Source: Halichondria panicea
Lineage: Eukaryota > Porifera > Demospongiae > Suberitida > Halichondriidae
Direction of reading: 5' to 3'
Length of the DNA stretch: 64,000 nucleotides
Assembly (NCBI RefSeq): GCF_963675165.1
Contig: NC_087377.1
Span: forward strand, 3,909,899 to 3,973,898
Position numbers and translations under genes: made by a program. A model generated the notes under the pieces. It saw only the letters and a list, made by a program, of their open reading frames with translations, ran no database searches and was not told where the DNA came from. Of this stretch, positions 1 to 64,000 are shown in pieces (position 1 is the stretch's first letter; every line of letters starts with the position of its first letter).

Positions 1-3000
1 TGGTGTACAAGATTGTTCACTATTACATGGAAAACCCGATACAGGGAAGCACCATTCTCAAGTATCCCATGAAAAATGTGAACGTGAGTAAAATTACGTG
101 ATTGCATGGATGAGTTGATAACAAGGGCGAAAACATTTTGAGAGCATTAACTTGTTTGTATGTTTACGGTCTCTTTCATTAACCCACTTCGAAATTCTCT
201 GTGACTATCAGCTGGCTTTACTTCTCCCTCCCTTCCCTCTAGCCAGTAGCCCCAATGTGTGGTATGGCCATGACATCATCTAGTTCTCCACACCTCGAGT
301 TTCCTACTGGAGGCCTCGTGACGAACGTACGACCTCACAAAACAAACCCTCAAAGGTGACCATCCTATAATCAGCTTACATGGCATTGTGTTGAATTTAT
401 ATACCCAACAAGATAACTTTAATAATGAAAGCACCGCGGGTGCTGAAGCCTCGGTGGTGCCAAAGCTACATAACATAAAGCTAATAGATTAATTTTGCTG
501 CATGCAGAATCCAGAATCACAGGGAAACTCAAAGAGTGGGTAATGATCGACGATGATTGTTGTTAAAAATGATTGATGCCAAACGTTCAAGTCTAAAATT
601 AATGGCTGCAAGTCAGTATACGTAGAGCCTTGCAGCTCTCTTCTCACTCTTGCAGCTACCAATAGCTAGCGTTCTAGTGCAGAGCTAACTACTAAGTAGA
701 GTAGCAACATTCTGTGAACAAGTTTTGCTACGGACTCTTCTGAAAAAGCTGCATTGACATTCCAAGTAAGCAAAACTAGGCATAACTCGAGAATGAAGCA
801 TTATTTTGCAAATCCACAAATCGTCCAAGAAAACCTCTTACTTGCACTTCATTGATCCTTGAGCAGCTGTAGTGGTCTACACACACACACACACGCATGC
901 ACACACACAAACACTACCGTATACCTCGTTTGCGCATGCGCACCGAGGTATAAATGTACAGGTGACATTTGATTATTATCATTCTATATAGAACAAAAAA
1001 TCTTGCCTCATCTATTGTAGGAGTATTGGTGAGTACAATGGCAAAGCTGGGAGCTTCTTGACTAGCTGTCTCCGAATACTATCCAGAAATGAAGTGGACT
1101 ACCTCAACACACTGGTGAGAATAATTATAGTGCACTTGAATTATAAGCATGCATGAAGCATGTGTTGTACTCGACTATAATTATACCGTATAGCGGGTAT
1201 ATTTCGAGCTTATAAATGTTTGTAGTTTTTGCTGATCAAGATAACCACGAACATTTATACCCACAAATTTAATATTGCATGCATGCCTGCTGCAGGAAGG
1301 CTGCTATTCCAAGAAACCTTTCTAACGGTCATTGCATGAAGTTTATACCCTCGAAATATACCCGCTTATATACGTACGGTATAAGAGCAGCTTGATTCAT
1401 AATCTTTGTATACGTACGTGCAAGAGTAGTTTTGCTATACGTGTATGGTGGTAATAATACGTAGACACTGTTTAGGAAGTTTCTACGTCATTTAGAAGCC
1501 CAAAGGGCTGGTTGTAGTATCCCGAACATAATTATATAGTGAGGGTTCTAAGTTTCTAAACAGTGTCTCAGCATTTTGAATCAGTATCTAGCCAATCAAA
1601 AAGGGAGTATGAACACTACCTCCAGTCGATCAATCAGATCGCAGGATTTATAGCTGCCATGATCTAATAATGTGTATAATTATACATGTAGCATATTATT
1701 TTCATGCTGCATGCACTGTTTTAGTTATTGATCATGACTTGGTATTGTCTCTCAATTAATGCAGACACTCCATAACGACCCTTACCCCAAGTGGAGTGAT
1801 GGACCACTCAAACTGCTCGACTCAAAGCGTACTTTATCCGATTCATTCAAATTTGATGCACAAAGTAACAAATTTCAAGTCGATTTCAAATCTGATAATA
1901 AACAATCGAGCTCTAAACAGAAGTGCAAGCTTCAGTGTCAGTCAGAAAAGGTACGCTGTCTAAGCAGATAGCATGTATAGACTACAGTAGTGCATGTGTC
2001 GGCTTGCGTACACAAATGGTTTGCTGCTTCGTCGACGTCTTTGAAAGGCTATAAACCAAAACCCTTATTTTCTAACTTAGCAAAACTTCAAAGGATAATC
2101 GCATTCATGAAACTATCCAATCTACCACATAATCCAATGTCAACATAATTATTGATAAGTTGATAGCACTTGTTGTAAGACTTATAAGTACATAAAAACA
2201 ATCTTCCACGGGCGGACAAGCTACGTGCTCCCAACTCAAAACTGCCTCTTATAATGGACAAACAGGAAACCACACCTTACATTAAAGAGATTGATATTAT
2301 TTCTTTATATCTTGTAATTAGTTTCTTAGCTTCTATGAATCCGTATAAGCAGCGCTGGCGGAAGCAGTTTGGCAGACCTGGCAACTGCTGGACCAATATC
2401 TTGAATATTATGAATTATGCAGCAGTGAGCAATTTCAAGAATTGTTCTTTTTATAGTAGTGGTTTTGGATTCTGCCCGTACTGTAGCGGATGCGTAAGTT
2501 ACACGCTCTCTCTCTTTTATGCGCTCTTGATATCATCTCTAGACAACTAGTCTATACAGCCTTGATAAAAGTCCTTTATTCAGACGTTCCACTGTATTTG
2601 TTGCATGCATGATTTGTTTTTAAGTGTGCATGATGTGCCGTCAGGAGTGCATGAACTGTATTACTAGAATGTTTTGCGAGAATCAAACATAATAATAAGC
2701 AAACTTTGCGATGGTTGATCAATTTGCAACAATAAAATCGCAAAACCTAAAATTTAATTATTTAAACGATCCTTGCCAGAACGCAATAGTTGATCGCGAA
2801 GGTCCAAGTTTTCTGCTGTATATTTGGCTCATTCGCAAAGGTTTTTCACCAGCAAAATATTCTAGTAATACGGCTTGTATAATAATTATGTTGTACTCTC
2901 TATAAAATGTAACAATTCTGTTGACTTTTTGCAGGATTTCTCTGTTTGGCAAGATTTGCTCGCTTTTTCATCTACTAACGCTTCAACCAATGATGGCCAA

Positions 3001-3030
3001 AAAAGTGCAGTATCACATGACTTAATTTAA
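1..3030 (+). CDS. 3' end of an unrecognised multi-exon gene (partial)
   Basis: The 5' part lies outside the window. Proposed exons: <1-61 (or to 83), 1021-1114, 1765-1950, about 2353-2494 and 2935-3030 (TAA 3028-3030). Donors and acceptors are GT/AG and frames join if the first exon ends at 61. Visible peptide pieces include YKIVHYYMENPIQGS, GEYNGKAGSFLTS, LSRNEVDYLNTL, NDPYPKWSDGPLKLL and a final DFSVWQDLLAFSS. The exon near 2353-2494 is ambiguous: the frame that joins its neighbours gives a Cys-rich stretch ending CPYCSGC, whereas another frame gives a more protein-like helical stretch (EAVWQTWQLLDQYLEYYE) that ends at a stop near 2451. I recognise no family. Its intron 1 hosts repeats (429-952). 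It shares no visible homology with the downstream array. Confidence is good that a gene 3' end is present, and low for exact exon edges. Confidence 0.5.
429..952. mobile_element. Dispersed element, about 0.5 kb, inverted relative to 46512-47117
   Basis: The stretch beginning AAAGCACCGCGGGTGCTGAA and ending in a hairpin around GCGCATGCGC at 920-950 is the reverse complement, with small changes, of 46512-47117. Both copies carry a short CA/TG tract next to TTGATCCTTGAGCAGCTG. No transposase is visible, so it is probably non-autonomous. A degraded third copy seeds the CA tract at 32150-32400. Confidence 0.6.
1185..1381. mobile_element. MITE of the ACCGTATAGCGGGTA family
   Basis: Inverted termini: ACCGTATAGCGGGTATATTT at the left, and the complement ending in TACGGTA at the right with AAATATACCCGCTTATA inside it. 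Relatives occur at 8201-8395, 38607-38815, 43590-43756 (right arm deleted), and in degenerate form at 21728-21852 and 50602-50734. Confidence 0.65.
1463..1568. repeat. Short foldback repeat (AGACACTGTTTAG)
   Basis: AGACACTGTTTAGGAAGTTT at the left is mirrored by AAACAGTGTCT at the right. A second copy with the same internal segment (AGAAGCCCAAAGGGC) lies at 47523-47650 inside intron 9 of DD9. Confidence 0.6.
2685..2895 (-). repeat. Dispersed repeat, inverted copy of 12987-13180
   Basis: This intronic stretch contains the complements of ACTAGAATATTTTGCTGGTG, GCGAATGAGCCAAAT and AACTATTGCGTTCTGGCAAG, which appear in the + orientation at 12987-13180. A more diverged relative is at about 24576-24740. 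No coding content is evident. Confidence 0.55.
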
Positions 3031-3366
3031 TCATTCTTACAATTCATTCAGTTATTTGTTTGTTACGTTTTCCATCCCCTTTTTTCATATGTGCATGGCA
3101 TTCTCCCACTTCAGTCTAATACTCTAAACGATATATCAAATTCTGCATTGTAATAACAAACATGCAGTATAATATGGATGTGTTGACATTCTCTGTTATG
3201 ATTCAATACTCTTGATTTATAGTTATAGGTATAGTGTTTTGACAAGCTCCTGCTATTTGTAGGTATAGGCTTAGATCAGCATGCTTTCAGCACATGCAGT
3301 CTTTCATGATCAGGGTGTGTCATTGTTTCTGTTGAAGTCAGCACAAATGGCGTGTAAACAAAACAA
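3031..3366. other. Spacer before the array, with likely DD1 promoter
   Basis: No gene is seen. At 3317-3360 the sequence has TGTCATTGTTTCTGTTG followed by AAGTCAGCACAAA and TGTAAACAA, the same block found upstream of the other copies. It ends only about 6 bp before the DD1 start codon. Confidence 0.45.
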
Positions 3367-3813
3367 ATGGCAAGTCCTCACAGTGTAACAAAAGCTGACA
3401 GCATTGATCATGAAGGTATAACAACATAGCCGGCCTGCATGTGACTACTATAGTTCATAGCAGTATAGATCTATACAGTACATTATTCACAGGGGGGGCA
3501 CATATGATTTCAAGGCCTACGCTGAAGGATCTGATGAAAGAACTTGTCTCTGTTGTTAAGTGGCAGCAGCTTATGCTCAATATGGGAATGAAAAACTATG
3601 AAAGCGAGAAGATAAAGGTGAATATCCCAAACGATGTTGATGAACAAAAGCTTGAGGCCTTTAGCAAGTGGTTGAAGATGAAACCTGATGCTTGCTGGAA
3701 GAATGTCATTGATGCTTTGTATGAAATGGATGATCATATCACTCTGGCTAGTATTCTTGCTAGGAAGTACGACTGGAAAGACCCAAGAGTGTATTATATT
3801 AATTAATTAATAC

Positions 3814-3995
3814 CAAGGGTGTATAAAAGAAGAGAGGGCATGCAACTCCAAATGAACACGTGGGCGGATGAATGTGAAATTTATATTTTTAGCACTTCAT
3901 GCAAATGCGCACATTCCTCTGCCCACTTTTGAACTCTGCTAGCTACGTGTACTGATAGTGGAGTTACATGCCCTCTCTTCTTTTATATGCCCTTG
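3814..3995. mobile_element. MITE with CAAGGG termini and 7-bp target duplication
   Basis: Foldback element starting CAAGGGTGTATAAAAGAAGA and ending with the complement (TCTTCTTTTATATGCCCTTG). It is flanked on both sides by TTAATAC (3807-3813 and 3996-4002). Family members: 16437-16668 and the 38-bp derivative at 40782-40819. It lies in DD1 intron 2. Confidence 0.8.
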
Positions 3996-4025
3996 TTAAT
4001 ACTGCATATACCATCATATATAAAG

Positions 4026-4300
4026 TAGAAGAGAGGGATTGGCAACAGAAGTGGTTCACGTGATGTTTCTATACATTGAAGTCAGCTACGTTAGTGAATG
4101 CTATCCGTGTTTTGCTCTAAAACTCCGGGAAACTTATTGTAATCATTTATAATTTGGAAGAGAAGAAAATAATCTTGTTTGTTGTGATAAAAATTAATTA
4201 TATATAGCTAGAAGAATGCACAGTATAAGCCTCGATCAAAACCGCGGGGAAACACAGGTCGGAACTCGAGGTTGCTTCTGTTGCCAATCCCTCTCTTCTA
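4026..4300. mobile_element. Foldback element, arms TAGAAGAGAGGGATTGGCAA
   Basis: TAGAAGAGAGGGATTGGCAA plus CAGAAG at 4026 is matched exactly by its complement ending at 4300. The interior shows no ORF. It lies in DD1 intron 2, just after the CAAGGG MITE. Confidence 0.7.
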
Positions 4301-5346
4301 CTATAATTATCTATATAAATTATGATGTTGGAAAAATTATGTAATCATAATGTTCATGTGCATTAAAACTGTATTACGTGTGTTTGGTATATTTTTTGGG
4401 CTGTATGCATGCAAGTGCCTCTTATGGAGCTCTCATCTCTGCCAGGAAAATTGGTGATATACCTTGTCGAAGATTTCTTCCTAAACTTGATCATGGACTA
4501 GAATACTACACATTTGAAGATGAATCAGTACGACCAATGAATGAAAGGTATAATTATAGGTATTAGCTGGTGACAAAGTGTATATCTGTATCCCCAGATC
4601 AGCAGCAGCAAGGACATCTTTCTTCTCAGATCTCTTACAGACTCGTCCACACCCCTACAGTCTGACCGATTTCTTTAGGAGCATTGAAAAGAGTAACAAT
4701 AAGGGAGACTTCAAAGTTGGACTTGAAGCAAGGTTCTATATAACCCTAATGTATATATAGTCCTTTAAATGTATTTTTATAGGTTTGGATCATTGTACTG
4801 GAAGCTGAACCCGGAGACAATACTTTCCCATACTCAACCAAGCTGGATTGGATCAGATCTAAATTGCTCCAAAAAACAGCTTTCAACCCTCAGTAAGTTA
4901 GTATAATTATAGGTATTTCTTATTCCTACTTCATACAGAGTAGAAGAAACTGATGTTGGGCAATTGTTCACTGGGAGAGAGCAACTTGGGAAAGAGGTCA
5001 CTAGAGTAACCTTGAACTTTGTAGTGGAGGGTCAAGATGAAGGGAGATACTCAGCTGTCATTGCTACGTATGGTGACGGTGATGTCTTTTACCTGGACGC
5101 TGTGTACAGAAAAACGGCCATTGACAAGAGAGCAAGATTAAATATTGCTCTACCGGGATGGTAAGCATCACATAATATATCACTGCTGTTTTCATTCTCT
5201 TTTAGGAAGTATGACTTAATTGAGGATCTCTGATTGTACTGAATGTATTTTGTTGGCTGAGCACGAGAACAGTAAACCATATAAGAATGCCCAAACCATT
5301 GCTAGATCTTTACGCAGACTGTGAGTTGCCTAGAAATACGTTGATC

Positions 5347-6431
5347 TAGCCTCGATCCCAGGCCGAGTTTTCGCTTTTATAACGGTTAGGCGAACAACTG
5401 GGCCTGGTACTAGTTGTCTGCGCATGCGTCAGTCGTTCATCAGATTCTGACGAATGGATATTCTCGTTCACTTTCGTGACATTTATATTCGTGTACTATC
5501 GTGTACTAGAAGTCAGTTCCCGTTTTATCATTATTGGAATCGATTGGAATCGATTGGAATGGCTCTTAGCTGAAGCTTCTCTCTTCTCTGAAGCTTATTC
5601 TGAAGACTGAACAACAAGGGAAGAGGTATAAAGCTTTGTCAAGCTTGTTAAGGTCAGATATTTTTGTGTGGGCCCTATGGCCGGCTATGCTATCAAGTCT
5701 TGTTCATGTTTGGCAAGAATGTAGGTAGACTATAGTTTCATCATTAATATGGTGGATCAAGTGAAGAGTGTGAGCTAGAGAACTTGGTGCTGCCATCATC
5801 AGCTCGTCGACAATGACACTATAACTGAGAAATTTCTACACGTATTTAAAATGTCTACTTCTCTGTACAGGAGCAATGGCTAATATCCAGCTGTCCCAAC
5901 AGTGCTCCTCTTGGCTATACTAACGGACAAGACTGGACAGTTTGAGGTAAGGGTTTAACCGTCTTTGGTTTCTTTTAATATTGTCCTATACTCACAGACA
6001 CAGGACTGGAGTATGACCTGCTCATTCGAGCGTTGCTGGGTAGCTCAGAGACATCAAGAGAATCTACGTTTTCTCAAGCAATGAGTTACGAGTTGGGGCC
6101 TAGAATCAGAGAAGTCCAGCAGCCTGCTAAATCTTTTTGAAACGTAATTTGAAGGCATTCAATCATCCTGAAGTTGCCCTGGGTCACTGTAATTGTGCTG
6201 CAGCACAACTGGCAACTCCCCAGGCCTTTGTGAAGCAGCTCCCTATGTGCATCTTTTGTGTACTCACTCTGTGCATTTTCTGTGTACAAATTTCGATTAT
6301 TGATTTATTAAATATTTTTGCCCACCACAAATATACAATGAAAATTTGACGCATGCGCAGACAACTAGTACCAGGCCCAGTTGTTCGCCTAACCGTTATA
6401 AAAGCGAAAACTCGGCCTGGGATCGAGGCTA
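5347..6431. mobile_element. 1.08-kb TIR element (GCCTCGATCCCAGGCC family)
   Basis: Terminal inverted repeats of about 80 bp begin GCCTCGATCCCAGGCCGAG and run through a shared TTCGCTTTTATAACGGTTAG segment to GCGCATGCG. Both ends sit against TA, compatible with a TA target duplication (Tc1/mariner-like), but the family is not certain. The interior has no recognisable transposase; ORFs of 67-70 aa there look random. It lies in intron 7 of DD1. Short palindromic relatives are at 11929-11970, 59196-59368 and 59472-59578. Confidence 0.7.
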
Positions 6432-8200
6432 ATGTTGATCATGCATGCATCTGAAAAATTGCTACAGTTCCAATAGAAAACTTTGTGTCATTCTCCGTGG
6501 ATCGTCACCAAATAATGAAAGCTCTTGGAAAGTCAAGTACATTCGACAGCGTGCGCAAAGGCAGTACAAATGGAAACCAGAGAAAAAGTGTGTCTAAAAA
6601 GTTCTGTGAAATTGTGTTCTTGATCTGTTATGCTGTATATAATACCACTTTCACTTTCAATGTGTATTTCAATGTGTATATATACATATACAGGTGGATC
6701 TTGGCCTGTTATGATATTGATATCCTTGATTATGAAACAATTCGTGCTGTTGTCGACACTGCCCCACTGAATGAAGGAGTGGACATATTGGAGTTTGACT
6801 ACTCAAGAAAAGAAATCGAGGTATGTCGAGAATGTGCTTGCATGTGTATACAAACGATATTGGCACTATATTATATGCTTGTATTGATGTGTGATATAGG
6901 CACGAGATTACTAATTATGGCCGTACCATAATTATAATGTAACTAAATAATAATATCCCGAAAGCTTTGGGGCCAGAAGATATTCCCAAGAAATGTTGAC
7001 GACACCCACCCCTCACGAGACAAGTACTACTACATGGAAGGGATTGAGGGAGTGCGACTGCCTGGGGGGGAACTCAAGGAGCCGTACAATTGGACCACTG
7101 AGAAACTGTTGGAAAATTTCGAGGAGTTTCTGGGAGATGCTTTCAAGATTGCTCACATCCTCGATGGTTCACCTTACTAATCATTTTTTAGTTTGTCGAT
7201 CACCTATAGTTAATTATCTGTATAATTATATATAGTCAGTACAATACGTGTGTCTCATTCATCTTATCATCATATCAATTCAAATCATAGAGTGTCAGTA
7301 GAGCTTTCATTATGATGCTAAAAATGCATATCGTAAGATGTTATCATGCACTGTTAAATTTACAATGACATAAGATTTCATATAGCAGGTATGCATTTAT
7401 GGAGGTGTGCATATCAGAGAGGTTTTTGGATCATAGTTGGGCAGGATCTATAGGTAACCTATACTGTAGCTGAATCTCCACTTGTAACATTAGCCATGCA
7501 TGGGCCTAGCTATAGTTGTCGACCTAGCATTATTCTAGAGACAAATTGGCCTAGAAACAAGGTTATATGATACAGTCAATAATACAGTCAATAATACTGA
7601 ATGTGATATAATAATTATGCAGGAGAGTGTATACAGTGCACATGCATGCATGCATAGAAAATATAAAACGTATTTTTTAGCCATTGCATAATATATGATA
7701 CCAGGAGTGCACCTGATGATACACATTATATTAAATTTTTCATGTATTATATTTCGTATACGAAAATTAAAACTACGAAATTATTCTACCGCATTAGTTA
7801 CTATCCTGAGCTGTATATACAAAATTAATTATTGAAATAATTATTTAAATGCCTATTGGGTATAGTTCATACGAAAATGTACACCAACAAAAATTATCCG
7901 CTATAATTATGGTATAGGTAAATGATAGAATAATTATATAAGCTGCAACATAATTTTTATTTACCTCCAAAATTGTTCATCGTGCATGGGAAGAATGATA
8001 TCCAAACTATAACCATACCGACGCGTGGTGACAATGTCTCGGACCTTATAGCCAAAAACCGTTCAGTGGTCTTTCCTCACTCGAACTGATTACCCACTGT
8101 ATAACACTGTTTATGATGGTGTATTGTACCTTATTCATTCACCTATAATTATACACATGCAGCACATTTCCATTCCTGTCGTATACATGCAACTATATAT

Positions 8201-8395
8201 ACCGTATAGCGGGTAATTTTCGTGGGGTAAAAAATTCGTTATTTTCGTGGGCAAGCAGACCTTCACGAAATTTGTACGTAGACGTGGCCTTACCGGAACG
8301 TATCAATGCAGTGCAGGCAATGAGACTGAACGAAATTTTACTCACGAAAATCACCGTTTTCGAGTTAAAATAAGAAAATTACCCGCTATACGGTA
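8201..8395. mobile_element. MITE of the ACCGTATAGCGGGTA family
   Basis: Left end ACCGTATAGCGGGTAATTTT, right end the complement AAAATTACCCGCTATACGGT. The interior repeats TTCGTTATTTTCGTGGG-type motifs. The orthologous insertion before DD9 (43590-43756) has lost its right arm. Confidence 0.75.
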
Positions 8396-8733
8396 TATTA
8401 TTGTAATCATAATTATACTCACAAACGTGTGGTAATCTATTCTCTAGAAGCACGCCATGTACGTTAATCAATCTAGCTGTGATGTATTATATAAGGTCCC
8501 CCATATATACATGCGTAATAGTGCAGTTAACTCTATAGAGTTGGTTGATTTGAAATACTCCATTGAAACAAAGGAAATTACTCACTTTCACAGCTGCTAC
8601 CATGATAGCTAGGTATGCATGCATTATAATGATTATTATATATATATAATTATACAGTTGTTGCATTTGAATTGACTGCAGGGGCAACTCAAGTTATACT
8701 TATAACTGTTGTGTTGAGCAGACAGCTCATGAG

Positions 8734-8770
8734 CCCCACCCACACTTCCTTGTTGATGTCAAGTCAGCAC
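8734..8770 (+). promoter_or_regulatory. Conserved upstream block of DD2
   Basis: CCCCACCCACACTTCCTTG followed by TTGATGTCAAGTCAGCAC lies about 90 bp before the ATG. Near-identical blocks precede DD3 and DD9, and diverged forms precede DD4, DD7 and DD11. The surrounding spacer is much less conserved between subfamilies, which suggests a promoter-proximal element. The role is inferred. Confidence 0.45.
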
Positions 8771-8860
8771 TACCACAGTTGTAAAACACTGATGAGGTAA
8801 TAATTAGCACTAGCTATAATATTATTGTGATACCATACTATAATATATAAAGTAGACACA

Positions 8861-11471
8861 ATGGCTAGCCCCGGAGTAACAAGAGCTGACAGCATGATTG
8901 TACAGGTTAGTACATTATTTAAATAGCTTCTACGCGATGTAGATCTACGTATACATAATTAATATCTACAGAGGGCACATATGAAGTCTCGGCCCCTTCT
9001 GAAGGACCTGGTGAAGGATCTTGACACCCTTATCGCCTGGCAACTGCTCATGATTAAGTTGGGAGTGGAAAAGTTTGAAAACGATAAGATAGAGAAGAAT
9101 TTTCCAAATGATATTGATCGACGAAAACAGGAGGCCTTTGACAAGTGGTTGAGGATGAAACCTGATGCTTGCTGGAAGGATGTTATTGATGCTCTGTATG
9201 AAATGGAGGAGATCACTCTGGCTAGTGGTCTTGCTAGGAAATACGCCTGGGAAGATCCAAGGGTACGTATTTAAATATGCTACCACTTCATTGCTCATTA
9301 AGCTATGCATACATGCAGGTATACGTAAGCAGCAACTACTTAAGTACCTCTAAGGCTGCTCGTGTCACTGCCAGAAAAATTGGTGATATACCTTGTCGAA
9401 AATTTCTTCCTAAACTTTATCATGGACAAGATTACTACACATTAGAAGATGCTTTAGTGCGACCAATTGATAGAAGGTATTACTCACTCCATATAGTGAC
9501 TGAATATATGTATACCGACACACACAAACACACACATGCAGATCAGCAGAAGTCAGGACAACTTTTTTTTCAGATCTTTTGCTCCCTCGACATCCACGCC
9601 CCAACTTTAACAGTCTGGCCAATTTCTTTAGGAGCATTGAAGAAAATAACAGTAAAAGCGACTTCTTGGTTGGGCTGGAAGCAAGGTAACATTTTAAAGT
9701 GCCGTGCATGGTGATGATTATCTAGTATAAGGTAAGACGTACATCATTGCAGGTTTGGACGTATGTATTTGAAACTGTATCCAGAAAATGTACTTCCTGC
9801 TAACTCAACTAGCAAAGAGTGGACGAAATCCAAGTCACTTCGAAAAGCAGCATTCAACACCCAGTAAGAATTGTTATAAGTGTATTTCTATACCTACCTT
9901 ACATGTACTCAGAGTGGAAGAAGCCGATGTTGGGCAACTGTTTGTTGGGAGGGAGCAGCTCGGGAAAAAGATCACTGAAATATCTGTGAAATTCAAAGTG
10001 GAGGGTCAACATGAAGGGAGATACTCGGCAGTCATTGCTACGTATGAAGATGGTGACATGTTTAGCCTGGATGCAGTGTACAGAGAACCAGCCGTTGATA
10101 AGAGAGCAAGATTAAGCATTGCTCTACCAGGATAGTAAGTTTAATTATAATTAATGTCGCAGTCCTCTTCATTTACCTTATAATTATAGCAAGTATGACT
10201 TGAGGATATCTGATTGTATTGAATGCATCTTGCTAGCTGAACATGAGAAAAGTATACCTTATCAGATGGCCGAATCTATTACTAGGTCTTTGTGCAGACT
10301 GTGAGTTTCCTTTTAACATGTTGATAATGTTGATAACCATTGTAAACATTTATACAGTCCCGCTAGAAAGCTTCGTATTATTCTCCACGGATCATCTCGA
10401 AACAAGGAGAGCATTTGGAAAGTCAACTACATTCGACAACGTACTCAAAAGCAGTACAAATGGAAACCAGAGAAAAAGTAAGTCTAAAGTACACAATTTG
10501 TCTATAGTTTGTCTAAAATTATCTACTTCATAATAGGTGGATTTTGGCCCAGTACGATGTTGATGTCTTTGACTATAAAACGAATCGCACTGTGGAAGTG
10601 CACCCACTGAATGAAGGAGTGGACATTACCGAGGACTACTCTAGAAGTGAAGTCGAGGTTTGTTGTGAATGTCTGTTTTTGTACGTCTAGTAATGTGAAT
10701 ATGCATGTGCTTGAACGTAGCAATTGATAGTATATAAAGCATAATTACATTTCTAAGAAACGGTGCTGCATGATACCATTGTGCAGGTGAATGAATAAGC
10801 TACGACATATCCTTTATATTTCTAGTAACATTATTATTAATAGAATAGCCAAAAATGTTAAGTGGTTAATCGGCTAGAGTAATTCAGAAAAAACCAACGA
10901 TTTTAGGCTAAGGTCTGGGACTTTGTCATGCACACGTGTCGTCTATATAGATACGTATATTGGCTATAATAATGAAGGGTTGCACGAAAGATCAATTGTA
11001 TAGCTATATAGTCGTATACAATTATTAGCTGTCTGACCATGCACATGCAAGGTGAAGCCCATTGTATAATTATGGCAGTTATACTGGTCAGACTATAAAT
11101 TATAGGTATATAGCTAAATACCATTATTGCAAATACACGTTCAAATTAAAGAGCGGATCTTTTATATAACAATAATAATTGATCATGCACAGTATAGTAA
11201 CATTATTCCTTACTGTATAATGGCATTACTGTTACAATAATAATTATCCCCGCAGCTTTGGGGTCAAAAGATATATCCAAGTAATGTTAGTGACACTCAC
11301 CCCTCACGAGACAAGTACTACTACATGGAAGGGATTGAGGGAGTGCGACTGCCTGGGGGGGAACTCAGGGAGCCGTACAATTGGACCACTAAGGAACTGT
11401 TGAGAGATTTCGAGGAGTTTCTGGGAGATGCATTCAAGATTGCTCACATCCTTGATGGATCACCTTACTGA
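8861..11471 (+). CDS. DD2: Death-domain protein, apparently intact, 512 aa
   Basis: Exons: 8861-8905, 8972-9262, 9319-9476, 9542-9685, 9753-9863, 9913-10134, 10190-10300, 10358-10477, 10537-10657, 11256-11471 (TGA), total 1539 nt, open throughout. Residues 20-106 form a Death domain with W38, the DKIEKNF turn, W74 in EAFDKWL, W83 in CWKDVIDALY and a final LARKY helix. Residues 113-512 are a conserved region of unknown function with motifs IGDIPCRKFLPKL, SLANFFRSIE, EGRYSAVIATYEDGD, YDLRISDC, QKQYKWKPEKK, WILAQYDVDVFDY and YYYMEGIEGVRLPG. No signal peptide or membrane segment is evident, so it is probably intracellular. Exon 1 lacks 1 nt relative to DD9 and exon 2 lacks 2 nt, which together restore the frame across intron 1. 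Subfamily with DD3 and DD9. Death-domain role in signalling is family knowledge; the pathway is unknown. Confidence 0.85.
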
Positions 11472-11928
11472 ATCATTTTTTGGTTTGTTGATCAACTAAT
11501 TAATTATCTGTAGTCAGTACGGATGTCTCATTCATCTTATCATCGTCTCAATTCAAATCATACTATAGAGGTCAGTACGTAGAGCTTTCATTATGTTTCT
11601 TAAAATGCCACATCGTTATTATTATACAGCTGTTCTGCAATAAATTATGATCCTGAGTGATATACTGCATGATGTGTATTATATAGGTGTACGGTGAAAA
11701 TCCAGCTAGAAAGTATAATTATAGTGCTGATGCATGTGTATTATATAATAAATATAAACTACACATTATTTTTTATGGTGGAAATGCAAGAAGAAGGTCA
11801 CTCAAGAGGCCACACCCACTCAAGAGGGTAAGAAATTGTATTGAAGAGCATAATACGAAAATTAAAACCACAAAAATCAGTGTAGATTCAACGTTACTAT
11901 CCTGAGCTGTACGCATTATAGCCTCGAA

Positions 11929-11970
11929 TCCAGGCCGATTAGTATTTTAATCGGCCTGGTCTCGAGGCTA
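11929..11970. repeat. 42-bp hairpin of the GCCTCGATCCC family
   Basis: TAGCCTCGAATCCAGGCCGA is mirrored, with a small mismatch, by TCGGCCTGGTCTCGAGGCTA across a short AT-rich loop (TTAGTATTTTAA). It shares the termini of the 5347-6431 element and looks like an internally deleted derivative. Confidence 0.65.
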
Positions 11971-12564
11971 TACGAATTATAAAAATGAGTAGTTTATACG
12001 AAAATTTGCACCCACGAAAATTACTATAATTATTATAGGTGATGATTCAGAATAATTTATAAACTGCAACATAATTTTATTTCCCTTCAAGTGGAAATCA
12101 AGAAGTGGTTGTAAAAAAAATGTATGTACACCTGCACAGACTGTATAGCTATATAACATCAATTATCTCTGGAAGTATAATGTGTTACTGGACAACTTTT
12201 TTAAACCGACATTGGCAATTATTAAGCTTTGTGTACTTTTTGGACCATAAAATTATCTGCTAGATTCTTGTGCCAGGATACTACTAAAAATACTTCGAGC
12301 ACTGCAGAGGATGTGTAGATACGTAAGCATCGTTAAAATCTTTCATAAGAATGTTAAGGCCAAAGTATCTACCGACGTTGGTGACGAAGTCTCAGTTTCT
12401 CAGACCTTATAGCCGAAAACCGTTCAGTGGTCTTTCCTCACTCGAACTGATTACCCACTGCAACACTGTTCTATAATTATCTTATGTTGGCATATTTGGA
12501 TATGTTGTAGCTTATTCATTCACCTATACACAAGCAGCACATTTGCTTTCAGTCATTACCGTAG

Positions 12565-12986
12565 TGACAGGGCCTAGGAAAACAACCCTTATGGAGCAAA
12601 CTAATTAGTTGTATTTTATTGCATAATTAAATAAAGCAGTGCTTAAGCTTCAAATTGATTACAATATCACTCACTTTGCACCTTCCTACCCCAAAATATT
12701 TTCGGGTGAAAGGGGGACAGTATTGACCTACCGTTTTGAGAAACTAATGTTCCAAGTTCTATCCGCATACAAGAACAGCATGAAAAAATTCAATGGCTGC
12801 CTTGTAACGGCTATACAAAAAAAATTTTCTGACAAAAAATATTTTTAAAGTTAGAGGAGATATTGAAGTTACTTCTTATGAAATGAAAGAAAACAAAAAT
12901 CCTAAAATAGCTCTAAATATTTTACTTTGTAGTGTATTAAACATTATTAGTTTGCTCCATAAGGGTTGTTTTCCTAGGCCCTGTCA
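12565..12986. mobile_element. 422-bp TIR element (TGACAGGGCCTAGG)
   Basis: TGACAGGGCCTAGGAAAACA plus about 20 more bases at the left are exactly complementary to the right end finishing CCTAGGCCCTGTCA. The interior holds a 69-codon ORF (12639-12848) with no recognisable motif, so the element is probably non-autonomous. Confidence 0.75.
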
Positions 12987-13180
12987 CATATTACTAGAAT
13001 ATTTTGCTGGTGAAAAACTTTTGCGAATGAGCCAAATCAGCAGAAAATTTAACCCTTTGCGATCTAACTATTGCGTTCTGGCAAGGATCGTGTAAATTTT
13101 GCGGATTTTATTGTTACGAATTGATCGACCATCGCAAAGTTCGCAAATGTTTGATGCTCGCAATAATACGGTATTTTATC
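12987..13180 (+). repeat. Dispersed repeat, + orientation
   Basis: Matches the reverse complement of 2685-2895 (ACTAGAATATTTTGCTGGTG and further blocks). It directly abuts the TIR element at 12565-12986, so either it was hit by that element or the two travelled together. Confidence 0.5.
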
Positions 13181-13447
13181 GTTCTAAGTACATATTATAC
13201 TCACTCTATAGGCTGCAAGTGAGTACGTTATTGATTAACGGATTAGAGTTATGCTCTCGTCTGATTTCTTGTTCCCACGCTTATTTGTGTTTTCCCGGCC
13301 AAACCTAGCAATTTTTCACATTGCATTCTAGTCGAATAGATTATAGGTATGCATGCAGTATATAATGTACTGCATGCATAATCATTATACAGTGTTGCAT
13401 TTACTGCAGGGTAACTCAGCTATTGTGTTGAGCTAACAGCTCATGAG

Positions 13448-13484
13448 CCCCACCCACACTTCCTTGTTGATGTCAAGTCAGCAC
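13448..13484 (+). promoter_or_regulatory. Conserved upstream block of DD3
   Basis: Same CCCCACCCACACTTCCTTG / GATGTCAAGTCAGCAC block as DD2 and DD9, about 96 bp before the ATG at 13581. Function as promoter element is inferred from conservation and position. Confidence 0.45.
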
Positions 13485-15280
13485 AGTTGTAAACACTGAT
13501 GAGGTAATAGTTAGCACTGGCTATTTAGCAATTAATTATATACCATTTGTAATACCATAGAGTAATTTCATTCTAGACACATGGCTAGCCCTCAAGTAAC
13601 AAAAGCTGCCAGCACTGATGGTAGGTCTACAGGTTGGTAAATTTTTAATCTATAGATCTACGTATAATTATCTGCTTTTAATATTCAAAGATGGAGCACA
13701 TATGAAGTCTCGGCCCCTTCTGAAGGATCTGGTGAAGGATCTTAACTCTATTGTCAATTGGCAACTGCTCATGATCAATTTGGGAGTGAAAAAGTTTGAA
13801 AACGATAAAATAGAAAGTAACTTCCGGTGCGATATTGATCGACAAAAACAAGAGGCCTTTGACAAGTGGTTGAGGATGAAACCTGATGCTTGCTGGAAGG
13901 ATGTCACTGATGCTCTGTATGAAATGGAGGAGATCACTCTAGCTAGTAGTCTTGCTAGGAAATATGACTGGGAAGATCCAAGGGTACGTTATTCAATTGT
14001 TTATTAATATGCTACCGCTTCAATTGCTATACTTTTGTTGTTGCATACATACAGGTATACGTAAGCAGCAACTACTTAAGTACCTCTAAGGCTGCTCACG
14101 TTACTGCCAGGAAAATTGGTGATATACCTTGTCGAAGATTTCTTCCTAAACTTGATCTTGGACTAGATTACTACACTTTAGAAGATGCTTTAGTGCGACC
14201 AATTAATAGAAGGTATTACTCACTCCATATAGTGACTGAATATAATGTATGCCGACACACACATGCACACACATGCAGATCAGCAGCAGTCAGGACAACT
14301 TATTTTTCAGATCTTTTACTCCGTCGACATCCACGCCCCAACTGTTACAGTCTGGCCGATTTCTTTAGGAGCATTGAAGGAGATAACAGTAAAAGCGACT
14401 TCAGAGTTGGGCTGGAAGCAAGGTAACATATTAAAGTGCCATGGTGATGATTTTCTATAGATAAGAAACATTTTACATCATTGAAGGTTTGGACATTTGT
14501 ACTTGAAACTGAATCCAGAAAATGTACTTCCTGCTAACTCAACTAGCCAGGAGTGGATAAAATCCAAGTCATTTCAAAAAGCAGCATTCAACACCCAGTA
14601 AGATGCTATTGGTAGTGTATTTCTCACCTTACATGTACTCAGAGTGGAAGAAGCCGATGTTGGGCAACTGTTTGTTGGGAGGGAGCAGCTCGGGAAAGAG
14701 GTCACTAAAATATCTGTGAAATTCAAAGTGGAGGGTCAACATGAAGGGAGATACTCGGCAGTCATTGCTACGTATGAAGATGGTGACATGTTTTACCTGG
14801 ATGCAGTGTACAGAGAACCAGCCATTGAGAATAGAGCAAGGTTAAGCATTGCTCTACCAGGATAGTAAGTTTAATTATAATTGATGTCGCAGTCCTCTTA
14901 ATTTCCCTTAAATATAATAGCAAGTATGACTTGAGGATATCTGATTGTACTGAATGCATCTTGCTAGCCGAGCATGAGAACAGTATACCCTATCAGATGG
15001 CTGAAACTATTACTAGTTCTTTGTGCAGACTGTGAGTTGCCTTCTAACACGTTGATAATGTTGATAATGTTGATAATCACCTATTTTAAACATTTATACA
15101 TGCAGTCCCGCTAGAAAGCTTCGTATTATTCTCCACGGATCATCTCGAAACAAGCGGAGTATTTGGAAAGTCAACTACATTTGACAGCGTATTCAAAGGC
15201 AGTACAAATGGAAACCAGAGAAAAAGTAAGTCTAAAGTACACAATTTGTGCTATAATTATGTTATAGTTGTGACACACAT

Positions 15281-15395
15281 GCACGAGTGCCACATGGGAT
15301 ATATTGGCTCAGTAGTGACATAGGCCCGAGGGCCGCAGGCCTCGAGGGCAAAGGCACTACTGAGCCAATATATCCAATGTGCGCACGAGTGAGCT
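15281..15395. repeat. Hairpin, arms ATATATTGGCTCAGTAGTG
   Basis: ATATATTGGCTCAGTAGTG at about 15299 is mirrored by CACTACTGAGCCAATATAT at about 15355. Between them is a GC-rich stretch (GGCCCGAGGGCCGCAGGCC). Outer sequence GCACGAGTG recurs on both sides. It lies in DD3 intron 8. Confidence 0.65.
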
Positions 15396-15625
15396 GTGTA
15401 ACAACTGATTTGTTGCATTCCTTGTGCATTCCTTTCCGTGTACATCACTCCTTTTATAGGATAACTAGTTTCAACTACTTGTGGTGGCTGTGGAATGCAC
15501 CAGACGCATAAAAACATTTTCTGCCTACCACTGAATCTGTTTAACAGTGTTATACTATAAAAGGGACCGTTTCAGGTTACTGGGTGGAGGGTGGGCTTTA
15601 GGTAACTTCAGCCACCATACTATGC

Positions 15626-15728
15626 CAGTATCTAGATAGTGGCACAGTTCAAGGCTTGACCTATTCCAGTATCTAGATAGTGGTACAGTCAAGGTATCTA
15701 GATAGTGGTACAGTTCAAGGCTTGACCT
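15626..15728. repeat. Tandem repeat, unit about 30-45 bp (TATCTAGATAGTGG)
   Basis: GTATCTAGATAGTGG[CT]ACAG occurs three times, twice followed by TTCAAGGCTTGACCT. It lies in DD3 intron 8 and is absent from the same intron in DD2 and DD9. Confidence 0.65.
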
Positions 15729-16436
15729 GTGCCATATGGCAGATATTGGCACAGTGTTTCCTTTGATCTGCCCACTCAAAATGCAACAAGCACTGATAAG
15801 TTTTGTCCATGCCAAAATATATCCACCTCATAATAGGTGGATTTTGGCACAGTACGATGTTGATGTCTTTGACTATAAAACGAATCGCACTGTGGAAGTG
15901 TACCCACTGAATGAAGGAGTGGACATTACCGAAGCGGACTACTCTAGAAGTGAAGTCGAGGTTTGTTGCGTGAATATTCTGTTTTTGTACGTCCAATTTA
16001 TATTAATGTGTATATGTGTTTGAACGTAGTTGTTATGTGTAAAGCATAATAATTACATTACTAAGAAATTGTGCTGATATCAGTGTGCAGGTGAATGAAT
16101 AAGCTACAACATAATTATATCAGTCTGAGAAGAAAATAGCTGTATGACAAACCTACACAGTTCTGTCTCTATCTAGCTAGCTATATAGCTCTGCATGTGT
16201 ATGATTTTTAGGATATTTTCTCTGATGAATCCAGTATTATAGGAAATTTTACGGCATGCGCAAGCAGGTCTTCTTTTCTATGAAGGCCGGTGAAGGAGGC
16301 TACTATAAGTGCTGCTAACGCTTACGATATTCACTATTAATTTTAGTAGCAATTAATGCAGGGATGCAACAAATAGGGTAAAGTAATATAAACATTTTAA
16401 ACACACGCATACGTTATAATAGCTACAACATAATAT

Positions 16437-16668
16437 CAAGGGCGTATAAAAGAAGAGAGGGCATGCATGCATGCATGGAACAGCAAATGATCAAATGTGG
16501 GCGGATAAATGTGCATGACTGCATGTGCATGAAATACTAAAAAATAGAAATTTCTATTTTTAGCACTTTATGCAAATGCACATATTCATTCGCCCACGTT
16601 TGAACTCTGCTATAGCTACTTGTACTGATAGTGGAGTTGCATGCCCTCTCTTCTTTTATACGCCCTTG
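16437..16668. mobile_element. CAAGGG MITE, second copy
   Basis: CAAGGGCGTATAAAAGAAGA at the left and the complement at the right, with the same interior (TTTTTAGCACTTTATGCAAA) as 3814-3995. The flanks are AT-rich and a clean target duplication is not visible. It lies in DD3 intron 9. Confidence 0.75.
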
Positions 16669-17644
16669 ATATTATAGTATACAATGAACATAAATTATAC
16701 ACTATAGTACAGTCAAATTCGTTGTGGCTAACAAGATTATTCTATTCTGTGGTTGCACGTGGAAAAAAGAAAAATTTGTAAATTCAAGAATGTTCGACAT
16801 TTGTATAGGGCACCATGCAGGGAGAAACAATCAAACGCGTTATCAGCCACACATGTACAGAGCACTTAACCACTTTGACACTTCCGCAACACTGTGCATG
16901 ATAAAGACGCTCCCCATGCATCCCCTCATAATTATGCTCCTGCATGGTATACTGTCTATTGGAGTTGCATACTCTTTTTTGATGCTATAATTACACAGTA
17001 ACATGCATGCACTATTCATTACCATAATTATTATCATACAATGGAATTACTGTTACAATATCCCGGCAGCTTTGGGGTCAAAAGATATATCCAAGAAATG
17101 TTAGTGACACCCACCCCTCACGAGATAAGTACAGCTACTACATGGAAGGGGTTGAGGGAGTGCGACTGCCTGGGGGGGAACTCAGGGAGCCATACAATTG
17201 GACCACTGAGGAACTGTTGAAAGATTTCGAGGAGTTTCTGGGAGATGCATTCAAGATTGCTCACATCCTCGATGGGTCACCTTACTAAACTAAAATGCTT
17301 TCTTTCTTAGTTTGTTGAATATTGAATTCTATATAGTTATATAGCTGTTGTAAGTTAGACCACAAATCATATATTCTCGGTTCAAAGTATATACAGTCAG
17401 TAAAATAATTATCTCTTTTGTAATGATATCCTGTCAGAGTTTTCAAAGCCGGTGCATGGTGGTTATTTAATTTTCAATCCTCATTCTCACAAATTTGCCT
17501 CTTTTATTGCCACTGTAATAGCTCAAACTGTTCTTAGACTTATAGATTTGCGTTCTTTATATATATGCTATACCTCACAGGCCTAGCAGATCCATCGAAA
17601 CTACAACTGACACGTTAGATAATATATAGTGGGAATAGACTCAG

Positions 17645-17794
17645 ATGCCCTTGGTGCCGAACTCAATGTACAATAATGGCTTTGAGAAATCTGGATTGGG
17701 CGATAAACTGGAAGGTGAAGAATTGATGTTGCACCTGAAAGAGTCAAATTTTAAGCTTACGAAAAAAGTGAACTATTATCGCAAAGAAAGTAAA
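17645..17794 (+). other. Possible orphan exon, 50 codons
   Basis: An open stretch preceded by CTCAG and followed by GTATTT, in phase 0 on the right, encodes a charged, helical-looking peptide (ELMLHLKESNFKLTKKV and NYYRKESK). No partner exon with matching frame was found nearby. It could be a relic or a chance ORF. Confidence 0.2.
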
Positions 17795-17918
17795 GTATTT
17801 CTTATAATCTCTATTAGCAGGTCATAATTATACACTCCTGCTATTATGTTATAAATTTTTACACGGGAAGCCACATAGTTGCAAGACGCCCACTCAAAGC
17901 AAGCTGAGCTCGATCAGT

Positions 17919-17980
17919 CCCCACCCACACTTCCTTGCAGCTTAAAAGGCATTGTGCAGTCAGCACAAACATTGTAAACA
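17919..17980 (+). promoter_or_regulatory. Conserved upstream block of DD4
   Basis: CCCCACCCACACTTCCTTG, then CAGTCAGCACAAACATTGTA, about 30-90 bp before the ATG at 18011. It shares the GTCAGCACAAACATTGTAAA part with DD11, consistent with DD4 and DD11 being a subfamily. Confidence 0.45.
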
Positions 17981-18010
17981 AACTTGACTAGTAGAAGAGT
18001 CTATAATCGA

Positions 18011-20284
18011 ATGGCTAGCTATCAGGGCGTAACAAGAGCTGTTAGCAGTGGTCATGAAGGTTGGTACATCTTGTATATCTTCATTACATCAGTTTTTGTG
18101 TAGTCTGTGGGTTATTTACTGTGGCTAAAATATTCAGAGAAGCCACATACGAAGTCAAGGCCTACGCTGAAGGATCTGATGAAGGAACTTGACCCAATTA
18201 ATAAGTGGCAACTGCTCATGATTAATTTGGGAGTGAAGAAGTCTGAAAATGATAAAATTGAAATTAATTTCCGGTGTGATATTGATCGGCAAAAACAGGA
18301 GGCTTTTGACAAATGGTTGAGGATGAAACCTTATGCTTGCTGGAAGAATGTCATTGATGCTCTGTATGAAATGGAGGAGATCACTCTAGCTAGTAGTCTT
18401 GCTAGGAAGTACGCCTGGGAAGATCCAAGGGTACGTATTATATGCATGTACAATTAATAATTATACTGCCATGCATGCATAACATTTTACACGCAGGTAT
18501 CTGTAAGCCGCAACTTCTTGAGTGCCACTATTGATGCTTGTATCACTGCCAGGAAAATTGGTGATATACCGTGTAGAAGATTTCTTCCTAAACTTCGTCC
18601 TGGGCTAGAATACTACACTCTGAGAGATGAATCGATACACTGGCAACCAAAAATTGACGAAAGGTATTACTATTGTGATATTGAAGGTATTGCACTGCAT
18701 CATTCTGTTACCCTTGCACATGCCTGCACACACAGATCAGCAGCAGCAAGGGCAGCTCATTTCTCACGTATCATACTGACTCCACATCCCCACAATCTGG
18801 CCAGTTTCTTTAAGAGCATCGAAAATAGTACAGTAAGGGTGACTTCAAAGTTGGACTTGAAGCAAGGTGAAATTGCAAACGTTTATTTGTGAGTGCTGCT
18901 GATCTAAAAAAAGAACTTGACTTTTCAGGTTTGGACATATGTACTTGAAAATGAACCCAGAACAAAGTGTACTTCACGCAAACGCAGCTAGATCTAGACA
19001 GGAATGGATAAAATCCAAAATGCTTTCAAAAATGACTTTCAACACTGAGTAAGATGCAAAATTTAATAGCTATAATATACATGCATTTTGACTGTTTATC
19101 CAATTCTCCGTGCTTAAAATTATTGCTTACTTTTCTCAGAGTGGAAGACGCTGATGTTGGGCAATTGTTCACTGGGATGGAGCAACTTGGGAAAGAGGTC
19201 ACCAGAATTACCTTGAAGTTCAAAGTGGAGGGTCAAGATGAAGGAATCTACTCAGCTGTCATTTCAACGTATGAAGATGGTGATATGTTCTGCTTGGATG
19301 CTGTGTACAGAGACACAGACACGAAGAATAAAGCAAGATTAAATTTTGCTTTACCAGGACTGTAAGTCAACAATAATTATTAATTTTACGCTTGTTTTCA
19401 CTCTGTCTCTTTAGAAAGTATGATTTGAGGATGTCAGAATGTTCCGACTGCATCTTGTTGGCTGAACACCAAAACAGTAATCCATATCAGATGGCCCGAA
19501 CCATTACTGATACTTTATGCAGACTGTGAGTTGCCCTGTTATTATTTAGTTTGAATTATTCTGATTTGCTACTATATATAATTTCCACAGTCCTTGTAGA
19601 AGACTTCGCGTCATTCTCCATGGATTATCTCTAAACAAGGAATTTCAAAGCTCTTGGAAAGTCAAGTACATTCGACAGCGTGTTCAAAAGCAGTACAAAT
19701 GGAAACCAGAGAAAAAGTATAATAGTCTAAAGTTCACAGTTTGTGTTTTATTGTGTGCAATATACACTGTACACGTCAATATACAGGTGGATTCTGGCCC
19801 GGTATGATGTTGATGTCCTTGACTATGACACAAAGCAAGCTGTTGTTGACTCTGCCCCACTGAATAAAAGAGTAGACATTGAGTTTGACTACTCAAGAAA
19901 GGAAGTCGAAGTATGTTGTGAATGCCTGCTTGCCTATATATATATATATACCAGCTATATATATAGTTGTAATGTATATTACAATTTAGAGATACTGATG
20001 CGTAGTGTACACATGCAGTAAACATAACAACAATTTGCACTATGCCATAATTTATGTATTCCCGGCAGCTTTGGGGCCAGAACATATTCCCAAAAAATGT
20101 TAGTGACACTCACCCCTCACGAGACAAGTATTTCTACATGGAAGGGATTGAGGGAGTGCAGCTACCTGGGGGGGAACTCAGGGAGCCGTACAATTGGACC
20201 ACTGAGGAACTGTTGAGAGATTTTGAGGAATTTCTTGGAGATGCATTCAAGATTGCTCACATCCTTGATGGGTCACCTTACTAA
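18011..20284 (+). pseudogene. DD4: Death-domain family gene with frameshift in exon 4
   Basis: Exons: 18011-18059, 18138-18430, 18497-18663, 18736-18866, 18929-19048, 19140-19361, 19415-19525, 19591-19716, 19787-19910, 20069-20284 (TAA). Exon 4 is 131 nt, one short: AATAGTACAGTAAGG where other copies read AATAGTAACAGTAAGG. The shifted frame meets TGA at 18946-18948 in exon 5, leaving the Death domain and about 50-100 residues. Everything downstream is otherwise open, including the FALPGL, RYDVDVLDYDTKQ and KIAHILDGSPY blocks, so the lesion is recent or is an assembly error. Exon 4 is flanked by phase-2 introns, so its removal would restore the frame. Compact introns and no large insertions. 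Closest relative in the window is DD11 (shared YRDTDTKNKARLN). Confidence 0.75.
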
Positions 20285-20899
20285 ACTAAAAGCATATCGT
20301 AGTTTTTACCATCATTTAAGCTGTGGTATCATGCAACTAGTCAAAGATTTACTTCACTGCCACTGCATGCATGTACTTCGTTCATAATGTTCTGAGCACG
20401 TTTAGATTGAGTAATATCTTCTACTTTTGATGCATGCTATATAATTATATACGGAGGGATTGGGTGACTGATTTGTTGGGATGAGTGTAGTTAGTGTGTC
20501 AATGGGTATAAGCTAAAATTTTAATTGCTGAGTTACCTCGATGCAATGACTATAGCTCGAAGAGAAAAAAATAGAGAAAGAGAAAACGCTAAGCATGCAT
20601 GCAGGGACCAGATTATTACAGAAGAATGGTCGCTCCGACATAAGCCGAAAAAGAATTAATGCAGTCACATAAATAGGAGAAGGAGCGACTACTTTCAGCA
20701 AAAAAAAAAACATTTGTATGCCCTCTATCAGAGATAGCTAGACCTAGTCAGGTGGACTAAGATAGACTATAATATCTTTAATAGTCTTGTGAGCTATAAT
20801 TATACTCTGAGTTTCGAGGGCGGTCTGGAATAAAGACCGCCTTCCCACTCTGTTTGTTTTTGTGGTTAGTTCCACAGCTACAGTACAGAAGAGTGAAGT
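20285..20899. other. Spacer DD4-DD5, duplicated at 48862-49800
   Basis: No gene is seen. AAGCTGTGGTAT, CAAAGATTTACTTCACTGCC and GTTTGTTTTTGTGGTTAGTT are shared with the spacer before DD10, so the duplicated segment begins at or just after the end of exon 10 of the preceding copy. GACTGATTTGTTGGGATGAG is also shared with the 3' flanks of DD6 and DD7. Confidence 0.6.
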
Positions 20900-23800
20900 A
20901 TGGCAAACCTTCAGGGAGCTGTCATCAATGATCATGAAGGTTGGTTAATAGCAATTGTATTTCACTTATTTATATACTTGTACAGTAACTGAGCTGATTT
21001 TATTCACAGGGAAGTCAGATATGAAATCGAGGCCTACACTGAAGGATCTGTTGAAGGAACTTGACTCCGTTGTCACCTGGCAACTGCTCATGATCAATTT
21101 GGGAGGGAAAAAGTCTGAAAACGATAAAATAGAAATTAATTTCCGGTGCGATATTGATCGACAAAAACAGGAGGCCTTTGATAAGTGGTTGAGGAGGAAA
21201 CCTGATGCTTGCTGGAAGGATGTCATTGATGCTTTGTACGAAATGAAAGAGGTCACTCTGGCTAGTCGTCTTTCTAGGAAGTATGACTGGAAAGATCCAA
21301 GGGTACGTATAAAGCTATATCCTTGGTATATTATACACTTCAGTTACATACTGCAGGTATACGTAAGCTGCAACTTCCTAAGTGCCTCTTATAATGCTCG
21401 CATCACTGCCAGGAAAATTGGTGATATACCCTATCGAAGATTTCTTCCTCCACTTGATCATGGACTAGAATACTACACAGTTGAAGACGAATCAGTACAA
21501 CCAATGAATGAAAGGTAAAGCACCATAATAACAAAGTATAATCTTAACCTGCACACACACACACACACACAGATCAGTAGCAGAAAGGACATCTCGATTC
21601 TCACGTATCTTACTGAATTATCCACGCCCTTACAGTCTGTCCGATTTATTTAGCCGTATTGAAGAAAGTAACAGTAAAGGAGACTTCAAAGTTGGACTTG
21701 AAACAAGGTACCGTGTAATTTAAATATTATAGCGGGAATTGTTCACTAATTGGCTCGAAACCCCTCAGAAGAAACGTTTGTTCTTTTTTAATTTTCGCAC
21801 TAATTCACTGCTCTGCCCTCGAAAACCTCGAAAATTTCTCGCTATACAGTATAGATAGACTGTAAATATTTTAAGCATTAATAATTATTATGAGATGATG
21901 CTCATATATAATTATGACACTGTAATAGGACTTGTTGACAAGATCCACATTTTAAAATTACAGTACGATTCAAGGTAAACATTAATGATACTCCTTAACA
22001 GGTTTGGACGTTTGTACTGGAAACTGAAGCCAGAGATGATACTTCCTGCTAACTCAACTAGTGAGGACTGGATAAGTTCTAAATTGCTCCGAAAATCAGC
22101 TTTTAGCACCGAGTAATATGCAAAATTAAATATCACTTCGACTGTTTGTTATTCTTATATACTTTAACCAGAGTAGAAGAAGCCGATGTTGGGCAACTGT
22201 TCATTGGGAGAGAGCAGCTCGGGAAAGAGGTCACTAAAATATCTTTGACGTTCAAAGTGGAGGGTCAAGGTGAAGGGAGATATTCGGCTGTCATCGCTAC
22301 GTATGAAGATGGTGACATGTTCTATCTGGACGCTGTGTACAGAAAACCAGCCACTGAGAAGAGAGCAAGATTAAATGTTGCTCTACCAGGACGGTAAGTA
22401 ATCACATATCACAGTAGATATAGCAGTGATTCTAATTTTAATTAACAAGGACGTACGGTTTATTATTGGACCGTGCAATATTGATGTGAAGAAGACCCTT
22501 GAGTCACAGCACTGTCTCTATACATAATTATAAGTGTCACTTAATCTAACCAGCACTTACATTATAAGCTATGTAGAGCACTGAACTGCTGTTGACATAA
22601 ACCAGAGGACTCTGTTCTACAATAATTGCAGTGCATGAGCGTTGAAGCCGGCTAAGGTACATGTAGGTACATGCAGCTATATGTAAACTATATAGAGGCA
22701 TGCTGAAACTTTTAATAACTGAGTTTTAGTGGTGCATGAGTTTTAGTGGTGCATGAGACATGTACTGTGGACTAGAAATCACAGCAAAGTCAGCAAAGAA
22801 GCCCGGAGTCATAGATTTATTTTTATGGCTCGTAATAGTTATGTTCTGGGAGCAATAAACTATAAATTTAGCGTTCTATATAGACCTAGGGGCCCTTCCA
22901 TTGTTGCCGCTATAATTATATGGTATCTAGGTCCGATATATCAGAAACATGCAAGACAAATTAACAAACCCAACGACTACAGTAGACCTAGCTGAGGCTC
23001 CATCCGAACACGTAACATTTCCGGATTAACAGATATCTTTAAGCGATTATAAAGACACTCTGCACGTACGTATACATTAGCGTTAAAAGCAATTACTGTG
23101 GCCAGAAGGTAAAAGCTGCGCTAGCTAGAATTACTGTCCTTGTGATGCATGCCCAATCGACATTGTGAAACACGTGTTGTAGCTTCCACATTATTTCACT
23201 CCCGCACGCCACACTATTTTTTATCTTAGGAAGTATGACTTGAGGATATCTGACTGTACTGAGTGCATCTTGCTGGCGGAGCACCAAAACAGTATACCCT
23301 ATCAGATGGCCCGAACCATCACTGATGCTTTATGCAGACTGTGAGTTTTCTATATGCATGTTGATCACCTGATAACCCTTAAACATTTCCAGTCCTAATA
23401 AAAAACTTAACGTCATTCTTCGGGGCTCATCACCTAACAATGAGAGCTCTTGGAAAGTTGAGATCATTCGACAGCGTGTGCAGAGGCAGTACAAATGGAA
23501 ACCGGAGAAAAAGTATGTCCAGAGTTCGTTATAAATGTGTACATTGTTACATAATATATTGTGCTTTCTATGCGTCATGCAATGTATATACATGCAGGTG
23601 GATTTTAGCCCGGTATGATGTTGATGTCTTAGACTATTATGACACAAAGCAAGCTGTTGTCGACAGTGCCCCACTGAATGAAGGAGTGGATATATTGGAG
23701 TTTGACTACTCAAGGAAAGAAGTTGAGGTACGTATGTTGTGCCTTAATTACTAAACCAGCAAAATAATGTTACAGTATAATGCTCTATCTATGTGCATCT

Positions 23801-24455
23801 TGTTTATATAGCCTTCATGCACACAACAAGTTATTAGCTTTAACAATGGAAGACTTCGATGTTAAAGCTTCGTTGTCGTATAAGCTTGAACTTGCACGTT
23901 GGCCTCTAGCTTCTACATGCGCCTTTTCCTCAAGGTAAATATTTGCAGCTGAAGTGACCCTGTACCAGGAACGAAAAAATGTCATTGCTCATGCTACTTG
24001 CTATACTTAGCCTGTTTCTCCATGCTTCTACTATAAAAATATTTAGCTGAGGGTTAGCACTTTAGCTGCTCTAGTATAATTATTATAGCACTTCATGCAT
24101 GTATAACAGATATCTGTACAATTGGTTATTGATCGTATTAATGTATATATGCTGTATAGGCATAACAGTAACGTTATTGATGAATATATAGCCAGGAGCA
24201 CATGCAGTACTATAACTCTAACTTTAACTTTCCCTTCAGCTTTGGGCTCAGAAGATATTCCCAAAAAACATTAGCAGCACCCACCCCTCACGAGACAAGT
24301 ACTACTACATGGAAGGGATTGAGGGAGTGCGACTGCCTGGGGGGGAACTCAGGGAGCCGTACAATTGGACCACTCAAGAACTGTTGAGAGATTTCGAGGA
24401 GTTTCTGGGAGATGCATTCAAGATTGCTCACATCCTCGATGGATCACCTTACTAA
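20900..24455 (+). CDS. DD5: Death-domain protein, apparently intact, 511 aa
   Basis: Exons: 20900-20939, 21010-21302, 21357-21514, 21573-21707, 22002-22112, 22172-22393, 23230-23340, 23393-23512, 23598-23727, 24240-24455 (TAA), total 1536 nt, open throughout. The N-terminus is MANLQGAVINDHEG rather than MAS. The Death domain (exon 2) has GGKKSENDKIEINF and EAFDKWLRRKPDACW. The remaining 400 residues are the family's unknown module (NARITARKIGDIPYRRF, EGRYSAVIATYEDGD, DYYDTKQAVVDSAPL, NWTTQELLRDFEEF). Intron 2 is 54 nt, has no stop and is a multiple of three, so its retention would give an uninterrupted 187-codon ORF over exons 2-3. Intron 6 (836 nt) and intron 4 hold insertions. Its recent duplicate is DD10, which has decayed. 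Confidence 0.85.
21728..21852. mobile_element. Degenerate ACCGTATAGCGGG-family element in DD5 intron 4
   Basis: ATAGCGGGAATTGTTCAC near the left and TTTCTCGCTATACAGTATA at the right retain the termini. The same insertion is present in DD10 intron 4 (50602-50734), so it predates that duplication. Confidence 0.55.
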
Positions 24456-25512
24456 ACTAAAATGCTTTCTGTCATTTTAATACTTAATTAATTGTACGTC
24501 AGATGTAGCTATAGGCCACAAAGCATAATTACACTGAAGTGGTGGACTGTCAATAAAAAATGATTACCGTATATTTTGCGGGTGACCAGCCTTTTATTAG
24601 GTGAAAATTAACCTGTGAATAAACCAAATCAACAGACAATTTGACCATTTGCGTTCTGTATTATAACTAGTGCATCTTGGCAAGGAGTATTCAGTTTAGA
24701 TTTGTTTTGCGATTTTTGCTCCGAGTGATCAACCTCGCAATTTTTAGGTTTAATAAAACATTTATAATTATTATGCATTATCTGATCAACCATACATACA
24801 GCCAATTAATGGCATTCGCTCTCATTTAACTGTACTAAAATTGTATTATGCAACTGTACTTCAAGCACTGACACAGTAAGTGTACATTAAGTTGTTAGTT
24901 GAATTAACTAATACTTGTGATTCATCATTCAGAAGTGCAGCTTGCAATCGAAGCTATAATTATATAGGTACCGTACGTCCTAATTATAGCACCAGCCTCG
25001 GTTTGGACGCCCTCTTTTGTAACGCCTATAATTATACCACCACCATATAAATCTAGAAAAAAATTAATAATCATCTTTTACAGGTTCTATAATTAGAACG
25101 ATTACGATAGCTTTTTTCTAAGCTTAAACCAATTTATAGCTTGAACAGCTTTGTAATTATACTTATAGCTATAAATTATTATATCCAATGCGTGCGCATG
25201 CTGGTTCATTCGAATGATATAAATAAAATGCTCTCGGTTGAGTGCTATAATTATAAAATTATTATGCTCGTGCATTATGCATCATTGCAGATTTACTTAA
25301 TTCTTTTGCTGATATAAAATCAATATTATACATGTATTTATATACATTTATATTACTGCCGTTTGCATGCATGACTGTGCGTACACCTGTGCGCACATAA
25401 TGCATGGTTTGTTTGCATGCGTGACAGGCCCACACATTCCTTTAAAGGGGTGTCATTGTGTGGCAGAATAAACACTTCATAGCTCTATATAGCTTTTATA
25501 GAGAAGTCTAAA
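24456..25512. other. Spacer DD5-DD6
   Basis: No gene is seen. About 24576-24740 is a diverged relative of the 12987-13180 repeat (ATTTTGCGGGTGA, TTGCGTTCTGTATTATAACT). The rest is AT-rich with many TATAATTATA palindromes. Near 25431-25475 lies ATTCCTTTAAAGGGGTGTCA followed by TTGTGTGGCAGAATAAA, shared with the region before DD7, a candidate promoter block. Confidence 0.5.
25431..25475 (+). promoter_or_regulatory. Upstream block shared by DD6 and DD7
   Basis: TTCCTTTAAAGGGGTGTCAT plus TGTGGCAGAATAAA at about 40-80 bp before the DD6 ATG recurs before DD7 (31168-31220). TGTCATTGTTTCTGTTG is also in front of DD1. Promoter role is inferred. Confidence 0.4.
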
Positions 25513-28500
25513 ATGGCTAGCTATCAGCAGGGCGTAACAAGAGCTCTCGGCAATGATCAGAAAGGTTGGTACATTTAAATTATAGTTGATCTCTATATTT
25601 CCAATAATTATTACAGCTGAGTAAATTTTTCCACACAGGGAAGCCACATTCGAAGTCGAGGCCTCTGCTGATTGATTTGTTGAAGGAACTCAAGTCTGTC
25701 GTTAATAACTGGCAACTGCTTATGATCAACATGGGAGTGGAAAAGTTTGAAAATGATAAGATAGAGAAGAATTTCCAAAATGATACTGATCGACAAAAAC
25801 AGGAGGCCTTTGACAAGTGGTTGAGGATGAAACCTGATGCTTGCTGGAAGGATGTTATTGATGCTCTGTATGAAATTGAAGAGATCACTCTAGCTAGTAT
25901 ACTTACTAGGAAGTATGCCTGGGAAGATCCAAGGGTATGTATACATGCATGTGTACATTCACTCATGGCTTGTCAAATTATACATACAACTGTATTATAC
26001 ATGCATTAATTCGTTGCATGCATGCAGGTATCTGTGACATGGACCTTCTTAAGTACCTCTAAGTTTGCTTGTATCACTGCCAAGAGAGTTGGTGATATAC
26101 CGTGTCGAAGATTTCTTCCTACACTTAATCCTGGACTAGATTACTACACTTTAGAAGATGGATCAGTACGACCAATTAATGAAAGGTTTATAGCTGGGTA
26201 GAGTATTGCACTGCATCTGCATGTATATACCCCCATGCACACATATACCCACACACACAGATCAGCTGTTGAAAGAACAGCATATTTCTCGCATCTCTTA
26301 CTGACCAAACCACGTCCTCACAGCCTGAAAGATTTCTTCAGGAGCATTGAAGATAGCAGCAGTAAGGGCGACTTCAGAGTAGGATTAGAAGCAAGGTATA
26401 TATAACATATATTAAGTGCCCATTGTAATGCATTTTCAAAAAATTTCACAGGTTTGGGTCTTTATACTTAAAAATGAAGCCAGAAAATGTACTTCCCGCT
26501 AACTCAACGAACCAGAGTTGGAGGCGATCTCAATTGCTTCGATACAGGTCTTTCAACACCCAGTAAGATGCGATAGTGTTGTTTGGTATCGTTATTTTAT
26601 GCTTAAGGTACCTTAACCAGAGTGGAAGAAGCTGATGTTAAGCGACTATTCATTGACAAGGAAGTACTCGGGAAAAAGCTCACTAGAATAACCTTGACTT
26701 TTGTAGTGGAAGGCCAAGATGAAGGAAGATACTCAGCTCATATTACATCAAATGAAGATGATTTTCGAGTGGATGCTGTATACAGAGAAACACAGATTAA
26801 AAATAAAGCAAAATTAGACATTGCTTTACCAGGACGGTAAGTATCAACAAATGCACTACCTGTATGATTTCAGTTTTCACTGTGTTTTTTTCCCTTAGGA
26901 AGTATGACCTGAGAGTATCAGATGGTACTGAATGTATCTTGTGTGAACATAAGAACAGTATACCATATCAGATTGCCAAAACCACTGCACAATATTTGTA
27001 CAGACTGTAAGTTGCGTAGAAAAACGTTGGTCATCTTATTATTAATTGACACAGTCTCGATGGAAGACTTCGTGTCATTCTCCGTGGATCATCTCCAAAT
27101 AATGAGAGCACTTGGAAAGTCAAGCACATTCGACAACGTGTGCAAAGGCAGTACAAATGGAAACCAGAGAAAAAGTAAGTGGTTTTAGGTGCATGCATGT
27201 ACCTACCATATCTCTATATACCCCTAACGTCCCCTATAACCCTAACCCTCTATATACATCTAACCCCTAAACCTCAGCGTATAGGGAAATGAAAGTGAGA
27301 AAGATTTGTCATGAATAATTCTTACCCTTCTACTATATTCCCGCGTAACCATATCCCCTAACCCCCCTAACACTGTCATTTTATAAAACCGTTCATGTAC
27401 ACTCATGCACACACTCAGGTGGAGTTTGGCCCGGTACGATGTCGACGTCTTTGAGTATGACAATAATCAGGATGTTGTCGACACTGCCCCACTGAAAGGA
27501 GTGGATATTGCGTTTGACTACTCAAGAAAAGAAGTTGAGGTTTGTTGTGTATGCCTTCTTATGATTATCTTTGAGTTACTATAAAGTAGCTATATGCATG
27601 CAAAGCTCATCCCATAACTCATGATCTCGATGTGTACATATATAGCATTTGTACAATATACCTGCATGACTGTATGTACAATAGGTTATTGATCCTATTA
27701 TAGCACTTGCATAATACAATGGTTGTATACTGTAATATAACCTCTGAGTAACAGACAAGTTGGTGCAGGAAGTTTTGTCTGTTATTTGGAGGTGTCCTTT
27801 TGTTGGAAGGTTTTACTTACTTCGTTTTTAAAACAGACCGAGGCTAGTATAATTTTATTATGTCTATATTTAGGAGCCCATGCATGCAGTTGCTGGGGAT
27901 ATGTTGCTGCAAGTGAATGAATAAGCCTATATTTAACATATTCCATGTCAACATAAAGGTGGTGGGTTTGTGGTGATTAATAAAACCGGCAGTAAACAAT
28001 TGTTATAGTGGGTAATCGGTTAGGGAGAGAAAAGGCCAACGGTTTCCGGTTGTAAGGTTAGGAATTTTGTCACAACATCGATTGGCTATCTTATGAAAGG
28101 TTCAATATCTACACATCCTTCGCAGTGCTCACTTTTTAGTGCTTTTGGTTAGGGAGAGATTTGAAGAAGATCTTACGGCTAAGGTCCAAAAATTACACGG
28201 AGTAAAGCTGTCTAACTTTTGATAGAAAAATTTGTAGAAATAATTTAGTTCCGGAGATAATTGATTAAATACAATCACCCACATTCAGGGGCGTTTCTAG
28301 AGATTGAAGCAGGAGGGTGCTCAAGAGTACAGAAAAAATGGGGCGCACATAGCGAGCGCAATTTTACGCCCCCGCATTTATTTCAGCGCATCTTTCATAC
28401 ATCCAGCTCCTCCCCCATGCAGCCTTGCAGCAAAAAAGTACAGCACACTGCCCAAGAAAAGAGCGGCTCCTACTATTCTCTTCTAGAGCTTCTCTCTTCC

Positions 28501-29982
28501 ATTCTAGTTCTGTTACTATGATACTAGACAAAGCATCTAGCTACAGTAATTTTTATGTTATTACATGTGTATATTCTTGTAAATGACAATACAATGTATA
28601 ATGTTGTAGTTTGTAGCCCAGAGCAATCTATAGTACCGGTACTATAGCTCATAGTTTCCTGCTAAATACACTCAAATGGGATCTAATACATGCATAGCGT
28701 GATAATAAGACATAATTATGAGTCAGTCATCTTGTAGGATCTCCATGCACTACTTCTCCTGGGGTACATCCTATAGCAAACTGGTCAATCACTGCAATGG
28801 GGGTGTCCAGTCATTCTAGTGTTAGTCATTGCTTCTCAGTATCTCTCAGTGGAGCAAGAGGTGACTGGGAGAGTGCAGAGGATCTTGATCAGCTATTATG
28901 CATTACATAACAACAAGAGTATACGTAGAGGAGAGTAGGCATACTGTACATCAGATGTATGCGGAGAGTAACGTGACTTCCTGTATCTGTCACAAGCTTG
29001 GAATTTGCACACTGACCAATCCAAGTTTGGGTGATGTCATCTATCAAGAAAGTAGATTACATCACCCACACTACTCTTGATTAGAATGGCAATACTGATT
29101 GCGCATGCTCAATTGGGCGTGGTCATGACTTGTAATCGAGATAGAGCTGTGCACAGTTAGCTAGCTAGCTACTGAGTGATAGGATTAGTTTCATGGTTGT
29201 CTGGGAAGACAGGGGGGTGCTCAAGCCCCCAAAGAGCCCCCCATTGTACACGCCACTGCACATTTTCACGTAAAATTATTTCCCACTGTACAATAACAAC
29301 TTTTGGGGAAATATTTTTGGGAAATATTTTTGGATATTGTAGCTAATTTTATTCCTATGATTTTTATTCCTATGATTATACAATGGTATCAGCTCAATTT
29401 CTTAGAAATGTTCCAATCTCACCTATTCTATATAATAGCTACATGTATAGACTAGATGCACTGTAGGTAGAGAGTAGACTACCACAAATAATTATGTGAG
29501 TATAGTTGTCTTCATAATAAAGATTGTGCTAATACCATTGTGTATATATAGGTGAATGAATCAGGGAAAGTGCATGTTACTGTTTCTGAGAAGTGTTGCT
29601 AACATAATAGTACTGATAGCTACGTGCACAATGACACAGTACGTATTAGGCAAATGCTATTCAACACTCTCACTCTTGTCTACTCTTGCTGTATATGATA
29701 ATAATTATCATACATGACTCACTATTGCACGCATACTGCTGTATGAAACTTTAACTCTCCCGACAGCTTTGGGGTCAAAAGATATTCCCAAAAAACGTTA
29801 GCGGTACCAGGCCTTCACGAGACAAGTACTACTACATGGAAGGGATTGAGGGAGTGCGACTGCCTGGGGGGGAACTCAGGGAGCCGTACAATTGGACCAC
29901 TGAGGAACTGTTGAGAGATTTCGAGGAGTTTCTGGGAGATGCTTTCAAGATTGCTCACATCCTCGATGGGTCACCTTACTGA
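25513..29982 (+). CDS. DD6: Death-domain protein, apparently intact, 510 aa
   Basis: Exons: 25513-25564, 25639-25934, 26028-26185, 26261-26395, 26452-26562, 26621-26836, 26899-27006, 27055-27174, 27419-27539, 29767-29982 (TGA), total 1533 nt, open. Start MASYQQGVTRALGND. The Death domain has one extra Asn (VVNNWQLLM) and reads EKFENDKIEKNF, EAFDKWLRMKPDACW. The C-terminal module is the most divergent of the intact copies: TWTFLSTSKFACITAKRVG, exon 6 two codons shorter (HITSNEDDFRVDAVY), exon 7 one codon shorter, W-S-L instead of W-I-L in exon 9. Exon 10 is nevertheless almost identical to the other copies, apart from SGTRPSRDKY, which points to local gene conversion. Intron 9 is 2.2 kb with a hAT-like insertion; intron 8 has a C-rich tract. 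Confidence 0.85.
27185..27420. repeat. C-rich CCCTAA-like degenerate tract
   Basis: DD6 intron 8 contains runs such as CCCCTATAACCCTAACCCTC, ATCTAACCCCTAAACC and CCCCTAACCCCCCTAACAC. This resembles degenerate telomere-type CCCTAA repeats but is irregular. Confidence 0.4.
28286..29258. mobile_element. 0.97-kb element with hAT-like ends in DD6 intron 9
   Basis: It begins CAGGGGCGTTTCTAG and ends GTACACGCCACTG, with AGGGGGGTGCTCAAG-like segments inside both ends. CACATT lies at both borders (just before 28286 and from 29259), a probable target duplication remnant. The interior ORFs have no transposase motif. Confidence 0.55.
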
Positions 29983-30303
29983 ACTAAAGCATATCAATTA
30001 ACATTAATTTTATTATTAAATAGCGTGGTTTTATACTAAGATAAAAATTATGGTATTTATTATAATTATGCAGCTATAGATTTACTTCACTGCCACTGTA
30101 TTTCATTTAGTACGTTCTATATGACGTTCCTGAGACTGAGGCATAATTATGTTTTTACTTGTTTTAAGAGAGTATACATTTTTGGTGCATGCTATAGGTA
30201 GAGTGAACTTGGGTGACTGATTTGTTGGGATGAGTGGAAAATTTAAATTTGTAGTCAACATGTGCCAAAATCCAGCCCCCCCCCCTCCCCCTAGCAGCTA
30301 TAC

Positions 30304-30548
30304 ATGTATTGTAGCAGCTCTATATCACATCTGGACTCCAGCTATAAAGATATCATAGCTTATCAAAATCAAAACAGAAGGTATCGACATCTTATTGAGA
30401 TTATTCTGGAGCTAGAGAAGGATCCCTATATAGCTAACCAAGTTTGTAGAACTGGTGAGTGATTCACAACTGATTAATTTATGCAGTATTTGTGAATTTA
30501 TTTTTTTTAGAGATGTTACAACAAGAGGAGAAACCAAACTGTCTATAA
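30304..30548 (+). CDS. Candidate two-exon small gene, 62 aa, unknown
   Basis: Exons 30304-30454 and 30511-30548 (TAA) are joined by a 56-nt GTGAGT...TTTTTTTTAG intron with matching phase (1). The peptide starts MYCSSSISHLDSSYKD, continues YRHLIEIILELEKDPYIAN and ends EMLQQEEKPNCL. It has a plausible amphipathic helix and no signal peptide. A damaged relative lies at 37590-37976 downstream of DD7. The ATG at 30304 is a guess, because upstream exons could exist. It may also be the surviving 3' end of a longer gene. The clean splice sites and the duplicate are the main support. Confidence 0.35.
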
Positions 30549-31117
30549 AATCATTCGATTTTAAGCGAGTGTAATCTATTTCCGTTTTTTCCTAGAACTA
30601 GGCCTTGATAAATTATGCTCGGAATAATTTTAGTCTCTAAAGAATAATTGGGGCAACAATGTCCATTTTTGGTAAAGATCATTACTTTAAATTTTGCTAA
30701 CGACCTTCTCATGGCAAAAAATGGCTGAAGATGAATATTCAGTATAATTAAGTGCTCCTGATATTAGAGTCAGCAAGACTAATCATAATTTTATTAATTA
30801 TGGCTTGTGTCAGTTGAGTGCAGGTTTATGCCTACGTTTTAATTTGGAATTTTTATAATAGGCACATATACAAAAGAATAAAAAAAAACCAAGAATTGAA
30901 GAATAGAATAATGGATGAAAAAAGCATCAGGGCCTATAGCCAGAACTACACAGCTAGAGTTAACTGCACACATTATACTGCATGGGCTCAATTAATCTAT
31001 AGATAGAGTACAGTACATAGTGGAGCAATTGCAGAATCAGTGAACCTTGCAAAGCTGAGCTAGAGTCCCTTGTTTGCAATTGTGCCTGACAAAGTAAAGT
31101 GCTGAGTCAGCAATGAG

Positions 31118-31220
31118 CCCCACCCACCATAGTCATTGTGCAGGCACAAACACATGCATGCAGAGAGTCTGCCCACTTTCCTTTAAAGGGTGTCATTGTT
31201 TCTGTTGTGGCAGAATAAAG
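31118..31220 (+). promoter_or_regulatory. DD7 upstream blocks
   Basis: GAGCCCCACCCACCATAGTC at about 31115 is a diverged form of the DD2/3/9 block. TTCCTTTAAAGGGTGTCATT and TGTGGCAGAATAAAG at 31181-31220 are shared with DD6. The blocks end about 20 bp before the ATG at 31242. Confidence 0.4.
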
Positions 31221-31241
31221 TTTTTATAGAGAGAGTCTAAA

Positions 31242-37372
<6,131 letters not shown>

Positions 37373-37589
37373 ACTAAAGCGTATCAATTAACATTTATTA
37401 TTAAATAGCGTGGTATTATGCAGCTATAGATTTACTTCACTGCCACTGCATTTCATTTAGTACGTTCTATGACGTTCCTGAGAGGCATATGATTTTACTT
37501 GTTTTTATTGTCTAAAAGAGTATGTACTTTTGGTGCATGCTATAGGTAGTAACGTTGGGTAACTGATTTGTTGGGATGAGTGGAGTGAG

Positions 37590-37976
37590 ATGAGTGGAGA
37601 AATTAAAATGTGTATTCAACAGGTGCACAAATCCAGCCCCCCCCCTCCTAGCAGCTATACATGTATTGTAGCAGCTCTATATATATCACATCTAGACTCC
37701 AGCTATAAAGATAGCTTATCAAAATCAAAACAGAAGAGGTATGGACATCTTATTGAGATTATTCTGGAGCTACAAGAAGGATCTCCATAATTATATAGCT
37801 GACCAAGTTTGTAGAATTGGTGAGTGATTCACAACTGATTAATTTATGCTGTATTTGTGAATTCACTCAAAAAATGTTGTAGTAATCAGTGAGATGTTAC
37901 AACAAGAGGAAAAACCAGCTGGTAACTTAGTACAATCCTCCCCTGCACAAGTACACCCGTCCCACCCCTTCAATGT
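37590..37976 (+). pseudogene. Decayed relative of the 30304-30548 small gene
   Basis: An ORF from ATG 37590 runs through SSYTCIVAALYISHLDSSYKD and RYGHLIEIILELQEGSP and then stops at 37788-37790, where the DD6-side copy continues EKDPYIANQ. The exon-2 equivalent (ATGTTACAACAAGAGG, about 37903) now extends over GNLVQSSPAQVHPSHPFN to a GTAAGC donor at 37977. Several small indels separate the two copies. Original protein unknown. Confidence 0.35.
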
Positions 37977-38606
37977 AAGCAGCTAATGTAGGGTGAAAGA
38001 ATACTGGCTTGACTTCACAACGATTCTCATATTTTAATAAAATCTTCAGGTATAGGTTTTCTTGAACTGCTTCGCGAAGCTACACACATCAATTAACTGC
38101 TAGAGAGCACTATATATTACATGTTTCTCAAATTTTAGATGACGATGCAGTGTGTGTATTTCAAGACATATAATTGGTTCTTGTTGGAGATGCAAGCAAA
38201 ATGATGACGATTATCAGCTTTATAACTATTGCATTCCTATATACTGTGCTCGATAACTACGCTGCCAATGTAATGGTGGGCGGAAAGTCTATCTCTCTGC
38301 GCTTATGAGACTCAGCATATCAATCAAGAAGATTATTCGACTTCGACCATTTTCATATCCATTTCGCTTGTAGGTCCAGCCTCTTTTGAGATAGTTTGAG
38401 CAAAATGGTATCCTGAAATTAAATATTATTGCCCCAATATACCCCCATTCTTATTGTGGGAAATAAACTCGATCTGAGAGATGGCCTATAATTTAGCTAT
38501 GGCCTTAATTATTTCATCAGGAGATGGCCTGTATACATAATTATACAGACTACCGGTATTATGGAATAGAAAGTATTGAAATTAATGTGCTGTAGTAATA
38601 CTATAT

Positions 38607-38815
38607 ACCGTATAGCGAGTAATTTTCGGGGGACAAAATATTCGTGGTTCAGCAATATTGAGACATTTCGTGGGTAATATTTTCATGGTTGGTGCTTGCA
38701 CTGCAGGTAAAGGTAGGCAAGGTCGCTTCATTCGTGGGTAAAATATTCGTGGTCAGACCTCGAACCACGAAAACCACGAATATTTTGCCTCACGAAAATT
38801 ACACGCTATACGGTA
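38607..38815. mobile_element. MITE of the ACCGTATAGCGGGTA family
   Basis: Left ACCGTATAGCGAGTAATTTT, right AAAATTACACGCTATACGGT. The interior has repeated ATTCGTGG motifs. It lies about 160 bp upstream of DD8. Confidence 0.7.
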
Positions 38816-38858
38816 TCCATGCAATGAATTTATGGTATGCACTTATCTATCTGTGGGT

Positions 38859-38911
38859 ATCAACCCTCAATTAAATGCATGGGTGATCCATGCATTTAAT
38901 TGAGGGTTGAT
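38859..38911. repeat. Perfect 24-bp-arm hairpin upstream of DD8
   Basis: ATCAACCCTCAATTAAATGC plus ATGG is followed by a 5-nt loop (GTGAT) and its exact complement. It ends 61 bp before the DD8 ATG. It could be a new foldback insertion or a regulatory cruciform; nothing similar precedes the other copies. Confidence 0.8.
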
Positions 38912-38972
38912 ATCAGTATTTCTATGTAACAAAGTCAGTATCATTCAAGCTTTAGTTGCTCCTATAGACTAA

Positions 38973-41416
38973 ATGGCTAGCAGTCAAGGAAACTGTAGAG
39001 CTGGCAATGATCATAATGGTTGGTAAATAGATGTTTAGATAGCCTGCATGTCGCTTCTAGCTCTGTTAGCAAAATGAATACTTTTGTTACACACAGGGAA
39101 GCCACATATGAAGTCAAAACCTGTGTTGACAGATCTGTTGCAGGATCTTGAGTCCTTCGTTAACTGGAAACTGCTCATAGAGAAGCTTAAAAGCATAGAA
39201 GGAAATTTCCAGTACAATATTGATCGACAAAAACAGGAGGCCTTTGACAAGTGGTTGAAGAGGAAACCTGATGCTAGGATGTCATTGATGCTCTGTATGA
39301 AATGAAGGAGATCACTCTAGCTAGTAGTCTTGCTAAGAAGTACGCATGGAAAGATCCAAGGGTACGAAAAAATTTAACTGCCACCTAACTTAATATAGAT
39401 TAGTCTGATTCTACATTACTGCATAATATAGAATCTATATACACATGCATGTATTATGCTCTTGTCCTGTACGCAGGTTTTCGTAGACCGGGGCTTATTA
39501 AGTGCCTCAAACGTTGCTCACATCACTCCCACGAGAATAGGTGATATACCACATCGGAGATTTCTTCTCAACTTGCTCCTGGACTAGAATACTACACCTT
39601 AGAAGATGAATCAGTACAACCAATGAATAAAAGGTAAGTTATTAGTCCATGATAAAGTATTGCATTGCAATCTATACACCCCCACACATGCACACATGCA
39701 GATCAGCAGCAGCCAGGACAAAGAAATTGTCACCTCTCTTACAGACTGATCAACGCCCCTACAGTCTGGATGATTTTTTTAAGAGCATTGAAAATAGTAA
39801 CAGTAAGGGCGACTTCAAAGTTGGACTTGAAGCAAGGTAAAGGTGCCATTGTAACACTGATCCAAGCAGAAGGAAACTTTCCACAGGTTTGGACATTTGT
39901 ACTGGAGACTTGAACCAACATATGTACTTCCCGCTAATTCAACTAGCCAGGAATGGATCAAATCCAAGTTGCTCAAAAACGGGCATTTATCTCTGAGTAA
40001 GATAAAATGGCATGTAACTTTTTGTTATGATCACTTTACCCAGAGTGGAAGAAGCTGATGTTGAGCAATTGTTTGTGGAGAGAGAACAGCTTGGGAAAGA
40101 GGTCACTAAAATATCTGTGACGTTTGTAGTAGATGGTCAAGATAACGAGATCTATTCAGCTGCCATTTCTGCTAATGAAAAGGGTAACGAGTTTTGCCTG
40201 GATGCTGTGTACAGAAAACAACCGGTTGAAAAGAGAGCAAGATTAAGCATTGCTTTACCAGGACAGTAAGTATATTTATCACATTAACACCGAGTGTCCA
40301 TTTTCTCTCCTCTTTCTTCTCTTTAGGAAGTATGACTTGAGAATATCTGACTGTTCCGAGTCTATCTTGTCGACAGAGCACCAAAACAGTAATCCATATC
40401 AGATGGCCCGAACCATTTCTAAGGCATTGTGCAGACTGTGAGTTGCATGATGTTCTGTTCATGCATAAATGAATAACTATCCGCAGTCCTGATAGAAGAC
40501 TTTGTGTCATTCTCCGTGGATCATTACCAAATAATGAGAGCACTTGGAAAGTCAAGTACATTCGACAGCGTGTGCAAAGACAGTACGAATGGAAACCAGA
40601 GAAAAAGTATGTCCAGTAAAAAAAATACTAGATACTACTAAAAAAAAAAGTATGTCCAGAGTTCTTATTTTTTGCTATATACTGTGTACATTGTTTTTCT
40701 ATGTGTTGATGTATACAAACTATGCAGGTGGTCTAAAGTCCATATAATTTTGTGTGTGTTCTTTGTTATGCTGTGTGATACCAAGGGTGTATACAGAGTA
40801 TTCTCTGTATACGCCCTTGGTGATACCATGCATTTTTACTTTTTATGTGTTCATCAATGGATGTGACAGGTGGATTTTGGCCTGGTACGATGTTGATGAG
40901 TTTGACTATGAACAAAATCAGGCTGTTGTCGACAGTGCCCCACTGAATAAAGGAATGGACATATTGGAGTTTGACTACTCAAGAAAAGAAGTCGAGGTGT
41001 GTCAAGAATGTGTGTGCACTTGGTATAGTGTAAATAATTTATATACTGGTAAGCAAATAAGATACAATAACCTATTGATGTGTAACCATGTATATATACA
41101 GTAAGTCCTGATCGTATTAGTATAGACATGTAATTACAACAGTTATAACATTATTCATGACTGCTACAAAACTAATACCCGCAGTATTTTAACTTTACAG
41201 CTTTGGGGTCAAAAGATATACCCAAGTAATGTTAGTGACACTCACCCCTCACGAGACAAGTACTACTACATGGAAGGGATTGAGGGAGTGCGACTGCCTG
41301 GGGAGGAACTCAGGGAGCCGTACAATTGGACCACTGAGGAACTGTTGAGAGATTTCGAGGAGTTTCTTGGAGATGCATTCAAGATTGCTCACATCCTTGA
41401 TGGGTCACCTTACTGA
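38973..41416 (+). pseudogene. DD8: Death-domain family pseudogene, three frameshifts
   Basis: Exons: 38973-39018, 39097-39361, 39477-39633, 39702-39836, 39887-39996, 40044-40265, 40327-40437, 40487-40606, 40870-40996, 41201-41416 (TGA). Exon 2 has lost about 21 nt in frame (the MGVEKFE part of the Death domain) plus 7 nt out of frame (GATGCTAGGATGTC versus GATGCTTGCTGGAAGGATGTC), removing the conserved CW pair. Exon 3 (157 nt) and exon 5 (110 nt) are each one base short. Exons 6-10 stay open and exon 10 is near-identical to that of intact copies, which suggests homogenisation after or despite loss of function. Intron 8 holds a 38-bp CAAGGG mini-element and a duplicated AAAAAGTATGTCCAG piece of the exon 8 border. 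It cannot make the full protein. Confidence 0.8.
40782..40819. mobile_element. 38-bp CAAGGG mini-element with 7-bp target duplication
   Basis: CAAGGGTGTATACAGAG, four bases, then the complementary arm ending CGCCCTTG. GTGATAC occurs directly on both sides (40775-40781, 40820-40826). Its ends match those of the MITEs at 3814-3995 and 16437-16668, so it looks like an extreme internal-deletion derivative. Confidence 0.75.
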
Positions 41417-41475
41417 ACTGATGTCATATAAAGTGCATGGTGATGAACTATAGTCAGTGCTATAGTCAGTATACT

Positions 41476-42201
41476 GTAAAAACAAAACTGGTGATGTTCA
41501 CCAACAGGTTACTTTTTTAATGGGCCACATGTCAGCTACCAGATCCCGCAACACGTTGATCAGAAAATTTTTTGCCACAACACATACACACATTGGATTT
41601 GTATGCTATTATTGTACATGTAGGCCCTCTTAACCATCCTTCAACTGCTATAAACTTTGTTTGGGCTGTATGGTTCTTTATAATGGTCGTTGTCAAGGCA
41701 TTTTCACAAATTTCAGTACTGTACTAATTTGTAGCATATTGTGCATCTCTTACATTTTCAGTGGTGTACGTCGGACTGACTTGAAGTAAGTACTAAAGGA
41801 CTCTACTTAGAAGATGACCTATTGCTATTGGCTAACGCTCACAATCCCCTGTTAAAGGGCAGGAGGCTGTGAGAGTTGTCAGTGAATGCTCAATCTACAC
41901 TTGTCAGATCGATACTGCTAATTTTTGATGAACAAGTTGTTATTGGACATTAACAAGAACTGACAGTGTCCTTCACCAATAATATGGTATTAATACACAA
42001 TATAATGGTGATAATCACCATTATATTGTGTATCACTGTTACAATTCACCAACAAAATGTTATATAAAATGGTGATGATCACCATTTATTTAGGTAGTGA
42101 AAAAAGAGCAATGGTGACAATTTCAGTCTTTTACACTGGTGAAGTAGAAAAATGGTGAAGCTCACCACTCAAATTGGTGACCTTCACCGGGGTGTTTTTA
42201 C
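41476..42201. mobile_element. Foldback element with GTAAAAACA ends and GGTGA[A/T]..TCACC motifs
   Basis: It begins GTAAAAACAAAACTGGTGAT and ends with the complementary type GGGGTGTTTTTAC. Internal motifs GGTGATGATCACCAT, GGTGATAATCACCAT and TTCACCAACA recur in alternating orientation. No ORF. Confidence 0.6.
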
Positions 42202-42923
42202 TTATAGAGCTTAAATAATACCATTATAATTATACCATATTATAATAGTCAGTTCTGTATAGTGATCTATAGTGATGTGCGCAGAATCAAGTGGCTATTC
42301 ATTTTCAATCCCCATTCAAATCGTAGAGTGTCAGTAGCTAGAGCTTTCATTATGTTGCTAAAAATGCATATCGTAAGATGTTATCATGCACTGTTAAATT
42401 TACAATGACGTAAGATTTCATATAGCAGGTATGCATTTATGGAGCTACATGTGCATATCAGAGAGGTTTTTGGATCATAGCCGGACAGGATCTAGGTAAC
42501 CTTTACTGTAGCTAAATCTCTGCATGTAACATTAGCCATGGGCCTAGTTGTCGACGTAGCATTATTCTAGAGACAAATTGGCCTGGAAACAAGGTATGAT
42601 ACAGTCATGCAATAATACTGAATGTGATATAATATATGCAGGAGAGTGTATACAGTGCACATGCATGCATATAGAAATATAAAACGTATTTTTTTAGCCA
42701 TTGCACATGATACACATTATAGCAGATTATTTTTAATTTTTCGTGTATTATATTTCGTATACGAAAATTAAAACTACGAAATTATTCTACCGCATTAGTT
42801 ACTATCCTGAGCTGTACAAAATTAATTATTGAAATATTTAAATGCCTTTTGGGTATAGTTCATACGAAAATGCATGTACACCAACAAAAATTATCCGCTA
42901 TATATGGTATAGGTAAATGATAG

Positions 42924-43319
42924 TGTTGGATTCTTCTTGCAACCATACAGACTAGACTATTACTATTGTTGAGATTGACTGCCAATAAATATTTTTATAT
43001 TTTATATAGATCTAGTAAATTCACAATAAGGGAATAGTACCAGCAAACTATACAAAGACAGCAACTCAAAAACCAACAACTAAAAAGGTAATGGATGGAC
43101 AACTATTTATAAGAGTCAGGTCCCAGGGGGGTGATCGAGAATAATTCTAGAATGATCCAGAAACAAGGATGCATGATCAATGTGAGAATAAACAACCACA
43201 AAGAAAAACTGTGAATTACACAATAGCGTAAATGTATGGGTATGACACATGATAAATAGTACATCAGGATAAAACAGGATAGAACAGGATAAATCATGAA
43301 CAATCACGCCAGTACACAT
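42924..43319. mobile_element. Inserted 0.4-kb block, possibly a solo LTR
   Basis: The sequence is absent at the paralogous site near 7929, where the flank GGTAAATGATAG runs on directly. It starts TGTTGGATTCTTCTTGCAAC, has AATAAA and TATATAG, and ends near GTACACAT. ATAG occurs at both borders (42920-42923, 43320-43323). The TG start and short target duplication suit an LTR, but the right end is not a clean CA. Confidence 0.45.
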
Positions 43320-43589
43320 ATAGTATGCTGCAACATAATTTTATTTACCTCCAAAATTGTTCATCGTGCATGGGAAGAATGATACCCAAACTATAACCAT
43401 ACCGACGCGTGGTGACAATGTCTCGGACCTTAGCCAAAAACCGTTCAGTGGTCTTTCCTCACTCGAACTGATTACCCACTGTATAACACTGTTTATGATG
43501 GTGTATTGTACCTTATTCATTCACCTATAATTATACACATATCGATCATGCAGCACATTTCCGTTCCTGTCGTATATATGCAACTATAT

Positions 43590-43756
43590 ACCGTATAGAG
43601 GGTAATTTTCGTGGGGTAAACAATTCGTTATTTTCGTGGGCAAGCGACCTCCACGAAATTTTAACGTAGACGTGGCCTTACCGGAACGTATCAATGCAGT
43701 GCAGGCAATGAGACTGAACGAAATTTTACTCACGAAAATCACCGTTTTCGAGTTAG
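43590..43756. mobile_element. ACCGTATAG-family MITE, right arm deleted
   Basis: The left end and interior match 8201-8395, but the sequence jumps from GTTTTCGAGTTA straight to GGTAATCTATTCTCTAG, missing about 70 bp present before DD2. Confidence 0.65.
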
Positions 43757-43865
43757 GTAATCTATTCTCTAGAAGCACGCCATGTACGTTCATGTATTAT
43801 AATTATAATTCATGTATTATAATTATAAGGTCCTCCCATACATGCGTAATAGTGCAGTTAACTCT

Positions 43866-44241
43866 TAGTCTGGGGGCCAGACCTTTTTCTCAGAGGGGGG
43901 AGGGGGAAGAGAGAAAGAGGTCTAGAGACTCTTGCAGCACTTCGTGTGCTCTTGGAATGTCAATAGGGAGGAGACTGTGATTTTGGAGGTTATAAAGAAG
44001 GAGTAGATGTAGCAATACTCTCATTTCATTGGCTGTATCTAAATTCCATTGGCTGTAATCCAAATTCCACAGAGGCAATACTCGCATTTCATTGGGTTAA
44101 AAATCACATGACATAGGATATGCATTTCATTGGCTCTGGCCACATTCCGCTAGAGCACACGGAAATGCTGCAAGAGTCTCCAGACCTAATCTTAGCTCTC
44201 TTGATTTTTCCCCCGAGCTATTAGGTCTGGCCCCCAGACTA
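43866..44241. mobile_element. 376-bp TIR element with perfect 10-bp target duplication
   Basis: TIRs TAGTCTGGGGGCCAGACC and its complement; AGTTAACTCT directly flanks both sides (43856-43865, 44242-44251). The paralogous site near 8525-8535 has a single AGTTAACTCT, an empty site. The 10-bp (9-10) duplication suggests a Mutator-like non-autonomous element. Confidence 0.8.
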
Positions 44242-44455
44242 AGTTAACTCTATAGAGTTGGTTGATTTGAAATACTCCATAGTTTAGTTGAAACAAAGGA
44301 AATTACTCACTTCCACAGCTGCCATGACAGCTATATTATTTAGGTATGCATGCATTATAATGATTATTAATTATACAGTTGTTGCATTTGAATTGACTGC
44401 AGGGGCAAACTCAAGTTATTTTATAACTGTTGTGTTGAGCCTGACAGCTCATGAG

Positions 44456-44493
44456 CCCCCACCCACACTTCCTTGTTGATGTCAAGTCAGCAC
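44456..44493 (+). promoter_or_regulatory. Conserved upstream block of DD9
   Basis: CCCCACCCACACTTCCTTG / GATGTCAAGTCAGCAC as in DD2 and DD3, 100 bp before the ATG at 44593. Confidence 0.45.
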
Positions 44494-44592
44494 TATACCA
44501 CAGTTGTAAACACTGATGAGGTAATAATTAGCACTGGCTGTTTATATTATTATATACCATTTGTGATACCATACTATATATAAGTAGACACA

Positions 44593-47500
44593 ATGGCTAG
44601 CCCCGGAGTAACAAGAGCTGACAGCAATGATTGTACAGGTTAGTACATTATTTAATTGGCTTCTATATACGTGATGTACATAATTAGTATCCACAGAGGG
44701 GACACATATGAAGTCTCGGCCCCTTCTGAAGGACCTGATGAAGGATCTTGACACCCTTATCGCCTGGCAACTGCTCATGATTAAGTTGGGAGTGGAAAAG
44801 TTTGAAAACGATAAAATAGAAATTAACTTCCAGGGGGATATTGATAGACAAAAACAAGAGGCCTTTGACAAGTGGTTGAGGAAGAAGCCTGGTGCTTGCT
44901 GGAAGGATGTTATTGATGCTCTGTATGAAATGAAGGAGATCACTCTGGCTAGTAGTCTTGCTAGGAAATACGCCTGGGAAGATCCAAGGGTGCGTATTCA
45001 AATATGCTACCGCTTCATTGCTCATTAAGCTATACTTTTGTTACATGCAGGTATACGTAAGCAGCAACTTCCTAAGTACCTCTAAACCTGCTCACGTCAC
45101 TGCCAGAAAAATTGGTGATATACCGTGTCGTAGATTTCTTCCTAAACTTGATCTTGGACTAGATTACTACACTTTAGAAGATGCTTTAGTACGACCAATT
45201 AATATAAGGTATTACTCACTCCATGCATGTTGACTGAATATGATGTATACCGACACACACACGCAGATCAGCAACAGTCAGGACAACTTATTTTTCAGGT
45301 CTTTTACTCCGTCCAGAATTTCGTTCTGACTGTTACAATCTGGCCGATTTCTTTAGGAGCATTGAAAGAAATAACAGTAAGAGCGACTTCAAAGTTGGGC
45401 TGGAGGCAAGGTAACATAAGTGCCATGGTGATGATAATCTACGTAAGATGAAACATTTTACAGGTTTGGACATTTGTACTTGAAACTGAATCCAGAAAAT
45501 GTACTTCCTGCTAACTCAACTAGCCAGGAGTGGATAAGATCCAAGTCACTTCGAAAAGCAGCATTCAACACCCAGTAAGAAGATGCTATTGGTAGTGTAT
45601 TTCTCACCTTACATGTACTCAGAGTGGAAGAAGCCGATGTTGGGCAACTGTTTGTTGGGAGGGAGCAGCTCGGGAAAGAGGTCACTGAAATATCTGTGAA
45701 ATTCAAAGTAGAGGGTCAACATGAAGGGAGATACTCGGCAGTCATTGCTACGTATGAAGATGGTGATGTCTTTTACCTGGATGCTGTGTACAGAGAACCA
45801 GCCATTGAGAATAGAGCAAGATTAAGCATTGCTCTACCAGGATAGTAAGTTTAATTTAATGTCGCAGTCCTCTTAATTTCCCTTTTAATATATCTAGCAA
45901 GTACGACTTGAGGATATCTGATTGTACCGAATGCATCTTGCTAGCTGAACATGAGAACAGTATACCTTATCAGATGGCCGAAACTATTACTAATTCTATG
46001 TGCAGACTGTGAGTGGCCTTCTAACATGTTGATAATCAATTAAACCATTGTGAACATTTATACAGTCCCGCTAGAAAGCTTCGTATTATTCTCCACGGAT
46101 CATCTCGAAACAAGGAGAGCGTTTGGAAAGTCAACTACATTCGACAGTGTATTCAAAAGCAGTACAAATGGAAACCAGAGAGAAAGTACGTATAAAGTAA
46201 ACAATTTGTCTATACATTGATAAGTTTGTCTATATATCCACCTCATAACAGGTGGATTTTGGCCCAGTACGATGTTGATGTCTTTGACTATAAAACAAAT
46301 CGCACTGTCGAAGTGCACCCACTGAATGAAGGAGTGGACATTACCGAGGTGGACTACTCAAGAAAAGAAATCGAGGTTTGTTGTGAATGTCTGTTTTTGT
46401 ACGTCCAATAAATAAATGTGTATGTGCGATGCATGTGCTTGAATATATAGCAATTGATAGTGTATATACCTAATGGTGCAGGTGAATTAATAAGCTACAA
46501 CATATCTTTTATGCCTCGGTGCGCATGCGCAAGCGAGGTATATATGGTAGTGTGCTTATGTGTCTGTGTGTCTGTGTGTCTGTGTGTCTACACAGGTGTT
46601 ACTGTGCGTCTGTGTGTCTACACAGGTGTTACTGTGCGTCTGTGTGTCTGTGTCTGTCTGTGTGTGTAGACTATTTCAGCTGCTCAAGGATCAATGAAGT
46701 GCAAGTAACAGTTTCTATAGGCTTCTAGTCATGTTTTCTTGGCTTGCTATTTGTGCATGGATTTGCAAAATAAAGCTTCGTTCTCGAGTTATGCCTACTT
46801 GGAATGCCATTTCAGCCTTTTCAGAAGAGTCCGTAGCAAAACTTGTTCACTGAGTGTTGCTACTCTATTTAGTAGTTAGCTCTGCACTAGAACGCTAGCT
46901 ATTGGTAGCTGCAAGAGTGAGAAGAGAGCTGCAAGGCTCTGCTGACTTGCAGCCATTAATTTTAGATTTGAACTTTTGGCATCAATCGTTTTTAAACAAT
47001 CATGGTCAATCATTACCCACTATATTCATCATGATAATTATAATCATGTGTATATATAAAAGCTGTCTATTAGCTTTGGCACCTCCACCGAGGCATCAGC
47101 ACCCGCCGTGCTTTCATTCTATAATTATAGTAACATGCATGCATGTGGTGATAATAGAACAGCCAAAAATTGTTATGTGCATGCATAGTCAATCGGAGAG
47201 TGATTTAGAAAAAACCAACGATTTTAGGCTAAGGTCTGAGACTTCGTCATGCACACGTGTCGTCTATATAGATATATAGTTTGGCTATATGAATTAAAGT
47301 TTGTATATAATATTAGGGTTGCACGAAAGATCAGTTGTATGGCTATATAGTCGTATATAATTAGCTGTCTGACCATGCATGCACATGCAAGGTGAGACCC
47401 ATTGTATAATTATGGCAGTTATATATACCGTAGGTACACTGCATGGTCAGACTATAAATTATAGGTAGATAAAAACACACATGCATTCATGCAAAAGAGA

Positions 47501-48861
47501 GGATCTTCTATATAATAGTTAGACACTGTTTAGGAAGTTTCTACATGATTTAGAAGCCCAAAGGGCAGGTTGTAGTATCCTGAACGCAGTGAGGGTTCTA
47601 CTAGCCCCGAGGACTTCTAAATCATGTGGAAACTTAGTGTCTAAGCATTTTAGATCATAGCAATCAGATTTGAATGTTCTTATCTAATCTTTGCTACATG
47701 ATTTTCTAAGTGAAGTACTGCCCTTTGCAGCTCACTTGGAAGTTTGGAGCAAATAGTCAATTGCAAAAAACCACTTGAGATATGTGTAACAGTTTACACA
47801 AGTAAACCACAATACTATAGAACAAGGGACAAAGTTAAAATTTTGGATTCAGATCTTTATGTGGATATATAGATCTCTAGCTATACCTAGAACAGTATTC
47901 AGCATAAACTACTGGTTGGGTAACCATGAAAAACTAATCCTTATCAAGAGGAGTTAAGTGGCGTACTATGTCATTGTGGCAGAGAATTGGAGACTGGTTC
48001 AGCAGCAGGCTGTTTCTCAGTCAACAATTTTAAAAATAGCTAGACAAACATGCAGGCAGTTTATTTCGTAATCAAGCTACTCCTACAGCCCAAACTGAGT
48101 ACTTGTAGATAGAGATTTGGCCAAGTTGTGGTTTAGCTGTAAACTGTTACATTTACCTCAAGTGGTTTTTTGCATTTAACAGTACTGTAATACTGTTTGC
48201 CAAAACTTCACGTGAGCTTATGTGAGCTACAACAAATAGCATGAAAAACTACAACAACAAAACATAAAGATCTGGTCTATTCCAAAATTTAAACTTTGTC
48301 CCTTGTTCTATAGTATTGTGGTTTACTTGTGTAAACTGTTACACTTATCTCAAGTGGTTTTTTGCAATTTACATTTGCCCTAAACTTCCAAGTGAGCTGC
48401 AAAGGGCAGTACATGATTTTCTAAGTAAGTACATGCATGTGATTTTCTAAATAAGTACATGATATTCTAAGTTGGATAGAACACTTCCTTTAGCCAATCA
48501 AATTGCAGTATTTATGGCAAACATGCATGTCTGATCTAAAAATCTAATAATTTGATTATCATGCACAGTATATAATTATATAATAGTAACATTATTCCTT
48601 ACTGCGTGACCATAATGGCATTACTGTTATACAATATCCGTGCAGCTTTGGGGTCAAAAGATATACCCAAGAAATGTTGACGACACCCACCCCTCACGAG
48701 ACAAGTACTACTACATGGAAGGGATTGAGGGAGTGCGACTGCCTGGGGAGGAACTTAGGGAGCCGTACAATTGGACCACTGAGGAACTGTTGAGAAATTT
48801 CGATGAGTTTCTGGGAGATGCATTCAAGATTGCTCACATCCTCGATGGATCTCCTTACTAA
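44593..48861 (+). CDS. DD9: Death-domain protein, apparently intact, 514 aa
   Basis: Exons: 44593-44638, 44697-44989, 45051-45208, 45267-45410, 45464-45574, 45623-45844, 45898-46008, 46066-46185, 46252-46375, 48646-48861 (TAA), total 1545 nt, open. N-terminus MASPGVTRADSNDCTG. The Death domain has AWQLLMIKLGVEKF, DKIEINFQGDID and EAFDKWLRKKPGACW. The unknown module carries HVTARKIGDIPCRRF, EGRYSAVIATYEDGD, VNYIRQCIQKQYKWKPERK and KTNRTVEVHPLNEGVD. Relative to DD2, exon 1 keeps the ancestral frame and exon 9 has the extra Val (EVDYSRKE). Exon 4 differs locally (RPEFRSDCYN instead of RHPRPNCYS). Intron 9 is 2.27 kb and holds three repeats. Segmental partner of DD2. Confidence 0.85.
46512..47117. 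mobile_element. Dispersed element, second copy of the 429-952 type
   Basis: It starts with the hairpin TGCCTCGGTGCGCATGCGCA and ends AGCACCCGCCGTGCTTTC, the complement of the left end of 429-952. It contains tandem TGTGTGTCTACACAGGTGTT units (46586-46633). It lies in DD9 intron 9. Confidence 0.65.
47523..47650. repeat. Foldback repeat (AGACACTGTTTAG), second copy
   Basis: Matches 1463-1568: GACACTGTTTAGGAAGTTTC at the left, AAACTTAGTGTC at the right, with the shared interior AGAAGCCCAAAGGGC. It lies in DD9 intron 9. Confidence 0.6.
47698..48427. mobile_element. 0.7-kb foldback with about 170-bp arms, DD9 intron 9
   Basis: CTGCCCTTTGCAGCTCACTT, AAAAAACCACTTGAGATA and TATAGAACAAGGGACAAAGT on the left are all complementary to the right part. 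ACATGATTTTCTAAG lies directly at both outer borders in the same orientation, possibly a target duplication. No ORF. Confidence 0.7.
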
Positions 48862-49800
48862 GCTAAAAGTATATATCATCGTAGTTTTTACCATCATTTA
48901 AGCTGTGGTATTATGCAACTAGTCAAAGATTTACTTCACTGCCACTGCATGCATGCATGCATGTACTTTGTTCAGTATTATTATATGTTCTGTGCACATT
49001 ATCGTTTTAATTGTCTATTTTTGGTGCATGCTATATAATTATATATGGAGGGATTGGGTGACTGGTTTGTTGGGATGAATGTAGTTAATGTGTCAACGGG
49101 TATTAAAATTGTAATTGCTGAGCTATGCCTCGATGCAATGACTACAGTATAGTATACTCTCGTTAATCCAGTCACCCTTGGGACCATGCAGCTTGGCCGG
49201 ATCGAGGTGGCTGTAGCTCAGGAAATAGCCGCGGCTTAAAAACGACCTTATCTCGAATCGAATTACTACTTTTGCGGTTCTTGTCTCGAGGATAATGTAG
49301 GATAATGCTGTTCTCTAATCCATTGCTAAACCACACCCTAAACGTCATATCCGGCCGTAATATACGTATAAAATTACATTGAAAACCTTGGAATAGCGAG
49401 TGGCCGTACTTCAGGGTGAGTTTTGTACAGTAAACATATAGCTAGCATTCCGTGCCAAGCCAAATGGCCGGTATATCGAGGTGACCGTACTTCGGTGAGC
49501 CGGAATAGCGAAAGTCTACTGTATATGTAAATTATAGCTCGAAGAGTAAACGGAGAAAGAGCTAAGCGGGGACCACAAAAGGATGGTCGCCCTGACATAA
49601 GCTGAAAAAGAATTAATGCAGTCACATAATTAGAAAAGGAGGAGCGACTAATTTCAGCCAAAACCCGCTCTGCAAATATTATTTTGTACGAGAGACAGTC
49701 TCGGGCCATACTCTGAGTTTCGAGGGCGGCCTGGAATAAAGACCACCTTCCCACTCTGTTTGTTTTTGTGGTTAGTTCCACAGCTACAGAAGAGTGAAGT
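48862..49800. other. Spacer DD9-DD10, duplicated from the DD4-DD5 spacer
   Basis: Shares AAGCTGTGGTAT, GGAGGGATTGGGTGACTG and TCTGTTTGTTTTTGTGGTTA with 20285-20899. It differs by an insertion of a pogo-like element at 49145-49521. No gene is seen. Confidence 0.6.
49145..49521. mobile_element. Element with CAGTA...CTCTCGTTAATCC ends
   Basis: Left CAGTATAGTATACTCTCGTT then AATCCAGTCACC; right GGTGAGCCGGAATAGCGAAA then GTCTACTG. The ends resemble pogo-type elements (CAGTAGACTCTCG...). It is absent from the paralogous spacer before DD5, so it inserted after that duplication. Confidence 0.55.
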
Positions 49801-50601
49801 ATGACAAACCTTCAGGGAGCTGTCATCAATGATCATGAAGGTTGGTTAATAGCAATTGTTATTTATATACTTGTACTGTATTCACAGGGAAGTCAGATAT
49901 GAAGTCGAGGCCTACACTGCACTGAAGGATCTGTTGAAGGAACTTGACTCCATTGTCACCTGGCAACTGCTCATGATCAATTTGGGAGGGAAAAAGTCTG
50001 AAAACGATAAAATAGAAATTAATTTCCGGTGCGATATTAATCAACAAAAACAGGAGGCCTTTGACAAGTGGTTGAGGAGGAAACCTGATGCTTGCTGGAA
50101 GGATGTTATTGATGCTTTGTACGAAATGAAAGAGGTCACTCTGGCTAGTCGTCTTTCTAGGAAGTATGACTGGAAAGATCCAAGGGTACGTATAAAGCTA
50201 TATCCTTGGTATATTATACACTTCTACATACTGCAGGTATATGTAAGCTGCAACTTCCTAAGTGCCTCTTATAATGCTCGCATCACTGCCAGGAAAATTG
50301 GTGATATACCCTATCGAAGATTTCTTCCTCCACTTGATCATGGACTAGAATACTACACAGTTGAAGACGAATCAGTACAACCAATGAATGAAAGGTAAAG
50401 CACCATAATAACAAAGTATAATCTTAACCTGCACACACATGCACACAGATTAGCAGCAGAAAGGACATCTCGATTCTCACGTATCTTACTGAATTATCCA
50501 CGCCCTTACAGTCTGTTCGATTTATTTAGCCGTATTGAAGAATGTAACAGTAAAGGAGACTTCAAAGTTGGACTTGAAACAAGGTACCGTGTAATTTAAA
50601 T

Positions 50602-50734
50602 ACCGTATTATTATAGCGGGAATTGTTCACTAATTGGCTCAAAACCCCTCAGAAGAAACGTTTGTTCTTTTTTAATTTTTGCGCTAATTCCTGCTCTGCC
50701 CTCGAAAAGCTCAAAAATTTCTTGCTATACGGTA
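50602..50734. mobile_element. Degenerate ACCGTAT-family element in DD10 intron 4
   Basis: Same insertion as 21728-21852 in DD5; here ACCGTATTATTATAGCGGGA and TTGCTATACGGTA ends are slightly better preserved. Confidence 0.55.
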
Positions 50735-52050
50735 TAACAATTTTTAGCTGTAAACATTATTAATATTATGAGATGATATGCTCATGTATATGACACTGCA
50801 ATAGGACTTGATGATAAGATCCAAGTTTTAAAATTACAGTACAATCCAATCAGTTCAAGGTAAAATGATACTCTTTAACAGGTTTGGACGTTTGTACTAG
50901 AAACTAAAGCCAGAGATGATACTTCCTGCTAACTCAACTAGTGAGGACTGGATAAGTTCTAAATTGCTCCGAAAATCAGCTTTTAGCACCGAGTAATATG
51001 CAAAATTATACATCGTTTCGACTGTTTGTTATTCTTATATACTTTAACCAGAGTAGAAGAAGCCGATGTTGGGCAACTGTTCATTGGGAGAGAGCAGCTC
51101 GGGAAAGAGGTCACTAAAATATCTTTGACGTTCAAAGTGGAGGGTCAAGGTGAAGGGAGATACTCGGCAGTCATCGCTACGTATGAAAATGGTGACATGT
51201 TCTATCTGGACGCTGTGTACAGAAAACCAGCCACTGAGAAGAGAGCAAGATTAAATGTTGCTCTACCAGGACGGTAAGTAATCACATATCACAGTATAAT
51301 TAAAGCAGTGAGTCTAATTTTACTTAACAAGGACGTACGGTTTATTATTGGACCATGCACTATTGATGTGAAAGAATTGATTTGCTAACAATTATAGATT
51401 GTTGAATATTGATCATGGCACTCTAGTGCCTAGTCCATGAGTCCTGATTGTCTGTGCTCTAACTCTCTCCTGTTGTTGCCTCCTTTGCTCAGCTCTCAGT
51501 TTACGAGCCGCCTCTCGAGAGCTCTTGACAAGATCACAGCACTGTCTCCATACATAATTATAAGTGTCACTTAATCTAACCAGCACTTACATTATAAGCA
51601 CTGAATTGCTATCCCTCGCGGCTGTTGACATAAAACCAGTGAGCGTTGAAGCCGGCTAAGATACATGTAGCTATATATACTCCACTTGGGGTCTGTATCG
51701 TAGCAACTAGGTGGGGTTTAACTACCATAAACCCCAGCCCTGGAGCCTTGCCTTGAGGGAGCACTGATTTTATACTAGATCTACACAGCCAAAAAGAAGC
51801 TAGACACTTGTTGACAAGGGCAGGACAGAAGGGTGGGACTCACTAAACATCAGGAAGGCTGGAGGATGGGTGGGGCTCACTGCTTGGACATTGACAAGTT
51901 GTGCGTTGAGCTAGAAGCTTAGCGCTGGCTTCAAGCTTATACGCACATGTCAAGCTTTTTGTTCGTTTTCAATAGTTTTTGAGACTGTTTGCTAGTTGTA
52001 TCCAAGGTGAGGTAGCTTAGGTAGCAAGTACTTTTCATTCAAGTGGGTAT

Positions 52051-52186
52051 ATAACACTTATTGTTCACTATATATTATACATTCGAATTTATGGCAAACG
52101 TAAACCATCCTTGGCCTTGGGGCTTCGCCCTCGTCCTCGGAGGTTTACTGCCATAAATTCTGATGTAGTGGACAATAAGTATAACG
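52051..52186. repeat. Foldback, arms ACTTATTGTTCACTA / AATTTATGGCA
   Basis: CACTTATTGTTCACTA and AATTTATGGCAAACGTAAACC are mirrored by GGTTTACTGCCATAAATT and TAGTGGACAATAAGT. It is absent from the corresponding DD5 intron 6. Confidence 0.6.
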
Positions 52187-52391
52187 TAAACTATAGAAGC
52201 ATGCTGAAACTTTTGAGAACTGAGTCTTAGTGGTGCATGAGACATGTACTGTGCATGGACTAGAAATCACAGCAAAGTCAGCAAAGAAGCCCGGAGTCGA
52301 AGATTTATTTTTATGGCTCGTAATAGTTATGTTCTGGGAGCAACAAACTACGATTTTAGCATTCTATATAGACCTATGGGGCCCTTCCATT

Positions 52392-52488
52392 GTTGCCGCG
52401 ACCTTTATTCGAGGTACTCATTTGCTATTCGAGGTATTCATTATTTTGCAGCTGCAAATGAATACCTCGAATAAAGACCGCGGCAACA
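52392..52488. repeat. Hairpin TTGCCGCG...CGCGGCAA
   Basis: GTTGCCGCGACCTTTATTCG and GAGGTATTCATT are mirrored by AATGAATACCTCGAATAAAG and ACCGCGGCAAC. DD5 has only TTGTTGCCGCTATAATTATA at the homologous spot, so this inserted after the duplication. Confidence 0.65.
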
Positions 52489-54325
52489 AGTTCAAGCTTC
52501 TTAGCTTTTGCTCGCTAAAAAGCTTTATTATCAAAATCTGTTACTACGAAAAACTATCATGATTACCGCTATTATATGGTATCCAGGTCCGATATATCAG
52601 AAACATGCAAGACAAACATAAAACCCAACGACTACAGTAGACCTAGCTGAGGCTCCATCCGAACACGTGATATTTCCGGTTTAACTAAGCAATTATAAAT
52701 TTAACAATTAAAGACACTTTGCACGTACGTATACATGAACGTATACATTAATGTTAAAAGCTATTACTGTGGCCAGAAGGTAAAAGCTGCGCTAGCTAGA
52801 ATTACTGTCCTTGTAATGCATGCATGCCCAATTTCGACACTGTGAAACACGTGTTGTAGCTTCCACATTATTTCGCTCCCACACGCCACACTACTTTTTA
52901 TCTTAGGAAATATGCCTTGAGGATATCTGACTGTACTGAGTGCATCTTGCTGGCGGAGCACCAAAACAGTATACCCATATCAGATGGCCCGAACCATCAC
53001 TGATGCTTTATGCAGACTGTGAGTTTTCTATATGCATGTTGATCACCTGATAACCCTTAAACATTTCCAGTCCTAATAGAAAACTTAATGTCATTCTTTG
53101 GGGCTCATCACCAAACAATGAGAGCTCTTGGAAAGTTGAGATCATTCGACAACGTGTGCAGAGGCAGTACAAATGGAAACCAGAGAAAAAGTATGTCCAG
53201 AGTTTGTTACAAATGTGTACATTTGTCACATAATAATTATATTGTACTTTCTATGCGTCAATGTATATTACAAATTATGCAGGTGGATTTTAGCCCGGTA
53301 TGATGTTGATGTCTTGGACTATTATGACACAAAGCAAGCTGTTGTTGATAGTGCGCCACTGAATGAAGGAGTGGATATATTGGAGTTTGACTACTCAAGA
53401 AAAGAAGTCGAGGTACGTATGTTGTGCCTTTAGTTACTAAACCAGCAAAATAATGTTACAGTAATGCTCTATTGTAAGCATGTGCATTATTGTTTATATA
53501 TAGCCTTCATGCACACAACAAGTTCTTAGCTTTAACAATGAAAAACTTCGATGTTAAAGCTTCGTTGTCGTATAAGCTTGAACTTGCACGTTGGCCTCTA
53601 GCTTCTACGTGCGCCCTTTTCTCAAGGCACATATTTGCAGCTGAAGTGATCCTGTACCAGGAACGAAAAAATGTCATTGCTCATGTTAATTTACTTGCTG
53701 CTACTTATCCAGCTTATATACATGCTTGCTTCTACTATAGCTGAGGGTTAGCACTTTAGCTGCTCTAGAATATTTTATAGCACTTGCATGTATAACAGAT
53801 AACTGTACAATTGGTTATTGATCGTATGAATGTATAATTATATGCCTTTAAATTGTATAGGCATGACAGTAACGTTATTAATGAATATATAGCCAGGAGC
53901 ACATGCTTCTGCTATACATGCAATATTACGATAACTCTAGCTTTAACTTTCCCTGCAGCTTTGGGCTCAGAAGATATTCCCAAAAAACATTAGCAGCACC
54001 CACCCCTCATGCACGAGACAAGTACTACTACATGAAAGGAATTGAGGGAGTGCGACTGCCTGGGGGGAACTCAGGGAGCCGTACAATTGGACCACTGAGG
54101 AACTGTTGAGAGATTTCAAAGAGTTTCTGGGAGATGCATTCAAGATTGCTCACATCCTCGATGGGTCACCATGCATACTGAACTATAATCTCTGTCATAC
54201 AATTTTTGGTTTATTGAGCAATTACTATAATTATATAGTTATATTTAGACTACATTACATCATCTGTAATTGATCTGATTGGCTAAAAACAGTAGATTAC
54301 ATGGAAGCATAATCTACAAGAAAGT

Positions 54326-54410
54326 ACTTATTCTACAGGAAATGGGCGCATATTCTACAGGAAGTGGACACATATTCTACAGGAAATGGACGCATATTCT
54401 ACAGGAAGTG
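54326..54410. repeat. Tandem repeat, 23-24-bp unit (ATTCTACAGGAAATGG)
   Basis: Four to five units of ATTCTACAGGAA[AG]TGG[AG]C[AG]CAT. The same CGCATATTCTAC word closes the hairpin at 54988-55080. Confidence 0.75.
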
Positions 54411-54987
54411 ACAAATAATTTGCAAGAAGTTCTCAAAAGTTGAAATGAAATTTTTAGTGAAAGTGACAAGATGACAAAAACATTATAAAAACACAGAATG
54501 CAATAGTTTGTTCAGTCAATATCCATTCTTTCCATGTCCACTGTTGCTTTGTATTGCTTTTTCCAGTTGGGCATGGGCAAGGGGGGCCAGGAAGCATCAA
54601 AAACACTTTAGCAGTCGCTTGACACTTTCTATTGAGTTTTTTAAGGTTCCATGCCGGTCCAGTCTGCTCTATACCCCCTCCACTCCACCACAGAGCTTCA
54701 TTCTTCTTTTTGTAGTGTTGCAGTCAGTTCTAGCATAGTTCTAGGTTCTTTTTACTTGTCTGTTCTTTCCAGTATCTTCAAGAAGCGTTTCACAAGCTTT
54801 ACTAAGTTTTTCATTGTTTTGAAGCCGTCTTCTTATCTTTTTCTGTCAACTGGTGTCTCTCACAGCTCTCCAGCTCGTCCAGCTCGCACAAATTCAATTT
54901 CTGTTGCTACGCACCAAACCTGGCTTTTTATAACCACGCCTCGCGCATGCGCAATGAAGTCCAAGTTAGATAGACCACACCCACTCG

Positions 54988-55080
54988 TAGAATATGCGTC
55001 TTAGTAACCACCTTGGTTACGGTTGGCTTTGCGCCTCGGGCTAACCGCAACCGCGGAGGTTACATAGACGCATATTCTAC
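54988..55080. repeat. Hairpin TAGAATATGCGTC...GACGCATATTCTA
   Basis: TAGAATATGCGTCTTAGTAA versus TACATAGACGCATATTCTA, with an inner stem GGTTACGGTTG / CAACCGCGGAGGTTA around a GC-rich loop. Confidence 0.65.
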
Positions 55081-55276
55081 TCTTAGGTGTAGTCTATCCT
55101 ATACTTATATACATGTAGCCTGGTACACGTATTTTTACTCTTTGTGAGATCCTACACAAAATTACAACAGCTTTGCAAGATCAGTTTATTTTCTCAGTTC
55201 TTATAAGCGCTATGTATTTACAAGTTCTAATGACTATAATTATACAGTTTGTTTGTTTTGCTCATGCAATTAGTGC

Positions 55277-55676
55277 TACCGTATATCTTCTAATTTATCG
55301 GACACTTCTAATTACCCCAGACACTCTTTTGGGCAATTTTCGTTGTTCTAATACAATGGACACTCCAGTACTTTAATATTACATTTGTTCTAAATATCCG
55401 GACAATACCTTGAAAAGTTGAGCTATCATTCATAGAAGGCAAGTAAGACTTACAGTACTGCAGTTAGATAGCTTTGATTAGCTAGTTTTAGATAGCTAGT
55501 GCAACTATTCAGTCGTACCCTGTTCTATTAAACTTAGCTAGCTCGCATGCAGCTGCTTGCTTGTTCTAATTATTCCGGACACTTCGCATGCTCTATAAAG
55601 ATCTGTTCCAATTATGCCCAGACAATTTCCAAAATAATTATTTTTTGCTGTCCGATAAATTAGAAGATATACGGTA
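55277..55676. mobile_element. 400-bp TIR element (TACCGTATATCTTCTAATTT)
   Basis: TACCGTATATCTTCTAATTT plus ATCGGACA at the left is exactly complementary to the right end. Inside, CGGACACTTC-type motifs repeat in both orientations. The TACCGTATA tip resembles the ACCGTATAGCGGG family. Confidence 0.75.
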
Positions 55677-56166
55677 TATATACAGTCTTGAATTGTCTGA
55701 CCATGCCAGAAGTATACGTTGAATATATGCATAATTATAGTGTTAGTCCCATTTTACTGTGTATGCATGCATGTAGATGGTTGTACGTAAACAGTGGTGT
55801 AGGAAGTAGGGTGACTCCAGGGGCTGGAGCCCCCCCCCCCCCCCTTAATTGTTGGAAAGCAATGTTTAGCTTGAACTGTTGAGCTAGCTTAGCTACAGCA
55901 TGCCGGCTGCAGCCATGCAGCTATATATATAGCTATATAAACTGTAAATTACGTGATTATTTCAATGATGCATGCATGCATGGGCTATAGGTTTCAAATG
56001 CAAAGTGGTAGATCTACCAAATGATCTATGAGCCTATAGTCTCTTTCAGTCTTTGCAAGAATGCAAAGTTGAGGAGGGCGTAGCCAGACTACTATTTGCC
56101 TCGAATCCAGGCCGATTAACCATGTACTATCTACTAATTATGAAGCTTTATAGCCTAGCTAGCTAG

Positions 56167-56365
56167 CTGTGGCCCTCTATGGTGTTGTCGGAGAAGGCTT
56201 GCACACTAGTCTGAAACCAGAAGAGGCTCTCATCTACCTCTATGATGGTTGGATGGTCGTGATGTTTTGAACTTGGTTTCTGCAAATGAGAGCTCTGAGC
56301 CTCAGTTCTTCTGGCTTCAGACTAGTGTGAAAGGTTTCTCGACAACACCATAGAGGGCCACAGCC
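56167..56365. repeat. Foldback GTGGCCCTCTATGGTGTTGT
   Basis: GTGGCCCTCTATGGTGTTGT and CACACTAGTCTGAAACCAGA are mirrored by TCTGGCTTCAGACTAGTGTG and ACAACACCATAGAGGGCCAC. Confidence 0.65.
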
Positions 56366-56520
56366 TTCTCGACAACGCAATAGAGAGCATAAGCCACAGC
56401 TTCACAGGAGACAAGTATTTGTACGGAAAGAAACTATAGTAAACAAACTAGTTTACGGTATAATTTTACAAAGGTTTACTATAAGGCCACTCCAAGTGAT
56501 ACTCTGGTTTCTGGTCCACC

Positions 56521-57244
56521 CAGGGGCGGATTTAGGGAAGGGTTCTTACTTCTTGGCCGCGCAAAGCGCCGAAATTTTTGGCTGACCACGCCCCCTTTTA
56601 CATGCCACGCCCATTACTTAACCACATTCCCCTTCAACAAAAACATTATACAAAAACATAAATTGGAGGAGAGACGATGGTGGCTGGAGGAGAGACGGTG
56701 GTGGCTGGAGGAGAGACGGTGGTGGCTGGAGGAGAGACGGTGGTGGCTGGAGGAGAGCCGGTGGTGGCTGGAGGAGAGACGGTGGTGGCTGGTGGTTCTC
56801 TTGAAGAGGAGACTGGCTGTAGACTTGACGCATCATCTAGATTTTTATATTAGTCAATATAATACTTATATTATAGCAATTATAATTAATCTATACAGTG
56901 TATCTATACAGTGTCTATCATTCAGTATGCAGTGCCATGAACTCTCCCTTACCTGAAACTTTACTCTTCTTAAACCAGGAGTCAATTGAGGGTTGCAATC
57001 TAGACCTTTTGTTAGGATTCATGGCCAGGGTATAATTATCACTGCGACCATGTGGCTGGATGAGTCAATATAGCCAGCCCCACCCTCATATTATGCAGAG
57101 AGTACCAGCCCCACCCTCACATTATGCAGAGAGAACTTTGTACCCTATTGTCATGACAGTAAGCTAGCTAGCCAGGTGTAATATAAAGTATCAACTTAGT
57201 TCGTACAAACCCAACGAACTACCTCTGGATCCGATCCGCCCCTG
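56521..57244. mobile_element. 0.72-kb hAT-like element nested in 56485-57486
   Basis: Starts CAGGGGCGGATTTAG and ends GGATCCGATCCGCCCCTG. CCACC lies on both borders (56516-56520, 57245-57249), part of a probable target duplication. It contains the 21-bp tandem repeat at 56666-56791. Confidence 0.65.
56666..56791. repeat. Six tandem 21-bp units (GGAGGAGAGACGGTGGTGGCT)
   Basis: Six nearly identical 21-bp units; because 21 is a multiple of 3 all frames stay open, giving EERRWWL on + and a PPSLLQ-type repeat on -. Interpreted as a minisatellite in a transposon, not a gene. Confidence 0.8.
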
Positions 57245-58459
57245 CCACCGCCCCATCAGATTTTATTCTTGGATTTCTATCTCATTATTGGATTTCTATC
57301 CCATTATTTCTACTACGCATGCGCATAATGGTCCATGTGGTACAAAATAGTATGATAATGATATTCATTTGCAGATTCATAACGTGAAATTGATTAATGA
57401 CATAATGAGAAAATGAGAAAAGTCACCCGTCCGCATGCAATTAGAAAAACTTCAGGACAGAAACCAGAGTGTCACTTGGAGTGGCCTAAAGTATGCGAGT
57501 TACCCATGCAGATTCTGGGTAACTCAGTTTGCGCATGTGCACTATCACCCATGCAATAGAGACCAGGCCGTATTTTAATCGGCGTGGCTCAAGGCTAGAC
57601 TATACTATGAGCCCCCCTTACAAAAAATCTTCGTACGCTATTGGTACGTACCATAGATTGTTGTACGTGCTCAGAGATCTCTCCATGGTGCTTAAGCTTA
57701 ATTTTACCAACAGGAAGCCACACACATTATTATTATAACTAGGAGCATATATACTGATATGCAGAGCATGTTTGGGGCGAGCGAGCAATTTGTGTATTTG
57801 TTGTACAGTGATTAGGTACAATGTGGTAATTTAAATTTTTGAATCGAATGAAGTATCAGTGATTGTGGAGCAGTGAATAACCGAATAGTCTGATGCAGTG
57901 GATTAGATACGACTTCCCTGTGCCAGCTGTATACCCGTGACAAGTCACGGTGTAGGGTTAGGTTGTGACTGTGCATGATGTATAATTATAACATCAAGTT
58001 GAAACATATCTATGAGTGAAAGTTCAGCATGAAAGAGCTGGCTGTACAAACTAACATGAGGAGCAAGGTTTAGGAGCAAGGATCACTTTTTGCTGGACCC
58101 AAATTACAACAAAATAATTACAAGGCTATATATATATATATATAGCAGTCTATACTCTGACCTGCATGTTGTATTAAGCGTGCCTGCATGTATGGCCTCA
58201 GAAGTTTCCATCTGAGCTGGCCTGACCTGCCTAGTGCTGTGTTTTCTAAAGGTGCCTGTGCAACTTCAAAAGTCTCCGTCTGAGCTGCTCTGACCTAGAA
58301 CCTGTTAGTGTATGGTCTTTGTGTTGTTCTGTTGAGCTAGCAGGTTTATTATCACAAACACAAGACTTGAAGTGATATATAATCCAGCTCCTCTGAGTCT
58401 ATCAGAGTCTCTGTGTCTTTGTCTATAGATAGAGTACGCCTTCGTTGCAGAGTGTTAGT

Positions 58460-59186
58460 AGACTCGCAAGTCGTCACTGTTGCAGGCGAACAGTACGCCT
58501 GCAACAGTGATAGTCGAGCGCCGCTGCCCTCCTTGAAGGAGGTCGGGAATCAAGCCTATCCACAGTTTTGTTCTGGCCTGTTACGCAATAGTATCATGAA
58601 TATCATTCATGCTATGGTGCTAACCAATAGCATAGATGCCAATAGCGATGAATATGTATTAGTTATTGCACGAGTGATTATGCAATAACTGATTTGTTGT
58701 GTGGGAGAAGCATAGTTATAATGACATTCATGCCTTCTGCATTCCTTGTTTTCATACCACAAAAAGTGAGTTGTAGGAACAATATAAAAGAGATCATTCC
58801 AACTTTTGTGCAAGCTTTCTGGCTGTGCAAATTAATATATGCACTGTGGAGACTTGTTAGCTTTGTGATGTGCCTGGCTTCACTGTGCAATATGCCATAT
58901 ATTTGTACTGTGGTTTCTTTGATCTTTTGCTCAAACATGCAACAACATTTATTAAAGCCTCGCCCCTCAGTCAATCCAACGTGTGCAAAATAATTCACAC
59001 GTGGTACAGTTGAGTGGGTGTGATCAATCCCCTTGAGATACGGCAATCTGATTGGAGCTGGTAGAATTGTTGGATTTCCAACAACAGAACAAAACTGTGG
59101 ATAGGCTTGATTCCTGACCTCCTTCCGGGCAACGGTAGAGGGCGGCGGCGCCCGACTACAACAGTGACGGCTTCTTGCGAGTCTAG
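58460..59186. mobile_element. 0.73-kb element with over 100-bp inverted ends
   Basis: AGACTCGCAAGTCGTCACTG, GAAGGAGGTCGGGAATCAAG and CCTATCCACAGTTTTGTTCT near the left are mirrored at the right by AACAAAACTGTGGATAGGC, TTGATTCCTGACCTCCTTC and CAGTGACGGCTTC..GCGAGTCT. The GCAAG[T/C]CGTCACTGTTG end recurs once more at 59385-59410. Confidence 0.65.
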
Positions 59187-59195
59187 AGTGTTAGC

Positions 59196-59368
59196 TAGCC
59201 TCGATCCCAGGCCGAGTTTTGTTCGCCTAACCGTTATAAAAGCGAAAAACTCGGCCTGGGATCTGCTAGGGAAGTGCGGCCTGGGATCGAGGGTAGCCTC
59301 GATCCCAGGCCGAGTTTTTCGCTTTTATAACGGTTAGGCGAACAAAACTCGGCCTGGGATCGAGGCTA
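59196..59368. repeat. Head-to-head GCCTCGATCCC palindromes
   Basis: Two consecutive palindromes made of TAGCCTCGATCCCAGGCCGA plus the GTTCGCCTAACCGTTATAAA segment of the 5347-6431 element, in both orientations, joined by CTGCTAGGGAAGTGCGGCCT. The pair is flanked on both sides by CTAGACTCGCAAG-type ends. Confidence 0.7.
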
Positions 59369-59471
59369 GCTAACACTCTAGACTCGCAAGCCGTCACTGT
59401 TGTAGTCGGGCGCCCTTCCCACTGCTAGGGAAGTGCGGCCTGGCCGGTGAAGGAGGAGGCTAGGCTAAGTG

Positions 59472-59578
59472 TAGCCTCCACCCCAGGCCGATCCGTCTCC
59501 AATTGAACGCTAGGTCGCCTACTACGTATTTTTCAACTTTGTTCTATTAAAAAAAACATCGGCCTGGGACTAAGGCTA
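59472..59578. repeat. Diverged GCCTC...GAGGC hairpin
   Basis: TAGCCTCCACCCCAGGCCGA versus TCGGCCTGGGACTAAGGCTA: same family as 59196-59368, with an unrelated interior. Confidence 0.6.
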
Positions 59579-59769
59579 GGCTAAGCATAGATTTCTACAC
59601 TATCAAAGCAGAAGCTAAAGACAAGTACATGTACACAGATCTATCTAGCCATCCTTTTGATATTTTTCTCCCGCCCCCGTCCAATCAGAGAAAAGGGAGT
59701 GGCTTGCGAGTCTTCTAGGCTAAGTGTTAGCTAGCTTTGTGCCCATGCGCAGCTTTCACGTAAAGTTGG

Positions 59770-59826
59770 CACCCACACTTCTTTGTTTAGCATTTATAAT
59801 GTGAAGTCAGCACAAACATTGTAAAA
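59770..59826 (+). promoter_or_regulatory. Conserved upstream block of DD11
   Basis: CACCCACACTTCTTTG followed by GAAGTCAGCACAAACATTGT, 45-100 bp before the ATG at 59871; the second half is shared with DD4. Confidence 0.45.
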
Positions 59827-59870
59827 ACGCTACATCTAGATATAACTTCAATAGAGACTCAGAGTCTAAA

Positions 59871-62119
59871 ATGGCTAGCTGTCACAGAGTAACAAGATCT
59901 GTCAGCATTGATCATGAAGGTTGGAACATCTTTGTGACTTCTCTAATTATATAAAAGTATTCCATAGAGAAGCCACATATGAAGTCAGCGCCTGTGCTAA
60001 AGGATCTAATGAAGGAACTTGTCTCTGTTGTCAACTGGCAACTGCTCATGATCAACATGGGAGTGGAAAAGTTTGAAAATGATAAGATAGAAATTAATTT
60101 CCGGTGCGATATTGATCGACAAAAACAGGAGGCCTTTGACAAGTGGTTGAGGATGAAACCTGATGCTTGCTGGAAGGATGTCATTGATGCTTTGTATAAA
60201 ATGAATGATATCACACTAGCTAGTAGTCTTGCTAGGAAATACGACTGGAAAGACCCAAGGGTACGTACAATTATACTATTATGCATTAAATGTGTGCGCA
60301 CATGCAGAAATTTGTAAACTGGAGTTTTTTAAGTGCCTCAAAGGCTGCTCGCATCACTGCCAAGAAATTAGTGATATTCCGTGTCGAAGATTTCTTCCTC
60401 ACATTCGTCCTGGAAGAGATTACTACACCTTAAGAGATGAATCAGTGCAACCAATAATTGATGAAAGGTATAATATCATACTGTACTATACTCCATTATT
60501 ACACTGCTGTTGTACTCCCCCCCCAACACAACACATACACAGATCAGCAGCAGCCAGGACAAAGCGATTCTCACGTATCTTACAAACTATTCCACGCCCC
60601 CACAGTCTGGCCGATTTCTTTAAGAGCATTGAAGATAGTAGCAGTAAGAGTGACTTCAGAGTTGGACTTGAAGCAAGGTAAATTTATTTGCAAGTGCCGT
60701 AGTATGCTGAATAAAGCAAATTTTTTCAGGTTTGGACATGTGTACTTGAAAATGTACCCAGAAAGTGCAGAACGTCACACAAACTCAACTGAAAAGGAGT
60801 GGATAAGTTCCCAGTTGCTCAAAACAACATCTTTCAGCACTGAGTATTACTTTTTACTATAATTATAGTTTGATTGACTGTTCTGCCATGCTTACTCTAT
60901 ATACTCAGAGTGGAAGAAGCTGATGTTGAGCAACTGTTCACTGGAAGGGAACAGCTCGGGAAAGAGATCACTAGAATAACCTTGAAGTTCAGAGTAGAGG
61001 GTCAAGATGAAGGGGTCTACTCAGCTGTCATTTCAACGTATGAAGATGGGGATATGATCTACCTGGATGCTGTGTACAGAGATACAGACACTAAGAATAA
61101 AGCAAGATTAAATGTTGCTTTACCAGGACAGTGAGTATATCATAATAGTGATTGATGTTGCTTTCTGTTTCTTTCTTCTTTTAGGAAGTATGATTTGAGG
61201 ATGTCAGAATGTTCTCAGTGCATCCTGTTAGCTGAGCACCAAAACAGTAATCCATATCAGATGGCTCAAACCATTACTAATGCATTGTGCAGACTGTGAG
61301 TTTTTTGCCACCAGTTGTGCTGGTCATTTGATAATTTCTACAGTCCGAATAGAAAGTTTCGTGTCATTCTCTATGCGTCCTTTCGAAACAAGGAAAGCAC
61401 TTGGAAAGTCAAGTACATTCGACAGCGCGTGCAAAGGCAGTACAAATGGAAACCAGAGAAAGGGTATGTCGAAAAGTGTATACAGTTAGTGTTTTACTGT
61501 GTGCAATACATGCATGCATGGGTACCACGTTTACTCAATGTGTGTACACGTCAATATACAGGTGGATTCTGGCCCGGTATGATGTCGATATCTTAGACTA
61601 TGACACAAAGCAAGCTGTTGTTGACTCTGCCCCACTGAATGAAGGAGTGGACATTGAGTTTGACTACTCAAGGAAAGAAGTTGAGGTTTGTTGTGACTGC
61701 ACTGTACACCAGCTAGTAGTGTATAGTATGACTGTGTAATGTACAACCTAGTATGTTTATGCAGGACTATATATGGCAATTTAGAGATCGATGCACATGT
61801 GTATACACATGCTGTAAACATAACGGAATTTTGCATAAATTATACTCAATTATTGTAGTGGTGGAATGCATTGCTGATTATAATAGTGGTATTTTCCCGG
61901 CAGCTTTGGGGTCAAAACATATTCCCAAGAAATGTTAGTGACACCCACCCCTCAAAAGACAAGTACTACTACATGGAAGGGATTGAGGGAGTGCGACTGC
62001 CTGGGGGGGAACTCAGGGAGCCGTACAATTGGACCACTGAGAAACTGTTGAAAGATTTCGAGGAGTTTCTGGGAGATGCATTCAAGATTGCTCACATCCT
62101 CGATGGGTCACCTAACTAA
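59871..62119 (+). pseudogene. DD11: Death-domain family gene with 1-nt deletion in exon 3
   Basis: Exons: 59871-59919, 59968-60260, 60308-60467, 60543-60677, 60730-60843, 60909-61130, 61185-61295, 61344-61463, 61562-61685, 61904-62119 (TAA). The single visible lesion is in exon 3: GCCAAGAAATTAGTGAT where the family pattern needs AAAATTAGTGAT, a base lost in an A-run. The frame breaks right after the Death domain. All other exons are open and well conserved (SLADFFKSIED, EGVYSAVISTYEDGD, RYDVDILDYDTKQ, KIAHILDGSPN). A homopolymer slip in one exon of an otherwise clean gene is exactly what an assembly error would look like, so DD11 may be functional. Exon 3 cannot be skipped in frame. DD4 is its closest relative here; the final residue is Asn instead of Tyr. 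Confidence 0.7.
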
Positions 62120-62470
62120 AATGCCTTCTGTCAATTTTTTAGTTTATTGAACACTTAACTATTGTGTACGTCAGATAGACCACAAAGCACATAAAGTGGT
62201 GTGTGGTGTAATTATTAAATATTTGTATAAAGAATTTTCAAAGTGTACGGTGACTATTTTTAATCCTGAATTCCCAACACTTGTTTTATTTCTACTGGGA
62301 AGCCAAAGTTGCATGACGCCCACTCAAAGCTAGTGCTAGCCCCACCCCACTTTCTAAAAGAGGTTGTGTCACCTTTGTTTTTTGGAGGCAACAGAGGGCT
62401 TGCTGCTCATCTTGTTTTACGTTGCTAGCTAGAGCAGCTAGCAGCTAGACTACTCGAGAGTGAGTTTAAA
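62120..62470. other. Spacer DD11-DD12
   Basis: No gene. GAAGCCAAAGTTGCATGACG and CCCACTCAAAGCTAG match the spacer before DD4 (about 17870), followed by AGCCCCACCCCACTTTC at 62338, a weak version of the conserved upstream block. Confidence 0.45.
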
Positions 62471-63627
62471 ATGACTAGCCTGGCTCAGGGAGTAACAAGA
62501 GCTGTCATCAAAGATCATGAAGGTTGGGAAATCTTTGAGTCTGTGCTATAAATTATAGCCAACAAAATTTATCCACAGAGAAGCCAGATGCATGTATGAA
62601 GTCTACTCTAGGCCTATGATGAAGGATCTGATGAAGGAACTTGTCTCTGTTGTTGACTGGCAACTGCTCATGATCAACATGGGAATGGAAAAGTATGAAA
62701 ACGACAAGATAGAACGAAATTTCGGGTGCGATATTGATCGACAAAAACAGGAGGCCTTTGACAAGTGGTTGAGGAAGAAGCCTAATGCTTGCTGGAAGAA
62801 TGTCATTGATGCTTTGTATGAAATAGAGGAGATCACTCTAGCTAGTAGTCTTGCTAAGAGGTACAACTGGAAAGATCCAAGGGTACGTACCGTGATTTAT
62901 AACTGCTACAATAACTCTCAGTTTATGGCTGTAATTAAATTGCTACCCTTATAATGTTTGCGGTATGTATATAGGTATATGTGAACAGCAGCTTTCTAAG
63001 TGCCTCTTATTGTGCTCGCATTACTGCCAAGAAAAGTGACTGTATACCTTGTCGAAGATTTCTTTCTCAACCGGCTTGTGGACTAGAATACTATACCTTT
63101 AAAGATGAATCAGTACGACCAATTAATGAAATGTAAGGTATTTTGCTAACTCTATGGTGATAGAGAATTGCATTGTACCCACACACAGATCAGCAGCAGC
63201 CAGGACAAAGCGATTCTCACGTCTTATACAGACTCATCCATATCCCTACAGTCTGGCCGATTTCTTTAGGAGCATTGAAAATAGTAGCAGTAAGGTTGAC
63301 TTCAAAGTTGGACTTGAAGCAAGGTATATAACTTATCGTTAACACAAGCTAGTGCCTTTTTTTGTACAGGTTTGGACATTTGCACTGGAAAATGCATCCA
63401 AGGGCACTACTTCCCCCATACTCAACTAACCAGGAGTGGATAAGTTCCCAATTGCTCCGAAAAACAACTTTTAACCCTCAGTAAGTTACAATTAGAGACA
63501 TGCACTTTTCATGCATTTACTTACACAGTGTGGAAGAAGCTGATGTTGAGCTACTTTTTGCTGGGAGGGAGCTGCTCGGGAAAGAAATCACCAGATTGCT
63601 CACATCCTCGATGGGTCACCATACTGA
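62471..63627 (+). pseudogene. DD12: truncated Death-domain gene, exon 6 fused to exon 10 tail
   Basis: Exons: 62471-62522, 62579/62581-62882, 62975-63132, 63189-63323, 63370-63480, then 63529 into a junction at about 63593-63595. Exon 2 has a 5-nt excess near AAGTCTACTCTAGG, but using the acceptor two bases downstream (CAGAG, exon from 62581) restores the frame and gives MYEVYSRPMMKDLMKEL before a normal Death domain. Exon 6 reads VEEADVELLFAGRELLGKEITR and then runs directly into AGATTGCTCACATCC of exon 10, in a different frame, so exons 6 (rest) to 10 (most) are deleted. AGA is common to both parents, suggesting a microhomology join. The 3' flank resembles that of DD6/DD7. A Death-domain-plus-exons-3-5 protein could still be made. 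Confidence 0.8.
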
Positions 63628-64000
63628 ACTAAAACATATCTTTTTTTATGCTGTAAGAGCATGGATTTTACTGCTGCATGCACTGCCACCAAATTTCATT
63701 TAGTATATTCTATGACATCACTGCATGAGAGGCATCATTTATTTTATTTTTATAACAATTCAAGTATAGGATATACACAATTAGCTAGTAGCTAGCTAGA
63801 TTTAAAATGCATCCTAAAGAATGTGCATGTACAGAAATATTTAAACACACTGACAGTAACAATATCTTCTATATTGTGTGTACTAACAAGTTTGTTCCAT
63901 AAAGTTACAGCTATAGCGTGTGGGAAGAATTAATGAGTATTGATGCATTGATGTTTGAAACCTATAATTGGTACCAGGGATAGCCCATTAACTGAACGGC
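63628..64000. other. 3' flank of DD12
   Basis: TTTCATTTAGTATATTCTAT and GAGAGGCAT match the 3' flank of DD7 (about 37450-37490). No gene start is seen before the window ends. Confidence 0.5.

Follow-up and report, generated by a model that had tools for sequence, protein, structure and literature searches.

The question raised by this locus is what kind of protein a sponge has multiplied into a row of similar genes along a single strand of the window (the whole stretch of 64,000 nucleotides that was analysed). A sequence-only reading had described the row as a local Death-domain expansion, a same-strand array of 12 copies with a ten-exon layout, five of them open end to end. Spliced protein-to-DNA alignment bore this out: 12 copies, all on the plus strand, extend from position 3367 (the ATG of W1) to position 63598 (the last aligned base of W12), exons 2-10 were found in 11 of them (W12 stops within exon 6), and the gene models agree that five copies, W2, W5, W6, W7 and W9, are open end to end (Table 1). 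The expansion is larger than had been claimed, as the array runs beyond the window with three further copies downstream on contig C1, and contigs C8 and C12 add three and one, respectively, for a total of 19. Further fragments are present elsewhere. At present, the tandem family, whose proteins have about 500 residues, is known from one sponge genome only, and no relatives were found in viral contigs, bacterial and archaeal genomes, or phages (best phage E-value 4). The host genome also contains silicatein-like genes, which makes a siliceous sponge very probable.

Table 1. Copies of the gene family in the window and selected features of their models (positions of the window)
Feature	Positions	Strand	Remarks
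W1	3367..7180	+	disrupted; two frameshifts, degraded exon 3
W2	8861..11471	+	open, 10 exons
W2 exons 1-5	8861-8905, 8972-9262, 9319-9476, 9542-9685, 9753-9863	+	exon 2, Death
W2 exons 6-10	9913-10134, 10190-10300, 10358-10477, 10537-10657, 11256-11468 + stop	+	
W3	13581..17288	+	one stop, exon 8
W4	18011..20284	+	ten exons; one frameshift
W5	20900..24455	+	open; exon 1 20900-20939, Death exon 21010-21302
W6	25513..29982	+	open; exon 1 25513-25564, Death exon 25639-25934
W7	31242..37372	+	open; exon 1 31242-31278, Death exon about 31327-31625 (from sequence letters)
W8	38973..41416	+	disrupted; three frameshifts
W9	44593..48861	+	open; reference model
W9 exons 1-5	44593-44638, 44697-44989, 45051-45208, 45267-45410, 45464-45574	+	exon 2, Death
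W9 motif-A-like strand, F207 to R214	45388..45410	+	profile coordinates and eye
W9 exons 6-10	45623-45844, 45898-46008, 46066-46185, 46252-46375, 48646-48858 + stop	+	
W9 exon 10	48646..48858	+	most conserved exon of family, low dS
W10	49801..54174	+	disrupted; three frameshifts, one stop
W11	59871..62116	+	one frameshift (exon 3)
W12	62471..63598	+	truncated in exon 6

GT-AG intron borders recur across the copies. Judged from exon lengths, the intron phases of W9 are 1, 0, 2, 2, 2, 2, 2, 2 and 0, and intron 1 of W2 was modelled in phase 0 (exon 1 = 45 nt). W4 seems open with a donor 22 bases downstream, yet its exon 4 is off-frame against that of the remaining copies, and it was dropped as the reference gene for this reason. 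Seven of the 12 window copies are broken, W1 carrying an extra break besides its degraded exon 3, and some of the one-base breaks could be assembly errors. Genome-wide, nine copies are open over the exons found and 10 of 19 are disrupted or truncated. Such numbers, together with the gene fragments elsewhere, would be expected of a decaying expansion, in which duplicates are kept through drift or dosage with no special immune role and some of the breaks mark real pseudogenes. However, the family proteins are under selection, with a pooled dN/dS of 0.34 among the nine open copies, and well-diverged copies are still open (dS up to 0.65). We therefore consider decay an improbable account of the array.

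The sequence-only reading had placed a Death domain at the N-terminus of the protein, and this assignment holds for exon 2, which does encode a Death domain. In the 10 window copies examined (all but W8 and W10), every exon 2 frame exceeded the curated cut-off of the Pfam Death profile (PF00531), with scores of 22.9-32.8 bits against 22.6, so that the proposed check on profile similarity to the Death fold came out positive. As full-length proteins, W9 (19.8) and W7 (21.5) fell under the same cut-off of 22.6, and W5 gave no match. The AlphaFold2 model of the domain consists of six helices (pLDDT 80.9), and among the best 50 Foldseek matches listed, ranks 1-41 are Death-domain entries, with a best E-value of 0.022 and TM-scores up to 0.71. 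The genes of the array are not products of chance, given a pooled dN/dS of 0.34 and exon 2 scores above the Pfam threshold in all 10 copies examined.

Expanded genes with N-terminal Death domains are also found among sponge NLRD genes (Death-NACHT-LRR), for example in Dysidea avara, for which 25 NLRD and 128 DEATH genes are given (PMC12909245). In contrast, the family described here lacks NACHT and LRR. The earlier claim that it carries no NACHT, LRR, TIR, caspase or kinase domain and so differs from the NLR expansions of sponges was upheld, since none of the five was found in the nine spliced proteins at E-values up to 5, and the family is therefore not of the NLR type. Although NACHT matches are abundant in this genome (at least 102), which might suggest NLR-derived decoys that have lost NACHT and LRR, the nine proteins retain no trace of either domain and have a C-terminal part and a ten-exon layout of their own. 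An NLR origin was thus ruled out, and the decoy reading appears very improbable.

What, then, is the C-terminal region, previously regarded as unfamiliar? That description is not quite right, as the region shows a sub-threshold and reproducible match to PF02940, the profile of Cet1-type (triphosphate-tunnel) RNA triphosphatases (RTPases). PF02940 was matched by four of nine full proteins (E-values up to 5) and by eight of 15 C-terminal pieces (E-values up to 10, all below the curated cut-off), with no match in the other seven pieces; in separate searches, full-length W5, W7, K8b and K12 gave none. The best matches have E-values of 1.1e-4 and 8.7e-4 and share a co-linear stretch of about 155 residues that takes in motif A; the best score, 22.5 bits, lies under the curated cut-off of 24. 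Moreover, profile-profile comparison with segments of four solved RTPases gave a P-value of 0.0018 in the same register as the PF02940 match. This score was reached by none of 200 template shuffles and none of 150 query shuffles, and reversed controls scored low; the T. cruzi segment contributes much of it (17.7 without T. cruzi), and the segments exclude motif A.

The resemblance might nevertheless be spurious, the C-terminal part being an unrelated, undescribed beta-rich domain of a receptor or adaptor for some ligand. Every PF02940 match is below the cut-off, and direct profile tests with the two yeast enzymes failed: a profile of Cet1 and Pct1 only, which is a thin two-enzyme profile, did not rank the copies above shuffles, the family profile did not rank Cet1 or Pct1 above shuffles, and hhalign with these two enzymes alone, again too thin a profile, gave P-values of 0.07-0.03 with 3 of 150 shuffles reaching the score. 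In addition, a PDB search with the family profiles returned no RTPase at E-values up to 10. Against these results, two methods concur on the register, both pass shuffle controls, and the spacing of motif A fits, and we consider a spurious resemblance unlikely, though with some weight. Other matches were rejected, namely DUF7905 (1 of 15 pieces, E-value 0.0031), DPPIV_rep (2 of 15) and PilY1 (1 of 15), owing to few copies or low complexity, and PDB matches at E-values of 1.1-2.4 (plant secretory protein, endoglucanase, TetR and acetylcholine receptor) were regarded as chance. An exon-by-exon scan of this genome with PF02940 found none, its controls being equally silent, and neither a scan of viruses with the same pair of yeast enzymes nor an NCBIfam search with two proteins gave a match. 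A divergent triphosphate-tunnel barrel, beginning late in exon 4 and reaching approximately exon 9, is a supported, if not demonstrated, assignment for the C-terminal part.

We also compared the putative metal site with that of Cet1, in which the metal-binding glutamates are E305, E307 and E496. In W9, E305 corresponds to Gly210, E307 to Glu212 and K309 to Arg214, and the same residues occur in 18 of 18 copies (all but W12), leaving the set of metal glutamates incomplete. The Arg214 codon ends in exon 5 and is followed by F-G. An acidic strand carries Glu434 in 16 of 18 and Asp436 in 18 of 18 copies, and in an alignment made by eye Asp436 is perhaps the equivalent of E496. The retention of the E307-like Glu, the K309-like Arg and the acidic strand could point to an active triphosphatase effector, whose tunnel, its metal site rearranged, would hydrolyse NTPs, polyphosphate or the 5'-triphosphates of RNA and would be brought to a signalling complex by the Death domain. 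However, an active enzyme is doubtful because the E305-like position is Gly in all 18 copies, and in the enzymes described in PMC10201420 a change in any one of the three metal glutamates abolishes activity. This reading seems to us rather improbable.

Since the first metal-binding glutamate is replaced by Gly in every copy examined, the tunnel may bind without hydrolysing. In this reading the protein consists of a short N-terminus, the Death domain encoded by exon 2, a linker from exons 3-4 that varies between copies, the putative tunnel barrel and a near-invariant tail (exon 10, whose tree is discordant with that of exons 2-9). The tunnel would hold a triphosphate group with hydrolysis absent or very slow, binding of a ligand such as uncapped 5'-triphosphate RNA would cause the Death domains to assemble, and these would engage Death adaptors, leading to antiviral or cell-death signals. 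An immune or cell-death role is plausible, and we tentatively favour a Death-domain receptor family with a non-catalytic triphosphate tunnel, perhaps a sensor of 5'-triphosphate RNA, as a reading that may well prove right. The broader proposal of an animal innate sensor class, in which a non-catalytic tunnel recognises a triphosphate, that of uncapped RNA 5' ends or a different one, the fused Death domain signals directly, and the array combines a linker that varies with a C-terminal exon that is converted and near-invariant, is possible but more doubtful.

Our literature search found no paper pairing a Death domain with a triphosphate tunnel metalloenzyme, nor an mRNA_triPase domain with a sponge. 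The tunnel type of RTPase is reported in fungi, protozoa and DNA viruses, whereas metazoan RTPases are given as cysteine phosphatases (PMC4791841). If true, the fusion of a tunnel-type domain to a Death domain in a sponge would link the chemistry of RNA 5' ends to cell-death signalling in a way that was not expected. It would also offer a candidate RNA sensor from an early branch of the animals that can be tested directly.

Among known systems, Cet1-type RTPases (PF02940; S. cerevisiae Cet1, S. pombe Pct1 and T. cruzi RTPase) show a co-linear match from motif A to the YD-h-[KR]-IS region, and another that continues from this region to R-x-x-D-R. The sponge proteins differ from them in scoring below the curated cut-off, in the Gly at the E305 position, in the fused Death domain and, by eye, in about 30 extra residues ahead of the R-Y-D-V-D-V strand. 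Exon 2 shares the Death fold with FADD, DR3, TNFR1 and RIPK1, although the Foldseek E-values are only 0.022 or worse, and the partner domains of these four proteins differ from those of the sponge proteins. The trypanosome pair RESC1-RESC2 may offer a precedent, as an RTPase-like tunnel that has lost metal residues. These are kinetoplastid RNA editing proteins, unlike the sponge family, and lack two of the three metal glutamates where one is lost here; RESC2 is described as binding 5'-triphosphate RNA (PMC10201420).

The 131-Mb assembly (39 contigs), in which the window spans C1:3909899-3973898, was examined, and gene models were built with a self-written spliced aligner over 19 units picked from Death-exon and exon-10 matches. 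Twelve of these units lie inside the window (W1 to W12, numbered 5' to 3'), every one on the plus strand, which bears out the same-strand array of twelve copies proposed in the sequence-only reading and extends the family beyond the window to 19 copies. Exons 2 to 10 are present in 11 of the 12 window copies, and W12 ends in exon 6. In W9, our reference gene model, the exons measure 46, 293, 158, 144, 111, 222, 111, 120, 124, and 213 nt plus the stop codon. Introns are mostly about 45-115 nt, with occasional long introns elsewhere in single copies; intron 9 is longer than most (144-2270 nt across W1-W11). The claim that five window copies are open end to end also held (W2, W5, W6, W7, and W9; 5/12). 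Outside the window, open copies were found downstream on the same contig, C1 (D13 and D14), on contig C8 (K8b), and on contig C12 (K12), the status of K8b and K12 covering exons 2-10 only, with exon 1 found in neither; D15 (C1), K8a, and K8c (both C8) are disrupted. In total, 9 of the 19 copies are open over the exons found. The frame of exon 4 in W4 is shifted, yet the path stays open via a downstream GTGAGT donor, which points to a rescued pseudogene or, alternatively, to an indel introduced in sequencing. Two introns of W7 contain long AC repeats.

Pooled over the nine open copies, dS was 0.44 and dN 0.15 (ratio 0.34). Exon by exon, the highest ratios in these copies were those of exon 1 (1.85, 15 codons only) and exon 3 (0.80); exons 7 (0.20), 10 (0.22), and 2 (0.23) had the lowest. 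N/S was also compared over nine pairs without a common copy, many including disrupted copies, with p values uncorrected for ten tests: exon 10 was lowest (0.69 vs 1.59 elsewhere, p = 1e-4), exon 7 was likewise low (p = 0.04), and the highest values were those of exon 3 (p = 0.011) and exon 5 (p = 0.003). The exon-5 excess is absent among open copies (ratio 0.32) and may come from the broken ones. The dS of exon 10 is low (0.22), and its tree conflicts with that of exons 2-9: the nearest exon 10 to that of W2 belongs to W8 (0.977), but its nearest exons 2-9 belong to W3, and the nearest exon 10 to that of W11 belongs to D15. Taken together, the low dS and the discordant tree suggest, as the simplest reading of these comparisons, that the last exon may have been homogenised by gene conversion or exchange between copies. 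Over exons 2-9, K12 clusters with W2, W3, and W9 despite its location on C12, and therefore copies have moved between contigs. No relatives of the family were found in viral contigs, one prokaryote scan, or phage records.

Coordinates of features in the window and elsewhere in the genome
Feature	Position	Strand
Exon 10, examples among eleven window copies	11256-11468, 20069-20281, 41201-41413	+
W4, shifted exon-4 frame and downstream donor	18736-18888	
W7 AC repeats in two introns	31896-31964, 32244-32398	
21-base minisatellite	56664-56792	
Mobile-element integrase core (PF24764, E 1.5e-83), upstream of the array	L040:2996-4300	minus
Two single-exon frames flanking D15	L042:4313-6439; L043:5528-7663	minus
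Stray exon-6 fragment of the family (L053; C1:5.12 Mb)	C1:5123754-5123960	
Exon that is Death-like by eye (C8)	~28.5 kb into reversed 60-kb stretch C8:5385000-5444999	
PF01331 (capping enzyme guanylyltransferase part), two matches in the genome	C8:4403485-4403751; C2:8410879-8412306	

Fragments of the family include an exon-10 fragment near D15 and the stray exon-6 fragment on C1. Forced spliced reads gave, by eye, kinase-like sequence downstream of the latter and a different, Death-like exon between K8b and K8c. D15 is flanked on each side by a single-exon open frame (709 aa and 712 aa); the two are alike by eye and have no Pfam match at E ≤0.01. The minisatellite (97% matches) reads as repeated LEERRWW within a 187-aa open frame. 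The genome-wide counts of Death matches (150 candidates scored) and NACHT matches are at least 148 and at least 102, respectively. The hallmark of silicateins is a serine replacing the cathepsin cysteine. Silicatein-like exons lie near C2:659 kb, with the motif CGASYAF, and near C6:200 kb, with CGSSYAF, and the host is therefore very probably a siliceous sponge.

The Death domain that had been read in exon 2 is well supported, and the outcome that would have refuted it, an exon 2 with no resemblance to the Death profile, was not borne out. All ten exon-2 frames given to PF00531 (the window copies except W8 and W10) passed its cut-off, with 22.9-32.8 bits. Some full-length scores were lower (19.8 bits for W9, 21.5 for W7, no match for W5), and Death was matched in 7 of the 9 full proteins (Pfam, E ≤5). 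AlphaFold2, given ten window copies, predicted a six-helix fold (mean pLDDT 80.9), for which Foldseek returned 73 PDB chains at E ≤10. Among the best 50 of the 73, ranks 1-41 are Death-domain entries, including FADD, Fas, DR3, TNFR1, RIPK1, ankyrin, RAIDD, TRADD, and p75NTR, and ranks 42-46 are CARD entries; the best E was 0.022, and none of these 50 chains reached 0.001.

No second domain exceeded its cut-off in the Pfam search. A single family recurred below cut-off in the C-terminal part, i.e. the region after the Death domain: PF02940, the mRNA capping enzyme beta chain, a Cet1-type RNA triphosphatase (RTPase) with the triphosphate-tunnel fold. Below cut-off, 4 of the 9 open proteins matched it at E ≤5; of 15 C-terminal pieces, taken from all 19 copies except W4, W10, W12, and K8c, 8 did so at E ≤10. 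The best match was that of D13, in which residues 25-178 aligned to profile 11-170 (E 1.1e-4, 22.5 bits), and further matches include D14 (E 8.7e-4, residues 28-187 on profile 15-179) and W9 (E 0.036, motif A part only). The W5 and D15 pieces and full-length W5, W7, K8b, and K12 were unmatched. Yeast Cet1 itself scored 277 bits over profile 2-221, so profile coordinates are transferable to the family; by these coordinates the motif A strand of Cet1, ...IELEMKFG, aligns with ...KVGLEARFG.

Profile-profile comparison by hhalign of the family alignment with segments taken from four RTPase structures (1d8h, 4pn0, 6l7v, and 3bgy) gave a score of 26.7 (P 0.0018); not one of the 200 column-shuffled templates (best 19.7) or 150 column-shuffled queries (best 19.6) scored as high. 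Controls with a reversed template, a reversed query, and a Death template scored 16.8, 15.3, and 14.7, respectively, and the nine open copies alone gave 26.2. Removal of 1d8h, 4pn0, 6l7v (T. cruzi), or 3bgy changed the score to 23.8, 21.1, 17.7, or 30.2. The aligned stretch, A-R-L-x-I-A-L-P-G-x-K-Y-D-L-R-I-S ... C-R-L-P-D-[RK], agrees in register with the Pfam match; as motif A is missing from the RTPase segments, the overlap between the two tests is only partial. Other comparisons speak against the resemblance: with Cet1 and Pct1 only, P was 0.03-0.07 and the score was reached by 3 of 150 shuffles. A plain Cet1+Pct1 HMM did not rank family copies above shuffles; with the family HMM, Cet1 ranked 61st and Pct1 319th among shuffles, and family profiles retrieved no RTPase from the PDB at E ≤10. 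On balance, these alignments make homology of the C-terminal part to the tunnel fold likely.

In known enzymes, according to passages of PMC10201420 (see also PMC4641920), the metal is held by Cet1 E305, E307, and E496, and changing any single one inactivates the enzyme. The E305 position is Gly in 18/18 copies (all except W12), with Glu at E307 and Arg at the K309 position in 18/18 each. The E496 strand, placed by eye at ...I-x-E-F-D-Y-S, has Asp436 in 18/18 copies and Glu434 in 16/18. Because of the invariant Gly, catalytic activity appears doubtful from the residues present. We tested both the PF02940 cut-off and the metal triad; the former was not reached and the latter is incomplete, and the family was therefore not filed as a Cet1-family enzyme. 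A literature search found neither a Death-plus-tunnel protein nor a sponge mRNA_triPase. The most likely reading of the C-terminal part is a divergent triphosphate-tunnel domain, probably without catalytic activity. In trypanosomes, passages of PMC10201420 describe RESC1 and RESC2 as lacking two of the three metal residues, yet RESC2 binds 5'-triphosphate RNA. The mechanism proposed for the sponge protein is patterned on RESC2, which is no evidence of such binding by the sponge protein itself.
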